DNA of 64,000 nt, taken from the NCBI RefSeq assembly GCF_009805705.1, contig NZ_VSMB01000002.1:186001-250000 (forward strand). Direction: 5' to 3'. Under the pieces are notes generated by a model. The model did not search any database. It saw nothing but the letters and a program-made list of their open reading frames with translations, and was not told the origin of the DNA. The position numbers were made by a program, and so were the translations under genes. This DNA comes from Ruania rhizosphaerae. Lineage in GTDB: Bacteria; Actinomycetota; Actinomycetes; Actinomycetales; Beutenbergiaceae. Shown piece by piece: positions 1 to 64,000 of this stretch (position 1 is its first letter; every line of letters starts with the position of its first letter).

Positions 1-1
1 C

Positions 2-1387
2 GACGACCAGCTCCGGGAGTGCTTCCGGCTGGAGCGCGATGCGATCCGCGCCCACGCACCGCAGCCGATCACCACGAACTTCATGGCGCATCAGTCGTGG
101 AACACCGATCTGTGGAAGTGGGCCCAGGAGGTCGACATCGTCTCCGACGATCACTACCTGTGGTCACCGGACCCGGAGGCGCACGTGGCCCTCGCCCTCT
201 CCGCGGATCTGACCCGCTCGGTGGCCGGTGGCCGCCCATGGATCCTGATGGAGCACTCGACCTCCGCCGTCAACTGGCAGGGACGCAACATCGCCAAGGA
301 GCCCGGCGAGATGCAGCGCAATGCGCTGACCCATGTGGGCCGCGGCGCGGACGCGATCATGTTCTTCCAGTGGCGCGCCTCCCGGTCGGGTGCGGAGAAG
401 TTCCACTCCGCGATGCTCCCCCACGCCGGGCCCTCCAGCCGGGTGTTCCGGGAGGTGACCGAACTCGGATCCCAACTCAAGCAGCTGGGCGAGCTGCAGG
501 ACTCACGCGTACGGGCTGAGGTGGCGGTGCTCTACGACTGGGAGTCGCTGTGGGCGCAAGACCTGCAGTGGCGCCCCTCGGACGACCTGCAGTTCCGGGA
601 GCGGATGCGCACCTTCTACGAGCGGCTGTGGCGTGACGGTGTGCCGGTGGACTTCGCCCACCCGGGCGATGACCTCTCCGGCTACCGGCTCGTGGTCGCC
701 CCCGCCTCCTACCTGCTCACCACCGCGGACGCCGCGAACCTGACCTCCTACGTCCGCACCGGCGGCACCCTGCTGGTCTCCTGCTTCGCCGCGGCCGTGG
801 ACTCCCACGACGCGGTGCACGCCGGTGGGTTCGGTGCCCCGCTCGCCGACGCGCTCGGCGTGCGGGTGGAGGAGTACCGGCCGCTGCGCGCCGGGTCCAC
901 CTGCACCGTCGCTTTCGGCGAGCACACGCTCGAGGCCGATGTGTGGACCGAGGACCTCGTGCTCGATGGTGCCGAGGTACTCGGCCGCTATGGCAGCCCG
1001 GCCAAGGGCGGAGCCACCGCAGGTGCCCCCGCCATCACCCGCCATCGGGCCGGCGAAGGCACGGGCTGGTACGTGAGCACCCGGCTCGGCCTCGACGCCC
1101 TCGCCCCGGTGCTGGAGGCGGTCTACGCCGACGCCGGGATCGTGCCGGCCGACCACCCGGAGGGTGTGGAGCTGATGACCCGCCACGGGCAGAACCACGA
1201 CTACGTCATCGCTGTGAACCACCGCGACGAGGAGGTCACCGTGGCCATGGACGGCACGAACATCCTCACCGGTGACCGCCTCGGAGGCGAGCTGAGACTC
1301 TCCGCCGGAAGGGTCGCCGTCGTGCGCACCGTGGCCAGCCTCCGCGTACCAACCCCAGACCACCCTCAGCTGATCTCAACGCAGTGA
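2..1387 (+). CDS. GH42 beta-galactosidase, 5'-truncated by window edge
   Basis: The reading frame is open from base 2, so the N-terminal half of the TIM barrel lies outside the window. What remains is the end of the GH42 catalytic domain: the segment around WILMEHSTSAVNWQ contains the glutamate expected for the nucleophile, and it is followed by a trimerisation (Rossmann-like) domain with VVAPASYLLT and a small beta domain ending near VIAVNHRDEEV. GH42 enzymes remove terminal beta-galactose from short galacto-oligosaccharides, usually in the cytoplasm; no signal peptide can be judged here. It is the first visible gene of a + strand operon with an ABC sugar importer and a GH53 galactanase, which points to beta-1,4-galactan (pectin side chain) breakdown. 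The family call is confident; the exact substrate is inferred from neighbours. Confidence 0.9.
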   Translation, partial: DDQLRECFRLERDAIRAHAPQPITTNFMAHQSWNTDLWKWAQEVDIVSDDHYLWSPDPEAHVALALSADLTRSVAGGRPWILMEHSTSAVNWQGRNIAKEPGEMQRNALTHVGRGADAIMFFQWRASRSGAEKFHSAMLPHAGPSSRVFREVTELGSQLKQLGELQDSRVRAEVAVLYDWESLWAQDLQWRPSDDLQFRERMRTFYERLWRDGVPVDFAHPGDDLSGYRLVVAPASYLLTTADAANLTSYVRTGGTLLVSCFAAAVDSHDAVHAGGFGAPLADALGVRVEEYRPLRAGSTCTVAFGEHTLEADVWTEDLVLDGAEVLGRYGSPAKGGATAGAPAITRHRAGEGTGWYVSTRLGLDALAPVLEAVYADAGIVPADHPEGVELMTRHGQNHDYVIAVNHRDEEVTVAMDGTNILTGDRLGGELRLSAGRVAVVRTVASLRVPTPDHPQLISTQ

Positions 1388-1427
1388 TCACCCGGCACCA
1401 GATGTGCCATGTCAGGAAGGACAGTTC

Positions 1428-2681
1428 ATGCGCAAGCAATTCGGGCTCGGAGTGAGCCTGGCCGCATCGGTCGCACTGCTCGCGGCCTGCGGCGGCGGTA
1501 GCGATCCGGCCGAGACGGCCACCACAGCCGAGACCACCGGCGGAGGCGCTGATGGCGCCGAGTTGGTCGTGTGGTCCGACGCCGAGCGGGCCGAGGCGAT
1601 CGAGAGCGCCGCCGGTCAGTTCGAGGAGGACACCGGCGCCACGGTGACGGTGGTGCAGAAGAACTTCGAGGACCTGCGGGCCGACTTCCTCGCCCAGGTG
1701 CCCACGGGTGAGGGACCGGACATCACGGTCGGCGCGCACGACTGGCTGGGCGAGTTCGTCGAGTCCGGGGTGGTCGACACGGTCGATCTCGGCGACCGGG
1801 CCGGGGCGTTCGAGCAGGTGACCCTGGACGCCTTCACCTACGAGGGCCAGCTGTACGCGATGCCGTACGCGCAGGAGTCGGTCGCGCTCATCCAGAACAC
1901 CGAGCTGGTTGGCGAGGAGGCACCGGCCACCTGGGACGAGATGATCCAGATGGCCACGGACGCCGGTTTCGAGGAGCGCCCGTTCATCCTCTACACCAAC
2001 GGGCCCGAGGGTGACATGTACACCTCGTACGCCTTCCAGACCTCATTCGGGGCGCCGGTCTTCACCCAGGATGATGCCGGCTCCTACACCAGCGAGATCG
2101 GCCTCGGCGGAGAGAACGGCCTCGCCTACGCCCAGTGGCTCTACGACAACGGATCGGCCGGCACCGGCTACTTCACCGACACGATCGACTACGACATCGG
2201 CAACGAGTTGTTCGCCACCGGCGAGTCGCCCTTCATCGTGCAGGGGCCGTGGGTGATCCCGACCTACACCGACGCCGGGATCGACGTGGCCGTGGGCCCG
2301 ATCCCCGCCGCCGGGGGCGAGACCGCGTCGCCGTTCGTGGGTGTGCAGGGCTTCTACCTCTCGGCCCAGTCCGCCAACGCACTGCTGGCCACGGAGTTCC
2401 TCACCGGCTACATGGCATCCGACGACGCGCAGCAGGCACTCTACGAGGCCGATCCGCGGATCCCGGCGCTGACGGCGGTGGCCGAGTCCGCAGCTGACGA
2501 TCCGATCATGGCGGGCTTCCTCGCCTCGGCGCAGAACGGCGTGCCGATGCCGAACATCCCGGAGATGGGCGCGGTGTGGGAGTTCTGGAACCCGGTGCAG
2601 ATCGCACTGATCAATGGTGAGGACCCCGACACCGTCTGGCCGGAGATGGTCAGCAACATCGAGGGCGCGATCGCCGAGTAG
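1428..2681 (+). CDS. Sugar ABC transporter substrate-binding lipoprotein (MalE-like)
   Basis: This is a 417-residue extracellular solute-binding protein of family 1. The start at 1428 is preferred over an upstream in-frame codon because AGGAAGG sits 7 bases before it and the protein then begins with a short basic n-region and a lipobox LLAAC (Cys21), so it is a membrane-anchored lipoprotein. The mature part has the MalE-like pattern ELVVWSDAERAEA and a long central section with GPWVIPTY. It captures oligosaccharides for the two permeases that follow. The gene begins 40 bases after the GH42 stop and ends before a strong hairpin. A galacto-oligosaccharide ligand is inferred from the flanking GH42 and GH53 genes. 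No ATPase gene is in the operon, so a shared MsiK-like ATPase elsewhere is likely, as is usual for this family in actinobacteria. Confidence 0.9.
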   Translation: MRKQFGLGVSLAASVALLAACGGGSDPAETATTAETTGGGADGAELVVWSDAERAEAIESAAGQFEEDTGATVTVVQKNFEDLRADFLAQVPTGEGPDITVGAHDWLGEFVESGVVDTVDLGDRAGAFEQVTLDAFTYEGQLYAMPYAQESVALIQNTELVGEEAPATWDEMIQMATDAGFEERPFILYTNGPEGDMYTSYAFQTSFGAPVFTQDDAGSYTSEIGLGGENGLAYAQWLYDNGSAGTGYFTDTIDYDIGNELFATGESPFIVQGPWVIPTYTDAGIDVAVGPIPAAGGETASPFVGVQGFYLSAQSANALLATEFLTGYMASDDAQQALYEADPRIPALTAVAESAADDPIMAGFLASAQNGVPMPNIPEMGAVWEFWNPVQIALINGEDPDTVWPEMVSNIEGAIAE

Positions 2682-2689
2682 CTCCACGC

Positions 2690-2724
2690 CCCTCGCCGGT
2701 GGGCGCCCACCCCACCGGCGAGGG
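2690..2724 (+). terminator. Intercistronic hairpin after the binding-protein gene
   Basis: Two perfectly complementary 14-base arms (2690-2703 and 2711-2724) enclose a 7-base loop, immediately after the lipoprotein stop codon and before the permease gene. There is no T-run. In maltose-type operons such a hairpin commonly protects the binding-protein message or attenuates read-through, giving more binding protein than permease. That role is inferred here. Confidence 0.6.
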
Positions 2725-2774
2725 CGGGGCCTTCATGAGGCCCGTCGAACGGATCGAGACAACAGGAGTCCCAG

Positions 2775-4367
2775 ATGTCCGTCACGCATGAAGCCGGTAC
2801 GCGGCCGGAGTCCCACGCCCGTACCTGGAGCGGCCCCGGCTGGGGGTTCATCGCCAAACTCGTGATCATGATGGTGATCAACGCCATCGGCGTGCTCGCC
2901 ATCTTCTCCGCCTACAACGCCGGATCCTGGGTTGTCCTCGCGGTGCTGGTGGTGCTGCTGGCGGCCGCGGACTGGATCTACTTCTCCCGCCGGGCACTCC
3001 CGCTGAAGTACCTGTACCCGGGCCTGGTGTTCCTGGCCGTGTTCCAGATGTTCACCCTGCTCTACACCGGGTACGTGGCCTTCACCAACTACGGCACCGG
3101 GCACCTGGGGTCGATGGAGCAGGCGGCCGATGCCGCCCTCATCCAGGCCGAGCGCCGGGTGGAGGACTCCCCCACCTACCCGCTCGCCGTGGTCCGTGAG
3201 GATGGCGAGCTCGGTTTCGCGATCACCAATGACGGCGTGGTGAGCGTCGGCACGGCCGAGGACCCGCTCGAACCGGTCTCCGGCGCCGCGATCGATGATG
3301 CCGGCACGCCCGTGCAGGTGCCCGGGTGGGAGGTGGTGCCCCGGGCGGAGTTGTTCACCGACACAGCCCTGCAGGAGCGGGTGGTCGACCTGCGGGTGCC
3401 GGTCTCCGACGACGCCGCGGACGGTTCCATCCGCACCCGTGAGGGATCCAGCGGCGCGATCTACACCTCGAGCCTCACGTGGGACCCGGCCGCGCAGACC
3501 CTCACCGACACCGAGACCGGTGCGGTCTACTCCCCCGACGACCGCGGCAGTTTCGTCAGCCCTTCCGGGGACCGGCTGGCGGCCGGCTGGTATGTGCCGG
3601 TGGGCTTCGACAACTTCGTGCGGGCGTTCACCGACACCGCCTACGCCGGGCCACTGCTGCAGGTGACACTGTGGACGTTCGCGTTCGGGATCCTCACCGT
3701 GCTCACCAGTTTCGGCGTGGGTCTGCTGCTGGCGATGATCTACAACGATTCGCGGGTACGCGGGCAGAAGGTGCTGCGCACCGTGCTGATCCTGCCGTAC
3801 GCATTCCCGGCGTTCATGTCGGCGCTGCTGTGGCGCGGGATGCTGAACTCCGAGTTCGGCGTGATCAACGAGTGGTTCTTCTTCGGCGCCGGTCTCGACT
3901 GGCTCAGTGATCCGTGGCTGGCGAAGTTCTCGATCCTGTGGGTCAACCTGTGGCTGAGTTACCCGTACTGGTTCCTGGTGACCACCGGGGCGTTGCAGGC
4001 GTTGCCCACGGATGTCACCGAGGCCGCACGCATTGATGGCGCCGGGCGGTGGCGGCAGTTCTCCTCGATCACTCTGCCGCTGCTGATGGTCTCCACCGCA
4101 CCGCTGGCGATCGCCTCGTTCGCCTTCAACTTCAACAACTTCACGATCATCTTCATGCTCACCGGCGGTGGCCCGGCATTCCCCGGCGCCTCGGTGCCGC
4201 TGGGCGCCACCGACATCCTGATCTCGGCGATCTATCAGATCTCCGGCGTCGCCGGCGGGCGAGCCGACTACGGCCTGGCCAGCGCCCTGTCGATCATCGT
4301 GTTCATCGTCATCGGAATCATCTCGGCACTGGCGTTCCGCCAGACCCGCAAGCTCGAGGAGATCTAG
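2775..4367 (+). CDS. Sugar ABC transporter permease (MalF-like)
   Basis: This 530-residue integral membrane protein has three N-terminal membrane segments (about residues 25-110), a large extracytoplasmic loop of roughly 160 residues, then the transport core. The core carries the EAA loop EAARIDGAGRW near residue 420, which docks the cytoplasmic ATPase. The N-terminal extension and big loop are MalF features; most CUT1 permeases are near 300 residues, so the length is notable but family-consistent. A CAGGAG ribosome binding site precedes the ATG. It forms a heterodimer with the MalG-like product, whose gene starts 2 bases after this stop, and imports the oligosaccharide delivered by the preceding lipoprotein. 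Confidence 0.9.
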   Translation: MSVTHEAGTRPESHARTWSGPGWGFIAKLVIMMVINAIGVLAIFSAYNAGSWVVLAVLVVLLAAADWIYFSRRALPLKYLYPGLVFLAVFQMFTLLYTGYVAFTNYGTGHLGSMEQAADAALIQAERRVEDSPTYPLAVVREDGELGFAITNDGVVSVGTAEDPLEPVSGAAIDDAGTPVQVPGWEVVPRAELFTDTALQERVVDLRVPVSDDAADGSIRTREGSSGAIYTSSLTWDPAAQTLTDTETGAVYSPDDRGSFVSPSGDRLAAGWYVPVGFDNFVRAFTDTAYAGPLLQVTLWTFAFGILTVLTSFGVGLLLAMIYNDSRVRGQKVLRTVLILPYAFPAFMSALLWRGMLNSEFGVINEWFFFGAGLDWLSDPWLAKFSILWVNLWLSYPYWFLVTTGALQALPTDVTEAARIDGAGRWRQFSSITLPLLMVSTAPLAIASFAFNFNNFTIIFMLTGGGPAFPGASVPLGATDILISAIYQISGVAGGRADYGLASALSIIVFIVIGIISALAFRQTRKLEEI

Positions 4368-4369
4368 CC

Positions 4370-5257
4370 ATGACCGCCACCCCCACTCTCACGAAGTCCC
4401 AGGCCGCGAGCCGCCGCCGGCGCTGGCTCTCCGAGGTCGGCTGGAAGTACCCGGTCGCACTGATCGTGGTGTTCTACGCCGCCTTCCCGCTGGTGTACGC
4501 CCTCTCGGCATCACTGGATCGCAGTGGGTCCCTTTCGGGGTCGACCACGCTGTTCCGGAACGTCAGCCTCGACAACTACGCCGCGCTCGGCGACACCCTG
4601 TTCTGGACGTGGGTGGGCAACACCTTGCTCGTCGGCGGCAGCGCGGCGTTCGGGGCGGTGATGATGGGAGCGGCCGCCGCCTATGCGTTCTCGCGGTTCC
4701 GGTTCCGGGGGCGGCGTGCGTCCTTGACCACGCTGCTGATCGTCCAGATGTTCCCGCAGACGGTGGCCTTCGTGGCCGTGTTCCTGCTGCTGATCACCCT
4801 CGGCGAGGCGGTCCCCCTACTCGGGATCAACTCCAAGGTCGCCCTGATCTGCGTCTACCTCGGCGGAGCCCTGGGGGCGAACACGTTCCTGATGTACGGC
4901 TTCTTCAACACGATCCCGATCGAGATCGACGAGGCGGCCAGGATCGACGGTGCCTCGCACGCGCAGACGTACTGGCAGCTCATCATGCCGCTGGTGGTGC
5001 CGATCCTGGCGGTGGTGGGGCTGCTGGCATTCATTGCCGCCTTCGGGGATTTCATCCTCGCCAAGATCGTGCTCACCGGAGAAGGGAACTGGACGCTGGC
5101 GGTGGGGATGTACCAGTGGGTCTCCAACCAGCTCACCTCCCGCTGGGGCCTGTTCGCGGCCGGGGCGATGATCGCCTCGCTACCGGTGCTGGCGCTCTTC
5201 CTGTCGCTGCAGCGCTACATCGTGGGCGGCTTGTCCTCCGGTTCCGTCAAGGGCTGA
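4370..5257 (+). CDS. Sugar ABC transporter permease (MalG-like)
   Basis: This is a 295-residue CUT1 permease with six predicted membrane segments and the EAA loop EAARIDGASHAQTYW in the second half. The open frame continues upstream into the MalF-like gene, but the ATG at 4370 starts 2 bases after that gene's stop and gives the standard MalG N-terminus (basic residues, then WKYPVALIVV), so it is taken as the start. It pairs with the MalF-like protein to form the channel of the oligosaccharide importer. A 132-base gap follows before the galactanase gene, with nothing recognisable except a ribosome binding site. Confidence 0.9.
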   Translation: MTATPTLTKSQAASRRRRWLSEVGWKYPVALIVVFYAAFPLVYALSASLDRSGSLSGSTTLFRNVSLDNYAALGDTLFWTWVGNTLLVGGSAAFGAVMMGAAAAYAFSRFRFRGRRASLTTLLIVQMFPQTVAFVAVFLLLITLGEAVPLLGINSKVALICVYLGGALGANTFLMYGFFNTIPIEIDEAARIDGASHAQTYWQLIMPLVVPILAVVGLLAFIAAFGDFILAKIVLTGEGNWTLAVGMYQWVSNQLTSRWGLFAAGAMIASLPVLALFLSLQRYIVGGLSSGSVKG

Positions 5258-5389
5258 GGTTCCCGACGGCGGAGGTCACCCTGCCCGTTTGCCTGCGGCC
5301 GGTCTGCGCTACGTCGCCAGCCCCGGCCTGCGGATCTGGCATCGAAGCCGGAACGGCATCAACGACAACAAGAATCAGAGAGGATCAGC

Positions 5390-7924
5390 ATGTCGAGACA
5401 GACCCTGAACGGACAACGACACCGGCGCAGGCGCCGGCGCGCAGGTGCACTTACGGTGGCGATCGGAGCCGCCGCGGCCCTGCTCGGGAGCATGATGGTC
5501 ACCCCGGCGGTGGCGGACGAAAGCGAGCCGGTGCCGGCCGGCATCACCGTGCCTCAGGTCGAGGGCATGGGCGAAGACTGGATCAACGGGGTGGACGTCT
5601 CCACCGTGCTTTCCCTGGAGGAGAGCGGGGTCACCTTCCGCGACTTCGAGGGCAACGAGGCGGACCTGTTCGAGGTGCTCGCCGAGGCCGGCGTGAACTG
5701 GGTGCGGGTACGCGTGTGGAACGAGCCCTTCACCTCCGAGGACCCCTCACTCGGCTACGGCGCCGGGAACGTCGATGCCCAGCGGGCCACCGAGATCGCC
5801 AGCCGGGCCACCGATGCCGGGATGCAGGTGCTGGTGAACTTCCACTACTCCGACTTCTGGGCACACCCGGGCCAGCAGTACTCACCCCGCGCCTGGCGCG
5901 ATCTGGACCTGGACGCACGCACGCAGGCGTTGCACGACTACACCGCGGACACGCTGACGATGATGCGCGAGGCGGGGGTCGCCGTCGGGATGGTGCAGAT
6001 CGGGAACGAGACCTCCCGAGGCGAGATCGCCGGCGAATCCGGGTGGGGCAATACGGCGCAACTGTTCCAGGCCGGGTCCGAGGCGGTGCGGGCCACGCTC
6101 GGTGAGGACGTGAAGGTGGCGGTGCACTTCACCAATCCCGAGCGCTCGGGACAGTACGCGTCCGTGGCGGCCGAGCTGGACGCGCGCGGTGTGGACTACG
6201 ACGTGTTCCTCTCCTCCTACTACCCGTTCTGGCACGGGTCGCTGGAGAACCTCACCTCGGTGCTCGATCATGTGGCCACCACCTACGACAAGGAGGTCGC
6301 CGTCGGTGAGGTCTCCTGGGCGTACACCCTGGAGGACGGTGACGGGTACCCGAACAGCATCGACAGTGAGCCGAGTCAGTATTCGGCGTCCGTCCAGGGC
6401 CAGGCGCTGGCGGTGCGGGACGTGATGCAAGCCGTGGCGGACGTCTCCGAGGGCCGCGGGCTAGGCACGTTCTACTGGGAGCCGGCGTGGCTGCCGGTGG
6501 GTCCGCCGGAGGATGCCGGCGGCGCGAACTGGGACCTGTGGCAGGAGCACGGGTCGGGCTGGGCCACCACCTACTCGCAGGAGTTCTACGACCCGGACGG
6601 TTCGCTGGGTGAGGAGTGGGCCGATGAGTACGGCGGCTCCTCCTGGGACAACCAGGCACTGTTCGCCTTCGACGGCACACCACTGGAGTCGCTGCGGGTG
6701 TATGAGTACGCGGTGACCGGTTCGGTGGCGCCGCGCGAGCTGGACGCCGTGACCAACCCGCAGCTGAGCGTGCTGGCCGGTGAGCCGATCGAGCTGCCGG
6801 GCACCGTGCAGGTCTCCTACACCGACGGCAGCAGTGAGCAGCAGGAGGTGACCTGGGCCGGGTCCACCGACTGGATCAGCGACCCGGGCACGTACACGTT
6901 CGCGGGCACCACCGAGGCTGGGCACGAGGCGGGGGCGACCGTCACTGTGCTGGCGGATCCGGGGCAGGGGCAGAACCTGCTCATCAACCCCGGTTTCGAG
7001 GACGGGGTGGATCCCTGGACCGGGACGGGCTCCGGCTACACGATCAGCTCTGGCGACGACCCGTACGAAGGTGAACGCTCCACGCACTTCTGGTCCGGTT
7101 CGGACTATGCCTTCGCGATCGAGCAGGTGGTGACCGATGTGCCACCTGGGCAGTACGTGCTCTCGGCCCGAGCCCAGGGCGGGGACGCGGGTGGGCAGGA
7201 CACGCTGCAGATCGCCGCGAGCTCGGGGATCTCGACCGTCTCGGCCGACTTCACGCTCAACGGCTATCAGAACTGGCAGGAACCCCGCACCGAGGTGCTG
7301 AACGTGGGTGCCGACGGCGTGGTGACAGTCCGCGCGGATCTGACCCTCACCGCCGGTGCGTGGGGGACGCTCGATGCGTTCTCGCTCATGGCGGTGACCG
7401 AACAGGCCGAGGTGGACACCGGTGCACTGGAGGCTCTCGTGGCCGATGGTGAGGGGATCGACCGCGGCGACTACACCGAGGAGTCGGTGGCCACGCTGGA
7501 TTCCGCGCTGGCGCGGGCGGCGTTCGTGCTCGGCGCACCGCAGCCGGGGCAGGGCAGCGTGGACGATGCTGCCGCTGAACTGGCCGCGGCGATCGAGGGG
7601 CTGGTCGAGGCGCCGGACTCCGGATCGAGCGATGCCGGTGCTGATGGTGCAGATGCTGATGCAGACGCCGGTGCAGGAAGCGGTGGCGACGGCAGCGGCG
7701 ATGGTACGGACCCCGGAGCGGGAGACTCGGCCGGGGCGGATGACGCGGCCGGTGACGCCGACGCAACCGATACTGCCGCCGACGGCGCTGCCGGAGGTTC
7801 GGATGGGGAACTGCCTCAGACCGGCGCCAGCCTGCCGCTGACCGCGATCGCGGGACTGCTCGCCGCCGGCGCGCTGTTCCTGGTGGTGAGCAGGGTCGTC
7901 AGGGGCCGGGCCAACGCGGGCTGA
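5390..7924 (+). CDS. Cell-wall-anchored GH53 endo-beta-1,4-galactanase
   Basis: This 844-residue secreted protein cleaves internal beta-1,4-galactosidic bonds in arabinogalactan and pectin side chains. It has an Arg-rich signal peptide (about 1-42), a GH53 TIM barrel (about 60-450) with acid/base Glu207 in QIGNE and nucleophile Glu307 in VGEVSW, a bacterial Ig-like group-4 segment (about 460-525), a beta-sandwich carbohydrate-binding-like domain beginning NLLINPGFEDG (about 533-670), a FIVAR-like helical segment (about 680-745), an Ala/Gly/Asp-rich linker, then LPQTG (808-812), a membrane helix and a basic tail. Sortase would therefore attach it to peptidoglycan. AGAGAGG precedes the ATG. It supplies galacto-oligosaccharides to the upstream ABC importer and GH42 enzyme. 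Confidence 0.95.
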   Translation: MSRQTLNGQRHRRRRRRAGALTVAIGAAAALLGSMMVTPAVADESEPVPAGITVPQVEGMGEDWINGVDVSTVLSLEESGVTFRDFEGNEADLFEVLAEAGVNWVRVRVWNEPFTSEDPSLGYGAGNVDAQRATEIASRATDAGMQVLVNFHYSDFWAHPGQQYSPRAWRDLDLDARTQALHDYTADTLTMMREAGVAVGMVQIGNETSRGEIAGESGWGNTAQLFQAGSEAVRATLGEDVKVAVHFTNPERSGQYASVAAELDARGVDYDVFLSSYYPFWHGSLENLTSVLDHVATTYDKEVAVGEVSWAYTLEDGDGYPNSIDSEPSQYSASVQGQALAVRDVMQAVADVSEGRGLGTFYWEPAWLPVGPPEDAGGANWDLWQEHGSGWATTYSQEFYDPDGSLGEEWADEYGGSSWDNQALFAFDGTPLESLRVYEYAVTGSVAPRELDAVTNPQLSVLAGEPIELPGTVQVSYTDGSSEQQEVTWAGSTDWISDPGTYTFAGTTEAGHEAGATVTVLADPGQGQNLLINPGFEDGVDPWTGTGSGYTISSGDDPYEGERSTHFWSGSDYAFAIEQVVTDVPPGQYVLSARAQGGDAGGQDTLQIAASSGISTVSADFTLNGYQNWQEPRTEVLNVGADGVVTVRADLTLTAGAWGTLDAFSLMAVTEQAEVDTGALEALVADGEGIDRGDYTEESVATLDSALARAAFVLGAPQPGQGSVDDAAAELAAAIEGLVEAPDSGSSDAGADGADADADAGAGSGGDGSGDGTDPGAGDSAGADDAAGDADATDTAADGAAGGSDGELPQTGASLPLTAIAGLLAAGALFLVVSRVVRGRANAG

Positions 7925-7942
7925 GTCCAGCCGGCTGGCCTG

Positions 7943-7966
7943 CTGACCGGCTGACCGGCTGACCGG
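7943..7966. repeat. Three tandem copies of an 8-base unit
   Basis: CTGACCGG occurs three times head to tail just after the galactanase stop, followed by a partial fourth copy. It is a short simple repeat of unknown meaning, probably replication slippage. Confidence 0.7.
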
Positions 7967-7993
7967 CTGAGTGAGTCAATCGGGCGCCCAGGC

Positions 7994-8043
7994 CATGCCG
8001 GCCCATCCGACGGCGATGAACCACCGTCGGCTGGGCCGGCATG
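7994..8043 (+). terminator. Strong stem-loop ending the galactan operon
   Basis: Arms at 7994-8013 and 8024-8043 pair over 20 bases with one mismatch around a 10-base loop. No T-run follows, as is common for actinobacterial terminators. The position between the galactanase and the next gene supports transcription termination. Confidence 0.6.
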
Positions 8044-8118
8044 TTCAGCACGCACAGCGGGCGGACCTCTGTTCCGTGCGTGGCCGCCAGGTAGGCTGGA
8101 GTGTGAAGGAGGCGGCTC

Positions 8119-8469
8119 ATGTCTGAGGATCTGGTACAGCGCGGTTGGCGCTATTCCGACCATGTCCCGTACTCGACGCCACCCTCATTGACGTCTCTGC
8201 GCGGTCCAACATCGGGCGTGATCCGCGTACCGCACCACATCAATACGGCTCCCCAGGCCACCTATGACCTCGACGACGCCGCTGACCTGTGGGCCGCCTA
8301 CAGCGCGATCGTGCGAGATGGTCACCCTGAGGACCACATCGCCTTCCTGAACCGCGAGGTCCTGCTGCGGCTGTGGCCAGACCTGAATCTGCCGCGACGA
8401 TGCCGCGAGGCGTGGACCTCTGCCTTCCCGGAGTTGCGGGTACTGCCGGTCCGCGCCCTGGTCGTGTAG
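8119..8469 (+). CDS. Hypothetical protein paired with an AbiEii-like nucleotidyltransferase
   Basis: This 116-residue protein has no signal peptide or membrane segment and no domain I can name with confidence. AAGGAGG lies about 7 bases before the ATG, so expression is well supported. It contains a proline-rich N-terminal third (VPYSTPPSLTSLRG), an acidic stretch around DLDDAADLWAAY and a basic C-terminal half with LLRLWPDLNLPRRCR. The nucleotidyltransferase gene starts 4 bases after its stop, so the two are co-translated. By position it could be the antitoxin or cofactor of that enzyme, as AbiEi is for AbiEii, but it lacks the AbiEi winged-helix length (about 200 residues) and has no visible homology to it. 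The antitoxin role is only a hypothesis. Confidence 0.7.
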   Translation: MSEDLVQRGWRYSDHVPYSTPPSLTSLRGPTSGVIRVPHHINTAPQATYDLDDAADLWAAYSAIVRDGHPEDHIAFLNREVLLRLWPDLNLPRRCREAWTSAFPELRVLPVRALVV

Positions 8470-8473
8470 AGCG

Positions 8474-9169
8474 GTGCAGGAGTTCCACGAGCGGATCGCG
8501 CGACCCGCGCTTACAGCTGCCGCAGAGTTCGGGTTCGTGCTCGCAGGTGGTTACGCGCTGTCCGCCAATGGAATCGGGGACCGACCTTCCGAGGACGTTG
8601 ACCTATTCACGAACCGGTTCGACCCGGAGACCTTCCGCTCAGCCCTCGCACGAGTATGCGACGCGCTCACCGGGGCCGGGTTCGACGTCACTGACGATCT
8701 GCGCGGGCCAACCTTCGCGGACGTGCATGTCAGGGACGCCGCGACAGGCGAGACAGTCTCGATCCAACTCGGCGTGAACTACCGGGAGTTCCCGCCAGCG
8801 CAGATCCAGATCGGTCCGGTGCTCGACGTGCGGGACGCTGTCGCGGGCAAGATGAGCGCGCTGTGGTCGCGCGGCGAAGTTCGCGACTTCATCGACATTT
8901 ACTCGGTACTGGAGTCTGGGACGTTCACCCGTGAGGAGGTGCTTGCACTGGGAGACCAACAGGAAGCCACCCCGATGGACCGCCGTATGCTGGCCCAGCG
9001 CTTCCGAATGCCTCACGATGCCAGTGAGCGGGGGAAGTACGGCCCGCGCCAGTTCGCCCTGTACGGCATCGACGCGCGGGCCCGTGCCGCGCTCATCGAC
9101 CGGTTCTCACGCTGGGCACGCGAGATCGATCCGTCGCCGGAACACAACGCCGTGGAGGATCGGACCTAA
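8474..9169 (+). CDS. AbiEii/AbiGii-family nucleotidyltransferase (probable toxin)
   Basis: This 231-residue protein has the MNT-fold polymerase-beta signature: GGYALSANG followed by SEDVDLF, giving the Gly-Gly and paired Asp metal ligands of AbiEii-like enzymes. A second conserved area is DVRDAVAGKMSALWSRGEVRDF, matching the K and RDxxD region of the family. Such enzymes transfer NMP to RNA (often tRNA) or protein and act as toxins in type IV toxin-antitoxin or abortive-infection modules. The start is a GTG 4 bases after the stop of the upstream small gene. The canonical AbiEi antitoxin is not next to it. Actinobacterial genomes carry many solitary family members, so a phage-defence role is plausible but unproven. 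Confidence 0.8.
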   Translation: MQEFHERIARPALTAAAEFGFVLAGGYALSANGIGDRPSEDVDLFTNRFDPETFRSALARVCDALTGAGFDVTDDLRGPTFADVHVRDAATGETVSIQLGVNYREFPPAQIQIGPVLDVRDAVAGKMSALWSRGEVRDFIDIYSVLESGTFTREEVLALGDQQEATPMDRRMLAQRFRMPHDASERGKYGPRQFALYGIDARARAALIDRFSRWAREIDPSPEHNAVEDRT

Positions 9170-9241
9170 GCCTCCCGCAGGCGGCAGCCGAGCATGCCAC
9201 CACCATCCGCCCGGCCAGAGTTCGTCCACGAGTAGCAGCAA

Positions 9242-9382
9242 GGTCACAGGCGGCATGGTCAGCGACAAGGGTGTGGTCTCGGAAGTGTCGCGATAGCGCA
9301 AGACATGCTGACCGTCGGCGTTCTGATCGCGATCGGCGACGTGCTCACCGTAGAGGATCACGGCCAGCCGCTGGCCCATCAT
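9242..9382 (-). pseudogene. hipA: Truncated hipA (N-terminal fragment only)
   Basis: The frame opens with ATG overlapping the hipB stop in the usual ATGA arrangement and encodes about 47 residues resembling the N-terminal subdomain of HipA Ser/Thr kinases: RLAVILYGEHVADRD, then HVLRYRDTSETTPLSLTMPP. After this point the similarity stops; the frame runs on into antisense of the neighbouring AbiEii gene. The kinase domain (about 350 residues, with the ATP-binding and catalytic Asp motifs) is absent. The gene is therefore a remnant and the hipBA module is inactive as a toxin pair. The break point lies in the 72 bases between this remnant and the AbiEii gene end, suggesting deletion during arrival of that neighbour. 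Confidence 0.7.
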
Positions 9383-9639
9383 GTCCCGTCCAACAGGTCG
9401 AGAAGCCCATCGTGATCGCCGCGCTGCTCGGCGACGATCGCCAGATCCAGGGAATCCAGAGTGTCGAGGACTTTCCCGAGCTCAGCCCGCTGCCCGTCCC
9501 CGGCCTCGACGGCTATCAGCCACCGTCGGCTGACACCGGCACGTTCAGCAAGTTCAGCCTGGGTGATGCCGGCCCGGATCCGGGCGCCGCGTATCGCTGC
9601 CCCGACCTGAGTGGGCGTACTGAACGGGATCCCAGCCAC
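9379..9639 (-). CDS. hipB: HipB-like XRE-family antitoxin/regulator
   Basis: This 86-residue protein consists almost wholly of a Cro/CI helix-turn-helix: VGAAIRGARIRAGITQAELA, then AGVSRRWLIAVEAG. Its C-terminal LDTLDSLDLAIV matches HipB family members that bind DNA and the HipA toxin. The start is GTG with a GAAGG-containing leader. It overlaps the remnant hipA by 4 bases. With the toxin truncated it can act only as a DNA-binding regulator, perhaps of its own promoter or as an anti-toxin for HipA kinases elsewhere. Confidence 0.85.
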   Translation of the reverse strand: MAGIPFSTPTQVGAAIRGARIRAGITQAELAERAGVSRRWLIAVEAGDGQRAELGKVLDTLDSLDLAIVAEQRGDHDGLLDLLDGT

Positions 9640-9716
9640 AATGTCACCGTACCTTCACTTTGCGGCTATGTGCAAGAGCGGTAACATTGCCGCCGATGTG
9701 CAGGTATTGTGACATT
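9640..9716 (-). promoter_or_regulatory. hipB upstream region with a spaced inverted repeat
   Basis: AATGTCAC (9640-9647), touching the hipB start codon, is matched by GTGACATT (9709-9716), an 8-base inverted repeat 61 bases apart. HipB proteins bind inverted repeats before their own gene, so this pair is a candidate operator. The spacing is wide and the match may be chance. The rest of the 222-base stretch up to 9861 shows nothing recognisable. Confidence 0.25.
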
Positions 9717-9861
9717 TCGGATGCGCGACTCGGCTCCGTGCGCCGATTGTTCGGACCGGGTTTCCAGGCGTGGACTCACCTTCCACTCTCGGTCGGCGCC
9801 GGGAACTCGGGTCGACAGCGGGAAACTGCGTCCGCCGGGGGCCACGCCGCACTCGACCCCG

Positions 9862-11130
9862 TTAGGCCACAGCCAGCGCCTTCACCCGCCCCGCCCGCAA
9901 CGCGGCCACGAGCACCACCACCGCCGGCACCAGCAGCACCGCACCGGCGACATTCACCGCCGTGAACCCGCCCCAGGCGAGGATCGGCCCGGCGAGCGCG
10001 GCCGCGAGCGCCCCGGCGGCGTTCATGCCGGCGTCGGTGGCGCCCTGCAGCGGCAACCGCACGTGCCCTTCTGTCGCGGCGAGCAGCGCCGAGGCTCCGA
10101 TCACGCACGCCGACCACCCCACCCCGAGCACTGTCAGGGCCACGGCGGTGAGCACTCCCCCGGCTGATTCCTGCGCGGCCACGAGCCCAAGCACGAGCGC
10201 CACCACCAGGCCCGCCATGCCCCCGGCGCCGGTGCGCACCCCGCCGAACCGGTCGGCGCACCATCCGAACACGGGGCTGAGCCCGAACATGCCGAGGATG
10301 TGCAGGCTGATCACCACGCCCACCACCGTCAGGGACATGCCGTGGTGAGCCAGGTGCACCGGGGTCATCACCATGACCATCACCATTACCGAGTGGGCGC
10401 AGGCCGTGAGCACGACGGCGTAGCGCGCCACGGCATGCCGGCCTGCCCAGCGCAGGGAGGCCAGGGTGCCGACCGGTTCGCTCGCGGGTTCCGGCTCGCT
10501 GGTGAGGTCTGCAGCCGGGGCGGGCTGCGCCGTCGGCAATCGCGGGTAGAACAGGGCGATCACGGTGCCGGCGAGCGCGAAGGCGACCAGGGAGAACAGG
10601 TACGGGCCCGCGAGGGAGGGCAGGCCGGCGGCGATCCCGGCGGCGTTGCCCGGGTCGGTGAGGTTCGGTCCGGCGACCGAGCCGATGGTGGTGGCCCAGA
10701 TGACGATCGCCATGGTGCGCCCGCGGGTGGCGGCGGTGGCGTTCTCGCCAGCGGCGTAGCGGGACTGCAGGTTGACCGCCTGCGCCACCCCGAACAGGCC
10801 CAGGCCTGCCAGGAGCACGATCAACTGATTCACGACGGCGGCCGTCAGGATGGTCAGGGCCCCCGCCGTGGCGAGGGCGTACCCGAGGGCGAGGGACCGC
10901 CGCCTGCCGGCCCGGGCTGCCAGGCGCGCCAGCGGAACTGCCGCGATCGCCGCACCGAGGACGCTCGCGGCCTGGCCGAGGCCGGCCACCGACGTCCCGC
11001 CGAGGCGTTCGGCGAGCAGCCCGCCGACGGCTACCCCAGAGGCCACGCCGACGCCGCCGAGCAGGTTGCTGGCGATGAGCACGCCGACCGCGCGGCGGGA
11101 GGTGCTGGCGGGGGCCGGTGGTGCACTCAT
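9862..11130 (-). CDS. MFS transporter
   Basis: This 422-residue protein has about 12 hydrophobic segments in two halves. The MFS loop 2-3 signature appears as AARAGRRRSLALGYALA, and FGWCADRFGG resembles the equivalent loop of the second half. The ATG at 11130 overlaps the stop of the upstream ABC ATPase gene as ATGA; a longer frame exists upstream but runs through that gene. Being the last gene of a dipeptide-importer operon, it probably moves a related compound or a breakdown product, or exports a toxic analogue. The direction and substrate cannot be told from sequence. Confidence 0.85.
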   Translation of the reverse strand: MSAPPAPASTSRRAVGVLIASNLLGGVGVASGVAVGGLLAERLGGTSVAGLGQAASVLGAAIAAVPLARLAARAGRRRSLALGYALATAGALTILTAAVVNQLIVLLAGLGLFGVAQAVNLQSRYAAGENATAATRGRTMAIVIWATTIGSVAGPNLTDPGNAAGIAAGLPSLAGPYLFSLVAFALAGTVIALFYPRLPTAQPAPAADLTSEPEPASEPVGTLASLRWAGRHAVARYAVVLTACAHSVMVMVMVMTPVHLAHHGMSLTVVGVVISLHILGMFGLSPVFGWCADRFGGVRTGAGGMAGLVVALVLGLVAAQESAGGVLTAVALTVLGVGWSACVIGASALLAATEGHVRLPLQGATDAGMNAAGALAAALAGPILAWGGFTAVNVAGAVLLVPAVVVLVAALRAGRVKALAVA

Positions 11131-12194
11131 GCGGCCATCTTCTCGCGCTCGCCGGGGAAATGGCACTCCACCTCGTGCCCACCACCGAGCGGCACCAGCG
11201 GCGGCGCCTCGGCGGCGCACACCTCGCGTGCGATCGGGCATCGGGTGCGGAAGCGGCATCCCGAGGGAAGGTTCATCGGTGAGGGCGGCTCGCCCTGCAG
11301 CACGATCCGTTCCCGGCGCGCGGCCGGGTCAGGATCGGGTGAGGCGGCCAGCAGTGCACGCGTGTAGGGGTGCTGCGGGTTGGCGAACAGGGTCTCGGTG
11401 GGGGCCACCTCGACCAGCCTGCCCAGGTACATGACGCCGACGCGGTGCGCCACGTGCCGCACGATCGGCAGGCCGTGGGCGATGAACAGGTAGGACAGGC
11501 CGAGCCGTTCCCGCAGGTCCATGAGCAGGTTGGTGATCTGTGCCTGCACGGAGACGTCCAGGGCGGAGACCGCCTCATCAGCCAGCACCAAGGAGGGGTT
11601 GAGGGCGATGGCGCGGGCGATGCCGACTCGCTGGCGCTGCCCGCCCGAGAGAGTGCGTGGGCGGGCGTGGGCCCGTGACGGGTCGAGACCGACCGCCCGC
11701 AGGAGCTCGTCGACGCGATCCTGCAGCGACGATCCACTCAGATTCTCGAACACTCGCAGCGGCTCGGCGATGATCTCGCCGATGCGCATGCGTGGGTTCA
11801 GCGAACCGAGCGGGTCCTGGAACACGACCTGCATGTCCCGCCGAGCCCGCCGCAACTCCGGTCTGCGCAGCTGCGAGAGGATCCGCCCGTCGAATTCCAC
11901 CTCGCCGCTGGTGGGTTCGGTGAGGCCGACCGCCAGCCGTCCCAGCGTCGACTTCCCCGAGCCGGACTCCCCAACGAGGCCGAAAGTCTCTCCACGGGCC
12001 ATGCTCACGGCGACGTCGTCGACGGCCCGCAGGGTGCTGCGTGGCGCGAACGGGCCGGGGGCCTGCGCCACCCGGAACTCCTTGGTGACCCCGTGCAGGG
12101 TCACGATGGGGTCCTCGGCCGTGGTCATCGGGCGGCTGGGCGCCTTGCGTCCAGCGGACTTCGCGTGCCCAGCGGGCACCATGGGCGTCGTCAT
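11127..12194 (-). CDS. Dipeptide/oligopeptide ABC transporter ATPase (DppF/OppF-like)
   Basis: This 355-residue ATPase has Walker [11 protein letters not shown]-loop VVFQDPLGSLNP, signature LSGGQRQRVGIA, Walker B LVLADEAVSALD and H-loop FIAHG. The C-terminal oligopeptide-transporter domain carries CRFRTRCP plus two further Cys, the cysteine pattern often seen in Dpp/Opp ATPases. The start overlaps the stop of the DppD-like gene (ATGA). It energises import through the DppB/DppC-like permeases together with the DppD-like subunit. An N-terminal 30-residue polar extension precedes the ATPase core, which is mildly unusual. Confidence 0.92.
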   Translation of the reverse strand: MTTPMVPAGHAKSAGRKAPSRPMTTAEDPIVTLHGVTKEFRVAQAPGPFAPRSTLRAVDDVAVSMARGETFGLVGESGSGKSTLGRLAVGLTEPTSGEVEFDGRILSQLRRPELRRARRDMQVVFQDPLGSLNPRMRIGEIIAEPLRVFENLSGSSLQDRVDELLRAVGLDPSRAHARPRTLSGGQRQRVGIARAIALNPSLVLADEAVSALDVSVQAQITNLLMDLRERLGLSYLFIAHGLPIVRHVAHRVGVMYLGRLVEVAPTETLFANPQHPYTRALLAASPDPDPAARRERIVLQGEPPSPMNLPSGCRFRTRCPIAREVCAAEAPPLVPLGGGHEVECHFPGEREKMAA

Positions 12195-13174
12195 ACGGAC
12201 TCCTCCACGAGTGGGTGCCAACAGGCCACGGCACCGCCGGTCAAGGGAACGAACGCGGGGCTCTGCTCGCTGCACTCCGCTGCCGCGCGAGGGCAGCGGG
12301 GGTGGAATGCGCACCCGTCCGGAACCCGGCTCGGGTCGGGCACCGAGCCACCGATGGTGGGCAGCATCTGCGGCCTCGGGCCGCGCATCGGGGGGATGGA
12401 CCCCAGCAGACCGGCGGTGTAGGGGTGGGCCGGGTGGGCGAGCACCTCCTGCGGCGGTGCGGTCTCGACCACGCGGCCGGAGTACATCACCACGATCCGG
12501 TCGGCCAGTTCGGCGGCGACACCCATGTCGTGGGTGACGAGCAGCACCGCCATGCCCTCCTCAGTGCGCAGCCGGTCGATGAGCTCGAGGATCTGTGCCT
12601 GGATCGTGACGTCCAGCGCCGTGGTCGGTTCGTCGGCGATCAGCAACCGGGGGCGGGCGAGCAGCGCCATGGCGATCATCACCCGCTGGCACATCCCGCC
12701 GGAGAGCTCGTGCGGGTGACTGCGGAGCACGCGATCGCCGTCGTGGATGCCCACCTCGGCCAGGCACTCGCGCAGCCGGGCGCGCTCAGCGGTCCGGGAG
12801 AGGCGTTCCCGCCGGCGCAGCGCCTCCCGCAGTTGGAACTCCACCCCGAAGACGGGATCGAGGCTGCTCAACGGTTCCTGGAAGACCATCGCCAGCTCGC
12901 GCCCGCGCAGGCGCCGCATCTGCACCGGCGGGAGTGCGAACAGGTCCGTGCCGTCGAAGGAGGCGGTGCCGCTGACTCGCATTGCCGCATCGAGCTGGGT
13001 CAGTCCCATGATGGTGCGGGCCGTGACGGACTTGCCGGATCCGGATTCGCCGACCAGGCACACGATCTCCCCGCGCCCCACCTCCAGCGTCGCCTCGCGC
13101 ACCAGCGGGATCGTGGTGCTGCCGCGATCGAGCTCGACCCGGACGCCGTTCAGGCGCAGCAGGGTGTCGGTCAT
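12191..13174 (-). CDS. Dipeptide/oligopeptide ABC transporter ATPase (DppD/OppD-like)
   Basis: This 327-residue ATPase has Walker [10 protein letters not shown], signature LSGGMCQRV, Walker [13 protein letters not shown] and H-loop LVTHD, with the C-terminal cysteine-containing segment [10 protein letters not shown]. The start is set at 13174 because GAAGGAG lies 6 bases upstream; the ATG two codons earlier would sit directly on that ribosome binding site. The signature has Cys where Gln or Arg is common, a tolerated change. It works as a heterodimer with the DppF-like protein encoded next. The permease gene ends 11 bases upstream. Confidence 0.92.
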
Positions 13175-13185
13175 CGTCATCTCCT

Positions 13186-14046
13186 TCAGTCCGAGTCCAT
13201 ACGATCGCGCAGCCAGTCCCCGACGAGGCTGACGGCGATCACGGTGAGGGTCAGGACCACGCCGGGGAAGGTGGAGATCCACCACGCGCTGGCGAGGTAG
13301 GGCTGGCCCATCGAGAGCAGCTGGCCCCAGTCGGGCACGTCGGAACGCACGCCCAGCCCGAGGAAGCTGAGCGAGGCGGCGGCCACGATGGAGGTGCCGA
13401 CGGTGACGGTGGCCAGGACGGCGCTCGGCGCCAGTGCATTGGGCAGGACGTGACACACGATGATGCGCCCCGAGCCGAATCCCATCGAACGGGCTGCTTC
13501 GACGTAGAGCCGCGAGCGGACGCTGAGCACCTGCCCGCGCATCACGCGGGCGAAGCCGGGTGCTGCCGAGATGCCGACGGCGATGATCAGGTTGGTGGTG
13601 GAGGCGCCGAGCCCGCTGGCGATCACGAGGGCGAGGAGCACGCCGGGGAAGCACATGAGCATGTCGACGACGCGGCCCACGAGCATGTCCACCCACCCGC
13701 CGAGGTATCCGGCGAGCAGGCCGAACCATCCGCCGAGCACGAGCCCGAGCGCTGTGGCCGCGAGCCCGATGACCAGCGCTGTGCGGGCCCCGTGCACCAG
13801 CAACGTCAGGACCGACCGGCCGTAGTGGTCGGTTCCGAGCAGTGCCTGCTCACCGGGCGCGGTCAGCACCTGGGAGGGGTCCAGCGCCGCAGGATCTCCG
13901 GGGCCGAGCAGGCCAGGGATGAGGGCGGCAGCGGCCACGATGGCCAACCAGACCACGGCGACGGCGAACGTCACCCGTGAGGTGGACAGCCGCGGCATCC
14001 GCAGCCGCAGCGGTGAGCGGGCCGGTGCGGCCAGCGCGGTGGCCAT
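13186..14046 (-). CDS. Dipeptide ABC transporter permease (DppC-like)
   Basis: This 286-residue permease has an N-terminal membrane helix, the OppC N-terminal motif with LLGTDHYGRSVLT, and four to five core helices. The EAA loop is EAARSMGFGSGRII. The start ATG overlaps the stop of the amidohydrolase gene by one base (TGATG); the much longer open frame upstream is a shadow of that gene. It pairs with the DppB-like permease. The interposition of an enzyme gene between the two permease genes suggests that the importer and the amidohydrolase serve one substrate. Confidence 0.92.
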   Translation of the reverse strand: MATALAAPARSPLRLRMPRLSTSRVTFAVAVVWLAIVAAAALIPGLLGPGDPAALDPSQVLTAPGEQALLGTDHYGRSVLTLLVHGARTALVIGLAATALGLVLGGWFGLLAGYLGGWVDMLVGRVVDMLMCFPGVLLALVIASGLGASTTNLIIAVGISAAPGFARVMRGQVLSVRSRLYVEAARSMGFGSGRIIVCHVLPNALAPSAVLATVTVGTSIVAAASLSFLGLGVRSDVPDWGQLLSMGQPYLASAWWISTFPGVVLTLTVIAVSLVGDWLRDRMDSD

Positions 14047-15305
14047 CACACACCAGCCGTGGCGGATTCGTGGGCCTCGATGATGCGCCGCAGCATGTCC
14101 GGCAGGTCGTCGACGTCCAGCGGGAGGATCTCCGGTACCGGGTCCGGGGTGAAGGGCACACCCCGCGTCATCACGTACTCCAGTTCGTGCAGGGCGCCGA
14201 GGTCGGCAGTCGGGTCGGCTGGGACCGCGATGAGGTCCGCTTCGAGCCCGGGGGCCAGCGACCCGGTGCTCGATCCCACTCCGAGCACGTCTGCCGCGGT
14301 GACGGTCGCTGCGCGGAGCACGTCCAGGCGGGACATGCCCAGCTCGTGCATCGCCTCCAGGGCGTGAACGAAGCCGTAGTGCGGGTTGTGGTCGATCCCG
14401 GCGTCGGTGGAGGCCACGATGGTGGCGCCGCGCTGGTACAGCTCGGCGAGCGCAGAGGTGCGCGGGGGCAGCAGCCGCTGGAACTCGAGCACCCGGGCCG
14501 AGCAGGTGGGTGAGACCGCCACCGGCGCGACGGCGATCGCGTCGGCGAGGGCCGGGTCGAAGCCGTCGGTGCCGTCGGCGGTCTGGAAGGAGCAGTGCTC
14601 GAGCGTGTCGACGCCGGCCGCGAGCGCACGCCGGATGCCCTCGACTCCGTGTGCGTGGGCGGCCACCTTCTTCCCGAGCCGGTGGGCCTCGGAGACCACG
14701 GCGGCGAGTTCCTCGGCGGTGAACTGGGCATGCCACGGCGCCGACCCCGGCGTCATGTTGCCGCCGGTGGACATGATCTTGATGCAGTCCACGCCGGCTT
14801 TGTGCAGGCGCCGCACGGCCATCCGCAGCTCCTGCTCGCTGTCGGCCTCGCCGCCCATGAACCAGCAGTGGCCGCCGGTCACGGTCAGCGCCGGTCCCGC
14901 CACGAGCATGCGCGGGCCGCGGGCGGTGCCGTCGGCGATGGCATCGCGGACGGTGACGGCGAGCAGGTCCCGGGCGCCGAGATCGCGGGCGGTGGTCACC
15001 CCGACGCTGAGGAGCTCGCGGGCGCTGCGGAGCATCAGCGCCACCTGCGCGGCGTCGTTCTCGGCGCGCATGCGCTCCACGGGGTGGGGTCCGCCGTCGA
15101 AGGCGAGATGGACGTGGGCGTCGATGAGGCCGGGAAGCACGGTGGATGCGCCCAGATCGACCGTCTCCTGCTCGCGGTACTCGGGCGGGATCTGGGTACG
15201 GGGCCCGACCCAGGCGATCATGGTGCCCTCGATCACCAGGGCGGCATCGTCGAGGGGTTCGAGTGCGGGGCCGGCGAGTACCCGGCCGGCAGTAAGCAGC
15301 GGCAT
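14046..15305 (-). CDS. Metal-dependent amidohydrolase (imidazolonepropionase/Xaa-Pro dipeptidase-like)
   Basis: This 419-residue cytoplasmic enzyme of the amidohydrolase superfamily has the HxH metal pair at His64/His66 (DAHVHL), a bridging, probably carboxylated, Lys176 (GVDCIKIMSTGG), His217 and nearby His219 (AAHAHG), His237 (LEHCSF) and catalytic Asp301 (STDAGIDH). This residue set fits the binuclear-metal group that includes Xaa-Pro and Xaa-Arg dipeptidases. It sits between the two permease genes of a peptide-type importer, so hydrolysis of an imported dipeptide, N-acyl amino acid or cyclic amide is likely. Which amide bond it cuts cannot be decided. Confidence 0.88.
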   Translation of the reverse strand: MPLLTAGRVLAGPALEPLDDAALVIEGTMIAWVGPRTQIPPEYREQETVDLGASTVLPGLIDAHVHLAFDGGPHPVERMRAENDAAQVALMLRSARELLSVGVTTARDLGARDLLAVTVRDAIADGTARGPRMLVAGPALTVTGGHCWFMGGEADSEQELRMAVRRLHKAGVDCIKIMSTGGNMTPGSAPWHAQFTAEELAAVVSEAHRLGKKVAAHAHGVEGIRRALAAGVDTLEHCSFQTADGTDGFDPALADAIAVAPVAVSPTCSARVLEFQRLLPPRTSALAELYQRGATIVASTDAGIDHNPHYGFVHALEAMHELGMSRLDVLRAATVTAADVLGVGSSTGSLAPGLEADLIAVPADPTADLGALHELEYVMTRGVPFTPDPVPEILPLDVDDLPDMLRRIIEAHESATAGV

Positions 15306-15330
15306 GGCAGTGTCCCTTCAGCGAGTCTCT

Positions 15331-16263
15331 TCAGCGAGCCACGGTGGCGCGCACACGTGGGTCGATGGCCGAGTAGGAGATGTCGACGACGATGTTGATC
15401 GCGACGTAGATGACGGCGATGACGAGCACGACCCCCTGGATGACGGGGTAGTCCTGACCGTTGATCGCCTGGACGAGCGTCTGGCCGATGCCCTGACGGG
15501 TGAAGACGGTCTCGACGATCACCGATCCGGCCACGAGCGCGCCGAGCTGGATGCCGACGACCGTCACCGTCGGGATGACGGCGTTGCGCAGGACGTGCAC
15601 GGCGACGACCGTGCGAGCCCGCAGCCCTTTCGCGTGCAGAGCCGTGACGTAGTTCTCGCCGAGCACTTCGAGCACGCTGTTGCGCACGATCCTGGTGACC
15701 GTGCCGGCGGCGGAGAGGCCGAGCGTCACGGCCGGCAGGATCAGGTGGGCGAGGCTGCCGGTGCCGGTGGCCGGGAACCAGCCGAGGCCGAAGGCGAAGG
15801 CCATGATCAGCAGCAGGCCGAGCCAGAACGAGGGCATCGCCGTGTTGACCAGGCTCAGCACCCGGATGCCGGCATCGAGCCACCCGTCCCGGCGGATCGC
15901 TGCGAGCGAGCCGAGCACGATGCCGGCGACGGCCGAGATCACCGCGGCCGCACCGGCCAGTTGGAGGGTGTGACCGATCTGCTGACTGATCATCACCCCC
16001 ACCGGCTGGCGGGTGGCGTAGGAGGTTCCCAGGTCGAGGGTGAGGACGTCACCCATGAACATCAGGAACTGCTCGCCCACCGGGCGGTCGAGGCCGAACT
16101 GCGCCTCGAGCGCCGCGATGGTCTCCGGTGTGGCCTCGGCTCCCCCGAGCATGGCCGCGGTCGGGTCGCCGGGCAGCAGGCGCAAGGTGATGAACAGGAT
16201 CACCATCACACCGAGCAGCGTCGGGACGGCTGCCAGCAGGCGGGTGAGGACGACGTGCACCAT
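15331..16263 (-). CDS. Dipeptide ABC transporter permease (DppB-like)
   Basis: This 310-residue permease begins with the typical DppB pattern of a first helix (residues 9-30) then RLLPGDPTAAML. The periplasmic region has LGLDRPVGEQFLMF-like sequence and the core ends with a final helix and VDPR-type tail (AIDPRVRA). It has the cytoplasmic coupling loop HAKGLRARTVVAVHVLRNA. It starts 3 bases after the binding-protein gene and is followed 25 bases later by the amidohydrolase. Confidence 0.92.
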   Translation of the reverse strand: MVHVVLTRLLAAVPTLLGVMVILFITLRLLPGDPTAAMLGGAEATPETIAALEAQFGLDRPVGEQFLMFMGDVLTLDLGTSYATRQPVGVMISQQIGHTLQLAGAAAVISAVAGIVLGSLAAIRRDGWLDAGIRVLSLVNTAMPSFWLGLLLIMAFAFGLGWFPATGTGSLAHLILPAVTLGLSAAGTVTRIVRNSVLEVLGENYVTALHAKGLRARTVVAVHVLRNAVIPTVTVVGIQLGALVAGSVIVETVFTRQGIGQTLVQAINGQDYPVIQGVVLVIAVIYVAINIVVDISYSAIDPRVRATVAR

Positions 16264-16266
16264 GGC

Positions 16267-17919
16267 TCAGTTCCCGGTCAGGTAGGCGTCGTAGAAGATC
16301 GGGTAGCCCTCGGCGTCGAACCGCAGACCGGTCAGTCCGTTGGTGGCCAGGGTGTAGGTGGGCACGTAGATGGCGATCGAGCGGGCGTTCTCGACCACGT
16401 CCGCCTGAAGCTCGGCCACGACGGCGTCACGTTCGGGCCCGTAGGTGAGTTGCTGACTCTGCGCGGCCAGGTCGGTGACGCTCTGCTCGTCGGTGTGGCT
16501 CATGTTGAAGCCGGTCTGACCCGGCACGGGGATGAACCGGGGGTCGTACATCTGGTAGAGGACGTTCGGGTCGACAGCCACCAGTGACAGGCCGGCGATG
16601 TCGTACTCGCCTTCCTGCAGCACCGTCTGCAGTTCGGCGGTGGCCGCGAAGGTCACCTCGACATCGAAGCCGACGGCTTCGAGGTTCGCCTCGAAGAAGG
16701 TGGCCAGGTCTTGGCGCTTCTCCCGGTTCGGGCTGCCCTCGATGTAGCGGATGGTGAGCTCCTCACCGTCGCGGGTACGGACCCCGTCGGGCCCTTCGAC
16801 CCAGCCGGCGCTTTCGAGCAGACTGGCGGCTTCGTCGGCGTCGAAACTGAACGCGTTCTCGACCGCGGGGTCGTAGCCGATGGTGGTGGGGGCCAGGGGC
16901 CCCCAGGCGCGCTCGTAGGCACCGAAGTAGAGGGCCTCGACGGCGGAGTCGATGTCGAGTGCGGCACGTGCCGCCTGCCGTACGGCCACGTCGGCGAAGA
17001 TGCCGTCGGCGTTGAGGTGCAGTTGGTAGGGCGCACCGGACTGCTGTTGCGCGGTGACGACGAGGCTGGTGTCTGCCTCGACGGCGGCGATTTCAGTCTC
17101 CGGCACGTTGCCGATGCCCTGGACGTCCCCGCTGCGCAGCGACCCCATCCGCACGGTCGCGTCGCTGATGATCTGGAACGTGAGTTCCTCGAGGTGGGCA
17201 GGTCCTTCATGGTCGGCGTTACCGGGAGCCCAGGCATAGTCCTCGTTGCGGACGAGTTCGATCCGGTCCTGCGGGGTGTAGGAGACGAACTCGAACGGTC
17301 CCGACCCGGTGGGCTCGATGAGGTAGTCGGCCGGGTCTGCCTCGGCTGCGGCGGTCGGTGAGTTCATCCCGAGGAACGGCGAGGTGAGGTTGTTCAGGAA
17401 CGGTGCGAAGGGTGCCGACATCTGTACCTGGGCGGTGAACTCCTCGACCACGGAGCACGAGTCGTAGGGCCCGACCAGGCCGATCGCGTAGATGGAGCCC
17501 ACGTCAGGATCGACGATGCGGTCGAGGTTGAAGCACAGCGCCTCAGCGTCGAAGGGGGTGTCGTCCCAGAAGGTGACGTCCTCCCGGAGCGTGAAGTCGT
17601 AGGTGAGTCCGTCCTCGCTGACCGACCACTCGGTGGCCAACCAGGGCTGGAGCTCGCCGTCGGCATCGAGATAGAGCAGGGAGTCGAACATCTGCCGCAG
17701 CACGCGCGCATCCTGCGCGGCCGGGGTGACGTTCGGATCGAAACCATAGAAGGGGGAGTCGACGGCGAAGGTGGCCGCACCTCCCGACGTCGGGCTGGCC
17801 TCGACGGCTGCGTCCGTCTCGGCGTCCGCCCCTCCCCCGCACGCGGCAAGCGTCAGGGCCGTGAGGCCCGCACCGATCGCGGCCGCGGCGTGCGGGGAAC
17901 GAATCGCTGTACTGGTCAT
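16267..17919 (-). CDS. Dipeptide-type ABC transporter substrate-binding lipoprotein
   Basis: This is a 550-residue family-5 extracellular binding protein. The start at 17919 is chosen because AAGGAG precedes it by 6 bases and it yields a signal peptide with lipobox LTLAAC (Cys27); the longer frame upstream has no such features. The mature protein has the DppA/OppA hallmark GLTYDFTLREDVTFWDDTPF, followed by GSGPFEFVSY and the NREKRQDLA region of lobe II. It is the first gene of a seven-gene operon (binding protein, DppB, amidohydrolase, DppC, DppD, DppF, MFS) and is divergent from a YheO-type regulator. The ligand could be a peptide, opine or other amidated compound. Confidence 0.92.
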   Translation of the reverse strand: MTSTAIRSPHAAAAIGAGLTALTLAACGGGADAETDAAVEASPTSGGAATFAVDSPFYGFDPNVTPAAQDARVLRQMFDSLLYLDADGELQPWLATEWSVSEDGLTYDFTLREDVTFWDDTPFDAEALCFNLDRIVDPDVGSIYAIGLVGPYDSCSVVEEFTAQVQMSAPFAPFLNNLTSPFLGMNSPTAAAEADPADYLIEPTGSGPFEFVSYTPQDRIELVRNEDYAWAPGNADHEGPAHLEELTFQIISDATVRMGSLRSGDVQGIGNVPETEIAAVEADTSLVVTAQQQSGAPYQLHLNADGIFADVAVRQAARAALDIDSAVEALYFGAYERAWGPLAPTTIGYDPAVENAFSFDADEAASLLESAGWVEGPDGVRTRDGEELTIRYIEGSPNREKRQDLATFFEANLEAVGFDVEVTFAATAELQTVLQEGEYDIAGLSLVAVDPNVLYQMYDPRFIPVPGQTGFNMSHTDEQSVTDLAAQSQQLTYGPERDAVVAELQADVVENARSIAIYVPTYTLATNGLTGLRFDAEGYPIFYDAYLTGN

Positions 17920-17972
17920 GGGGTCTCCTTGGGAGTGGGGCTGGCCGGTCGCGTCCCGGGCGGACACTTCGA

Positions 17973-18014
17973 CCTTGTGTGGGACGCTACAAATGCCAGT
18001 TGATGCCCACAAGG
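17973..18014 (-). promoter_or_regulatory. Candidate promoter and operator of the peptide-importer operon
   Basis: Read on the minus strand there is TTGTGG (18007-18012) and TAGCGT (17984-17989) separated by 17 bases, fitting a sigma-70-type promoter for the operon starting at 17919. An inverted repeat CCTTGTG (17973-17979) / CACAAGG (18008-18014) flanks and overlaps these elements. A repressor bound there would block RNA polymerase; the divergent YheO-type regulator is the obvious candidate. This is motif reading only. Confidence 0.35.
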
Positions 18015-18115
18015 ATTTGTTGAAGAATGCAACGGGATGTTGACATGGACGAAACATTCCGGAGTCAGGGTGAGAGTCGGGGGCAGTGGCCCCCTGTCGC
18101 GAGGGAAGGCGCAAG

Positions 18116-18895
18116 ATGGCTGATCGAGACGAGAGCGCAGTGGTCGACGAGGTCGCTCCCGGCGCCACGAGGACTGCCGTGAGGGCGAGCGAGCGCGAGC
18201 GGTTGCTCGCCGTCTTCACGGCACTGGTGGAGCCGCTGGGGCAAGCGCTGCCCGAGTCGACCGAGGTGGTGCTGCACGATCTGGCCCAGTTGCCGGACTC
18301 GATCGTTGCGGTGCACGGCAATGTCACCGGTCGGCGTATCGGGGATCCTGCAACCGATCTGCTCCTGCAACGGATGACGGCGGGAGAGCTGGACCACGCC
18401 GTCGGGTATCAGACCACACTGCCGGACGGGCGCTCCATGCGCTCGACCACGATGATCATCAAGGATTCCGCCGGCACCCCGGTGGCGGCCCTGTGCCTGA
18501 ACTCGGATCTGTCGGTCTGGCAGTCCCTGCACCGCATCACGGCACAGATGATCGGGCTGGATCCGGGGGCCGAGACCGAGCCACCGGACCAGTCACCGGA
18601 CGCGACGGCAGATGGGCCAACCGAGGTCTTCGCCCGCGACGTGGACGAGCTTGCCGCGCACCTGATCCATCAGGCGATCCTCGAGCAGCAGGTGCCGGTG
18701 GACCTCATGCGCAAGGAGCACAAACTGGCGGTGGTGCGCTCACTCCAGGCGCGCGGGATGTTCCTGTTGCGGGACGCCGTCGAGATGATCGCCGCCTCCC
18801 TCGGGGTGACGCGCTTCACGATCTACAACTACCTCAACGAGATCGCCGACGAACCCGGCAGCAACGGGTCGCGGCGGAAGGGATCCGAACGATGA
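18116..18895 (+). CDS. YheO/DauR-type PAS-HTH transcriptional regulator
   Basis: This 259-residue regulator has a YheO-like PAS domain (about 25-150; recognisable by EVVLHDLAQLPDSIVAV near the start and PVAALCLNSDLS at the end) and a C-terminal HTH (about 190-250) with AVEMIAASLGVTRFTIYNYL. This architecture is that of DauR, which represses D-arginine catabolism, and of other amino-acid-related regulators. The ATG at 18116 follows GAGGGAAGG. It is divergent from the peptide-importer operon and its stop overlaps the next gene as ATGA, so it most likely controls both units in response to an amino acid or imine. Confidence 0.85.
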   Translation: MADRDESAVVDEVAPGATRTAVRASERERLLAVFTALVEPLGQALPESTEVVLHDLAQLPDSIVAVHGNVTGRRIGDPATDLLLQRMTAGELDHAVGYQTTLPDGRSMRSTTMIIKDSAGTPVAALCLNSDLSVWQSLHRITAQMIGLDPGAETEPPDQSPDATADGPTEVFARDVDELAAHLIHQAILEQQVPVDLMRKEHKLAVVRSLQARGMFLLRDAVEMIAASLGVTRFTIYNYLNEIADEPGSNGSRRKGSER

Positions 18896-20061
18896 CTCAG
18901 ACCTTCGACGACGTCACCATGGAGCAGCTACGTGCGGTGGGCGGGGTGAAATGGACCGCTTTCGAGGGCAAGATCGGGGCCTTCGTGGCCGAGATGGACT
19001 TCGGGATCGCTCCCCCGATCACGCAGGCGCTGCACGCCGCAGTCGACGTCGGTTCGTTCGGGTACCTGCCGGCGGCGACCGCGGCGGCAATGTCCCAGGC
19101 GTATGCCGAGTGGGCGCAGACCCGCTACCAGTGGTCCGTCGACCCTGCAGACGTCCACCCCGTGGCCGATGTGATCGCCGGGCTCGAAGCGGCGATCGAC
19201 CACTTCAGCGCCCCCGGCTCGGCCGTGGTGCTCCCCACACCCGCCTACATGCCCTTCCTGTCCGTGCCTCTGGCCCACGGACGGCGCATCATCCAGGTGC
19301 CGCTGGCACATGAGGGTGAGCGGTATGTGTACGACCTGGACGCCCTCGATGCGGCGTTCGCCGACGGCGGTGGGTTGCTGGTGCTGTGCAATCCTCACAA
19401 CCCGATCGGCCGGGTGCTCGAGACCGAGGAGATGGCGGCCATCAGCGAGGTGGTGGAGCGCCACGGTGGGCGGGTGTTCTCCGACGAGATCCACGCACCA
19501 CTCGTCTTCCCCGGGCACCGCCATGTGCCCTACGCCTCGGTGAACGAGGCGGCCGCGAACCACACGCTGACCGCAACCTCGGCATCGAAGGCCTGGAATC
19601 TGCCGGGAATGAAGTGTGCCCAGGTGGTGCTCTCCGGTGACGCCGATCGAGAGATCTGGCGCTCGAAGGGCATGATGCTCGAGCACGGCGCAGCCAACCT
19701 GGGCGTGATCGCGAACACGGCGGCGTACTCGGCCGGTGGGCAGTGGCTGGAGGAGGTGCTCACCTACCTTGACGGCAATCGCCGGCGCCTGGCCGAGCTC
19801 GTGGCCGAGCACCTGCCTGGGGTGCGGTACACCCCACCTGAGGGAACCTACCTGGCCTGGCTGGACTTCCGGGAGGTCGAGTTGCCCGAGAGCGCCGCGA
19901 GCCCGACGGCGTTCCTCGCCTCCCGAGCCGACGTCGCCACCACCGATGGCGCCATGTGCGGGGACGCTGGCCAGGGATTCGTGCGCTACAACTTCGCCAC
20001 GCCGCGGCCGATCATGGAGGAGACGATCGCGGCGATGGGGCGGGCGCTGCCTGGCGCCTAG
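18892..20061 (+). CDS. MalY/PatB-family PLP-dependent enzyme (cystathionine beta-lyase-like aminotransferase)
   Basis: This 389-residue fold-type I PLP enzyme carries the MalY/PatB signatures: NPHNPIGRV, the Asp of SDEIHAPL that contacts the PLP pyridine nitrogen, the Schiff-base lysine in ATSASKAWNLPG, and the C-terminal phosphate/substrate-binding region with FVRYNFATPRP. Members split C-S bonds of cystathionine and related S-conjugates or transaminate amino acids. The start overlaps the regulator stop (ATGA). With the importer and amidohydrolase, a plausible path is uptake of an amidated or S-linked compound, hydrolysis, then beta-elimination or transamination. The exact substrate is unknown. 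Confidence 0.88.
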   Translation: MTQTFDDVTMEQLRAVGGVKWTAFEGKIGAFVAEMDFGIAPPITQALHAAVDVGSFGYLPAATAAAMSQAYAEWAQTRYQWSVDPADVHPVADVIAGLEAAIDHFSAPGSAVVLPTPAYMPFLSVPLAHGRRIIQVPLAHEGERYVYDLDALDAAFADGGGLLVLCNPHNPIGRVLETEEMAAISEVVERHGGRVFSDEIHAPLVFPGHRHVPYASVNEAAANHTLTATSASKAWNLPGMKCAQVVLSGDADREIWRSKGMMLEHGAANLGVIANTAAYSAGGQWLEEVLTYLDGNRRRLAELVAEHLPGVRYTPPEGTYLAWLDFREVELPESAASPTAFLASRADVATTDGAMCGDAGQGFVRYNFATPRPIMEETIAAMGRALPGA

Positions 20062-20131
20062 CATGGCGCCGCGACGGTGCGAGGCATCGTAGGCTGCTGC
20101 TGTCAGACCTTCGGCCTCGAGGAGCCATGAA

Positions 20132-21298
20132 GTGAAGATCGCCGTTGTCGGAACTGGGTATGTGGGACTGTCCATCGGCGCGCTGCTGGCGCAGCATCAC
20201 GAGGTGGTGGCGCTCGACATCGACTCTGCTCGGGTCGACCTCGTCAATGCGGGTAGTTCCCCCATCGTGGATGCCGAGTTGGAAGAGTACCTGGGCTCGG
20301 GCCGCTTGACCCTTCGGGCGACGCTCGATCAGGCCGAGGCCTATGAGGGTGCAGAGTTCGTGGTGGTGGCCACACCGACCAACTACGACGAGGAGACCAA
20401 CTCCTTCGACACCTCGACGGTGGAGTCGGTGATCGCGGGCGTCGAGCGGGTGAACCCGGCGGCCGTCGTGGTGGTGAAGTCGACGATTCCAGTGGGCTAC
20501 ATCGAGCGGCTGCGGGAGGACCACGCGGGACTACATGTCCTGTTCTCTCCCGAGTTCCTTCGGGAGGGGCGGGCACTGGCTGACAACCTGCACCCGACCC
20601 GGATCGTGGTGGGCGACCGGAGCGAGGCCGGCCGGAGATTCGCGGACCTGCTGCTGGAGGGGTCGTTGGACAAGGACGTCCCGGTGCTACTCACGGACCC
20701 GACCGAGGCGGAGGCGATCAAGCTGTTCGCCAACACCTTCCTCGCGTTGCGGGTGGCGTACTTCAACGAGCTCGACACCTTCGCCTCCACTCACGGCCTG
20801 AACCCGGAGCAGATCATCCAGGGAGTCGGCCTGGACCCCCGGATCGGCACCCACTACAACAACCCCTCCTTCGGTTACGGCGGCTACTGCCTACCCAAGG
20901 ACACCAGGCAGCTACTGGCGAACTACCAGGACGTGCCGCAGAACCTCATTCGCGCGGTAGTCGACGCCAACACCACCCGCAAGGACTTCATCGCCGCCGA
21001 TGTACTCCGCCGCGATCCCGAAGTGGTGGGCGTCTACCGGCTCGTGATGAAGGCGGGCTCGGACAACTTCCGCACCTCCGCGATCCAAGGGATCATGAAG
21101 CGGATCAAAGCCAAGGGGGTCGAGATGATCGTGTACGAGCCGAACCTCGAGGAGGAGCACTTCTTCCGCTCTCCGGTGGTGCGGAGCCTGGACGAGTTCA
21201 AGGCGCGGGCAGACCTGATCCTGTCCAACCGACTGCACCAGGATCTCGATGATGTTCCGCACAAGGTGTACACGAGAGATCTGTTCGGTCGCGACTGA
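20132..21298 (+). CDS. UDP-glucose 6-dehydrogenase (short Ugd type)
   Basis: This 388-residue NAD-dependent dehydrogenase performs two-step oxidation of a UDP-hexose to a UDP-uronic acid. It has an N-terminal Rossmann motif GTGYVGLS, the STIPVGY segment, EFLREGRAL for substrate contact, and the catalytic cysteine Cys253 in [10 protein letters not shown]. The length and the motif match the compact enterobacterial-type Ugd. It starts with GTG after a GGAG. It should supply UDP-glucuronate (inference) for a glycan. Another dehydrogenase gene follows 90 bases later. Confidence 0.9.
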
Positions 21299-21388
21299 CT
21301 GCAGCACGGGTAGTAGATCACTCGTGGGACCGACCGGACGTATGCTGGCATCGCGCCGATGGCGCCCGCTAGGCGAGAAGGAGCACAC

Positions 21389-22648
21389 GTGAGCGCAGAT
21401 GTCGTCATCGTTGGAATGGGCTACGTCGGCCTGCCGCTGGCGCAGGAGGCCGCGCTGCAGGGGCTGTCTGTGGTTGGCTTCGACATCAACCCGAGCGTGG
21501 TGGAAGGGCTGAACGCGGGACATTCCCACATCGACGATCTCAGCGACGACGACATCCAGGCGATGCTCAGCGCTGGATTCCGAGCGAGCGCGGACGATTC
21601 CGTCCTCGCCGAAGCGAGTACGGCCATCGTCTGTGTGCCCACGCCACTCGCCCGTGACGGTGCGCCGGACCTAGGCGCGGTGACCGGAGCCGTGAGCACG
21701 ATCGCGCGGCATCTTCGGTCAGGAATGTTGGTTGTGCTGGAGTCGACCACATGGCCGGGCACCACCGAGGAGATCGTCCGGCCAGTACTCGAAGAAGGCG
21801 GGATGATCGTCGGCACTGACGTATTCCTCGCGTTCTCACCCGAGCGCATCGATCCAGGCAATGCGACCTACGGAGTCCGGAACACACCCAAGGTGGTCGG
21901 CGGTGTCACGCCGGCGTGTACCGAGCGTGCCACAGCGTTCTACCAGCGGTTCATCGACACGGTGGTGCCGGCGAAGGGCAGCAGGGAAGCTGAGACGGCC
22001 AAGCTGCTGGAGAACACGTACCGGCACATCAACATTGCTCTCGTCAACGAGATGGCCCGGTTCTGCCACGAACTCGGGATCGATCTGTGGAACGTAATCG
22101 ACCTGGCAGCAACGAAGCCCTTCGGCTTCCAGGCCTTCTACCCGGGCCCCGGCGTGGGTGGTCATTGCATCCCGATCGACCCGAATTACCTGAGCTACAC
22201 CGTCCGCACACGGCTCGGCTATCCATTCCGGTTCGTCGAACTGGCTCAGGAGGTCAACTCCAGCATGCCAGCATACGTGGCACGCCGAGCCCAGGACATT
22301 CTGAACGAAGACGCGAAGGCACTGCGCGGCTCACACATCCTGCTGCTTGGCGTGACATACAAGCGCAACATCGCCGATCAGCGGGAGTCCCCCGCCGTAC
22401 CACTGGCGGAGTATCTGCGCGAGTGGGGCGCTGAGGTGAGCTATCACGACCCGAACGTACCCACCTGGAACCTGCCCGACGGGCCGCTGGAACGAGTCGC
22501 GAACCTAGACCATGCCGTGAAATCCGCCGACCTGGTGATCCTGGTGCAGAACCACGATGCCTATGACGTCGAAGCGCTGGCTGGACGCGCACAGTCATTC
22601 TTCGATACGCGTGGGGTCACGACGTCCTCCGGTGTGAATCGCCTCTAG
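21389..22648 (+). CDS. Nucleotide-sugar dehydrogenase (UDP-GlcNAc 6-dehydrogenase-like)
   Basis: This 419-residue enzyme has GMGYVGLPLA at the N-terminus, LAFSPERIDPGN, KLLENTYRHINIALVNE and catalytic Cys260 in PGVGGHCIPIDP. The stretch ATKPFGFQAFYPGP is the form seen in WbpA-type UDP-N-acetylglucosamine 6-dehydrogenases, making UDP-GlcNAcA the likely product. The GTG start at 21389 has AAGGAG 6 bases upstream; an earlier in-frame codon lacks one. Together with the preceding gene it provides two uronic acid donors, that is, free carboxylates on a glycan to which amino acids could be amide-linked by the nearby ligases. Confidence 0.88.
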   Translation: MSADVVIVGMGYVGLPLAQEAALQGLSVVGFDINPSVVEGLNAGHSHIDDLSDDDIQAMLSAGFRASADDSVLAEASTAIVCVPTPLARDGAPDLGAVTGAVSTIARHLRSGMLVVLESTTWPGTTEEIVRPVLEEGGMIVGTDVFLAFSPERIDPGNATYGVRNTPKVVGGVTPACTERATAFYQRFIDTVVPAKGSREAETAKLLENTYRHINIALVNEMARFCHELGIDLWNVIDLAATKPFGFQAFYPGPGVGGHCIPIDPNYLSYTVRTRLGYPFRFVELAQEVNSSMPAYVARRAQDILNEDAKALRGSHILLLGVTYKRNIADQRESPAVPLAEYLREWGAEVSYHDPNVPTWNLPDGPLERVANLDHAVKSADLVILVQNHDAYDVEALAGRAQSFFDTRGVTTSSGVNRL

Positions 22649-22680
22649 TCCAGCCGGAGATGATCGGACAGACGCTGGAC
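22648..22680 (+). terminator. Weak stem-loop after the dehydrogenase gene
   Basis: GTCCAGC (22648-22654) and GCTGGAC (22674-22680) can pair across a 19-base loop just after the stop codon. There is no T-run, so termination here is uncertain. Confidence 0.25.
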
Positions 22681-22727
22681 ACGCATCGAAACGCATCGCG
22701 AAGCGACATGACAGGTAGCATCCACCC

Positions 22728-23606
22728 GTGAACTCCACCCACCATGAGCAAGAGGAGACCAGCCAGGTTGGCCTACGCCACCGGCGGTCGATACGGCTCG
22801 GGCGCTGGCGCAGATTAGGACTGCAGCTCGCCTCGCTCGTGGCCGCAGTAGCGCTGTGGTGGGCTGTGACCGCTCTGAACTGGGTAGACCCACTGTACCT
22901 ACCCTCGCCAGGATCGGTCCTGGACGCGCTCGTGCGATCCAACTCGTGCTACCCGGCGAGTGAAAGTAGCTCTCGAATCCTGTGCGGCGAACAGGGCTAC
23001 TTCATGTGGGAACACCTGCTCGCCTCGTTCCGTCGCATCGGTGTCGGCGTCGGCTGCGCGATCGTGCTCGGTCCACTCGTCGGCTTCTTGATGGGGCGTA
23101 GCCGGTGGGTGAACTCATTGACCGAGCCCTACCTGAACTTCCTGCGGGCTCTGCCCCCGCTGGGATACATCGGGCTCCTCATCGTCTGGTTCGGCATCGG
23201 TGACCTGTCCAAGTACTGGTTGCTCTTCCTCGCCGCGTTCCCACCCATCGCGATCTCCACGATCAACGGGATGCGCGGAATTCGCGCGGACCGGATTCAG
23301 GCGGCGGAGTCCATGGGCGCGAACTCTTGGCAGATCACCACGCACGTCATCCTGCCCTCAACACTGCCCGACATCCTGTCCGGCATCCGTATCGCCACAG
23401 GCTTCGCGTGGACGACCGTGGTAGCGGCCGAGCTCAACAATGGCATCCCCGGTATCGGCGGATTGGCTTACGTCTCCGGTACGCAGCTGCAGACAGCACT
23501 GACGATCGCCTGCATCATGGTGATCGGACTGTGCGCCGTCGCACTCGACACGGCGCTGAAGTACCTTGCACAACTACTGGTTCCCTGGCACGGAAAGGCC
23601 TCCTGA
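22728..23606 (+). CDS. Taurine/sulfonate-type ABC transporter permease (TauC/SsuC-like)
   Basis: This 292-residue permease has six membrane segments. Its coupling loop AAESMGANSWQITTHVILPS and the signature YLNFLRALPPLGYIGL match the SsuC/TauC/NrtB group that imports taurine, alkanesulfonates, nitrate or similar small anions. The GTG start lacks a clear ribosome binding site. A Cys-containing insert (SNSCYPASESSSRILCG) after the first membrane segment is not typical. The gene order permease, binding protein, ATPase differs from the usual tauABC order. All three genes overlap by 1-4 bases. Confidence 0.88.
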   Translation: MNSTHHEQEETSQVGLRHRRSIRLGRWRRLGLQLASLVAAVALWWAVTALNWVDPLYLPSPGSVLDALVRSNSCYPASESSSRILCGEQGYFMWEHLLASFRRIGVGVGCAIVLGPLVGFLMGRSRWVNSLTEPYLNFLRALPPLGYIGLLIVWFGIGDLSKYWLLFLAAFPPIAISTINGMRGIRADRIQAAESMGANSWQITTHVILPSTLPDILSGIRIATGFAWTTVVAAELNNGIPGIGGLAYVSGTQLQTALTIACIMVIGLCAVALDTALKYLAQLLVPWHGKAS

Positions 23607-24685
23607 TGTTCACACTCCGACATGCCCGCGCGTCTCGCAGTTCCGGTGCCGCGCTCGTCGCGGCGGCTGCGCTGACCCTGGCTGCGTGCTCCACCGCTGA
23701 GGAGGCACAAGACCAGTCCGATGGGACAGCGGGTGCGGATGAATGCCCAGTAGCCGTGAACGAAGACGTCACGGCTTCGATCCAGATCGCCTACCAACTC
23801 ATCCCGAACGGTGATCTGGTGGTCCGAGACAACGGCTGGCTCGAAACCTGCCTACCCAACGCCACTATCGAATGGAGCCAGTTCGCGTCCGGGGCGGAGG
23901 TCGTGCAAGCGTTCGGATCGGGCACGATCGATATCGGCCTGGTGGGATCGAGCCCGGCCGTGAAGTTGATCTCTCCACCGCTCAACATCGACGCGCAGGT
24001 GATCTGGATCCACGACGTGATCGGCGATGCCGAGTCCCTGGTGGCCCTCGATGCCGTCGAGAGCATCGATGAACTGGCAGGCGCCACCATTGCGGTCCCG
24101 TACGGCTCGACCGCCCACTTCTCCCTGCTCAATGCCTTGGACGAAGCCAGTCTCGGAACTGACGACGTCGACCTCATCAACCTCTCCCCCGACGCAATGC
24201 TCGCCGCCTGGGAACGCGAAGAGATCGACGCAGCCTGGGTGTGGAACCCGACATTGGAGGAGCTGCTGGAGAACGGGACGCTGGTGATGTCCAGCGAGGA
24301 CACCGCCGCCTCCGGCACCGCTACCTTCGATCTCGCCGCCGGCACAACTGAGTTCATTGATGCCAACCCGGAGTTCATGGAGACTTGGACCGCTCTTCAG
24401 AACCACGCTGTCCAGACGATCCAGGACGATCCCGACGCCGCTGCCGAAGCTATCGGTGCACAGCTGGGCGTGAGCCCGGAGGAAGCCACAGAACTCATGG
24501 AAGGCTACGTCTACCTTCCGGCGAGTGAGCAGGCTGGGGAAGACTACTTCGGCGGAGCGATGGCGGAGACCCTCGATCTCACAGCCGAGTTCCTCCTCAG
24601 TCAGCAGGAGATCGACGACATCGCCTCGTCCGAACACTACGCCTCCGCTGTCTACACCGACGCGATCGCCGGCGTTGGCGAATGA
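23606..24685 (+). CDS. Taurine-type ABC transporter substrate-binding lipoprotein (TauA-like)
   Basis: This 359-residue lipoprotein has lipobox LTLAAC and an NMT1/TauA-type fold: IQIAYQLIPNGDLVV at the start of lobe I, FGSGTIDIGLVGSSPAV as the family anion-site segment, LAGATIAVPYGSTAHF and AAWEREEIDAAWVWNP. This series is typical of taurine-binding proteins. The ATG overlaps the permease stop (TGATG); the long frame upstream is a shadow. Taurine or a related sulfonate is the most likely ligand, but aminoacyl derivatives cannot be excluded. Confidence 0.88.
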   Translation: MFTLRHARASRSSGAALVAAAALTLAACSTAEEAQDQSDGTAGADECPVAVNEDVTASIQIAYQLIPNGDLVVRDNGWLETCLPNATIEWSQFASGAEVVQAFGSGTIDIGLVGSSPAVKLISPPLNIDAQVIWIHDVIGDAESLVALDAVESIDELAGATIAVPYGSTAHFSLLNALDEASLGTDDVDLINLSPDAMLAAWEREEIDAAWVWNPTLEELLENGTLVMSSEDTAASGTATFDLAAGTTEFIDANPEFMETWTALQNHAVQTIQDDPDAAAEAIGAQLGVSPEEATELMEGYVYLPASEQAGEDYFGGAMAETLDLTAEFLLSQQEIDDIASSEHYASAVYTDAIAGVGE

Positions 24686-25461
24686 CTCTCGCCCTCGATC
24701 GGGTCTCACATCGCTACGTGACTGACGGCGGTGAGGTTGTCCACGCCGTCGCCGAGACCAACCTGACCATCCCGAAGGGCCAGTTCATTTGTGTCGTGGG
24801 ACCGTCAGGATGCGGCAAGACCACGCTCTTGAAGATCCTGGCAGGATTCGTACAGCCGACGGGTGGCCAGGCGACGCTTGATGAGGTGCCCATCAACGCA
24901 CCCGCACATGAACGTGGCGTGGTCTTCCAGCAGCCAAACCTGTACCCGTGGCTGTCGGTCCGCAAGAACGTCGAGCTCGGGCTGAAGTTTCAAAGGGTAC
25001 GCGCGGAAGCGCGGAGAAGCCGCGCCATCGCGCAACTCGGACTCGTCGGCCTGGAGCAGTTCGCCGAGCAGCGTCCCTACGAACTGTCCGGCGGCATGCA
25101 GCAGCGGGCTCAGATCGCACGAGTGCTGGCCAGCGACCCCGATATCGTCCTCATGGACGAACCGTTCGGCGCGCTCGATGCAATCACTCGCGAGCAGCTA
25201 CAGAACGACCTGCTCCGTATAGCGCGCGAAGGCGGCAAGACGATCTTCTTCATCACGCACAGCGTTGACGAGGCCATCTTCCTGGGCGACCGGGTACTCG
25301 TGATGTCACCACGCCCTGGACGCGTTGTGCTGGACGAGACGATCGACATCTCGCAGCAGCACGGAAAACTCCTGGAGGGCGCTGAACTGCGTGCCACAGT
25401 CGAGTTCAGGGCGTACCGGGAACGAATTGGCGGCGCGATCTTGAATCAGATGATCGCTTAA
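24682..25461 (+). CDS. Taurine-type ABC transporter ATPase (TauB/SsuB-like)
   Basis: This 259-residue ATPase has Walker A GPSGCGKTT, Q-loop VFQQPNLYPW, signature LSGGMQQRAQIA, Walker B IVLMDEPFGALD and H-loop ITHSVDEA, all typical of the TauB/SsuB group. The start overlaps the binding-protein stop (ATGA). It is convergent with the ATP-grasp operon: only 50 bases separate this stop from the last gene of that operon, and they contain a short hairpin GAGCAC-AG-GTGCTC (25471-25484). Confidence 0.9.
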   Translation: MTLALDRVSHRYVTDGGEVVHAVAETNLTIPKGQFICVVGPSGCGKTTLLKILAGFVQPTGGQATLDEVPINAPAHERGVVFQQPNLYPWLSVRKNVELGLKFQRVRAEARRSRAIAQLGLVGLEQFAEQRPYELSGGMQQRAQIARVLASDPDIVLMDEPFGALDAITREQLQNDLLRIAREGGKTIFFITHSVDEAIFLGDRVLVMSPRPGRVVLDETIDISQQHGKLLEGAELRATVEFRAYRERIGGAILNQMIA

Positions 25462-25511
25462 TCCTACGAAGAGCACAGGTGCTCACTCTGGATCGCTCTC
25501 CACCATGGCGT

Positions 25512-26618
25512 CTATTCCTTCGCCGCCGTGGACACCATATGTGCGGGCGCCGTCTGCTCGTCCCCAAGGATCATGCGCACGGTGAGCAACGCCACTGCTT
25601 CCGGCGATCCGCTGACGCGAAACCAGGGAGGCCTCCCACCCGACTGCGAGTGCTCACTTTCAACTCGCAGTGACAGGTCCTTAAACATGCTCAGTTCTGT
25701 CATCGCGACGCTGGCCGACCAACCGACAGGTTCAACGGTCGCCGAGATCATGGACCGACGCCGGCCCGGAATGATGCCGGCCAGTTCACATTCATGCTTC
25801 AGGAACGTGGTGACGATGTCGGGCGAACCACCGGCGTTCACTCTTCGACCGAGATGCGGCGAAGCGTCAAGATCCGCAACTTGGACCGTCTGCCTGCCGG
25901 CCGGTCTCGTCACGTTGTCGACACGGAGCGTCACGCTCCCGTGATCTATACCCGGAACGGCTTGCAGGCTAGCAACAGCGATTGAGCGCAACTCGGGATG
26001 GGTGCTTCCTCGTGCCTCACGCACGGCTCCCTGCGTCGCCGTCCCGGAACCTTCTGTCGAGGAGGAGACAGCTGAGAGCACCTCGTCGCCAGCGACGAGG
26101 CAGTCCAAAGTCACGCCGCCGCGGATCGCCTCCAAGATGAAGGTCCCTCGCCGGTCGGCTGCCTCCAACGCAGACATTCGAGCGTCTAAGTCTGCTGCGC
26201 TACTCAAGCCAGGGGAAACACGGTGACTTCGTGCGCCACGCGCCTCCCGGATGACCACTGGGTAGCCAACCCGGTCCGCGAACCTGGACGCCGACCTACG
26301 GTGCGTCGACCGCAGTAGGACATGCTCCGAGACAGGGAGCCCACCGCGCGCAAGGAGCGCTCGCCACGACGGTGCGTTCTCACAGAAGCTCTCTCCTGCG
26401 AACGTCGTGCCTGTCGACTCACCACCGATGAACGCTAGGCGTGCAGACGTGTTGTCGTCGCCTGAAAGTAGAGCATCCTTGGGAAGTCGTATCGAAGGCA
26501 CACCATGCGCGAGCATCTCAGCTTGCAGAAGCCAACTGTCTCGCAGGCGCTCTGGTAGACCGTCTGACCATCGGACTAGACCTGTGGGCGGGCTGGCCGG
26601 GCGTCGAAAGAACCTCAT
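25512..26618 (-). CDS. Degenerate ATP-grasp-like protein, last gene of the ligase operon
   Basis: This 368-residue soluble protein has an ATP-grasp layout that can be followed by comparison with its operon neighbours: GGLPVSEHVLL, then GYPVVIREARGARSHRV where other family members have a Lys-Pro-x-x-Gly loop, TFILEAIRGGVTLD for the hinge glutamates, and VQVADLDASPHL in place of the metal-binding Glu-Leu-Asn. The nucleotide-binding Lys is Arg and the metal-binding Glu and Asn are changed, so ATP-dependent ligation by this subunit is doubtful. The last 70 residues (from about LSLRVESEHSQSGG) resemble the end of an acylphosphatase fold. Its start overlaps the stop of the large upstream gene (ATGA). 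It may be a regulatory or binding subunit; I do not recognise a characterised homologue. Confidence 0.7.
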   Translation of the reverse strand: MRFFRRPASPPTGLVRWSDGLPERLRDSWLLQAEMLAHGVPSIRLPKDALLSGDDNTSARLAFIGGESTGTTFAGESFCENAPSWRALLARGGLPVSEHVLLRSTHRRSASRFADRVGYPVVIREARGARSHRVSPGLSSAADLDARMSALEAADRRGTFILEAIRGGVTLDCLVAGDEVLSAVSSSTEGSGTATQGAVREARGSTHPELRSIAVASLQAVPGIDHGSVTLRVDNVTRPAGRQTVQVADLDASPHLGRRVNAGGSPDIVTTFLKHECELAGIIPGRRRSMISATVEPVGWSASVAMTELSMFKDLSLRVESEHSQSGGRPPWFRVSGSPEAVALLTVRMILGDEQTAPAHMVSTAAKE

Positions 26619-29263
26619 GAACGAACCTCGAACTCCTCAGGCACCGGTACGGCCGCGTGAACCGTTTCCACACTCTCGATTCCAGAGCCCCGCGGCCCAG
26701 CGAACGCAAGAGAGGCGAGCGCCGCAACCGGAGCACTCGGGCCAGCTACGAGTGCACGGGACGCTTCCCTACCTTCAGCTTGGATCCAGCCGGACACGCC
26801 AAATGCTCGGGCACGGGATGCAAACCACTCTCGATACTCTTCGCCGGCACGTCTACCTCGGGTCGTCATGCGTAGCGTCAGCTCTTGAGCCGCATCGTCC
26901 GTAATCGTCAGACCACGCCTACCCGCCACCAGCCGGACGATTGCTCGCGAGACCTTGCTCGGGCGACCATATAGCGGGAACTCATTGCCGCTTTGCGACG
27001 GGTGAGCATTGAGTTCGCAGATAGCTGCTCGCTGCTCCGACAATGGCTTAGAAAGGTCCGGAATAATCCAGTCAACCCCCGAGAATGACAGACCTGGGAT
27101 CGCTTTGACTGCCCGCACAGACGCCTCCACGAACGACGGGTGAAGAACATCAATGGCATCCCGCGTTTCTCCACCCTGCTGCGGATTTGGATTGGAGCTA
27201 AATATCACCTCGCGACCATCCGTGAGAACTGTGTCATACGTGACCCCCTGGCGCTCAAGTTGATGGCGAGTTCCGGCGTCAAGCTTGATGGGCCTGTTCA
27301 TCAGGTGCGGATTGCGCATTCGCATCTCATGCTTAAGAAGTAGCAGTTCCCCCACGGTCCGTTGACCGTCGCCAATCACTGCTCCATGGGGCCATTGGAT
27401 CATCGACAGAGCGTCGTCTCCTACGACAAAGACTCTGCCGCTTGTTCCTTCAATTTGCTCTTCTACGATAACATCTCTGTTCTCGTACCCCGTACCCTTC
27501 AGCGAATCGAACGCATACCGCATTTCCGCTGCGTCGTGAATATCCGTTACCACACCTCGCCCACCAGTACCGCGCAGCGGCTTGAGAACTACAGGAAATC
27601 CGATATGCTTCGCATATTCAATTGCTGGCTCGATTTCATTCGGGCCAAACCGATCTCCGTTAGGCACCGGTATACCAGCACGCTGAAGCAGTAAACGCGT
27701 CGAATGCTTGTCGCTCGTGATGGCCGTCGCTGTTCGCGACGAAGCGGTCGACTTTGTCCACCAGAATCCGATCGAGCGATCCGGGCCATCGTTGGCGACA
27801 AAGCCGACCTGGCTCGTCCTAAACGTACCTAGGCCGAGCGCAAGGCACTCTCGCTCCAAAAGGTGGCTATCGAGCTGTATCTTTCCGAACTCGCGCAGAT
27901 GTGCCGACTCATACTTATTAATTGGGATAGGTCCGCTGCTGACGTCGGGAAGCGTCGGGAACCAAAAATGACGTCTTGTAAACGGAATTATTGCGTCGTA
28001 CGCGAGCGTCGCACCCAACCCGGGATGCGGGCTGTTCGTATGGACGCTCGAGCCAGCCTCGAACTCGACTAGCGGCTCGGAGATCCGAGCCACAGGGCCC
28101 CCTGGCGGGGCCGCCGTGATGTAGTCGAGGCGCGGCATCGCCTTGGCTAGATTGACGAGGGACCACGTCGTGATGTCGCTAGTCCCTACCATCCCGCCGA
28201 CACAGATCCGCATGTCCGGGTCGAGCTCGACAGCACGACGGGCAAGATCAAGGCTCGCGAGAAGCCCGCCTGCTTTGGCTGTCTTGATGTTGATGGCACG
28301 ACAGCCGCCGTGCCTGTGCAACCACTCCAGATCAGTGGTGTCCCACAAACTCTCGTCAGCCATGATGAGAATCGTGCCGCTGCCATAACCCTCGCAGAGT
28401 TTGTCTGCCTGACGCTGAAGAGCGGGAAGACGTTCTCTAGAACTATGCGGGACAGGTTGTTCGAGAGTCACCTCTCGCGGCAATCTGCCCTCACCAATAT
28501 CGCGCGCCACTCTCTCTACAAAGACGCCGGCTCCCGAGGAATCGAGACCTTCGTTGAGATCCATCCAAATCGGCTTTTCAGCCGCCGCACGCACATTTGT
28601 CTCGTGAACTACGCGGAGGATATTCAGGTCACCGTCTATATCACCGGAGCCCTTGACCCGAATCATCGGAAATCTATGCGCTTGCTCCAAAACTTTAGAT
28701 CGGATCTCGTCTTCACTGTTCTGGTTCGACAGCGTTCGCACCGAGACCTGGACACTGCGACGCTGTTCGCCCAGGAGTTCCGATATTGTACAGTTGAGAC
28801 AGCGGGCGATGAGGTCCAGCAGTGCCACTTCCAAGCCTAGAGTAGTGCCGTGAAACGGCCTTTGTGCGTTCGCTTCCTCACTATGCTTTTCTGCAACTTC
28901 CCGCACGCCAGACATTATTTCACGGACCGACGCCACTGCACTTTCACGAGTCTCGACGTCTACGGTCTGTCCGACCAGCGCCTTGGCGGCCTCAGTGGCG
29001 AAACTCCACGCAGCGTCGGCGTTCAGATCACCGGTCAACTTCCGCCGTGGATGGGACTCCCCCACTCCGACCACTTCCTGACCCGCGTGAGTGCCGTGGA
29101 GCCGGATGAGGAAGCTCGTCGATGCTCGCGTCACTCCCCTAGCGGTGCCATAGGGCCGTCGAAGAGGCATCGTGTACTCGAGGGCATGTGCCCGTTCAAT
29201 GCTTAACATTGCCACATCCAATGGATCTCCAATTCGGCGACAATCTTCACCCGGTGATGCCAT
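26615..29263 (-). CDS. Fusion: dipeptide-epimerase-like enolase domain + CphA-like ATP-grasp + degenerate acylphosphatase
   Basis: This 882-residue protein has three modules. Residues 20-420 are an enolase-superfamily MLE/dipeptide-epimerase barrel with an apparently complete catalytic set: Lys204 (IRVKGSG), metal ligands Asp235, Glu268 and Asp303, and opposing Lys327/Lys330 (INIKTAKAGG). Residues 460-780 are an ATP-grasp domain of the cyanophycin synthetase type, with GFPVVLKPLRGTGGRG, hinge EEQIEG, the GDGQRTVGELL insertion and metal site ICELNAH (750-752). Residues 795-870 follow the acylphosphatase pattern, but the catalytic Asn is replaced (GWIQA for GWVRN) and the loop reads GEEYR instead of GVGYR. 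It could join two amino acids and epimerise one stereocentre of the product. The start at 29263 overlaps the free acylphosphatase gene by 17 bases; Met19 at 29209 is an alternative. Local GC is clearly lower than in the flanks. Confidence 0.85.
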   Translation of the reverse strand: MASPGEDCRRIGDPLDVAMLSIERAHALEYTMPLRRPYGTARGVTRASTSFLIRLHGTHAGQEVVGVGESHPRRKLTGDLNADAAWSFATEAAKALVGQTVDVETRESAVASVREIMSGVREVAEKHSEEANAQRPFHGTTLGLEVALLDLIARCLNCTISELLGEQRRSVQVSVRTLSNQNSEDEIRSKVLEQAHRFPMIRVKGSGDIDGDLNILRVVHETNVRAAAEKPIWMDLNEGLDSSGAGVFVERVARDIGEGRLPREVTLEQPVPHSSRERLPALQRQADKLCEGYGSGTILIMADESLWDTTDLEWLHRHGGCRAINIKTAKAGGLLASLDLARRAVELDPDMRICVGGMVGTSDITTWSLVNLAKAMPRLDYITAAPPGGPVARISEPLVEFEAGSSVHTNSPHPGLGATLAYDAIIPFTRRHFWFPTLPDVSSGPIPINKYESAHLREFGKIQLDSHLLERECLALGLGTFRTSQVGFVANDGPDRSIGFWWTKSTASSRTATAITSDKHSTRLLLQRAGIPVPNGDRFGPNEIEPAIEYAKHIGFPVVLKPLRGTGGRGVVTDIHDAAEMRYAFDSLKGTGYENRDVIVEEQIEGTSGRVFVVGDDALSMIQWPHGAVIGDGQRTVGELLLLKHEMRMRNPHLMNRPIKLDAGTRHQLERQGVTYDTVLTDGREVIFSSNPNPQQGGETRDAIDVLHPSFVEASVRAVKAIPGLSFSGVDWIIPDLSKPLSEQRAAICELNAHPSQSGNEFPLYGRPSKVSRAIVRLVAGRRGLTITDDAAQELTLRMTTRGRRAGEEYREWFASRARAFGVSGWIQAEGREASRALVAGPSAPVAALASLAFAGPRGSGIESVETVHAAVPVPEEFEVRS

Positions 29264-29537
29264 CTACGACGTCGAACCCATCGCGCGGCTCAACCGCAGA
29301 TCGACTGGCAGTTACGACTGAGACATGGCCCGTCGCTGGCCCCTGCCTGCTACGTGCCAACACATAGCCGACGTCACCAGGTTCACCGCATAACAGCGCC
29401 TCCACCGCACCGTCATCACAGTTCCTCACCCAGCCCGACACTGACCGCTTGCTGGCTTGGCGCGCTAACCAGCGACGATAGCCAACGCCCTGGACGCGCC
29501 CCTCGACACGTATCCGCCAAGCCTGCATTTCAGTCAT
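29247..29537 (-). CDS. Free-standing acylphosphatase
   Basis: This 96-residue protein is a canonical acylphosphatase with GRVQGVGYRRW carrying the phosphate-binding Arg21 and GWVRNCDDGAVEALL carrying catalytic Asn39. Acylphosphatases hydrolyse carboxyl-phosphate anhydrides, exactly the type of intermediate formed by ATP-grasp and Mur ligases on either side. The start overlaps the stop of the upstream Mur-ligase fusion (ATGA), and its end overlaps the downstream fusion by 17 bases, so it is locked into the operon. Residue Met4 is an alternative start. In vivo it may clear or edit acyl-phosphate intermediates; that is inference. Confidence 0.92.
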   Translation of the reverse strand: MTEMQAWRIRVEGRVQGVGYRRWLARQASKRSVSGWVRNCDDGAVEALLCGEPGDVGYVLARSRQGPATGHVSVVTASRSAVEPRDGFDVVDGITG

Positions 29538-32500
29538 AGATCGTGATCACCCTTTGACCGCAGCCCCTTCGCTACACTCCCGAATCTCGTGTTCGCACTC
29601 GACCCCTTGACCAGCACAGTGTCACCGGATTGCAGTCGATCTCTCACCAGCGCTGGCAACTCGTCCACTTCATGCGCGTGTGGCCCGCAACGCTCGCCCA
29701 GCGCAGATCGCAGACGGTCCATGTCGTTCCCTGTGGTGAATACGAGATCAACGTCATTCTCAATCAGGCCCTCAGCCAGGCTCGCATGAATGCGCTCTGC
29801 CTCGTCGCCTAGAAAGTTGATCTGTCCGAGCACCGCAATACGACGCCCAGATCGATTCGCGCCAAACTTCCAGAGAAGCTTAAATGATGAGTTCATCGAG
29901 TCAACCGTCGCATTCGTCGAATCGTCAATCAGCAGCGCGGTCCCACCACGTACCGGTATCTCATGCAAGGCCGTGACGTTGTCCTTAGGAGCGTACGTTT
30001 CGAGTCCGACACGAATGTCGTCCACGCGCATTCCCAATGCCTGTGCGCAAAGCAGCGCACCGAGACCGTTCAGCACGGCCCCTTCGCCAACGGTTTGCAT
30101 CCGGTACTCGAGGCGTGTCCCGGATAGCTCGACCTCGATCTTGGAACCGTTGATGTCGACGTCCCAATTCAGCAACCGGCAGTCTGCGGCGACTGATCGA
30201 CCGAATGTCCTTACCGAACTCGCCCCAGCTACCTCCGCCCGCTGCCTCAGCTCTTCGGAGTGCGGCGTGTCAGCGTTTATTATAGCCACGCCACCGGGCG
30301 CCATGCGGTCGATCAAGCTGCCCTTTATTCTCGCAGTATCGGCAACGGTAGGTGCGATATCTCTATGTGCGAGGCCGATCGCCGTGATGATAGCAACATC
30401 GGGATTGATCATATCCGCAGTTGAGTGACCTGGAATCCGAACGAATCCAGAAATCGCGGCTTCCACAACTGCGACATCGCTGGTATGGTCTAATCCGGAA
30501 AGCGTATTCGAAACACCATCAACTGTGTTCCAGTTTCCATAACTGGAAGAGACGGACATTGAACGTTGGAGGATATGCGCGAGAATCGCCGCCGTCGTAC
30601 TCTTTCCGACAGTCCCGGTAATTCCGACCACATTTCCTGAGTAGCACCTTCGCATGAGGTGAGCAACGTTCCATGTTGCTTCTCGACTATCTCGAACCTT
30701 CAAGTACGGCACTTCCAGGTCGGGCGGCTCCTGCGATCCCATGATCGCAACCGCACCCGCGGCAACCGCGCGCTTGCAGAGTTCGTCACGACCGTATCGA
30801 GACTGACGGGACGATCGACGCAACCGTTGCGTCCACGTCGCAGCGTCCATCAACACCAACACCGATCCCGGCACTACCTGGTCCAGGAGAAAGGTAATTC
30901 GTGACGGCACAGCATCAGGTTCGGTCAGATTTGCCCACGATCCGCTGAGGGATCGCCCGAGCACCTCGAGTGACGGAACCGATCCTTCTGATGGCGCCGA
31001 CTCTACGTCATTTGCCCGTGCGGGATCGCCTGTCACCGCTACTTCTCGTGTAGGACGATCATCTTTGGGTCTCTCGGCCTCCGCGCGCTGACCGTGCTCA
31101 TCCATCACTTCATTGGGTCTTGGGCGCACGAGGCGGATCACCCGTGACTTCAGCCGATGCCGGAGGCTCTTCGCTCGCGGGTCGCGCACCCTCCCCTCTC
31201 GCACGCGGAAGCCCGCTCTGGGCACCGTCTCACTTGTGCGAATTTCAAGGTCTGAAACACTCACCCCCGACGGGCCTTCGCAGAGCCGACTGATCATCTT
31301 CGTCGTTCGCTTACCCGTGCCCCGCATGAGGACATCGACAGCGCCGTCTTCACGAGTACAAACCCATCCATGAATGTCGTGTTCTAGAGCCGCGGCATAC
31401 AGCCAGTCGACGTAACCGTGGGCTGCGAGGCCGTCTCCCTTGATCGTGATCCGCCAGGACCTTGCCTTCGGTCGCTCTGAAGCGTCGGCTGCGGAGCGCG
31501 CTTCGGTCGTTCGCGCCGCTGCGGTCTCGTCACGTATCGGACGCCTCACCCCCTTGGCGTACTGTTCCTCCACATATGGGGCCAAGCGCTCCAGGTCGAC
31601 CTCAGTCCCCAAGCCAGGACCTTCCTGCCGGCGAATGACGTTGCTGCCGGGGCCAGCATAGTTGGACCTAGGGAAGGCGATTGTCTCGACGTTCCTCGGA
31701 GGGACCGTGGTCACATAGTCCAAGCGCGGCATTGCGCGGGCAAGGTTGTGCAGAGCCCAGGCTGTCAGTTCGCTGGTGCCGAGCATGCCACCGATACATA
31801 TTCGGGTTTCAGGGTTCGCGGCTACAGCCGCTTCAGCGAGTTCCAGCGATTCAAGTAGACCTCCAGCCTTGGGGGCCTTGATGTTTATCGCCTTGCATCC
31901 GCCCGCCTGCACGAGCTCTCTCAGATCATCTGCATCCCACATGCTCTCATCAGGCATGATTTCGATTCGGTACTCGGCCGGTAGCCCGCGTGTCCGCAAT
32001 GCGTCATCGGCGACCAGCTGCAAGTCTGCGTGCTTGAGTCCGTCCTGCTTGGGCAAGGGCCCCTCAATGATCGTCGTCGATGGCAATTCGCCAGACTTCA
32101 TCAGGCCAGCCACCTCAGCAACGAAATCAGACGCTGTCTCGAATGTCATGGCTTCATTAAGATCAATCCAGAGCGGCTTTCGCTCTCCGATTCTCTGATT
32201 TCCCTGTACCGCAGCCGAGAGTAGGTCCAAGTTTGATTTGACCCCGGCTCTACCTTTGAGTCTAGTGATCGGAAATCGCGTTTGTCTTGACACTTTCTCG
32301 ACGACATCTGACGCCGCGACAGATGTTGAGATCGTGGAGATCGAAATTGGAACATCCAGTCTCTGCTCTCCAAGCAATTCTGATAACCGGACGTCAAAGT
32401 ATCGTGATACAAGGTCGAGGAGTGCGACCTCTACTCCCAGCAGGGTCCCACGAAACGGTTTCGGTCCATGAATTTCCGTCGAGGCGATGCCTGCGCGATC

Positions 32501-32869
32501 TCTCAGGGTTCGCATGAGGAACTTCACTGACCGGATGGCGTCGGCTGAATTCCTAACATCGATCTTCATTCCTTGTAGCGTTTCCACGCTCTCTACGAGG
32601 AATCGCCACGCGGAACTACGATCTTTCTCTCCGTCTCCGGTCAACACGTGCCTCGGCTGGCTCTCACCCATTCCAACGTACGCCTTTTCGCCGTCTCGAC
32701 CCTCTACGATCACGATGAAATTGGTGCTCGCAGTCGTCTTCCCGCGTGCTGTTCCATATGCCTTTTTCAACGGCATCCTGTAGCGAATGGCGCGGACTCC
32801 GTCGAGAAACAGGTGCGAGCCGACCGTGAGCTCCTGTTCTTCCGGGTCCGGGATGGTGTCGCTACTCAC
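29534..32869 (-). CDS. Fusion: dipeptide-epimerase-like enolase domain + degenerate acylphosphatase + MurF-like ligase
   Basis: This 1111-residue protein starts at GTG 32869, with GAGGAG 7 bases upstream; a TTG further up has no such site. Residues 18-440 are an enolase-superfamily barrel with Lys205 (RLKG), Asp236, Glu269, Asp307 and Lys331/Lys334 all in place, as in L-Ala-D/L-Glu epimerases. Residues 470-555 follow an acylphosphatase pattern (GYVDW, then GWVCTREDGAVDVLM) but lack the catalytic Arg and Asn. After a charged linker, residues 635-1111 form a MurF-type Mur ligase: P-loop GITGTVGKSTT (749-759), Glu803, NAD at 865-867, the DDSTNATVDSMNSS motif and VLVKGSS near the end. Mur ligases add an amino acid or dipeptide through an acyl-phosphate. 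I know no characterised enzyme with this order. Confidence 0.85.
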   Translation of the reverse strand: MSSDTIPDPEEQELTVGSHLFLDGVRAIRYRMPLKKAYGTARGKTTASTNFIVIVEGRDGEKAYVGMGESQPRHVLTGDGEKDRSSAWRFLVESVETLQGMKIDVRNSADAIRSVKFLMRTLRDRAGIASTEIHGPKPFRGTLLGVEVALLDLVSRYFDVRLSELLGEQRLDVPISISTISTSVAASDVVEKVSRQTRFPITRLKGRAGVKSNLDLLSAAVQGNQRIGERKPLWIDLNEAMTFETASDFVAEVAGLMKSGELPSTTIIEGPLPKQDGLKHADLQLVADDALRTRGLPAEYRIEIMPDESMWDADDLRELVQAGGCKAINIKAPKAGGLLESLELAEAAVAANPETRICIGGMLGTSELTAWALHNLARAMPRLDYVTTVPPRNVETIAFPRSNYAGPGSNVIRRQEGPGLGTEVDLERLAPYVEEQYAKGVRRPIRDETAAARTTEARSAADASERPKARSWRITIKGDGLAAHGYVDWLYAAALEHDIHGWVCTREDGAVDVLMRGTGKRTTKMISRLCEGPSGVSVSDLEIRTSETVPRAGFRVREGRVRDPRAKSLRHRLKSRVIRLVRPRPNEVMDEHGQRAEAERPKDDRPTREVAVTGDPARANDVESAPSEGSVPSLEVLGRSLSGSWANLTEPDAVPSRITFLLDQVVPGSVLVLMDAATWTQRLRRSSRQSRYGRDELCKRAVAAGAVAIMGSQEPPDLEVPYLKVRDSREATWNVAHLMRRCYSGNVVGITGTVGKSTTAAILAHILQRSMSVSSSYGNWNTVDGVSNTLSGLDHTSDVAVVEAAISGFVRIPGHSTADMINPDVAIITAIGLAHRDIAPTVADTARIKGSLIDRMAPGGVAIINADTPHSEELRQRAEVAGASSVRTFGRSVAADCRLLNWDVDINGSKIEVELSGTRLEYRMQTVGEGAVLNGLGALLCAQALGMRVDDIRVGLETYAPKDNVTALHEIPVRGGTALLIDDSTNATVDSMNSSFKLLWKFGANRSGRRIAVLGQINFLGDEAERIHASLAEGLIENDVDLVFTTGNDMDRLRSALGERCGPHAHEVDELPALVRDRLQSGDTVLVKGSSANTRFGSVAKGLRSKGDHDL

Positions 32870-34061
32870 CGGCAACTCCTCGGTCCGCACGAGGCGCGAC
32901 TTGCAGCACCACAAGCATGATGCTGTGACCCTTCACAGCGCCGTCGATCAGTTCATTTACGAGGTGAGCCATGCGACCAGCGTCGCCGCTGAATGTTCCG
33001 TCGACCCGTCCACCGACCGTGTCAACAGCCCGAATTTCGCCTCTGATGCCCACGCTGCTTGCTGCTGCCACGATGTCGCCGCTGCCCCGCTCGGGGTCGG
33101 GTAGGGAGTGTGCTTCGAAGTCGTAGGTGACCACCTCATTCGGGTCCGAGATCCGCAGCCCTAGGGATCTCGCGTATCGGCGCATGATGCCCTCACTCAG
33201 CCGCTCAGCATCCGTCGGCGCAACCTTTGCTTGCACTGCCAGCCCCGCACGCTCGGAGAACTCCACCACTCCCACGGGCCGGTCATCGATCGCAGCGGTT
33301 GCATCGGGAACCACCAGGTCGAGCGAACAGAGCCCTAGTCCGGGCAGCGCCGCACTGGCACGAAGCGCGAGGTCACGTACGTCCGAATGTGCGATCTCGG
33401 TAACGTCCTCACCGCCGACGATGCTTCCGTCGCTGGGAACACCTTCGCATCGAATGACGGACCGGACCTCACCGTCACTGACCAGGACCCGCAAGTACTC
33501 ACCTGATAACTGCTTCTCGACCACGAACATGTAGCCCGGCGGCACGACGAGGCGGCCGTTCTCTTCACCGGGCTCTCTTAGTTCGGTCAACCCGTAGGCA
33601 GAGCGGCTGAACCCTTCACGCTCGCTGGTCGGATTCCGAAGATAGTCGATCGCCGCATCGAGGTCGGCTTCGTCGTGGATGTCGCGAAAGGTCTCGATGC
33701 CGTTGTCACCTACCGCGGGCTTCACCACGACCGGGTACCCAAGCTTCGACGCTGTCCGCTTGGCTGCCTCGATTCCGCGACCCATGGTGAAGGTCGCACC
33801 CGGCGGAACCGGCACACCATTGCGCTCAAGCAGCCCACGCTGCATCCGCTTGTCTTGGGCGTAGGTAATGGGGCCTAGCGCGCTGGTGCCAGGCACGCCG
33901 TGAACAAAGGAAAGTTCCACGCCGTCATCACTTCGCACGTAGCAGACCTGCCGCGGGTAGACCTCAATCGGCAGGTTCGCGCGCAGCAGGGCGCGAAGCG
34001 CGAGTACTCCGTCGAGTTCGGATGCGGCGATCGGTGCCAGTTCGTGAGTATCAGCGGACAC
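32862..34061 (-). CDS. ATP-grasp family protein (possibly with degenerate acylphosphatase tail)
   Basis: This 399-residue protein has an ATP-grasp core (about 65-300): LLERNGVPVPPGATF, then GYPVVVKPAVGDNG with Lys114, hinge VVEKQLSGE with Glu182, and VVEFSERAGL (Glu267) where relatives have Glu-x-Asn. The Asn-to-Ser change at the second metal site weakens the case for normal catalysis, although the first Glu remains. The segment from about 335 (SVGIRGEIRAVDTVGGRVDG) resembles the second half of an acylphosphatase domain. The GTG start has AGGAG 10 bases upstream and lies inside the end of the previous gene (11-base overlap). Its N-terminal 60 residues have a C-rich strand (RQVCYVRSDDG) not seen in the other copies. 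A ligase or ligase-partner role in the same peptide pathway is inferred. Confidence 0.8.
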   Translation of the reverse strand: MSADTHELAPIAASELDGVLALRALLRANLPIEVYPRQVCYVRSDDGVELSFVHGVPGTSALGPITYAQDKRMQRGLLERNGVPVPPGATFTMGRGIEAAKRTASKLGYPVVVKPAVGDNGIETFRDIHDEADLDAAIDYLRNPTSEREGFSRSAYGLTELREPGEENGRLVVPPGYMFVVEKQLSGEYLRVLVSDGEVRSVIRCEGVPSDGSIVGGEDVTEIAHSDVRDLALRASAALPGLGLCSLDLVVPDATAAIDDRPVGVVEFSERAGLAVQAKVAPTDAERLSEGIMRRYARSLGLRISDPNEVVTYDFEAHSLPDPERGSGDIVAAASSVGIRGEIRAVDTVGGRVDGTFSGDAGRMAHLVNELIDGAVKGHSIMLVVLQVAPRADRGVAGE

Positions 34062-36639
34062 TGGGCATCAGCTCCTGTGGGGCGCGTCGTAGCGACCTGA
34101 AGTCGTCGACGTCGGGCGGCTGAACATGTTCTGTGGTGACCGAGGTGGGGCGCGACCGCGCCGGTCCGAGGACTGCAGCGGCGGCGAGTGCGCTGACGGC
34201 GACGGTCTCGCCGACGAGTACTACTTCGACACGTCTTCGGCTGATGTTGCGGACCCAGCCGGTCAGGCCGAACTCGACGGCCTGACGCCGCATCCACCGC
34301 CGGTATCCGACGCCGTTGACACGCCCCCGGACGACCAGCCTCAACGACAGGTGCTCTGCGTACTCGGGTGCGACGTTCAGATCGAAGCGTTTGACAGCCT
34401 CGTTCATGAAGGTGCGTGCCACCTGACGGGGCGTGCCGTACGTCGGGTACTCGCAGTTGCCGATGGCGGCATGCGCATTGAGCTCACAGATGCCCGCTTC
34501 CTGCTCGCTGAGGGGCTTGTGATGATCCTCCAGCAGGAAGTCAACCCCGCAGAATGCCAGGCCCGGGACGGCCTTGACGGCGGCGACGCACGCTTCCTTG
34601 ATGCTCGGATGCAGCTCATCCAGGACGTCAACGGAGTCGCCTCCTTGGGAGAGGCTGCATGTATTGGACAGGATCACCCGTTGACCAGCCTCGGGCACGC
34701 TCTCCAACGTCAGGCCGGCGCGGGAGAGCTGATATTTCGCGGCCGCGCCGTACAGGATCGGGCGCCCCCACAGGTGAGGATTGAGACGACGGGTGGCGTT
34801 CTTCCGGATCATGAGTTCGGCGACGTTGTGGACGCCGTCGCCCACCACCGAAGCCGGGTCACGGAGAATCGCCGCGATCACCTGATCGCCGATCACCACG
34901 ATGCGGTAGTCCTTGCCCGGAATGTGCTTCTCGACGATGAAGTCCTGACTGCCCAGCTTGCTCTCGCGCAACTGGTCGAAGGCTACGTCCAACTCGACGC
35001 GGTCCGAGATCCCTGCCACCACGCCGATCCCGCGAACGCCCATAGCCGGCTTCACCACCACCGGGTAACCTAGGAGGTCGGCGAACTGACGAGCGGTGTC
35101 GAAGTCGCCGTTGCGGAACGTCCGGCCCTTCGGCACGGGTACACCAGCGCGGCCCAGTCGCAGGCGGGTCGCCTCCTTGTGTGTGCACAGCGCCAGCGAC
35201 GATGCGCTCGAGAGCGGTGAGCGGCTCCACTTGAACAGCAGCGGGGGGTGCACACCATCATTGGCGTAGAAGGCGCCCTTGGAGAAGCGCACGGTCGACA
35301 TCCCTAGCGCCAGCGCCTGCCGCTCCATCATGTGCCCCTTGGTCCCGTTCGGACCGAGAGGTTGTAGATAGGGAACCTCTGGGTAGATGTTCGGCTGTGG
35401 TCCAGCGGTGATCTCGTCTTCAGCCGGGACCGTGAGGCGGTCGGTCACCGCCTCCACGATCTCTTCCCACGGCGTGTGCACCCCGAGACCGGCGGGGTCA
35501 AGGTCCGTGCCATGCCCGTCCCGCGGCTTGGCGATCACGCCGTGTACGCCGGGCAGGGTCGCGGCCAGTTGCCTGAGGGCGGCCAGCGCGACCGGCCCAC
35601 CAGCATCCATGTCCAGCAGATAGAGGCGCCCCTGCCCGCGCTCGGCGTTTCGCAACGCGACCTCCCTGGCGCGTAGGAGCCCACCGGCAACGGCTGGGCG
35701 CAATCCGGCGACCACCTGCGGGCGAGACCGGAATCGCCGGGAGACCCGCTTCTCGGCTCCGAGGAGATCGGCGGCGACCGTGAACTCAACCGCACCGGAG
35801 GTTCCCGCGACGATCCGTTCCACCTCACGGACGAACGCGCCGCGACGGGCGAAGTCCCGGAGCCGGAGCGCGCGGCGGATGACGACCCTGGGGTCAATCT
35901 CCTCGCGGGCTGCGGCCTGCACCAAGGCGCGCACGCGCTCCCGTGAGTCCTCGAAGTTCAGCGAACGCTCGAAGTCCAACCACACCGGACGATCTGGCGC
36001 GGAATCCGCACGGGCCTCGCGCAACTGGTCCAGCAGGTCAGTCGTGCTCACGGATCGCCCGGCGACGACCGGCGCCACTACCGTGACTGCGCCCGACTCC
36101 TCGGACAGGAGCTGTGCCACCGAGATCCCGAGAGCCCGCGCCGCCACATCCAGCAATGCCGTCTCGACGCCGAACAGCGTGCCCGCATAGGGAGTCGTGC
36201 CCTCGAGCAAGCCCACGCGTTCGGCTGCCACCTTCGCGAGCCGTGTAGCTGATTGACGGTTGAGCCCCCACGCCGGAACGAACTGGCGCTCGTGATCGCG
36301 GGCAAGCACGGTCAAGACAGTCATCAGTTCGGTAATGGAGCCCAGGGCCGCCTGCCGACTGTCACACGCGATCGTGCGCTGGTGGAGAACAGTGAGCGCG
36401 CGCTCCAGGAAGTCCCACGAACGGCTGTCTCGGTCGCCGGTCTCCCGGCCCCGGAACTGCGCCTCGCCGACGCCTAGGACCTGTCCACCAGCCCCCGACG
36501 CGTCGATCAGCAGCATGACGTTGGTGTGGCGCTGGCGCGTGTTGCCACGGCGCTCCGCTTCGGACCGGTACCGCAAGGCTTGCAGGCGGTCGATCGTCAC
36601 CACGGTCGTGGATGCCGACGTCGTTTCAGACTGCACCAT
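34051..36639 (-). CDS. Fusion: inactive enolase-like domain + CphA-like ATP-grasp + intact acylphosphatase
   Basis: This 862-residue protein is a paralogue of the 882-residue fusion downstream, but with the opposite pattern of decay. The enolase-like domain (about 15-410) has lost the strand carrying the first catalytic Lys, the second metal Glu and the opposing Lys pair (AGLRPAVAGGLL in place of a Lys-rich loop), keeping only Asp222. The ATP-grasp domain (about 435-750) looks complete: YPVVVKPAMGVRGIGV (Lys530), hinge VEKHIPGKD, GDGVHNVAELM, and metal site ICELNAH (719-721). The C-terminal acylphosphatase (765-840) is canonical, with GRVNGVGYRRW (Arg780) and GWVRN (Asn798). The ATG at 36639 follows GGAGAGG. 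It is likely an amino-acid or peptide ligase with an attached hydrolase domain. Confidence 0.85.
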   Translation of the reverse strand: MVQSETTSASTTVVTIDRLQALRYRSEAERRGNTRQRHTNVMLLIDASGAGGQVLGVGEAQFRGRETGDRDSRSWDFLERALTVLHQRTIACDSRQAALGSITELMTVLTVLARDHERQFVPAWGLNRQSATRLAKVAAERVGLLEGTTPYAGTLFGVETALLDVAARALGISVAQLLSEESGAVTVVAPVVAGRSVSTTDLLDQLREARADSAPDRPVWLDFERSLNFEDSRERVRALVQAAAREEIDPRVVIRRALRLRDFARRGAFVREVERIVAGTSGAVEFTVAADLLGAEKRVSRRFRSRPQVVAGLRPAVAGGLLRAREVALRNAERGQGRLYLLDMDAGGPVALAALRQLAATLPGVHGVIAKPRDGHGTDLDPAGLGVHTPWEEIVEAVTDRLTVPAEDEITAGPQPNIYPEVPYLQPLGPNGTKGHMMERQALALGMSTVRFSKGAFYANDGVHPPLLFKWSRSPLSSASSLALCTHKEATRLRLGRAGVPVPKGRTFRNGDFDTARQFADLLGYPVVVKPAMGVRGIGVVAGISDRVELDVAFDQLRESKLGSQDFIVEKHIPGKDYRIVVIGDQVIAAILRDPASVVGDGVHNVAELMIRKNATRRLNPHLWGRPILYGAAAKYQLSRAGLTLESVPEAGQRVILSNTCSLSQGGDSVDVLDELHPSIKEACVAAVKAVPGLAFCGVDFLLEDHHKPLSEQEAGICELNAHAAIGNCEYPTYGTPRQVARTFMNEAVKRFDLNVAPEYAEHLSLRLVVRGRVNGVGYRRWMRRQAVEFGLTGWVRNISRRRVEVVLVGETVAVSALAAAAVLGPARSRPTSVTTEHVQPPDVDDFRSLRRAPQELMPSVR

Positions 36640-36691
36640 GGGCAACCTCTCCTGATCTCGCCGCCATGCGGCCCGTTCTGCACTCACGCCA

Positions 36692-37429
36692 CTAATCCTG
36701 AATGTACGCGACGCAGGCCTGCGCCAGCGCATCCGCCGAATCCCAGACGGGAACCGTCACCCCCGACGGGGAGGGCCCGAGCACCGCGGAGATATCGGTA
36801 CAGCCGTACACGATGCCCTGAGCTCCGCGCTGGGCCAGGAGAGCGGCGGCCTCGACCAGTACATCCCGTGCACCCTCAAGGTCACCGGCCTTGACGAGCC
36901 GGATACCCCGCATCACCGCGCTGGCGGAACCCAGATCCGTCAGATCCAGCAGATCGTAGCCATGGTCGGCGAGTCGGTTGTAGACGCCGGACCTGGCTGT
37001 CCCGTCGGTCGACATCAACCCCAGCCGGGTGACAGCCGAGGTATCGCGCTGAATCTGCTGTGCCACGGCATCGACGATGTGGAAGATCGGCACGTCGGAC
37101 TCGGCCTGCATCTCGTCGAACCAGTAGTGCGCGGAGTTGCATGGCACCGCAATCGCGCGGGCGCCGGCGTCGCTGAGGAACCGGACTCCATGACGCAGCG
37201 CTGGAGCCGGGTCCGCGCCCGTGCCGAGGATCGCGTCAGAACGATCCGGCGTGGTGGGGTCGGAATAGACCAGCGTCGCGATGTGATCCTGATCTCGCCG
37301 AGCAGAAGTGCGTACAGCGAGCTTGGCCAGAAAATCCGCCGTAGCAGCGGGGCCCATTCCTCCGAGAACGCCGAGCAGTGGTCCCGCTGACTCCGGCATC
37401 ACGCTGCCGTGGCTAGGCATGCCGCTCAC
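36692..37429 (-). CDS. Aspartate/glutamate racemase family protein
   Basis: This 245-residue cofactor-independent racemase has the two-cysteine pattern of the family: Cys97 in VPCNSAH and Cys210 in VYGCTD, plus the N-terminal LGVLGGMGPAAT. These are the acid/base pair that invert the alpha carbon of aspartate or glutamate. The GTG start overlaps the stop of the upstream ATP-grasp gene (GTGA) and the gene is followed after 52 bases by a ligase fusion, so it is part of the operon. It probably supplies a D-acidic amino acid to the ligases; D-Asp versus D-Glu cannot be decided, and some family members act on other amino acids. Confidence 0.88.
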   Translation of the reverse strand: MSGMPSHGSVMPESAGPLLGVLGGMGPAATADFLAKLAVRTSARRDQDHIATLVYSDPTTPDRSDAILGTGADPAPALRHGVRFLSDAGARAIAVPCNSAHYWFDEMQAESDVPIFHIVDAVAQQIQRDTSAVTRLGLMSTDGTARSGVYNRLADHGYDLLDLTDLGSASAVMRGIRLVKAGDLEGARDVLVEAAALLAQRGAQGIVYGCTDISAVLGPSPSGVTVPVWDSADALAQACVAYIQD

Positions 37430-38598
37430 ACCGGCTCGTCAACGACGACAGCAGGCGGCTCAGCGTCCATCGCAGCGCGGACTCCACGTTCAGCGTAGTA
37501 GGCACGCACACGCGGGTCGGCGAACAACGGTTGGTGCGACTGGAGCACGTTGACACCAGTGTTGATGTTGGCCTCCAGCACCAGAGGGCCGTCCGGACCG
37601 ATCACGATGTCCCAGCCGACGTACTCCATGAACGACAGCACGCGAGCGGCGTGCATCACCAGGTCACGGGTCTCCTGCCAGTACGGCAGCACCACACCGT
37701 TGATCGGCGCACCGGTGTCCGGGTGCGCGTCGAACCACTCCTTGACGTTGCTGTCCGGCAGTCGCGTGGCCGACCCCAGCTCGCCCGTGTCCAGATCAAT
37801 CCGCGAACTGAGCCCGCCCCGGCTCCAGTTGTCCGACGGCTCCGCACGCCTGCAGCCAATCCGCTGCACGGCGAGGGCGATGAACGGCTCGTTCCCGTTC
37901 GTCACGTCTAGCATCGTCAGCACCCGCACGGTATTGACCGTGTTCGGGTAGAGCCCGCCGACGACGTCGTGCTGGGCCAGGCCACGCTCGACGATGAACG
38001 GCCGGTCGTGCGTTCCCAGCAACTGCTTCATCTGCTCCGGGGCCATCGCTTCGCCGTTCGCCAGGACGGTGGCGGCATCGACCTTCTCGACCGCGACAAT
38101 GTTCTTGCCTTCGGCACCGGCGAGCACCTTGAAGAACACCTTCTCGCCGGGCGCCATCCGATCCAAGTACACCACGATGGGGATGCGGCCCTCCTGCGGG
38201 AAGGGGTGCACGGCGCCGCGGGAGTAGACCCCAAGCAACTCGGGCGAGCGCACGTCCATGGCCCGCAGGAGCAGGTGCGTGGTCAACTTGTTGTTGATGA
38301 CGTCCTGCAGGCGGGCATGGACCATGTACTTGGTGCGGAACAGCCGCTGCAGGTCGGAGACGTACTTCCCATGGCCGGTGTTCTGCAGGTCATAGAGCAC
38401 GGCGCTGCGGGAGAGGAACCCCTTGAGCCAGAATCGCGGGTGGCGCATGCGCAGCGGTACGCGCCACTGGCGTTCCTTGCGGGCGAGCTTGCGCAGTTCC
38501 CGCAACAGGACACGTCCGGCGCGAACCTTGCGTCGCCCACGTCCCAGGACCGTGCGCACCGGTCTGACGGCATCCCGTACTGCACTACCCACAACCAC
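37426..38598 (-). CDS. Sugar-transfer-associated ATP-grasp protein (TupA/ATPgrasp_ST-like)
   Basis: This 390-residue protein belongs to the ATP-grasp group found in capsule and exopolysaccharide loci. Visible features are a basic amphipathic N-terminus, KVFFKVLAGAEGKNIV for the nucleotide lysine region, PFIVERGLAQHDVVGGLYPN followed by VNTVRVLTM, and the metal-binding LEANINTG near residue 350. Members such as TupA are implicated in attaching polyglutamate to polyglucuronate in teichuronopeptide. GAAGGGG lies about 10 bases before the GTG start. It links the amino-acid ligases to the glycan genes and might form an amide between amino acid and uronic acid (inference). Confidence 0.82.
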   Translation of the reverse strand: MVVGSAVRDAVRPVRTVLGRGRRKVRAGRVLLRELRKLARKERQWRVPLRMRHPRFWLKGFLSRSAVLYDLQNTGHGKYVSDLQRLFRTKYMVHARLQDVINNKLTTHLLLRAMDVRSPELLGVYSRGAVHPFPQEGRIPIVVYLDRMAPGEKVFFKVLAGAEGKNIVAVEKVDAATVLANGEAMAPEQMKQLLGTHDRPFIVERGLAQHDVVGGLYPNTVNTVRVLTMLDVTNGNEPFIALAVQRIGCRRAEPSDNWSRGGLSSRIDLDTGELGSATRLPDSNVKEWFDAHPDTGAPINGVVLPYWQETRDLVMHAARVLSFMEYVGWDIVIGPDGPLVLEANINTGVNVLQSHQPLFADPRVRAYYAERGVRAAMDAEPPAVVVDEPV

Positions 38599-38616
38599 GA
38601 TCGCGATCCCCTTCCA

Positions 38617-40716
38617 TCAGATACTCCGTTGCCCGCTCAGACTCTCAGCCACGTCGAGCGCCTCGTCCACCGGCGAACGCGCACCGGGTGGTGCGGTCGC
38701 GAGGGTGAGGGCCGCAGCCGGCTGGAACGCTTGCACGACTTCGGCGAGGCGGCGACGGAAGTATCCCGGCCAGCGAGAAGTATACGGCGCGGCGAACTCC
38801 TCCTGTGGCACCAGCGTCTCGATCGCCACGCCGGCCTTTCGCGCCGCACCGATCCATGACGGGGGCGCGAGCAGCACCGGAAGGAAGGCGTTGCTCAGAA
38901 CGGCGCGCTGCATGATCGCGCGAGTGGTCTCGGCAGCAGCCAGTGACTGGTCCAGGACCACGAAGACGACGGCGGGACGACCGTCGGTGATCGGAGAGGG
39001 TGGTGGGGTCAGCCTGGGCAGCCGGGCAGGATGCATGCGTAGTGCACCGGCCGGTGCCAGGTGATGCAGTGCGCGGGCGTTCGCGGACCGCAGCGCGCGT
39101 TTGGCCTGAACGCCCATTCGTACCACCGGGCGCGGGGCGCGCTGCCGGAGGAGGTTGGCGCCACGACGGGCCACGGTGTGCAGGGAGCGGCCGGCTTGAG
39201 CGGGCGTGTTCCCTCGCCTTACGGCGGAAATCTCCCACCCGCTCGAGCTCTCACGTTCGGGTCGCGACCCAACGGCAGAAGCGCGCCTAGCCATCGCCAG
39301 TTCGACTGTGGGGTCGAGATCGGCCTGCAACTGGTCGGGATCGCCGGCTAGCACCACGCGCCCGATCGCGCAGGTGTCCACGATGCCCGAGACACGTGCA
39401 GCGAGGTATCGCTGCCGGTCACCGGGCTCCAGGCCTGCAGCGACCTCCGGGATAGTCTCCACCTGCGCTCGGCGCACGAGAGCTGTCGGAGCATCGTCAG
39501 CGGTCAGCAGCACCACCGGCACCTCGTCCTCGGGGAGCGCGAGCGCCGCGAGCACGGAGTCGGGCGAGTCACCGCGGTGGGGCAGCACCACCAGGGTTCG
39601 CGGCTCGGGCGCCACCTCCGCTGATCGCTCGCTGGTTTGGGACGTCTCCCCCGAGGATTCGGCGGGCCCGATGAGTTCGGCCAGCCTCCGTGCGTGTGCC
39701 TCGTAGCTGAAGCGCTCGCGTACCAGGGCCACCCCGTGTGCGGATTGACGCTGATAGGCATCAGGGTCCGCCGACAACTCGTCGACGGCGGTGCGTGCCT
39801 CACCCGCAGTGGCATACACGCAGGCGGTTCCAAAGGTCGGCTCGAACGAGGCATCCACCACGGCCACAGCCCCGGAGGCCAGACCTTCGAGGACGGTCCG
39901 GCCGAATGCCTCGACCAGCGCCGGGTGGTGGTAGTACACGAGAAAGTCGATCGATGCGAGGTACTGGGCCGGTGTCACCGAGTTGAACGGCAGGTCGACC
40001 CAGTTCCCGGGTAGCCGGCCCAGCACGTCACGCGGCGCCTCGGTGCCGCCCAGCACCTGCACCGAGTAGCGCGGATCGTCCGGGTAGGCGGCCAAGATCT
40101 CCTCCTTGGTGGCGGGCCACTTGCTCCAATGCCCGCGGCTGTGCCTGCCGATCACCGGTCGGCGGTCCACCACGCCCTCACGCGGGACGTGCCAGGAGTC
40201 GACGTCGACGATGTTCGTCCAATCCGTCGCCAGCATCGGCACCTCCCCGGCGTGGTGCGCCAGCGCCTCCCGCACCGTGGGACCGATCGGAGCCCACACC
40301 GGCTCCCGCTCACCGAAGGGCCGGGCTGCCCTCTGCGTCGCCCACACGTCGTAGTAGGGCGAGTGCGCGCGCGGGTCCACCGGAACCTGGTTAGCCACGA
40401 TCAGCACGTGTTCAGCCCTCACCTGGGGCAACCACGGCGGCGTCGACGCCAGGACGCTCGGATGCCGGATCACCAGTACCTTCGCCGAGACCGGCCCATC
40501 GAGTACGAGCTCGGCTGCCCCTGACTCCACCAGCGCCCGGATCCTGGGCGCGAACGGATCCCCAGGCCGCTGGATCGGCGAGGGCAGATGGAGCAGTCCC
40601 GTGCGGTAACCGGCCCGGTTCTGTGCGAGCGTCTCCTCCACCACGCTCGCGGTGGTGCCACCGGGGAACCGGAGGTCGGTCGCCATCAGCACGTCGAAGG
40701 CGTGCGACTCAGTCAT
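38617..40716 (-). CDS. GT4-like glycosyltransferase with C-terminal extension
   Basis: This 699-residue protein has a GT-B-like first half (about 1-350). FPGGTTASVVEE marks the N-terminal acceptor-domain loop; RPVIGRHSRGHWSKWP opens the C-terminal donor domain, and HHPALVEAFGRTVLEGLASG is the family EX7E-type donor-binding motif. The remaining 340 residues include an Ala/Arg-rich region and a second alpha/beta segment (AVVFVVLDQSLAAAETTRA) that I cannot assign; it may be a partner domain related to the small protein encoded just upstream. It overlaps that gene by 8 bases and is 18 bases from the ATP-grasp_ST gene. It probably adds a sugar to the glycan on the cytoplasmic side. Confidence 0.8.
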   Translation of the reverse strand: MTESHAFDVLMATDLRFPGGTTASVVEETLAQNRAGYRTGLLHLPSPIQRPGDPFAPRIRALVESGAAELVLDGPVSAKVLVIRHPSVLASTPPWLPQVRAEHVLIVANQVPVDPRAHSPYYDVWATQRAARPFGEREPVWAPIGPTVREALAHHAGEVPMLATDWTNIVDVDSWHVPREGVVDRRPVIGRHSRGHWSKWPATKEEILAAYPDDPRYSVQVLGGTEAPRDVLGRLPGNWVDLPFNSVTPAQYLASIDFLVYYHHPALVEAFGRTVLEGLASGAVAVVDASFEPTFGTACVYATAGEARTAVDELSADPDAYQRQSAHGVALVRERFSYEAHARRLAELIGPAESSGETSQTSERSAEVAPEPRTLVVLPHRGDSPDSVLAALALPEDEVPVVLLTADDAPTALVRRAQVETIPEVAAGLEPGDRQRYLAARVSGIVDTCAIGRVVLAGDPDQLQADLDPTVELAMARRASAVGSRPERESSSGWEISAVRRGNTPAQAGRSLHTVARRGANLLRQRAPRPVVRMGVQAKRALRSANARALHHLAPAGALRMHPARLPRLTPPPSPITDGRPAVVFVVLDQSLAAAETTRAIMQRAVLSNAFLPVLLAPPSWIGAARKAGVAIETLVPQEEFAAPYTSRWPGYFRRRLAEVVQAFQPAAALTLATAPPGARSPVDEALDVAESLSGQRSI

Positions 40717-41182
40717 CGGGCAATCCTGTCATCCCCTCCTGCGGATGGCGGAACCGGCTCGCTCTGTTCATCACAGCCTTCCGTAGCCGCTGCACAGCCG
40801 CCTGCGCCCGCCGCGGGACCGTCCGGGCGGCGGGCACGGGCAGCGCTCGTGCGGCGCGCAGCACGTTCTCACGCGAGGTCGAGGAGACCATGCGCACGTG
40901 GTGGGCGCCCCAGATCCTCCGAGCTTCAGCGCAGGTCTCGGCATCTGCGGCCACCACAAAGCGGCAGATCGCCGCCACCGGGGTGTGCAGATCGGCCGGC
41001 TGCTCGGCCACGAGCATCGTATGCAGCCCGCGCCGTTCGATGTCGATGAGCAGACCCAGCAACGGCCCGGCAAGGTGTCGCGGGCCCTCCGCAGAGACTC
41101 CAGGCACCAGCACGGTCCGCGTCGGCGCCGGTAGGCTGGCGGCGGGATCGAGCACCAGCACGCGGCAGGAGGACACAATCAT
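40709..41182 (-). CDS. Small hypothetical protein in the ligase/glycan operon
   Basis: This 157-residue protein starts at ATG 41182, which overlaps the stop of the asparagine-synthase-like gene by one base (TGATG). A longer frame upstream is Pro/Arg-rich and is rejected as a shadow. It opens with strands IVSSCRVLVLDP and RTVLVPGV, then GPLLGLLIDIERRGLHTMLVAEQ and FVVAADAETCAEARRIWG, an alternating alpha/beta pattern similar to the extra C-terminal part of the next glycosyltransferase. The C-terminus is strongly basic. No catalytic motif is visible and no family was recognised. Tight coupling on both sides argues that it is real. Confidence 0.65.
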   Translation of the reverse strand: MIVSSCRVLVLDPAASLPAPTRTVLVPGVSAEGPRHLAGPLLGLLIDIERRGLHTMLVAEQPADLHTPVAAICRFVVAADAETCAEARRIWGAHHVRMVSSTSRENVLRAARALPVPAARTVPRRAQAAVQRLRKAVMNRASRFRHPQEGMTGLPDD

Positions 41183-42741
41183 CACCGCATCAGCTCCGTC
41201 GGATCGATGTTCGTCAGGGTTCCTTCGTACCGGCGGGTCCACAGGCTCAGCATGGCCAGTCCCCGGACCAGATGCTGGCCGCCGGTGGTGGAGAGCACCG
41301 CCTGCCAGTCCGACGGCGTCCCTTCCGCCAGGCGCCGGGAGACCAGCGGCCGTACCGGTTCGGCACGCAGCAGATCTCGCAGATGCGTGATCGCCTCGCG
41401 GGATGTGGCCCGGCGCGGGTGGGGGCGTGGCCACGGGACCAGGTCCTGGGCAGTGGACATCGCGCCGAGCTCCTGGTCGAAGGTGCTGGTCAGGAGCGGG
41501 TACAGGCGACCGTCGCGGTGCTCGTCGGGCGACATGGCCAAGGCGGTGGACACCAGGTCATCGGTGAGGAACGGCGTCGCCACTGGGCCTGCGGCTGCCA
41601 CCAGCCCGTGCGGCGCGAGGCTGATACCGGGAAGGGTCCGGGTGAGGTAGGCGGTGAACGTGTGGCCGAACGGGTGGTCGAGGTAGCGGCGCACGATCGG
41701 CTCGGTATCGGCCTGGATCCGGTCACGCAACCGCTCGACGACTCCGGGCGCGAGCACGTGGGAAGCGGCCGCCAGATAGCGCGTCCCCCCCGCGATTCGC
41801 TGGGCGGCGACGGGCTCGCCGGGAGCCGGATCGGCGAAAGCACCGCCCACGAACAGTCCGCCGCCCAGCCCGTCGAGCACCGTTGGCGCAACTGCGTCTG
41901 GCGCTCCGGTTCGCGCTGCCGCGAGCCGGCGCACCAGCGGGACGAGCCAGACGTGGAAGGCGGTCTGGTAGTCCACGGCCGAACCGAAGTGGGCCAGGTC
42001 GGCCGCGAACGCATCTCGCCGTGGCATCACGATCTCGTGCGGGACGCCGAGGTGCTCGGCCACCCGGGCCGCGACCAGTTCCTCCATGACCGTCCCGGTG
42101 TCCGAAGACGTGGTGTAGGCGTGGACGCCGTGGCGCACGCCGGCGTGCACGGCTGCGGCGAGCAGCAGCCGTGAGTCCCACCCACCGCTGAGCATCGAGA
42201 CGAGCGGTCCGGACCGGGCCAGGTCCGCGACAGTGGATCGGAACACGGCCAGCAGATCATCGACCGTCGCTCCACTCATCTCGAGGGCGGGCCATGACCA
42301 GTGCCGGCTACTGACCACCTCACCGGCGGCGCTGCGCCGCACTCGCTCACCCGGTTGCAGTCGCCTCACCTCGCGCACCATCGTGCGACCACCGATCGGG
42401 CCGCTCGCCGCGAGCATCTGGGCCACCGCGTCCCAGTCCGGGCTCGCCGCGGTGGGGCGCGTGCGAATCAGCGCGTCGAGATGGGAGGAGAAGACGATGC
42501 TCTCCCCATCGTCCTCGACGTACAGCGGGATGGCGCCGGAGGCGCCTGCCCGCAGCTCGGACGCTTCCTCACCCTCCTCGATCGTGATGGCATCGCGACC
42601 AGCTCGACCTGCCGCCTGACCGCTGAGAACTGGCCCGTGGCTCCACTCGATACCGCCGGGCCGGCGCACTGCCCCCCTGGCCAGCACCACCGTGGTCGCC
42701 GATTCCAGCACCACCGGCACCTCACCCCACGTGCGCGCCAT
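41182..42741 (-). CDS. Asparagine synthase-like protein
   Basis: This 519-residue protein has the ATP-pyrophosphatase domain of asparagine synthetase B: MLSGGWDSR (SGGxDS loop, 185-190), a second part with EELVAARVAEHLGVPHEI, and a Cys-free helical C-terminus with RLYPLLTSTF. The N-terminal 150 residues follow the glutaminase-like fold (FSSHLDALI, LQPGERV) but there is no Cys2 nucleophile, so glutamine hydrolysis is not expected. Such proteins adenylate a carboxylate and join it to an amine: asparagine, lasso macrolactams, beta-lactams or sugar amidation. It is the first gene of the 11-gene minus-strand operon, 195 bases from the divergent ATP-grasp gene. Its part in the pathway, possibly a final amidation, is inferred. 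Confidence 0.82.
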   Translation of the reverse strand: MARTWGEVPVVLESATTVVLARGAVRRPGGIEWSHGPVLSGQAAGRAGRDAITIEEGEEASELRAGASGAIPLYVEDDGESIVFSSHLDALIRTRPTAASPDWDAVAQMLAASGPIGGRTMVREVRRLQPGERVRRSAAGEVVSSRHWSWPALEMSGATVDDLLAVFRSTVADLARSGPLVSMLSGGWDSRLLLAAAVHAGVRHGVHAYTTSSDTGTVMEELVAARVAEHLGVPHEIVMPRRDAFAADLAHFGSAVDYQTAFHVWLVPLVRRLAAARTGAPDAVAPTVLDGLGGGLFVGGAFADPAPGEPVAAQRIAGGTRYLAAASHVLAPGVVERLRDRIQADTEPIVRRYLDHPFGHTFTAYLTRTLPGISLAPHGLVAAAGPVATPFLTDDLVSTALAMSPDEHRDGRLYPLLTSTFDQELGAMSTAQDLVPWPRPHPRRATSREAITHLRDLLRAEPVRPLVSRRLAEGTPSDWQAVLSTTGGQHLVRGLAMLSLWTRRYEGTLTNIDPTELMR

Positions 42742-42936
42742 GGCACGGACGCGGCCCCGATCGCCCCCGATCGAACCGATGAGCAGCGGGGCGTCCGGGC
42801 TTTGGGGATCACCCTCGAGGGCTCGCGTGGAGTCCAGGGCGTGCTCCTTGTGGTTGACTACGGCGGTACGTCCGCGCAGTCTACGCCGCGGTCCGCGGTG
42901 GGTCTGGGACCGACGCTATCGGCCAGGAGGTGCGCC
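42742..42936. promoter_or_regulatory. Divergent intergenic region of the ligase locus
   Basis: These 195 bases separate the start of the 11-gene minus-strand operon from the divergent ATP-grasp gene and must hold both promoters. A TTGACT (42854-42859) on the + strand is a possible -35 box but no good -10 box lies at the right distance. AGGAGG (42925-42930) is the ribosome binding site of the + strand gene. No operator is obvious. Confidence 0.4.
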
Positions 42937-45126
42937 GTGACCCATGGTGCCGACGATTCATCGGCGAGAACGGGCAACCCTGTCCGTGGCTCGGTGGAAG
43001 CGCATGTCCTGGCCAATCTCGGCCTGCTTGCATCATTGCGCCCCCAGGTCTACGAACCTCACCACGAGGTGCTCAAGCGCGAACTCGACGTCGTCCGCCT
43101 GGAAGAGGCGGCTCGGCGGCAAGGGCTCGAGAGTATCCGGATGGATCCGTTGGTGCGGGTTCTCCAGGACGAGTCCCGTGCGCTGGGCTTCTTCAAGAAC
43201 ATGTCCTCCCGCGTCCTGTACCTGGATCGCGCCACCACCAACCGCAAGCACCTGACTCGCCGGATCCTCGCCCGTCACGACATCCCCCTGGCACGCGGTC
43301 TCGAGGCCCGCGATGCCGATGGCCTCGTCGAGGCCTTTCGAGCGATCGGCCCGCCGGTCGTCGTCAAGCCCGTGACCGGGAGCGGAGGCACCGGTGTGGT
43401 CACCGACATCACGTCCCTCGACCAGGCACACGCGGCGGCAGCGCCGGTCCTCGCTGCGGGGCGTGGCGTACTCGTCGAGGAGATGGTTCACGGCGTGGAC
43501 CTACGGATCAGCGTGCTGGAGGGACGTTCGGTGGCGGCCACGCTGCGGGTGCCCGCCAACGTCGTCGGTGACGGTCGCTCGACGATCGCTGAACTCGTGG
43601 CAGCCAAGAACGAGTTGAGGTCCCAGAGCGACTACTTGCGTCACCAGCCCATCATTCTCAGTGAAGAAAAGGATCGGTTCCTCGCCCACCAGGGCTTGAC
43701 GCCCGCCAGCATCCTCCCGGCGGGTCAACGGGTGCTGCTCCACCACGTCGCCAATCTCTCCGCCGGTGGCGACAGCTACGAGGTGCACCCGTTCCTGCAC
43801 CCGGAGATCACGGCCCTGGCCGAACGGGCAGCTTCCTTCTTCTCCAGCTCGTTGCACGCCGGGGTCGACATCCTGCTGGAGCGCCTGGACGCACCCCTCG
43901 ATGAGCAGCGCGCCGTCGTGTGCGAAGTCAACCTGAACAACGAGATGCCGATGCACGTCTACCCGATGTACGGCACGCCCGTGCCATTGGACGAGCTGGA
44001 ACTGGCCGCACATTGGCGCGTCGAATCGACCATCCCCGCCCACACCTTGCGCGAGGAGAGTGCACCGGGCGCCGTCACTGTCCACATGGACGAGGTCACC
44101 GAACTGGCTCGGCCTTCCTACCGACCACCAGCCCCGTCGCCATCGGATGGCCACGCCCTAGGGGCAACGCTGCGCTCGCTGGACAACGAGTACCTGCTGG
44201 CGACCTTTCGCTCGATCGACACCGATGCCGAGTTCGCGATCCCCGAAGGTGGGCTGATCCACAGGCGCGACGGTGGGAACGAGCAGGCCGCCGAGCGCTA
44301 CGACCGCACCGTGCTCGCGGGCGAGGTCGGGCGCAACCCGTCAGTGATGCACCGATACGCGAGAGCCTCCGGGATCCGGGTCATGGCGCGGCACCGGTTG
44401 CGTTCCGGACAGCAGGAGCGGGCTCTCGAACTGGCGGGCAAACCGTGGCGGCACTGGCTGCTGCACACCCCTCGCGCCGACGGCAGCACGCGAACCGTGC
44501 GGATCGAGTCCGGCGACCAGCTGGAAGAGCACTGGGCCGCCGTAGAGAAATCGCGTGCCACGATGGTAGAGACCCCGTTCGACCCGGCGTGCGTGCTCTT
44601 GATGGACGCAACCACGCTCCTCGCCGCACAGCTGCGGGTGCCGCTGACGATCGTGGGAGATGGCCGCACCGGGCTGGGCGAACTGGTGGAGCACCACGTA
44701 GCCGCCCGCCGCGCCCACGCTCCCCTGGCGTCTCTCACTACCCGCCTGAACACGCCAGAACTGCTCACGTCGCGGCACCTGGACCCCGGTACCGTGCCCG
44801 CTGAGGGTGAGCAGGTGCAGATCGGGCGGTCCCCGATGCTCTCCGACGGCGCAGCAACAGTCGGCCTGAACGCGCTGCCCTGGCCAGGCCTGGCCGAGTT
44901 GGCCGCTCGCTTCGTCGGGGCGATCGGCAGCGACGGCGTCGCCACTGTGGCCTTCGTGCCACGGCGGCGTGACGCAACCAACGCCACCTGGGCGCTATGG
45001 CGCTACCACAGCGAGCCCCCGCTGGCCCTCTTCCACTCGCCCCTGCACGGGCCTGGGTACGACCCGTACCCCGCGATCGCCCGCCGGGTACTGCAAGGAC
45101 CTACTCGGGAACTCGCGGTCATCTAG
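42937..45126 (+). CDS. Tandem ATP-grasp protein (CphA-like; second copy degenerate)
   Basis: This 729-residue protein begins at GTG 42937, where AGGAGG stands 6 bases upstream; the longer open frame is antisense to the asparagine-synthase-like gene. The first ATP-grasp domain (about 40-360) is complete: VVVKPVTGSGGTGVV (Lys144), hinge Glu181/Glu182, the CphA-type GDGRSTIAELVAAKNEL insertion and metal site CEVN (330-332). The second half (about 400-720) repeats part of the pattern (VGDGRTGLGELVEHH, then AEGEQVQIGRSPMLSDGA) but has no Lys-Gly loop and no Glu-x-Asn, so it looks inactive. It is divergent from the ligase operon and followed by the ABC exporter genes, bridging synthesis and export. 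Confidence 0.85.
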   Translation: MTHGADDSSARTGNPVRGSVEAHVLANLGLLASLRPQVYEPHHEVLKRELDVVRLEEAARRQGLESIRMDPLVRVLQDESRALGFFKNMSSRVLYLDRATTNRKHLTRRILARHDIPLARGLEARDADGLVEAFRAIGPPVVVKPVTGSGGTGVVTDITSLDQAHAAAAPVLAAGRGVLVEEMVHGVDLRISVLEGRSVAATLRVPANVVGDGRSTIAELVAAKNELRSQSDYLRHQPIILSEEKDRFLAHQGLTPASILPAGQRVLLHHVANLSAGGDSYEVHPFLHPEITALAERAASFFSSSLHAGVDILLERLDAPLDEQRAVVCEVNLNNEMPMHVYPMYGTPVPLDELELAAHWRVESTIPAHTLREESAPGAVTVHMDEVTELARPSYRPPAPSPSDGHALGATLRSLDNEYLLATFRSIDTDAEFAIPEGGLIHRRDGGNEQAAERYDRTVLAGEVGRNPSVMHRYARASGIRVMARHRLRSGQQERALELAGKPWRHWLLHTPRADGSTRTVRIESGDQLEEHWAAVEKSRATMVETPFDPACVLLMDATTLLAAQLRVPLTIVGDGRTGLGELVEHHVAARRAHAPLASLTTRLNTPELLTSRHLDPGTVPAEGEQVQIGRSPMLSDGAATVGLNALPWPGLAELAARFVGAIGSDGVATVAFVPRRRDATNATWALWRYHSEPPLALFHSPLHGPGYDPYPAIARRVLQGPTRELAVI

Positions 45127-45206
45127 GTCACAACAGCTGCGTCCCCGTCGAAGCGAGGCGTCGTATGCTGTGCTGAGTTGTCGGCCCTGAGGAGATTCCG
45201 AGTGGT

Positions 45207-46112
45207 GTGCAGTTCCGAATCAACCGGAGCCGCGGCGTAATGGCGCGCCAGGCATCCGGGGACGACGTCTCCGAGCTGGCGGCCCTCGCACGAGAGCACG
45301 GGCTGACCAAGGTAGGCGAGCGCCCGGGCTTCGGCCAGTACCTGCGGCAGCTCTGGTCACGCCGGGCGTTCCTCTGGACGATGTCGCACGCGAGGTCCTA
45401 CTCGCGTAACCAGAACAACTACCTCGGCCAACTCTGGGTGATCCTGAGCCCACTCACACTGGCTGCGGTCTACTACCTGGTCTTTGGCGTCGTCCTCGAC
45501 ACCACACGCGAACTCGACAACTTCCCGGCCTTCCTCATCATCGGGATCTTCATCTTCCTTTCGCTGTCAGCAGCGATCAACTCTGGTGCGACGTCGATCA
45601 TCAACAACATCGATCTCGTGCGGGCCATCAGTTTCCCTCGGGCCGTGCTGCCGATATCAGTCGCCGTCTCGGAAATGCTGACGCTGCTTCCCGCAGTCGG
45701 GGTGATGCTGGCCATCGTGCTGATCAGTGGTGAGCCGCTCACCTGGCGATGGCTGCTGCTACCCGTGGCGTTGGCCGTGATCCTGGTGTTCACAGCCGGT
45801 GGTTGCCTCATGGTGGCCCGCATCGTCGTCGCAGCCCGCGACCTGCGCAATCTGATCCCGGTCGGCACGCGGCTGCTGCGCTACGTCTCCGGAGTGTTCT
45901 TCTCGATCCAGGCCTACGTCTCCGGCACCGTCGGCACGATCCTGGAGTACCAGCCCTTCGCGGTGTACCTCACTCTGGTCCGGTCCTGTCTCATGGAGGA
46001 GATTCCGATGACCGTGCCGTTGTGGGGGGCCGCGGTCGGCTGGGCAGTCCTGTTCGCCGTCATCGGAATTCTCGTGTTCTGGAGCGCGGAGGACGAGTAT
46101 GGCCGCGACTGA
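45207..46112 (+). CDS. ABC-2 type polysaccharide export permease (Wzm/TagG-like)
   Basis: This is a 301-residue membrane protein with six hydrophobic segments and the family signature RNQNNYLGQLWVILSPL near residue 70, preceded by an amphipathic N-terminal region. Such permeases move lipid-linked glycans, teichoic acids or similar polymers to the outer face of the membrane. The GTG at 45207 has GAGGAG 12 bases upstream, a long spacing; the ATG at 45240 is an alternative start with a weaker site. It overlaps the ATPase gene that follows by 14 bases. It is the probable exit for the polymer or conjugate made by the adjacent ligases and glycosyltransferases. Confidence 0.88.
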   Translation: MQFRINRSRGVMARQASGDDVSELAALAREHGLTKVGERPGFGQYLRQLWSRRAFLWTMSHARSYSRNQNNYLGQLWVILSPLTLAAVYYLVFGVVLDTTRELDNFPAFLIIGIFIFLSLSAAINSGATSIINNIDLVRAISFPRAVLPISVAVSEMLTLLPAVGVMLAIVLISGEPLTWRWLLLPVALAVILVFTAGGCLMVARIVVAARDLRNLIPVGTRLLRYVSGVFFSIQAYVSGTVGTILEYQPFAVYLTLVRSCLMEEIPMTVPLWGAAVGWAVLFAVIGILVFWSAEDEYGRD

Positions 46113-46968
46113 CCCGCAGAACTTCGATGAGCGCGACTTCGACGAGGTCGACCACGACCTGGATGAAGGGCTCGACGAGTCCGGCGAGCACTCCGCCCCG
46201 CACCTCATCGGTACACCCTCGGTCGTCGTGGACGACGTCCACGTCAAGTACCGGGTGTTCGGTGGCCGCCGCCAGTCGACCGCCGAACACGGGCGCTTCC
46301 GCGCGATGTTCAACCGGAGCCGGCGCCACGTCGGCGCCGTCACGGAGGTCCATGCTGTTCGCGGGGTCTCGTTCACGGCGCACCACGGTGAGTCGATCGG
46401 GATCGTCGGCTTGAACGGCGCCGGCAAGAGCACACTGCTGCGCGCTGTGGCAGGACTCATGCCCGTCAGTTCCGGGGATGTCTACGTCGCCGGTACCTCT
46501 GCCCTACTCGGTGTGAACGCCGCACTGGTCCGTTCCCTCACGGGTGAGCGCAACATCATGATCGGTGGCCTCGCCCTCGGACTCACGAAGGCGCAGGTCG
46601 AGGAGAAGTTCGACGAAATCGTCGAGTTCGCCGGCATCAAGGACTTCGTGCACCTACCGATGAAAGCCTACTCCTCGGGCATGGCCGCGCGCCTGCGGTT
46701 CGCGATCTCCACGGCGGCGATCCCCGACGTGCTGATGATCGACGAAGCCCTCGCCACCGGTGATGCGGCGTTCCGCGCACGCAGCCAGGAGCGCATCGAG
46801 CAGATCCGCGATCGCGCCGGCACCGTGTTCCTGGTCAGCCACTCCATGCGCGCCATCCGCAACACCTGCGACCGCGCGATCTGGATGGACCAGGGCCAGG
46901 TGATCGACGACGGCCCGACCGACGAGGTCATGGACCGCTACGCCCACGAGCTGAAGCAACGTAGGTGA
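46099..46968 (+). CDS. ABC polysaccharide export ATPase (Wzt/TagH-like)
   Basis: This 289-residue ATPase has an unusually acidic N-terminal extension (residues 7-35, many Asp/Glu), then Walker A GLNGAGKST, signature YSSGMAARLRFA and Walker B VLMIDEALATGD, all typical of the Wzt/TagH group. It ends at about the position where the ATPase domain stops, so it lacks the C-terminal carbohydrate-binding domain that some Wzt proteins use to recognise a finished O-antigen. The start lies inside the permease gene. It drives export by the preceding permease. Confidence 0.9.
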   Translation: MAATDPQNFDERDFDEVDHDLDEGLDESGEHSAPHLIGTPSVVVDDVHVKYRVFGGRRQSTAEHGRFRAMFNRSRRHVGAVTEVHAVRGVSFTAHHGESIGIVGLNGAGKSTLLRAVAGLMPVSSGDVYVAGTSALLGVNAALVRSLTGERNIMIGGLALGLTKAQVEEKFDEIVEFAGIKDFVHLPMKAYSSGMAARLRFAISTAAIPDVLMIDEALATGDAAFRARSQERIEQIRDRAGTVFLVSHSMRAIRNTCDRAIWMDQGQVIDDGPTDEVMDRYAHELKQRR

Positions 46969-47019
46969 GCCACGCTGCTTCCTCCATCACGCCCTATCCG
47001 CATCCTCGTCGTCACGACG

Positions 47020-48087
47020 GTGCACGATCCGGAAGACGCCCGCATCCGGCATCGGCAGATTCCCGCGCTGACGGCCGCAGGAATGTACGTCACGTACGCG
47101 GCACCGTTCCGCGCGTTCGGTCGGACTCCCCCACCTGGTGTGCGCGGGATCGATCTTCCCCGGGCTCGTGGACGCCGCCGCCTCCGCGCCGTCCTGCGCG
47201 CACGGTCCATGATCCGGCGCGTCGGCAAGAGCGCCGACATCATCATCCTGCACGATCCCGACCTGCTCGTGGCCGCCGCTGGACTCGGCAACAAGGACGG
47301 TCGAATCGTCTGGGACGTCCACGAGGATACGGCTGCCGCGATCGGCATGCGGGAGTGGGTACCACCCGTACTACGCCGTCCTCTCCGCTGGCTGATCCAG
47401 ATGGCGGAGCATCTCGCGGAGAAGCGCTTCTCGCTCCTGCTCGCCGAGCACAGCTACGCTGAACGGTTTCGCCGCCCTCATCCGGTGATCCCGAACTCGA
47501 ACTGGGTGCCTGAGAGCCCACCCGAGCCGCCTGGCGACACACGTGTGGTCTACCTGGGTAGCATCACCACTCCGCGGGGTGGCCGAGAGATGATCGAGGT
47601 GGCCCGGGCTGCCCCCGAGTTGCAGGTCACGCTTATTGGCCCCGCCGATGCGACTATGGAACCCGAACTCGAGGCCGCGCACGCATCGGGCGTGCTCACC
47701 TGGCTCGGATTCGTGCCGAACGACGAGGCGACACAGATGCTCGACGGCGCTCTTGCGGGCCTGGCGCTGCTGCACGACCAGCCAAACTACGCTCACTCAC
47801 TGCCGACGAAGATCGCCGAGTACCTGGCCCACGGAGTCCCGGTGATCACCACACCGAACCACAGTTCGGCTGAACTCGTGCAAGCCTCAGGTGGCGGGTT
47901 CGTCGTTGGCTTCGGAGATGTCGAGGCCACGGTGGCAGCCCTGCGTGATCTGGCCCGTGATGAGGAGCAGCGGCGCGCGCTCGCCGAGTCCGGCTACCGC
48001 TACGTTGAGGCCAACGTGAATTGGCACCACGACGCCGCAGAGTTCGTGGAGACAATCAGGAACCTAGCGTTCACCCGCCCGCACTGA
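47020..48087 (+). CDS. GT4-family glycosyltransferase (start probably further upstream)
   Basis: This is a GT-B glycosyltransferase of 355 residues when counted from GTG 47020. HDPDLLVAAAGLG and VWDVHEDTA belong to the N-terminal domain, TRVVYLGSITTPRGG opens the donor domain, and LPTKIAEYLAHGVPVITT is the sugar-nucleotide-binding region. The frame upstream of 47020 still encodes the expected first beta strand (PIRILVVTTVHDPEDARI), so the true start lies before it; the only plausible site is a CTG at 46975, 7 bases after AGGTGAG, which would add 15 residues. It probably acts on the same glycan as the exporter genes just before it. Confidence 0.85.
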   Translation: MHDPEDARIRHRQIPALTAAGMYVTYAAPFRAFGRTPPPGVRGIDLPRARGRRRLRAVLRARSMIRRVGKSADIIILHDPDLLVAAAGLGNKDGRIVWDVHEDTAAAIGMREWVPPVLRRPLRWLIQMAEHLAEKRFSLLLAEHSYAERFRRPHPVIPNSNWVPESPPEPPGDTRVVYLGSITTPRGGREMIEVARAAPELQVTLIGPADATMEPELEAAHASGVLTWLGFVPNDEATQMLDGALAGLALLHDQPNYAHSLPTKIAEYLAHGVPVITTPNHSSAELVQASGGGFVVGFGDVEATVAALRDLARDEEQRRALAESGYRYVEANVNWHHDAAEFVETIRNLAFTRPH

Positions 48088-48123
48088 CCAGGTTCCACCC
48101 AGCCGTCACCCCGAGAGCCACCA

Positions 48124-48336
48124 TCAGTTCGCTGGAGACACTGGCGTCGCCTCGTGCGCCAACAGCAGCGGCACACCCGCACGGATCGGGTACGCAAGTG
48201 GCCGCTTCGCGTCCTCATTGACGAGCAGCGGAGCACCGTCCGAACCGGTGCTCTCTCGAATCGCCGACCCGGTCACCGGGCACCGCAGAATCGCCACCAG
48301 CTCGGTCGGAAGAACCTCGCGTACCTCGTCACTCAT
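48124..48336 (-). CDS. Trm112-family small protein
   Basis: This 70-residue protein follows the Trm112/YcaR pattern: LVAILRCPVTGSAI near the start and PLAYPIRAGVPLLLAHEA at the end. Only one of the zinc-type Cys remains, as in many bacterial members. The ATG at 48336 has AGGAGG 6 bases upstream and lies within the end of the phosphomannomutase gene. Family members act as small partners that stabilise methyltransferases or other enzymes; in actinobacteria this gene commonly sits next to manB. The partner here is unknown. Confidence 0.85.
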   Translation of the reverse strand: MSDEVREVLPTELVAILRCPVTGSAIRESTGSDGAPLLVNEDAKRPLAYPIRAGVPLLLAHEATPVSPAN

Positions 48337-49768
48337 CGTCATCCTCCTGCCCCTCCCGCACCACGGCGAGCACCCCGTCAGTGATCTTCGCCAGAATGTC
48401 CTCGTCATGCGCCTCGACATTCAACCGCAGCAACGGTTCGGTGTTGGAGGAACGCAGGTTGAACCACCAGCGCGGCGCGGCATCCCAGTGGCTGAACGTG
48501 ACGCCGTCGAACTCCTCCACGGCCACCACCCCCGAGGCGATGTCATCCGCGAAGGCGTCCCGGACACGCTGGAGCGCGGCCTCTGGATCGCTCACGCGGG
48601 AGTTGATCTCGCCCGATGAGTAGTACGGGGTGTAGATCTCCGACAGCTCCGAGAGTGTCGCAGAGCTGGAGCCGAGCGCCTGCAGCACATGCATCGCCGC
48701 CAGCATCCCGGTGTCGGCGAACCAGAAGTCGCGGAAGTAGTAGTGGGCGCTGTGCTCGCCACCGAACACGGCCTGTTCCTCGGCCATCTGCGCCTTGATG
48801 AAGGAGTGCCCCACCCTGGTACGGACGGCTCTCCCACCGGCCGCCTCGATCAGCTCAGGTACCGCTCGCGAGGTGATGAGGTTGTGGATCACGGTGGCCT
48901 CACGTCCCGCCGCCTTCTCCTTCTCCAGCTCCCGCAGGCCGACCAAAGCTGTCACGGCCGACGGGTTCACGGCCACACCGCGCTCGTCGATCACGAAGCA
49001 CCGGTCGGCATCCCCGTCGAAGGCGAGACCGATGTCGGCCTGTTCGCCGATCACGGCCGTCTGCAGGTCGATGAGGTTGTCCGGATCGAGCGGGTTCGCT
49101 TCGTGGTTCGGGAAGGTCCCATCGAGCTCGAAGTACATCGGCACGATCTCGAGACCCAGATCGGGCAGCCCGGCCTCGGTGCCGAGCACTGCGCCGGCTG
49201 TCAGGCCCGCCATCCCATTGCCTGCATCGATGACCACCTTCAACGGACGCTGCCCGTCCAACCCGACGAGAGATCGCAGATGCTGGGCGTAATCGGCGAG
49301 AGTGTCCTCGGTGCGGATCTCACCTTGCCGCTCGGCAGCGGGGATTCCCTCGTCCAGGTACTGCTCGGCGAGATGCTGCACCTGCTCCAGGCCCGCCCCA
49401 CGACCGACGGGCCGCGCACCCGGGTGACACATCTTGATGCCGTTGTACTGGGCGGGGTTGTGGCTGGCGGTGAACATCGCCCCGGCGATGCCACGCGACC
49501 CGGAGACGTAGTAGAGCCCGTCGGTCGAGCACAAGCCGATCATCACCACGTCCACGCCGCGCCACGCAGCACCTTCGGCAAATGCCGCAGCCAACCCGGG
49601 TGAGGAATCACGCATGTCATAACCGACAGCTACCAAGGTGCCGCCGTCGGGCGCTGCGGCCACATCGGCGAACGCGGCACCCAGCGCTTGGGCGCACTCC
49701 TCGTCCAGCTCGTCGGGGACGACGCCACGCACGTCGTAGGCTTTGACGATCGCACTCAGGTCAGACAC
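48329..49768 (-). CDS. manB: Phosphomannomutase/phosphoglucomutase
   Basis: This 479-residue alpha-D-phosphohexomutase interconverts mannose-6-phosphate and mannose-1-phosphate (and often the glucose equivalents), feeding GDP-mannose or UDP-glucose synthesis. Key sites are YDVRG at the start, phosphoserine Ser102 in TASHNPAQYNG, the Mg-binding loop FDGDADRCF, the sugar-binding GGEHSAHYYF and the phosphate-binding RSSNTEP near the C-terminus. The start is GTG 49768. The gene is followed by the Trm112-like gene with an overlap. With manA at 56979-58151 it completes the route from fructose-6-phosphate to mannose-1-phosphate. Confidence 0.95.
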   Translation of the reverse strand: MSDLSAIVKAYDVRGVVPDELDEECAQALGAAFADVAAAPDGGTLVAVGYDMRDSSPGLAAAFAEGAAWRGVDVVMIGLCSTDGLYYVSGSRGIAGAMFTASHNPAQYNGIKMCHPGARPVGRGAGLEQVQHLAEQYLDEGIPAAERQGEIRTEDTLADYAQHLRSLVGLDGQRPLKVVIDAGNGMAGLTAGAVLGTEAGLPDLGLEIVPMYFELDGTFPNHEANPLDPDNLIDLQTAVIGEQADIGLAFDGDADRCFVIDERGVAVNPSAVTALVGLRELEKEKAAGREATVIHNLITSRAVPELIEAAGGRAVRTRVGHSFIKAQMAEEQAVFGGEHSAHYYFRDFWFADTGMLAAMHVLQALGSSSATLSELSEIYTPYYSSGEINSRVSDPEAALQRVRDAFADDIASGVVAVEEFDGVTFSHWDAAPRWWFNLRSSNTEPLLRLNVEAHDEDILAKITDGVLAVVREGQEDDDE

Positions 49769-49815
49769 TCCAGGAGCCTATCGCCTGCACTGTCTGGGGC
49801 CGAATCGCGCGCCCG

Positions 49816-50223
49816 TCAGTCTTCCTCGCCCCGGATCACCCGCAGATGTCCTCGCCGCCCGGCATCGGGAGCCTGCCGTGACTGCGTCACCGGAGCCGGC
49901 ACCACCGGCCCCCGCGCCGCCGGAACACTGCTCGGCGGAGGGGTACGGGAGGCCTCCCGCACCGCATCGGCGAGCGCGAGCAGATCGTCCGAGCTGGGCG
50001 GGGCGGGCTCGAACTCGGTGGCCAGGCGCACCACGTCCCATCCGCGGGGCACGGTGAGCCGTTCGGCGTGGTGGGCACACAGGTCGTAGGTGTGCGGTTC
50101 GGCGTGGGTGGCCAGCGGGCCGAGCACCGCGGTGGAGTCCGAGTACACGTAGGTGAGCGTGGCCACGGCTGGCTCCGCGCACGCAGAACGGCTGCACCCT
50201 CGGGTCGGTCTCACGGGTGCCAC
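49816..50223 (-). CDS. DUF3499 family protein
   Basis: This 135-residue actinobacterial protein is of unknown function. The GTG at 50223 (with GGGAAGG upstream) gives the family N-terminus with GCSRSACAEPAVATLTYVYSD; a much longer frame upstream is Arg/Pro-rich and is rejected. It has a putative zinc-ribbon-like set (CSRSAC and DLCAHHAERL, giving Cys-Cys and Cys-His pairs) and a variable Pro-rich tail. It is divergent from the metallopeptidase-family gene, an arrangement conserved in mycobacteria and relatives beside manB. No function can be given. Confidence 0.88.
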   Translation of the reverse strand: MAPVRPTRGCSRSACAEPAVATLTYVYSDSTAVLGPLATHAEPHTYDLCAHHAERLTVPRGWDVVRLATEFEPAPPSSDDLLALADAVREASRTPPPSSVPAARGPVVPAPVTQSRQAPDAGRRGHLRVIRGEED

Positions 50224-50288
50224 GTTACCTTCCCGTAGGTGCCTGCCTGCAGCGGGCCACGCCGAGCGGGATCTGGCAGGCTGGGGTC

Positions 50289-50753
50289 GTGTCCTCCATC
50301 TTCCGCCCACTGGTTCCGCACGGGTCTGCCTACGCGAGCCCTCCCCGGCGGCGGGACCGGCACGGGCGCGGTATGCGGGGCCCGCTGATCCCGCCCGCAC
50401 TCCCCGGCTGGCGCACCCGTTCGCAGCGCTTCGACGAGTCCGTGCTCATGACGCTCGAGCATGTCGAACGCAATCTGGGCAACGAGCTGGACGGGCTGGA
50501 GGTCGGGGTCGAGGAGGTCCCACCGAGTGCACCGGCCCCGTGGGAAGTCGGTGCAGTTCCGCTCGGCCGGTACTTCCCGGCCGACTCTGCCGCGGGCCTC
50601 CCGCACCGGATCGTCGTCTACCGGCGTCCCGTGGTCGCCCGGGTGGAAGACGAGGTCGAGCTCGCCTCCCTGGTGCGGGATGTGCTGGTCGAGCAGATCG
50701 CCCACATGCTCAGCCGCAGTCCGGAGGACATCGACCCGGACTACCGGGCGTGA
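50289..50753 (+). CDS. Metallopeptidase-family protein (PF06262-like) with altered active site
   Basis: This is a 154-residue protein of the minimal zincin-like family found next to DUF3499 genes. The C-terminal helix that normally carries HExxH reads LVEQIAHML, keeping only the last His, so zinc binding in the classical way is doubtful. The GTG at 50289 is chosen to give a family-like length; an in-frame codon at 50217 would extend into the neighbour's start. The gene is divergent from DUF3499 and convergent with the DUF5719 gene only 4 bases away. Its role is unknown. Confidence 0.75.
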   Translation: MSSIFRPLVPHGSAYASPPRRRDRHGRGMRGPLIPPALPGWRTRSQRFDESVLMTLEHVERNLGNELDGLEVGVEEVPPSAPAPWEVGAVPLGRYFPADSAAGLPHRIVVYRRPVVARVEDEVELASLVRDVLVEQIAHMLSRSPEDIDPDYRA

Positions 50754-50757
50754 GGCC

Positions 50758-52281
50758 TCAGTTCGTACCGACGTGGACCGTGACGCTCTGGTCGGAATGC
50801 GCATCGGGCGTCATCGGCAGCAAGCCCACCATCGTGCCCTGGTCCGTGGTAGCGCTCAGGGTGGCCGTCGCGAGCACCTGAGTACCGGAGATATCGACGG
50901 CGACCGCCCCGTTCACGTCCAGATCGCCCAGACCCGTGGTGCTGCCGGCGGGGATTCTGATCTCGACGGGGCCTGACCGTTGCCCGTCTGCGTCGACCGT
51001 GTGCACGGCGACCGTCTGATCCTCCGTGCCCGGGTTGGTCAGCGCGAGAGCCACCTCATCGACGAGCGCGCCGTTGGCGGGGAGCGCAAGGAGCCCGTGA
51101 CCGGCGGGGTCGGTGGCGGGTAGCCAGGCTCGCTCGGCCAGGCTCTGATCAGGGTCCAGTTCGCTCGGACCGCCTTGCCTCACGATCAACGCACCACCGG
51201 TGACCGGCTGGTCGCTGGTGATCCGCAGCGCGGCCGTTCCCTCGTCGATACCGTCGAGTGCAATGTCGGCCACAGTGCCGGGCTCGATCACCAGAGCGTC
51301 AGTTCCGGAGAGAGTGCTCACCCCCTCGGCGAGTACGTCGATCGAGACCTCGGCCGGTTCCTCCCCCGGGTTCAACAGCCGGAGCACCGCCGTCCCGGCG
51401 TCCGCCAGCACCGGGATCGGACCCACATGCAACTCCGTACTCGGGTCCGCAGCCGCCGTGATCACGTCACTTCCCTGCGAGACCAGGCCGTCGAGGACGG
51501 TCTCCTGGATCGAGGCGGTGAATCGCCCGCCCTCGCTGCTGACGTGCACTCCGAGGCGCGGTTCCAGCGTCACGGCCTCCAGCAGCACGCTGCTGACACC
51601 TCCGGGTTCGAGGGCCAGCGTCACCGGCTCGACCGGACCGACACTCCCCCACGCCTGCACGGTCACGGTCGCGGCGGTCTCGCCCGGGTTGGTCAGCGTC
51701 AGCCGCGCACTGGAACCGAGCTCGGTCTGCCCTCCCACCAGCCAGGCCGAGGATGTCGGCACGATGCATGGCGCCGCAGTCAGCCCGCGTAGGTCACCGG
51801 TGTCAGTCCGGGAGAGGGATGCACCAGCGGCAAACGCTGTCTCCTGGGCAGATGGCTCGGCCTGCAGCTGTAGCGGCTCCGGGTCCTCGGTGGTCAGGAG
51901 GCGAAGCGAACCCACCGCCGGGATGGCGCTGCCGCCGGTGCCGATGCTCCCGCCCGTCGCTGGTTCGGGTTCGGCGCCGTCACGGCCGAGTACCACCCCA
52001 AGGTCGGCGAGCGTGGTCTCACCGGCGGTGTCGAACTGGTCGTCGTAGTCGAGGTCGCCGCCGTCGCCGGTGGGGAGCACGGGGGCAGGCGGGCAGACGA
52101 GTGTCAGGGGTGCTGCACCCACATCGATCTGCATGGGTTCGATGGCACCCGGCGATGCCGGAGGGCGCCAACTCGCAGCCAGGACGAGGCCGGCGGCGAG
52201 TGCCAGCACGAAGACGGCGGTGATCAGCCGGCCGATCCCGGAGAGGACGCGACGCAGGCGGGACACTGGTGAGCCGGTCAT
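50758..52281 (-). CDS. DUF5719 family secreted/membrane-anchored protein
   Basis: This 507-residue protein has one N-terminal membrane anchor (about residues 15-38) and a large extracytoplasmic part made of repeated beta-sandwich units; sequences such as ARLTLTNPGETAATVTVQAWG and LRLLNPGEEPAEVSIDV show the repeat (LxNPGxxxAxVxV). The ATG overlaps the stop of the large glycosyltransferase gene (ATGA), so the pair is co-translated. This pairing is conserved in actinobacteria; the protein is likely an external partner of that membrane glycosyltransferase. It has no catalytic motif that I can see. Confidence 0.85.
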   Translation of the reverse strand: MTGSPVSRLRRVLSGIGRLITAVFVLALAAGLVLAASWRPPASPGAIEPMQIDVGAAPLTLVCPPAPVLPTGDGGDLDYDDQFDTAGETTLADLGVVLGRDGAEPEPATGGSIGTGGSAIPAVGSLRLLTTEDPEPLQLQAEPSAQETAFAAGASLSRTDTGDLRGLTAAPCIVPTSSAWLVGGQTELGSSARLTLTNPGETAATVTVQAWGSVGPVEPVTLALEPGGVSSVLLEAVTLEPRLGVHVSSEGGRFTASIQETVLDGLVSQGSDVITAAADPSTELHVGPIPVLADAGTAVLRLLNPGEEPAEVSIDVLAEGVSTLSGTDALVIEPGTVADIALDGIDEGTAALRITSDQPVTGGALIVRQGGPSELDPDQSLAERAWLPATDPAGHGLLALPANGALVDEVALALTNPGTEDQTVAVHTVDADGQRSGPVEIRIPAGSTTGLGDLDVNGAVAVDISGTQVLATATLSATTDQGTMVGLLPMTPDAHSDQSVTVHVGTN

Positions 52282-55200
52282 CCGTCCTCCCCTCGACGGC
52301 GACGGGTCGGCAGGGCGAGCAGGGCCGTGAGTCCGAAGACGGCGAGCGCCAGGATCTGCCACGGTAGGTGCCAGGTGGGCTGGTAGGCGACCACCAGCTC
52401 TCCACGAGCCCCATCCGGTATCGCGAAGGCCTGCCGCCAGTCGGACTCGATGGATCGCAACGGGGTTCCGCCGAGCCAGGCGCGCCAGGAGGGATCGGCG
52501 CGTTCGGCGAGGACCACTGCCCGGTCGGTGCCGTCGGCGCTGATCGGCCCACCGATCGAACCACCTATGGAGGGAACGTTGGCCACCAGGGTGCCGTCCC
52601 CGTCGAGGATTTGCGCACGGGCGATGTCGGCGTCAGTGGCCTCTTGCGAGGCACGCACCCGCCAGATCACGCCGGAGGTGTTCTCGGTCACCCGGTCCAG
52701 CCCGGCCACGGAGTCCAGCAGGGGAATGAGCCGGCCCCGGGCAGCCGTGTCGAGTGGCGCGCGGGTGACGTCCGACGTCGCCGGCACCACGATCACGGCG
52801 ATCGCATGCTCGGCCAGCGTGCTGGCCGCTTCCGTGGCGGTGCCCTGCGTCAACTCAGCCACTACGGTCGCTACCTCGTGCGTGGCCGCGTCGCTCTCGC
52901 CTTCGAGTGCGGCCTGCCACCGTCGCAGGTCCGTCACAGTCGAGCTCTCGGTGAGCTGGGGGCCGCTACTGCGCCAGATCTGGGCATCGACCCCGTCGGC
53001 GGTGGGGGTCAGCGCGAGGACGCGGGCCTGCTGTGTCGAGCCCTGCAGTTCCTGAGCGAGTGCCGGCACCGGTGCGGCTCCCCTGCCGTGCACGAGCATG
53101 GTCTCGTTCTCGATCTGGCCGTCCCGTTCGGCGAGAACGCGTGCGCTGTGGGTCACGCCCGTGGTCACCAGAGCGAGCGTGATCACGACGGTGCCGACGG
53201 CGGCACTCACCTGCCGCCATCCGAAGCTGGCTCCCGAGAGAGCGCCACGCAGACCGTCCACACCGCACACCGCGGCGATCAGCAGGCCCGCCAAGGTCAG
53301 GGAGGTTCCTGGTCCCGCCCAACCGTGAACCTCGGCAATCTCACCCGAGGTGTTGCGGCCGAGCGCGACGGCGACTCGTACGGAGACCTCCGCCGTCACC
53401 ACACCCACGCTCACCAGCAGCCATCCCAGGCGCACCGGGCGGGACCGGCCCGCACCGCGCAGCAGGGCCAGAAGGGCGACGACGGCCAGGACGCCCGTCG
53501 TCGCCATCGGCACGTAGGCAGCTACATCATTGGCCAGGAACGGAGCCGACGCCGGCTCCTGGGGCCACGCAAGCAGCCGGAGCCATGCTGGACCGGCGTC
53601 GCTGGCCAGGCCCGCACCGGGGTCGGCGAGCAACACGCGCCACGACTGCTCGTTCCCGAGGGCATGCACGCCGAGCGGCAGCATCAACGTCACGGCCGGG
53701 AGGAGAACGAGGACGAGCCGTCCCCGGCCCACAGGGAGCCGCCGGCGCCGCCCGAGCACCACCGCGAGCACGATCACTGCCAGTACACCGGCACCCAGCA
53801 GGACGGGGGCACCGGCGACCACCACGGCGAAACCGAGCCCGGCCGCGGCCGCGGCACCCAGGGAACCCGCCCGGGAGACCCGGGAGACGACAGTGGCGCT
53901 GGGTACCTCCTCCGAGGGCTCCGTGCGCGGGCGTTTCTCAGGCCGGCGCACCTCATCGGCATCGGTCTCGTCATCGCCGACCTCGGCCAGTGCCGCCAGG
54001 CGTGCCCGCTTCGCCTCCCGGGCACTGACCCCTCGGGCCGCCCGCGCGCGCGGCAGCCGCTGCGCTCCCACCATGCCGGAGATGATGACGTCGCGTCGGT
54101 CGAGTCCGAGCGAGCGGACCACGGCCAGCAGCACCAGCGGGAGCATCACGTGTGCCAGCACGGCACCGACCCGGCCGGCACCGATGCCGAGCAGCAGCGC
54201 CGGTCCGAGTGCCCAGGTCAGCGCGACCCACGCCCTGATCAGCACCGAGCGGCTCGCAGCACCGGCCGCGAACCAGGCGGCGAGAGCAGCCAGCGGGATC
54301 GCGAGCGCGAGCACGATCGAGACGCCTGTGTGCAGCGGGACTCCCCAGGCACCACCGGTCAGCAGGGAGACGACCGTCAGCACCATCAGCAACGGGTCCG
54401 GTGGTCCGCTCTGCCCGTCACCGGAGGCGATCCAGGCCGAGGTGGCGGCCTGCCAGGTGCCCGCCAGATCGGCATCGGCGGGTAGCAGGGCCCCGCCGAC
54501 GAGGGGCCCGGCCAAGGTCGCGGGAACGACGGTCACAGCCGCGAGGGCGCCGCTGACCAGCAGCACGAATCCCAGCGTGAGACGCCGCCGTCGCGCGACG
54601 GCGGCCCGTTCGGCCATCTCCAGCTCGCTGGGTGTCCGGGCTGCACGGCGTGCGGCTGAACGCAGGAGCCGGCGATCTCGTCGCAGCCGCCAGACGTCCC
54701 GCCAGCTTGCTTGCAACGGACGCAGGCGTCGCCGCGGCAGTCGCCGGCTGCGCCGGGCACGGCGACGCGCCCGGGCGATCGCGGCGGGCCGCGCGAGCAC
54801 GACCAGCGGCGCCACGAGCTCGTGGACGGTGAGCGTCAGCTCCTTGGTGCTGACACGCCACAGCGCCCGCACCAGCCCCGCGAGCACGGCGACGATCGCG
54901 AGCAGTGGGACGAGGATCGGCGGAGCGCTGCTCAGCCGGAGGTGCAGGGCTGCCACCCGGCGGGCACGAAAGGACCGGCGTGGGTCGGGCCGTCGATGAC
55001 CATCCTCACGCAGGCCCCGATAGGACAAGCGGGCGTGCCGGACGACTGCGGCCGGGGCGACGACCACCCGATGCCCGGCGAGCCGGGCTCGCTGACAGAG
55101 ATCTCGTCCGTCCTCGAACGGTCCGAGCGCCGGGTCCGGGCCGCCGAGGAGGTGCCACACCTCCGTGCGGATGAGCATGCCGGCCGTGCCGACGGCGAGC

Positions 55201-55769
55201 ACGTCTTCCCTGCCATCGTGCTGGCCCTGGTCGATCTCGCGGTCCTCGATACCGGTGAACCTCAGCCCGCCAGGAGTGGCTCGCACGCCCACCGAGATGA
55301 GCCGGTCGGGCTGGTCCCAGTCGACCTGCTTGCAGCCGACCACCGAGATCGCGTTCGACGCTTCGATGGTGCGCAGGAGCTGTGCGGTCGCATCGGGAGC
55401 GGGGGCGGAGTCGTCGTGCAGCAGCCACAGCCAAGAATGCCGCTCAGCTTCCTCGGCCGGGCCGTCCTGTCCCCGATTCTCCTGAGCGGTCGCCTGCTCG
55501 GCGGCGCTCAATGCACGGCGCACCGCTGCGCCGAAGGTGAGAGCGCCCGGGACGGGGACGACCCGTACCTTCCGCCGGTCGAGGCCCGCCTCGGAGACAA
55601 CGTCTTCCCAATCGCCGGCGGATGTGCCCGCCCCAGAACCGAGTGCGGCGATCAGGATGTCGTCGGCGGGCCGGGTCTGGGCGGCGAGCGCCGCCAAGGT
55701 GTGTGGAAGATGACGAGAGGCCACAGATGCGACGACGACCGCGCGCAGGCGGGTCTCGCTCGTGGTCAT
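52278..55769 (-). CDS. Large GT2 glycosyltransferase with multi-span membrane domain
   Basis: In this 1163-residue protein the first 280 residues form a GT2 (GT-A) domain: VVVASVASRHLPHTLAAL, the Asp pair in WLLHDDSAPAPDA and the acceptor-side FEDGRDLCQRARLAG. The rest has a cytoplasmic Arg-rich linker (about 330-390, RARRRARRSRRLPRRR) followed by roughly a dozen membrane segments and a 350-residue extracytoplasmic region before a final helix. It is thought to add a sugar to an envelope glycan and pass it across the membrane; the acceptor is unknown. It is the first gene of a two-gene unit with DUF5719 and lies 26 bases from the WhiB gene. Confidence 0.88.
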   Translation of the reverse strand: MTTSETRLRAVVVASVASRHLPHTLAALAAQTRPADDILIAALGSGAGTSAGDWEDVVSEAGLDRRKVRVVPVPGALTFGAAVRRALSAAEQATAQENRGQDGPAEEAERHSWLWLLHDDSAPAPDATAQLLRTIEASNAISVVGCKQVDWDQPDRLISVGVRATPGGLRFTGIEDREIDQGQHDGREDVLAVGTAGMLIRTEVWHLLGGPDPALGPFEDGRDLCQRARLAGHRVVVAPAAVVRHARLSYRGLREDGHRRPDPRRSFRARRVAALHLRLSSAPPILVPLLAIVAVLAGLVRALWRVSTKELTLTVHELVAPLVVLARPAAIARARRRARRSRRLPRRRLRPLQASWRDVWRLRRDRRLLRSAARRAARTPSELEMAERAAVARRRRLTLGFVLLVSGALAAVTVVPATLAGPLVGGALLPADADLAGTWQAATSAWIASGDGQSGPPDPLLMVLTVVSLLTGGAWGVPLHTGVSIVLALAIPLAALAAWFAAGAASRSVLIRAWVALTWALGPALLLGIGAGRVGAVLAHVMLPLVLLAVVRSLGLDRRDVIISGMVGAQRLPRARAARGVSAREAKRARLAALAEVGDDETDADEVRRPEKRPRTEPSEEVPSATVVSRVSRAGSLGAAAAAGLGFAVVVAGAPVLLGAGVLAVIVLAVVLGRRRRLPVGRGRLVLVLLPAVTLMLPLGVHALGNEQSWRVLLADPGAGLASDAGPAWLRLLAWPQEPASAPFLANDVAAYVPMATTGVLAVVALLALLRGAGRSRPVRLGWLLVSVGVVTAEVSVRVAVALGRNTSGEIAEVHGWAGPGTSLTLAGLLIAAVCGVDGLRGALSGASFGWRQVSAAVGTVVITLALVTTGVTHSARVLAERDGQIENETMLVHGRGAAPVPALAQELQGSTQQARVLALTPTADGVDAQIWRSSGPQLTESSTVTDLRRWQAALEGESDAATHEVATVVAELTQGTATEAASTLAEHAIAVIVVPATSDVTRAPLDTAARGRLIPLLDSVAGLDRVTENTSGVIWRVRASQEATDADIARAQILDGDGTLVANVPSIGGSIGGPISADGTDRAVVLAERADPSWRAWLGGTPLRSIESDWRQAFAIPDGARGELVVAYQPTWHLPWQILALAVFGLTALLALPTRRRRGEDG

Positions 55770-55795
55770 GAAGGCATCGCTGGGCTCTGGTGTGT

Positions 55796-56119
55796 TCAGA
55801 TGGCGCGGCGCTTCAGCTTGCGCCGCTCCCGCTCGGAGAGTCCACCCCAGATGCCGAACCGTTCGTCATGGGCCAGGGCGTACTCCAAGCACTCGGCGCG
55901 CACCTCGCAGGACACGCACACACGCTTCGCCTCACGCGTCGATCCACCCTTCTCCGGGAAGAACGCCTCCGGGTCGGTCTGCGCGCACAAGGCACGCTCC
56001 TGCCACGAGAGCGCGCCTTCGTCTTCGAAGACCTCGCCGAGTGTGAAGGGACGCTCAGGCCGTGGCGCGGGCTGCGGCACACCGGAGGTGAGCGGCCCCT
56101 CGCCTAGGATGTTCCACAC
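55796..56119 (-). CDS. WhiB-family [4Fe-4S] transcriptional regulator (WhiB2/WhmD-like)
   Basis: This 107-residue protein has the four cluster-binding cysteines Cys45, Cys68, Cys71 and Cys77 (CVSCEVRAEC), the GIWGG turn (89-93) and the basic tail RERRKLKRR. WhiB proteins bind an iron-sulfur cluster and the sigma factor to control transcription. The position beside the TIGR03089 and manA genes and the EALSWQERALC-like run suggest the WhiB2/WhmD group, which controls division and septation. The start is GTG 56119; a later GTG at 56080 would also be possible. Confidence 0.93.
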   Translation of the reverse strand: MWNILGEGPLTSGVPQPAPRPERPFTLGEVFEDEGALSWQERALCAQTDPEAFFPEKGGSTREAKRVCVSCEVRAECLEYALAHDERFGIWGGLSERERRKLKRRAI

Positions 56120-56266
56120 AGCTGCCCCAATCGTCCGACCTACAGTGTGCGGGGCTGCTGATCCCGCACTGACTGCTTGCCCTAAATTACACGCGTGTCA
56201 TCCGTGGAAAGTCAAGCCCAGAAGTGATATCGAGCAAGATCCGTCCCAGGCGCGTATCCTGCCCCG

Positions 56267-56962
56267 GTGCCAGGAATCGCAACACTTCTCGACCGATGGA
56301 CCAGCGAACCGGGCCGGCCTCGGCTGACGTGGTACGGACCCGGCGGGGAACGCGTGGAGCTGACCGGGAGGGTGCTCGCGAACTGGGTGGCGAAGGCCGC
56401 CAACCTGCTCACCGACGAGGCTGACCTCGAGGTTGGCGGAAGTGTCACCCTCGACCTGCCCGCCCACTGGCGGACCGCCGTCTGGGCGCTGGCTGCTTGG
56501 GCCTGCGGCGCCTCCGTCACACCTGCCGGCTCGCTCAGCACTGAGGCCGGTGGCGCGGACGTGCTGGTGACCACGGAAACATCGAGTGATCGCACAGCCG
56601 ACGTCACGATCGTGATCGCCCTGCCGGCATTGGCGATGTCCGTCGAGGACGTCCCACCCGGCGCACTGGACGGCGCTGCCGAGCTGATGAGCCAGCCGGA
56701 CGTGCTCATCCAGCCTGTTCCTCACACCGACGGGCCGGCTGCGGCCCTCCTGACCAGCGAGGGGACGCGGGATCTCCTGGTACCCACCGGCGGCGGGCGC
56801 GTGATGCTCGATGCTCGCGGAGCCGCCGTCGAGCAGATGCTCATCGGGGCGATGCACGCCTGGAGTGGGGGTGGCTCGGTGGTGCTCGTCGGCGATCCGG
56901 ACGGCGACCTCGAGCGGATCGCTCAGCAGGAAGGGACCGACGGTCCGGCACCGACCACGTGA
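56267..56962 (+). CDS. TIGR03089 family protein (AMP-ligase-like)
   Basis: This 231-residue actinobacterial protein resembles the N-terminal part of adenylate-forming enzymes: RPRLTWYGPGGERVELTG, then LANWVAKAANLLTDE and LPAHWRTAVWALAAWACGA. It lacks the P-loop-like SGTTGxPK sequence and the large C-terminal domain, so it is unlikely to be a full ligase. The GTG start is divergent from WhiB, with 147 bases between. The gene is conserved at this place in actinobacteria; its function is unknown. Confidence 0.85.
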   Translation: MPGIATLLDRWTSEPGRPRLTWYGPGGERVELTGRVLANWVAKAANLLTDEADLEVGGSVTLDLPAHWRTAVWALAAWACGASVTPAGSLSTEAGGADVLVTTETSSDRTADVTIVIALPALAMSVEDVPPGALDGAAELMSQPDVLIQPVPHTDGPAAALLTSEGTRDLLVPTGGGRVMLDARGAAVEQMLIGAMHAWSGGGSVVLVGDPDGDLERIAQQEGTDGPAPTT

Positions 56963-56978
56963 GCGCCGGCCGCGAGGC

Positions 56979-58151
56979 CTACGGCACCCCCGCCTGCACG
57001 AGCCGCCCTGTGCCGGTCAAGCGCACCGGCGTCTCGCCCGCACTGAGGAACAGTGCCTCTCCTTGGGTGAGTGTGTGCGCACCCGCCTGCGTCTCCACCG
57101 TGAGCGAGCCCTCCAGGCCCAGCAGAATGCGGGGACCGCGACCACGCAGCGTGCGACCGCTCTCCCGGTCCACGGTGGCGACCGAGAGCTCGAAATCGTC
57201 GACCGGGGCGTAGAACACCCCCGTGCCGTCTCCGTCCGTCTCGGCGGCGATACGGATGGGCGGGGCAGCCACGCAGTCGACCGTCGCGAGGAGTTCGTCC
57301 ACGTCCACACGCTTGGCGGTCAGACCCGCGCGCAGCACGTTGTCCGAGTTCGCCATCAACTCCACACCGAAACCATGGAGATAGGAGTGCACGCAGTCGG
57401 CGGGGACGAACATCGCCTCTCCTGGCTGCAGGGTGACCGGGTTGAGGAGCAGCGCCGCCACCGCGCCGGGATCGCCAGGGTGCTGCTCGTCGAGCAGCCC
57501 CACGAGGCGATCGGCACGCGGTGACGGCGACCGGCCGGACTCCAGACGAACCCGGCACTCGCGAGCCAGGGCGCTGACCTCACTGCCGCAGGTGCCGCTG
57601 AGAACCCGCGCGAAGACGGCGTGCACGCCCGGTGCTCCCGGAGTGGAACGCAACAGCGTGGCCAGCTCGCGTGCCAGCGGCGCGTCGAGGCCGTCCAACA
57701 GCTCGGCCACCCGCCGAGGCGCACGGAACCCGCAGACGGCGTCGAACGTCGTCAGCGCGTAGACCAGCTCCGGCTTGTGGTTGGCGTCGGGGTAGTTGCG
57801 ACGTTCGGCCGGAACCTCAAGGTCCTGCTCACGCTGGTAACCGGCCTTTGCCTGCTCCAGGTTGGGGTGCACCTGAAGGGAGAGCGGTCGCTGCGGGGCG
57901 ATGAGCTTGAGCAGATACGGCAGGCGCAGCCCGAAGCGGGCGATGACATCGGCACCGAGGTGATGTTCGGGGTCGGAAGCCAGAAGTGTGGCCAGGTCTC
58001 CGCCGTCGGGAAGGGGGGTGGGAGCGCTCGGGTGGGCACCGAACCAGAGCTCGGCGACCGGTTCGCCGGTGGGCGCACTGTCGAGGAAGTCGGGGATCAC
58101 GCGGGTCGAGCCCCACGGGTAGGCCCGGGATGCCGGGGTGAGGGGATGCAC
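56979..58151 (-). CDS. manA: Mannose-6-phosphate isomerase, class I
   Basis: This 390-residue zinc enzyme converts fructose-6-phosphate to mannose-6-phosphate. The metal site residues are visible as LSLQVHPN (Gln, His), ANHKPEL (Glu) and DCVHSYLHG (His), and the C-terminal cupin runs from about 270. The start is GTG 58151, 2 bases after the stop of the upstream epimerase gene. Together with manB it provides mannose-1-phosphate for GDP-mannose. Confidence 0.94.
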   Translation of the reverse strand: MHPLTPASRAYPWGSTRVIPDFLDSAPTGEPVAELWFGAHPSAPTPLPDGGDLATLLASDPEHHLGADVIARFGLRLPYLLKLIAPQRPLSLQVHPNLEQAKAGYQREQDLEVPAERRNYPDANHKPELVYALTTFDAVCGFRAPRRVAELLDGLDAPLARELATLLRSTPGAPGVHAVFARVLSGTCGSEVSALARECRVRLESGRSPSPRADRLVGLLDEQHPGDPGAVAALLLNPVTLQPGEAMFVPADCVHSYLHGFGVELMANSDNVLRAGLTAKRVDVDELLATVDCVAAPPIRIAAETDGDGTGVFYAPVDDFELSVATVDRESGRTLRGRGPRILLGLEGSLTVETQAGAHTLTQGEALFLSAGETPVRLTGTGRLVQAGVP

Positions 58152-58153
58152 GG

Positions 58154-59209
58154 TCAGCGTGACACCTCAGCCGGGGGAAGGTGCACCACCGGCGTGGCGT
58201 CGTGGCCCTCCCGCCGGTACCAGTCGACCATCGCTTCGATACCTTCTGGAAGGCTCACCGACGGCACGAACCCCACCTCTCGGATGCGGTCGGCGGAGAA
58301 GGACGTCTCGGCGTCGGAGAGCTTGCGCACCCGGGCGGAGGTGATGGGCAGGTCCTTGCCCGTCACCCGGCCTACCACGTCGAACGGACGAGCAGCCAGA
58401 AGCACGGGAGCCAGCGGGAGCCGCAGCCGCGGTTCAGTGCGGTCGAGGGCCCGGTAGACCGCGGAGACGGTCTCCCGGGAGGTCATATCGGGTTTGTCGG
58501 CGTAGTTGTAGACCTCGTCGCTACCGGCCGGGAGCCGGGAGGGTGCGCTCCACAGGTAGGCGATCGCCTGCACCAGGTTGGCGACGAAGCACATGCTCTT
58601 GCGGTTGGTGCCGGGGCCGACGGGCAGGAATCGGCGGGTGTCGATCTGCCGGATGAGCTTGTAGAGGTTGGCGAAGTTGCGCGGGCCGAACACCACGGCC
58701 GGACGCACGATCAGAGCGCGGCGCTCCTGGCCTGCGGGTGCGTTGGCCTCCCACTCGCGGTAGACCGCCTCCGCGGCGAGCTTGGTGCGGCCGTAGTCGT
58801 TCACCGGGGTGGGGCGGGTGGCTTCGTCGGGCGGCTGCGGGTGCTCACCGTAGACGGCGACCGAGGAGTAGAAGCACAGGTTGGTGATGCCGTGGTGCTC
58901 CATCGCCGCCCGCACCGCCCTGGCGCCGCCGACGTTGACGGACTCGAAGGTGGCGGTGGCGATGCCGAAGTCGTGATGGGCGGCTGCGAGATTGAGGACG
59001 GCGGTGCAGCCGGTCATCGCCCGGGTGAGGGCGTCCACATCGCGCACGTCCCCGCAGATGGTCTCGTACCGGCCGGCGGGATCTGGGTGCAGGTCGAATC
59101 GCACGAGCTCGGCACCGAGACCGGTGAAGGCGTCCTCCAGGTGGGAGCCGACGAAGCCAGAACTCCCGATGACCAGGATCCGTGACCCCGGCCCGATCGT
59201 GTTCCCCAC
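58154..59209 (-). CDS. NAD-dependent epimerase/dehydratase (extended SDR)
   Basis: This 351-residue extended short-chain dehydrogenase has GSSGFVGSHLEDAF at the NAD site, DVRDVDAL, AAAHHDFG, and the catalytic YGRTK (Tyr-x-x-x-Lys) preceded by SSVAVYGEHP. These enzymes change the stereochemistry at C4 or oxidise nucleotide sugars or lipid-linked intermediates; the C-terminal RPFDVVGRVTGKDLPIT resembles those acting on sterol/lipid or sugar substrates in glycan loci. The GTG start follows AAGGAG by 7 bases. It is the first gene of a unit with manA. Confidence 0.87.
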   Translation of the reverse strand: MGNTIGPGSRILVIGSSGFVGSHLEDAFTGLGAELVRFDLHPDPAGRYETICGDVRDVDALTRAMTGCTAVLNLAAAHHDFGIATATFESVNVGGARAVRAAMEHHGITNLCFYSSVAVYGEHPQPPDEATRPTPVNDYGRTKLAAEAVYREWEANAPAGQERRALIVRPAVVFGPRNFANLYKLIRQIDTRRFLPVGPGTNRKSMCFVANLVQAIAYLWSAPSRLPAGSDEVYNYADKPDMTSRETVSAVYRALDRTEPRLRLPLAPVLLAARPFDVVGRVTGKDLPITSARVRKLSDAETSFSADRIREVGFVPSVSLPEGIEAMVDWYRREGHDATPVVHLPPAEVSR

Positions 59210-59345
59210 CCGTATCTCCTTCTGCCTGCCTGTGTTGCTTGGTTCGCCGCTGGTGCCCGCCGGCGATCGTCGTCACGCTACCGTGGCACCAGGCCCGCGC
59301 CGGTGAGGGCGGGCCGAGTCCCTGTCGATCGAGGAACGAGGTCCG

Positions 59346-60122
59346 ATGCCACTGGTCTCGGTGATCATGCCGGTCTACGACGCGATCGAAACCGTCGAGG
59401 CATCGATCCGGTCCGTACAAGACCAGTCTCACACCGACTGGGAGTTGCTGATCACCGACGATGCCTCCACCGATGGCAGCTGGGAGTTGGTGCAGCAGCT
59501 CGCGGCCGAGGACGCGCGGATCAAGCCGGCGCGGGCGGAGGTCTCCGGTGGCGCCGCACGGGCGCGGAACGCGGCGATCGACCGGGCGCAGGGCTCCTAC
59601 GTGGCCTTCCTCGATGCCGACGACCAGTGGCTACCGGGCAAGCTGGACCGGCAGCTCGCCTTCGCAGCCGGCAGCGATGCGCCGCTCACGTTCACCGCCT
59701 ACTACAAGGTGGCGGCGGACTTCGACGGTGCCGCCCGGGACTTCGACCCCACCGACCGGGTGGTGCACGCACCGGCGCAGGTGGACTACCGGGCGATGCT
59801 GCAGCAGAACCACATCGGGTGCCTGACGGCGATGTACGACGTGCAGCAGCTGGGTCTGCGGCGGATGCCGGATCTGCGCAAGCGCCAGGACTACGGCCTG
59901 TGGCTGTCGATCCTGCGCGATGGTGACCACGCCCGCGGGTTGGACGAGCCGCTCGCGCTCTACCGCGAGGCACACCCAGGCTCACTCTCGGGTGGGAGCC
60001 GCCTGCGGCTGGTGCGCTACAACTGGCAGCTCTATCGCGAGGTGGAGGGCCTGTCGGTGCCTCGGTCGGTGTGGGCCCTGGGGCAGGTGACGGTGCGGTC
60101 GACGCTGAAGCGTCGCGTGTGA
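59346..60122 (+). CDS. GT2-family glycosyltransferase
   Basis: This 258-residue GT-A enzyme has the typical GT2 sequence set: VSVIMPVYDAIETVEASI, the DDAST nucleotide-binding Asp, ARARNAAIDRAQGSYVAFLDADDQW with the DxD metal motif, and RKRQDYGLWLSIL for acceptor binding. It has no membrane segment, so it should act on a membrane-bound acceptor at the cytoplasmic face. A ribosome binding site GAGG lies before the ATG. It is divergent from the epimerase gene and convergent with an amidohydrolase gene. Confidence 0.92.
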   Translation: MPLVSVIMPVYDAIETVEASIRSVQDQSHTDWELLITDDASTDGSWELVQQLAAEDARIKPARAEVSGGAARARNAAIDRAQGSYVAFLDADDQWLPGKLDRQLAFAAGSDAPLTFTAYYKVAADFDGAARDFDPTDRVVHAPAQVDYRAMLQQNHIGCLTAMYDVQQLGLRRMPDLRKRQDYGLWLSILRDGDHARGLDEPLALYREAHPGSLSGGSRLRLVRYNWQLYREVEGLSVPRSVWALGQVTVRSTLKRRV

Positions 60123-60156
60123 GCGCGGGAGTTGCGGAGACGGCGTCCGGACGGGG

Positions 60157-61386
60157 CTAGCCCCGGAAGCGCTCGGCCCGCTCCACCACTCGGGGCCCGT
60201 CCTCTCCGGGCACGAGCACCGGGGTGCCGCCGATGATGACCTGCTCCACGCGCGAGTCGAGGTCGAGCGGGTCGCCTGACCAGAGCACGACGTCGCCGTC
60301 GCGGCCGGCCTCGAGCGCTCCGACTCGATCGTCGAGGCCGAGGATGGTGGCCGGGTTGCGGGTGAGCGCGGCCAGTGCGGTCTCCCGTGGGAGGCCCTCC
60401 TTCACAGCGAAGGTGGCCTGGTGCACGAGGAAGTTGATCGGGACCACGGGGTGGTCGGTGGTGATCGCCACCTGCACCCCGGCCCGGTCGAGGGCCACAA
60501 GGTTGGCGATGTCACGCTCGCGCACCTCCACCTTGACCCGGGAGGTGAACATCGGCCCGTAGATCACCGGGATCTGCTTCTCCGCGAGCACGTCGGCAAT
60601 CTTGTGCCCCTCGGTGCCGTGGTTGATCACGAGCCGGTAGCCGAACTCCTCCGCGATGCGAATGGCGGTGGTGATGTCATCGTGCCGGTGGCAGTGCTGG
60701 TCCCAGGCGAGCGTGCCCTCGAGCACATCGGCGAGGGTCTCCTTCGTCAGGTCCCGGGAGAACGGCTTTCCATCCGCGGCTGCTGCGTCTCGATCGGCGG
60801 CGTAGTTGCGGGCAGCCACGAACGCCTCCCGCAGCACTGCGGCGACGCCGAGCCGGGTGGAGGGTGTGGTCTTCTTCTCTCCGTAGACCCGCTTGGGGTT
60901 CTCCCCGAGGGCTGACTTTACGGACACGTCCGCGGCGAGCACCTGCTCGTCGACCGTGCGGCCGCCCCATGTCTTGATGGCGACCGTACGCCCGCCGATG
61001 GGATTGCCGGAGCCGGGCTTGACCACCGCCGTGGTCACTCCTCCGTGCAGGGCATCCCGGAACCCGATCTCTTCGATGTCGATGCCGTCGATGGCGCGGA
61101 ACCGCCCGCCGTTGGGGTCAGTCATCTCGTTGGTGTCGTTGCCCGACCACCCCTCGCCGTCTTCGTGCACGCCGAGGTGGGCGTGTGCCTCGACGAATCC
61201 GGGCAGCACCCACGAGCCGGTGGCGTCGATCACGCGCGCACCGGCAGGTACCGGCGTCTCGGACCCACCGACGGCGGAGATCACCCCGTCGGTGACGACC
61301 ACGGTGCCGTTGTCGATGGCGGGGCCGGTCACCGGGACGACGTGGCCGCCGGTGATGGCGAGGACAGAGGGTGCGTTGCTCGTCAT
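60157..61386 (-). CDS. Amidohydrolase family protein (imidazolonepropionase-like)
   Basis: This 409-residue amidohydrolase-superfamily protein has the HxH metal pair in VEAHAHLG, TTAVVKPGSG in place of the usual carboxylated-Lys motif region, INHGTEGHKIADV for a later His ligand and ITTDHPVVP with the final Asp. This combination is typical of a bacterial group annotated as imidazolonepropionase-like or aryldialkylphosphatase-related; the real substrate is unknown. The ATG at 61386 is preferred to a TTG one codon before it. It lies alone between glycan genes, and the link to them is not clear. Confidence 0.85.
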   Translation of the reverse strand: MTSNAPSVLAITGGHVVPVTGPAIDNGTVVVTDGVISAVGGSETPVPAGARVIDATGSWVLPGFVEAHAHLGVHEDGEGWSGNDTNEMTDPNGGRFRAIDGIDIEEIGFRDALHGGVTTAVVKPGSGNPIGGRTVAIKTWGGRTVDEQVLAADVSVKSALGENPKRVYGEKKTTPSTRLGVAAVLREAFVAARNYAADRDAAAADGKPFSRDLTKETLADVLEGTLAWDQHCHRHDDITTAIRIAEEFGYRLVINHGTEGHKIADVLAEKQIPVIYGPMFTSRVKVEVRERDIANLVALDRAGVQVAITTDHPVVPINFLVHQATFAVKEGLPRETALAALTRNPATILGLDDRVGALEAGRDGDVVLWSGDPLDLDSRVEQVIIGGTPVLVPGEDGPRVVERAERFRG

Positions 61387-61421
61387 CAACCCAGGCTACG
61401 TCCGGCTCTGGATAGTGGAGG

Positions 61422-62723
61422 TCAGTTCGGTGCGCCGACTCCGACGGTGAGGTGCTGGACACCAGACCAGGTGTGACTGCTGGTGATGCGGCGTCCGTCC
61501 ACGATCACCTGCAGACCAGGAAGGTCTTGCGGGCTCAGGTTGGCGTAGTCGCGGTGGTCGGCCTGCACGATCGCCGCATCAACGGACTCGCCCAGGTGGT
61601 AGGGCGTGAACCCGTACCCGGCCAGCTCTTCGTCGGCGTACATCGGATCGTGCACGAGCACCTCGGCACCCGCCTCACGCAGCGCTTCGACTGTGGGGAA
61701 CACCCCGGAAAACGCGGTCTCCTTCACCCCACCCCGGTAAGACGCACCGAGCACGACGACCCGCTTCCCCTCGAGACCACCCAGGGCACCGGCGGCGAGA
61801 CCGACCGTGTAGGAGGGCATCTGCATATTCGCCTGCCGTGCGGTGCGCACCACCGTGGCCTCGGGATCGGTCCACAGGTACAGGCGCGGGTAGACCGGGA
61901 TGCAGTGGCCGCCCACCGCGATGCCCGGCCGGTGGATGTGGGAGTACGGCTGGGAGTTCGAGGCATCGATCACCTGGTGCACATCGATCCCGTTCGCGGC
62001 AGCGAAACGGCCGAACTCGTTCGCCAAGGCGATGTTGACATCGCGGTACGTGGTCTCGGCGAGCTTGGCCATCTCGGCCGCCTCGGCGCTACCGAGGTCC
62101 CAGACGCCGTTGGCGCGCTCGAGGTCGGGGCGGTCGTCGAAGGTGAGTACCGCCTCGTAGAACTCCCGGGCACGTGCCGCACCCGCCTCGGAGAGCCCGC
62201 CGATGAGCTTGGGGTACTTGCGCAGGTCAGCGAACACGCGACCGGTCAGCACCCGTTCCGGGGAGAACACCAGATGGAAACCCTCCCCCTCTCGAAGTCC
62301 GGAGATCTCCTCAATCATCGGCTTCCAGCGACTGCGGGTGGTCCCCACGGGCAGCGTGGTCTCGTAGGAGACCAGCGTGCCCGGAGTGAGGTGCTCGGCC
62401 AGCGACCGAGTCGCCGAGTCCATCCAACCGAAGTCCGGCTCCCAGGTGGCGTCATCGACGAACAACGGAACCACCACCACCACGGCATCGCTACCGGGAA
62501 CCGCGTCGCCGTAATCGCTCGTGGCACGAAGCCTGCCCGCCGGGACCAGTTCGGCCAGCCGCTCAGCGAGCTCAGCCTCACCTGGGAACGGTTCAGTACC
62601 CGCGTTGACAAGGTCGACCACGCGTTCGGAGATGTCGACACCCACCACATCGTGCCCAGCAGCTGCGAACTGGACAGCAAGCGGGAGGCCAATCTTTCCG
62701 AGGCCGACGACGGTGATCTGCAT
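61422..62723 (-). CDS. Nucleotide-sugar dehydrogenase (WecC/UDP-ManNAc dehydrogenase-like)
   Basis: This 433-residue enzyme has VVGLGKIGLPLA at the Rossmann turn, FHLVFSPERVLTGRVF, AKLAETTYRDVNIALANE and the catalytic Cys in IAVGGHCIPVYPR. It oxidises a UDP-N-acetylhexosamine to its uronic acid. The ATG at 62723 has GGAGAG 6 bases upstream and gives the correct N-terminus; the frame before it is not conserved. It is the third such dehydrogenase in the window, showing that acidic sugars are an important part of this cell's surface glycans. Confidence 0.9.
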   Translation of the reverse strand: MQITVVGLGKIGLPLAVQFAAAGHDVVGVDISERVVDLVNAGTEPFPGEAELAERLAELVPAGRLRATSDYGDAVPGSDAVVVVVPLFVDDATWEPDFGWMDSATRSLAEHLTPGTLVSYETTLPVGTTRSRWKPMIEEISGLREGEGFHLVFSPERVLTGRVFADLRKYPKLIGGLSEAGAARAREFYEAVLTFDDRPDLERANGVWDLGSAEAAEMAKLAETTYRDVNIALANEFGRFAAANGIDVHQVIDASNSQPYSHIHRPGIAVGGHCIPVYPRLYLWTDPEATVVRTARQANMQMPSYTVGLAAGALGGLEGKRVVVLGASYRGGVKETAFSGVFPTVEALREAGAEVLVHDPMYADEELAGYGFTPYHLGESVDAAIVQADHRDYANLSPQDLPGLQVIVDGRRITSSHTWSGVQHLTVGVGAPN

Positions 62724-62804
62724 AGCTCTCCTTGCACGCGCTGTCTGGCGAGTGGGTCGGCCCGCCGAGTTGATCACGATAGTAGCCAGTAGCTCGCCGA
62801 CGAG

Positions 62805-63923
62805 TCAGCGCGCCAGCAGCGATGCCCCCATCACCCGCACCGGCGCCTCCCGCGCCAGCACCTGCGCCAAGTCACGGGTGAGCACCGTCCGGAGCCGTCC
62901 GTGCTTACGCCTGGCAACAGCCAGCGCCAGCATCCGGTTGGTTGCCGAGTCTGCGTCCAGGATGGCATCGAGCAGGTCGCGATCGGCGAGCGAGAGCACT
63001 GACTCCGCGCCCGGTGCTGCGCGCAGCAACCTGGTCGCGGCCTTCGCGAGCGAGGCCCGCTCCTTCGCGGTCCAGAAGTCGGGATCCTGCCGGTTCCACA
63101 CTGCTCCGAAGAGGTGGATGCGCAGGTATTTCACCACCGCGGAGCGGCGCTGCTCGAGGGTCAGCCGCTCGAACCAGCTCGCCTTGACGATCGTGCGCAG
63201 GAACCGCAGCTCGACGGCGATCGGTCGCGGCGCGTACGTCACCCGGTCTTGGGCGTCCTCGCCGATCACGTAGGCCGGACCGGAGCGGTCGTAGGCGATC
63301 GTGCCCTGGAACCACAGCCGGGTCACGAACCCCACGTCTCCCCCGACCGGGGCTCCCTCCTCGAGCCGCAACCCGAGGCGTTCGATCGCCTCCTTCGAGA
63401 CGATCCCCAGTGGCGCGCTGCGGTAGCAGAGCCGGTCCGCCACGCCGTCGAGGTTCTTGCGCCGCAACGGTCTCGTGGGCGGTGTCGGCACGATCAGCCG
63501 GTCGTCGCCGCGCTCCAGCCGGGTGATCACGGCATCGGCACCCGTGCGTTTGGCTAGCCAGTACCAGGAGGAGACCGCTCCTGGGGAGAGGACGTCGTCG
63601 GAGCCCATGATCGAGACGAACTCACCGGTCGCGGCGGCGATACCCGCGTTGAACGGCCCGGACGCGCTCCGGTGAGCATCCTTGTGCTCGAGGAAGACCA
63701 CCTGCTCCCGATGCGCTTGGTCCAGCAGCGGGCGGATCTCGCCGGCGGAGATGTTGTGGCAGACGACCGTCAGCCGGGTCCCCTCCCCGTTGTGGTCGAG
63801 TACCGAGCGCACGGCGCGGGCGATGGGGCGCTGCGTGGAGTGGACCGCGATGACGACGTCCACGCCGGGTTTGATCGGATCCGGCGGTTCGTGTTGCGGC
63901 GGAGGTTCCTCAGCGGAGGGCAC
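62805..63923 (-). CDS. GT2-family glycosyltransferase
   Basis: This 372-residue protein has a GT-A domain (about 20-230): VDVVIAVHSTQRPIARAV, FNAGIAAATGEFVSIMGSDD with the Asp pair, and GAPVGGDVGFVTRLWFQG for acceptor/catalytic Asp. The last 130 residues are helical (WFERLTLEQRRSAVVKYL). Its GTG start overlaps the end of the next gene upstream by 14 bases. It is likely to add one sugar to the glycan built by this locus. Confidence 0.9.
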   Translation of the reverse strand: MPSAEEPPPQHEPPDPIKPGVDVVIAVHSTQRPIARAVRSVLDHNGEGTRLTVVCHNISAGEIRPLLDQAHREQVVFLEHKDAHRSASGPFNAGIAAATGEFVSIMGSDDVLSPGAVSSWYWLAKRTGADAVITRLERGDDRLIVPTPPTRPLRRKNLDGVADRLCYRSAPLGIVSKEAIERLGLRLEEGAPVGGDVGFVTRLWFQGTIAYDRSGPAYVIGEDAQDRVTYAPRPIAVELRFLRTIVKASWFERLTLEQRRSAVVKYLRIHLFGAVWNRQDPDFWTAKERASLAKAATRLLRAAPGAESVLSLADRDLLDAILDADSATNRMLALAVARRKHGRLRTVLTRDLAQVLAREAPVRVMGASLLAR

Positions 63924-64000
63924 GCTGGTAGGCCTCGAGGTAACCGTCGGTGACCTGGTCGGCGGAGAACCGATCGGCCACGGTGGCAGCCACGTCGCTG
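63910..64000 (-). CDS. C-terminal end of a probable GT4 glycosyltransferase, cut by window edge
   Basis: Only 29 residues are present: SDVAATVADRFSADQVTDGY, then LEAYQRALR and a stop. This is the usual ending of GT4 glycosyltransferases (the final helix with YxxAYQxxL). Its stop overlaps the following GT2 gene by 14 bases. The identity is a guess from a short tail. Confidence 0.5.
   Translation of the reverse strand, partial: SDVAATVADRFSADQVTDGYLEAYQRALR

Follow-up and report, generated by a model that had tools for sequence, protein, structure and literature searches.

In a 64,000-nucleotide stretch of the Ruania rhizosphaerae genome, called the window below, we characterized a recurring gene set that has apparently not been described so far. 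Judged from its sequence, the set resembles a kit of interchangeable enzymes for an unusual peptide, which would be variable, contain D-residues and probably belong to a surface glycopolymer. An earlier note on this DNA had reported eleven tightly packed genes on the minus strand (g01–g11) and a divergent tandem ATP-grasp gene (gD), and we recovered the 12 open reading frames at the positions claimed, free of internal stops and with the expected domain modules. Pfam and NCBIfam profile searches of the locus proteins, which provided our domain calls, also bore out the domains in the note's module list, which had not split out the epimerase-like part of g06 and the acylphosphatase-like tails of g07 and g11. 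With the preferred starts, including a GTG at 32869 for g08 (overlapping g07 by 8 bases) and a start near 41185 for g02, adjacent genes on the minus strand either overlap or leave gaps of no more than 18 bases; gD starts from a GTG at 42937, preceded by an AGGAGG-like site. The GC3 was 0.60–0.70 in g07–g11 in comparison with 0.76–0.87 in the upstream and exporter genes. Within the source genome, eight of the nine g06 matches fell inside the locus, the ninth being a separate acylphosphatase, and the clustering is thus beyond chance.

The array begins with an AsnB-like amide synthetase (g01, 41182..42741, minus strand; PF00733, Asn_synthase, 38.6 bits) that scored below the cut-off of the Asparagine synthase B equivalog (TIGR01536, 54.9 vs. 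267). Its PP-loop SGGWDS is intact, and the protein as called lacks an N-terminal Cys; a Met-Cys-Gly/Arg near the frame start was seen in 5 of the 16 AsnB frames checked and is absent from the window frame. It is followed by a small protein without functional assignment (g02, 40709..41185, minus strand), which several relatives also encode between AsnB and GT4 and which gave no Pfam match in its longer ORF and no NCBIfam match. The next gene encodes a GT4-type glycosyltransferase with a long C-terminal part (g03, 38617..40716, minus strand; PF13524, 17 bits with a cut-off of 25), its position being conserved among the relatives' loci. The protein previously called TupA-like (g04, 37426..38598, minus strand) is a sugar-transfer-associated ATP-grasp: its sole Pfam match at E ≤ 0.1 was PF14397 (ATPgrasp_ST, 127.6 bits) and no TupA family, which rules out the TupA identity. 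An Asp/Glu-type racemase (g05, 36692..37429, minus strand; PF01177, 140 bits; NF052483, 225 vs. 190) completes this part. The cut-off of the cysteate racemase CuyB model was exceeded by g05 and six orthologues (7/7 tested, 213–238 vs. 190), and cysteate is a candidate substrate of g05.

According to the profile searches and residue tables, the core ligase g06 (34051..36732, minus strand) combines a degenerate MR_MLE domain, an ATP-grasp and an acylphosphatase. The MR_MLE part gave a sub-cut-off profile trace and lacks epimerase catalytic residues; the incomplete set rules out an active epimerase within g06. The ATP-grasp has its nucleotide and metal key residues, and the acylphosphatase (58 bits, cut-off 22.5) has the catalytic Arg and Asn. 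The predicted structure is of low confidence (mean pLDDT 54.3), and this model matched enolase-superfamily folds moderately, at target TM-scores of ~0.4–0.6, and acylphosphatases at ~0.8. The constant partner g07 (32862..34061, minus strand), a shortened ATP-grasp with an acylphosphatase-like tail in which Ser replaces the last Asn ligand of the ATP-grasp, adjoins g06 in 22/22 g06 copies and shares one open frame with it in one genome (G729). The tree distances of the two proteins are correlated (r = 0.84, 21 pairs, 0 of 20000 permutations).

The downstream block is variable between genomes, its epimerase, ligase and phosphatase domains being apparently recombined. In the window, it starts with a fusion of MR_MLE, degenerate acylphosphatase and MurF-like ligase (g08, 29534..32869, minus strand), followed by a free acylphosphatase (g09, 29247..29537, minus strand; PF00708, 68.8 bits vs. 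22.5, Arg and Asn present) and a fusion of MR_MLE, ATP-grasp and acylphosphatase-like domain (g10, 26615..29263, minus strand), the two fusions being called from Pfam, NCBIfam and residue tables. The catalytic set of MR_MLE epimerases consists of Lys, Asp, Glu, Asp and Lys; it is complete in g08 and g10, both of which have Arg as the first Lys of KxK, and from this residue set the two proteins are predicted to epimerize the C-terminal residue of a peptide. Their acylphosphatase domains lack one or both catalytic residues, that of g10 being sub-cut-off and without the Asn. The ATP-grasp of g10 has its key residues, and the predicted structure (mean pLDDT 62.6) gave a dipeptide epimerase, 3q45, as the top match of the fold search; in the models of g10 and g06, the ATP-grasp part is mostly below pLDDT 50. 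The MurF-like module of g08 scored under the MurF cut-off (TIGR01143, 222.9 vs. 288.6). Mur ligases share an invariant P-loop, Glu, His, Asn, Arg and Asp, all of which are kept in g08 except the Arg; this was found in the other 7 of the 8 modules aligned (by eye, one partial Mur match in G090 being excluded), and the g08 module is also without other family motifs. The nearest other MurF-like gene of the source genome is on contig C42. The last gene encodes a degenerate ATP-grasp with an acylphosphatase-like tail (g11, 25512..26618, minus strand), which showed weak NCBIfam ATP-grasp traces and no Pfam match.

On the plus strand, the tandem ATP-grasp protein gD (42937..45126) has key residues in its first half and a degenerate second half; in gD, as in g06 and g10, these are the nucleotide and metal residues of ATP-grasp enzymes. 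Next to it are genes for an ABC-2 exporter permease (45207..46112, plus strand; PF01061, and Wzm-like at 45.8 bits, below cut-off), a TagH/Wzt-like exporter ATPase (46099..46968, plus strand; best NCBIfam match NF010065, 193.7 bits, cut-off 538) and a glycosyltransferase (47020..48087, plus strand; PF13524, PF00534). A phosphomannomutase/phosphoglucomutase gene (48329..49768, minus strand; NF007088, 687 vs. 618) also adjoins the locus in two other genomes (G001 and G006). On the other side of the array lies a nucleotide-sugar dehydrogenase gene (21359..22648, plus strand; TIGR03026, 423 vs. 190), likely of the UDP-HexNAc type: the best specific model was UDP-ManNAc dehydrogenase, although below cut-off (254.6 vs. 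459), which weakens the label "UDP-glucose dehydrogenase". The neighbor at 20132–21298 is nearest to a UDP-glucose dehydrogenase model, likewise below cut-off (599.8 vs. 757). The link to a glycan drawn in the earlier note finds support in the GT4 gene, the TagH-like export ATPase and the nucleotide-sugar dehydrogenases, and the genes for export and sugar nucleotides suggest a glycan of teichuronic type.

To judge by their residues, each module occurs both in copies that look active and in degenerate ones. Relatives' residues were tabulated from stop-to-stop open frames, which makes their protein lengths upper limits. The full MR_MLE catalytic set was found in 8 of 28 domains, and all 14 domains occupying the g06 position lack it; a full-set epimerase was present in the fetched stretches of 7/18 genomes, G001 not being among them. 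Acylphosphatases use an Arg and an Asn in catalysis, and both were kept in 23 of the 36 domains scored, a number that excludes the g07 and g11 tails. Several of the window modules look inactive. The co-occurrence of three amide-bond chemistries with two stereochemistry-changing enzymes, emphasized in the earlier note, therefore stands for the genes and not necessarily for active enzymes, because residues are missing from the MR_MLE of g06, the acylphosphatases of g08 and g10, the Mur module and AsnB as called.

The signature g06 ligase, with its ATP-grasp and acylphosphatase, was found in 18 genomes across Actinomycetota, and the locus is also present in another member of the genus, Ruania albidiflava DSM 18029. 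We searched for g06 with cut-offs of E ≤ 1e-3 (8 genus genomes), 1e-25 (396 order genomes) and 1e-30, 1e-60 and 1e-90 (further samples), keeping the counts separate as the samples overlap. Before the identity filter, 60 of the 396 order genomes passed at 1e-25 and 30 of 396 genomes in the search at 1e-30; g06 was called only from ~50% identity upwards (G007 reaching 76% over part of the length), and the remaining matches were taken as other ATP-grasp proteins by identity and coverage. AsnB and ATPgrasp_ST shared the locus with the g06 ligase in 15/18 genomes; the misses were G1305 and two genomes whose assembly breaks off at the locus, namely G729 and G007, the latter having AsnB on a different contig. 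In the locus table, G007 and G729 end at contig ends and G963 ended at the fetched stretch, which was later extended. The co-occurrence elsewhere on which the earlier note had staked its claim was thus observed in 14 other genomes, and the recurrence of the gene set rules out an oddity of the window. The order AsnB–g02–GT4–ATPgrasp_ST–racemase–g06–g07 is identical in three genomes of the genus Ruania and six of family f107, so that a fixed core order spans nine genomes and two families. In the order sample, g04 and g06 orthologues were found in six genomes each, five of them common (Fisher P = 4.5e-10 over 396 genomes, kinship ignored). In the genus, g06 was present in 4/8 genomes and absent from the other four. 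Exporter domains were found in 11/18 and a sugar dehydrogenase in 13/18 of the g06-ligase genomes; no exporter was found in the fetched stretches of the other seven (G292, G955, G978, G1243, G1257, G1282 and G1305), and no racemase at several of the 18 loci. The relatives' loci add leucine-rich repeats and PGA_cap (CapA) domains, the latter mostly within multi-domain frames. A contig scan with two peptide patterns retrieved only R. albidiflava; the patterns came from the epimerase part, where orthologues diverge more.

We give roughly even chances to the explanation that the locus makes an oligo- or polypeptide in the cytoplasm, which is attached to a surface glycan of teichuronic type and leaves the cell through the neighboring ABC-2 exporter. 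The core (AsnB, g02, GT4, ATPgrasp_ST, racemase, g06 with g07 and the separate tandem gD) would build and attach the constant part, and the variable block, here g08–g11, would determine the added residues and their stereochemistry. The pair g06/g07 and g10 would convert a carboxylate to an acyl phosphate and then join an amine, the C-terminal residue would be epimerized prior to extension by those MR_MLE domains that look active, in g08 and g10, and the acylphosphatases (the g06 domain and the free g09) would clear misactivated acyl phosphates, giving a glycan-linked peptide. A bolder version, which we consider doubtful, is a hitherto undescribed assembly line of modules, a counterpart of nonribosomal peptide synthetases that would lack carrier proteins and edit stereochemistry. 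Each module would consist of an epimerase, an acyl-phosphate-forming ligase (ATP-grasp or Mur) and a phosphatase (acylphosphatase or CapA-type), the last sending wrongly activated acyl phosphates back to the epimerase such that ligation and hydrolysis jointly select the stereochemistry; degenerate copies would be docking or allosteric subunits, and module exchange would give strain-specific surface peptides. If true, this would suggest that CapA serves as an acyl-phosphatase in polyglutamate capsules.

The same ligases, ATP-grasp, Mur and AsnB-type, could instead make a soluble specialized metabolite, such as a small antibiotic or metal-binding D-residue peptide, glycosylated by the sugar genes and exported by the ABC-2 system. 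The lower GC3 of the variable block and the presence of g06 in just 4/8 genus genomes fit this, as does an engineered small-peptide route combining an ATP-grasp ligase with a dipeptide epimerase (PMC13338154), but the envelope-glycan neighbors, an export ATPase nearest to TagH/Wzt models and the PGA_cap capsule domains in relatives make it unlikely, and no regulator or resistance gene was recognized among the 20 window proteins profiled. The PGA_cap fusions in relatives would agree with a polyglutamate- or cyanophycin-like capsule or storage homopolymer from the CphA-like ATP-grasp and Mur modules, and among solved structures related to the g10 and gD ATP-grasps, cyanophycin synthases score best. 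We nevertheless regard a homopolymer as somewhat less likely still: the CphA model is far under its cut-off (g06, 193 vs. 850), the Mur module is MurF-like and on a separate protein, and the locus has many differing ligases rather than one polymerase, with AsnB alongside and a racemase in many loci. The least probable of the alternatives is a modification of peptidoglycan, in its interpeptide bridge or stem, with no separate polymer. ATP-grasp ligases form D-amino-acid cross-links in Gram-positive-type walls (PMC2922099), a precedent that joins the MurF-like modules and the racemase in its favor. It is opposed by the occurrence of g06 in only half of the genus genomes (4/8) and by the GT4, exporter and nucleotide-sugar dehydrogenase genes of many loci, which are unnecessary for bridges.

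Among known systems, the proposed glycan-linked peptide resembles the teichuronopeptide of Bacillus halodurans, in which a glutamate polymer, associated with TupA, accompanies a uronic-acid wall polymer. The likeness is one of expected product, a peptide with a uronic-acid glycan; no TupA family is among the matches listed for the ligase proteins here. A review mentions a suspected ATP-grasp synthetase and calls the system unidentified (PMC3815933). Cyanophycin synthetase CphA, which joins ATP-grasp and a Mur-type domain (PMC11915815), has a homologous ATP-grasp, with key residues in g06, g10 and the first half of gD. It differs in that whole-protein scores are low (TIGR02068; g06 193, g10 173 and gD 211 vs. 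850), the locus Mur is MurF-like on another protein, and epimerase and acylphosphatase are added. The Pgs/Cap poly-gamma-glutamate synthase shares the PGA_cap (CapA) domains with related loci, but neither CapA, CapB nor CapC is among the matches listed for the window locus. The pseudomurein peptide ligases of methanogens are similar by description, with Mur ligase and ATP-grasp genes clustered for a wall peptide, but their ATP-grasp is carbamoyl-phosphate-synthetase-like (PMC11915815). We found no description of this gene combination among the open-access literature matches listed, and to that extent the claim of an undescribed system with a conserved amide-bond gene set is upheld.

If right, our reading would add a conserved family of peptide-building systems assembled from primary-metabolism enzymes, in which acylphosphatase and CapA-type domains are wired to acyl-phosphate-forming ligases. 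Because complete ATP-grasp proteins occur here in pairs with atypical ones, the function of pseudo-enzymes can be tested cleanly on them. The gene set would also open a route to the synthesis of wall polymers that combine peptide and glycan, such as teichuronopeptide, and to the role of CapA/PgsA in polyglutamate capsules.

The 11 minus-strand genes from 42741 to 25512 (g01 to g11) and the divergent gene ending at 45126 (gD) are all intact and closely packed in the 4.43-Mb source genome. Domain searches bore out the module list of the earlier note with some changes, such as the assignment of g04 to ATPgrasp_ST rather than TupA. The proteins g06, g08, and g10 follow one plan of an MR_MLE (enolase-superfamily) part, an acyl-phosphate-forming ligase of ATP-grasp or Mur type, and an acylphosphatase part, some of these being degenerate; g07 and g11 consist of ligase and acylphosphatase parts without MR_MLE. 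GC3 is 0.60–0.70 for g07–g11 vs. 0.76–0.87 for g01–g06, gD, and the exporter genes of the window, and the lower values fit a separate acquisition of the g07–g11 block, but g07 belongs to the conserved g06–g07 pair.

The module set also co-occurs elsewhere: the locus of the core ligase g06 recurs in Actinomycetota, where the 18 genomes found make it rare yet scattered. Of 24 genomes from the family, four carry g06, and all four belong to the genus (4/8 genus genomes). Samples of 396 order and 396 phylum genomes added G292 and G090, and G763 and G729, respectively, the latter two being the carriers among 36 genomes of their order. Six genomes of another bacterial family, f107, carry g06 (8/394 class genomes overall), as do 1 of 60 in the family of G292 (G292 itself) and 5 of 197 in that of G090, all five from one genus.

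Profiles built from the window domains were searched over 19 locus rows of relatives. The order AsnB, the small protein g02, GT4, ATPgrasp_ST, racemase, g06, g07 is identical in the window, G001, and Ruania albidiflava, and likewise in G813, G881, G941, G955, G963, and G978; a gD-like divergent tandem ATP-grasp gene adjoins AsnB in eight of these nine genomes, the exception being G941. G292 has the core genes without the racemase and with g07 preceding g06. AsnB and ATPgrasp_ST are arranged differently in G090, G1243, G1257, G1282, and G763, with GT4 above threshold in all but G763 and the racemase in G1282 and G763 only. G1305 has g06, g07, one Mur, and another ATP-grasp, with no AsnB found within the 50 kb examined. 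In G182, where g06 is lacking, AsnB, g02, GT4, and ATPgrasp_ST are accompanied by several ATP-grasp, Mur, and PGA_cap (CapA-type) modules. The content 3' of the core varies between genomes: one Mur and one ATP-grasp in G001, a 1821-residue frame of epimerase, Mur, and ATP-grasp in G007, and, in G955, a 1696-residue frame in which a second ligase of g06 type is joined by PGA_cap and ATP-grasp. On contig G1257:C1 (L164–L166), AsnB, ATPgrasp_ST, GT4, g06, and g07 each occur twice, the copies lying ~36 kb apart. An IS481-like transposase within the related locus of G090 (L119:10079-11236) fits mobility of the block.

The gene g07 adjoins g06 in all 22 copies, and in G729 the two share a single open frame. 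Domain distances of g07 and g06 in one tree are correlated (r 0.84, 21 pairs; 0/20000 permutations as high), partly from common species history; better evidence comes from G881, G955, G963, and G1257, with two pairs each, where g06 and its own g07 have their closest relatives within one group of genomes in 8/8 duplicate pairs. Given this adjacency, shared frame, correlation, and matching of duplicates, we read g06 and g07 as a putative ligase of two subunits, one nucleotide site of which is atypical.

Modules were scored on presumed residue roles (catalytic sets, ligands, and invariants). The full MR_MLE set (Lys/Asp/Glu/Asp/Lys) is present in 8 of 28 domains, two of them in the window (g08 and g10) and the other six in relatives, and in none of the 14 g06 copies (out of 22) with a detectable MR_MLE part. 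Acylphosphatase Arg and Asn are both retained in 23/36 domains, including g06 and the free g09 and excluding g08 and g10. Across 115 aligned ATP-grasp domains, the key residues are retained in the first gD half and in g06 and g10, and are not kept by g11 or the second gD half. Every one of the 22 g07-type domains is missing an internal stretch as well as the final Asn ligand, which is Ser in 17. Read by eye, six invariant residues are intact in all but one of the eight aligned Mur modules; the exception is the window module, which lacks the invariant Arg and whose remaining family motifs are altered too. The AsnB PP-loop is retained in 16/16 frames checked, five of which, all from f107, have a Met-Cys-Gly/Arg start-like pattern.

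PGA_cap domains, a possible link to capsules, were found in 10 of 20 locus rows, several fused with ATP-grasp, Mur, or epimerase parts, and in none of the four Ruania-genus loci; G182 and G090 additionally have BspA-type leucine-rich repeats. Stretches from other actinobacteria (L119:2499-6218, L123:12419-17197, and L124:2-3655) show PGA_cap and these repeats fused to ATP-grasp or, spanning two stretches, Mur modules. In G941, G955, and G978, PGA_cap has a full-set epimerase on one side and an ATP-grasp part (degenerate in G941) on the other, occupying the slot of the degenerate acylphosphatase of window g08. The PGA_cap domains seem to keep most of their motifs. Passages of a 2013 review liken CapA to phosphatases and describe the teichuronopeptide producer B. 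halodurans, whose unidentified L-polyglutamate synthetase is possibly an ATP-grasp enzyme (PMC3815933).

TagH/Wzt models give the exporter ATPase its best scores, yet under cut-off; together with two nucleotide-sugar dehydrogenases (20132-22648) and nearby phosphomannomutase and mannose-6-phosphate isomerase genes, it fits a teichuronic-type glycan. The racemase (36692-37429) and its orthologues pass the cysteate racemase cut-off in 7/7 tested, a lead toward an unusual acidic, possibly sulfonated D-residue building block. Between sugar dehydrogenase and operon lies an NMT1/taurine-type ABC importer (permease, binding protein, and ATPase; 22728-25461), with no permease or binding-protein homologues in the fetched stretches of Ruania relatives. 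Elsewhere, the window holds a galactan-use cluster (83-7924; GH42 beta-galactosidase, GH53 enzyme, and sugar ABC transporter parts) and two long ORFs of 534 and 1163 aa (50758-55769), which may not both be genes and had no NCBIfam match at E<=1e-5.

Mur ligases activate a carboxylate as an acyl phosphate, and dipeptide epimerases target the residue bearing the free carboxylate. The same activation is ascribed to ATP-grasp ligases in a passage of PMC13338154. From gene content, order, and residue states, which are seen directly, we infer a scheme in which an epimerase and ligase in one protein would let the ligase trap one epimer, acylphosphatase could reverse misactivation, peptide and glycan would be coupled by the glycosyltransferase and ATPgrasp_ST, and the product would leave the cell through the ABC-2 exporter. 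The observation of the earlier note stands, and so, in outline, does its interpretation; against the mechanism count the presence of a full-set epimerase in just 7/18 genomes and of exporter domains in 11/18, and the altered Mur module of the window. No published account was among the matches listed in the open-access literature, and journals outside it, or matches beyond those listed, could have one; the gene set is a conserved variant of peptide–glycan polymer systems that is apparently undescribed.
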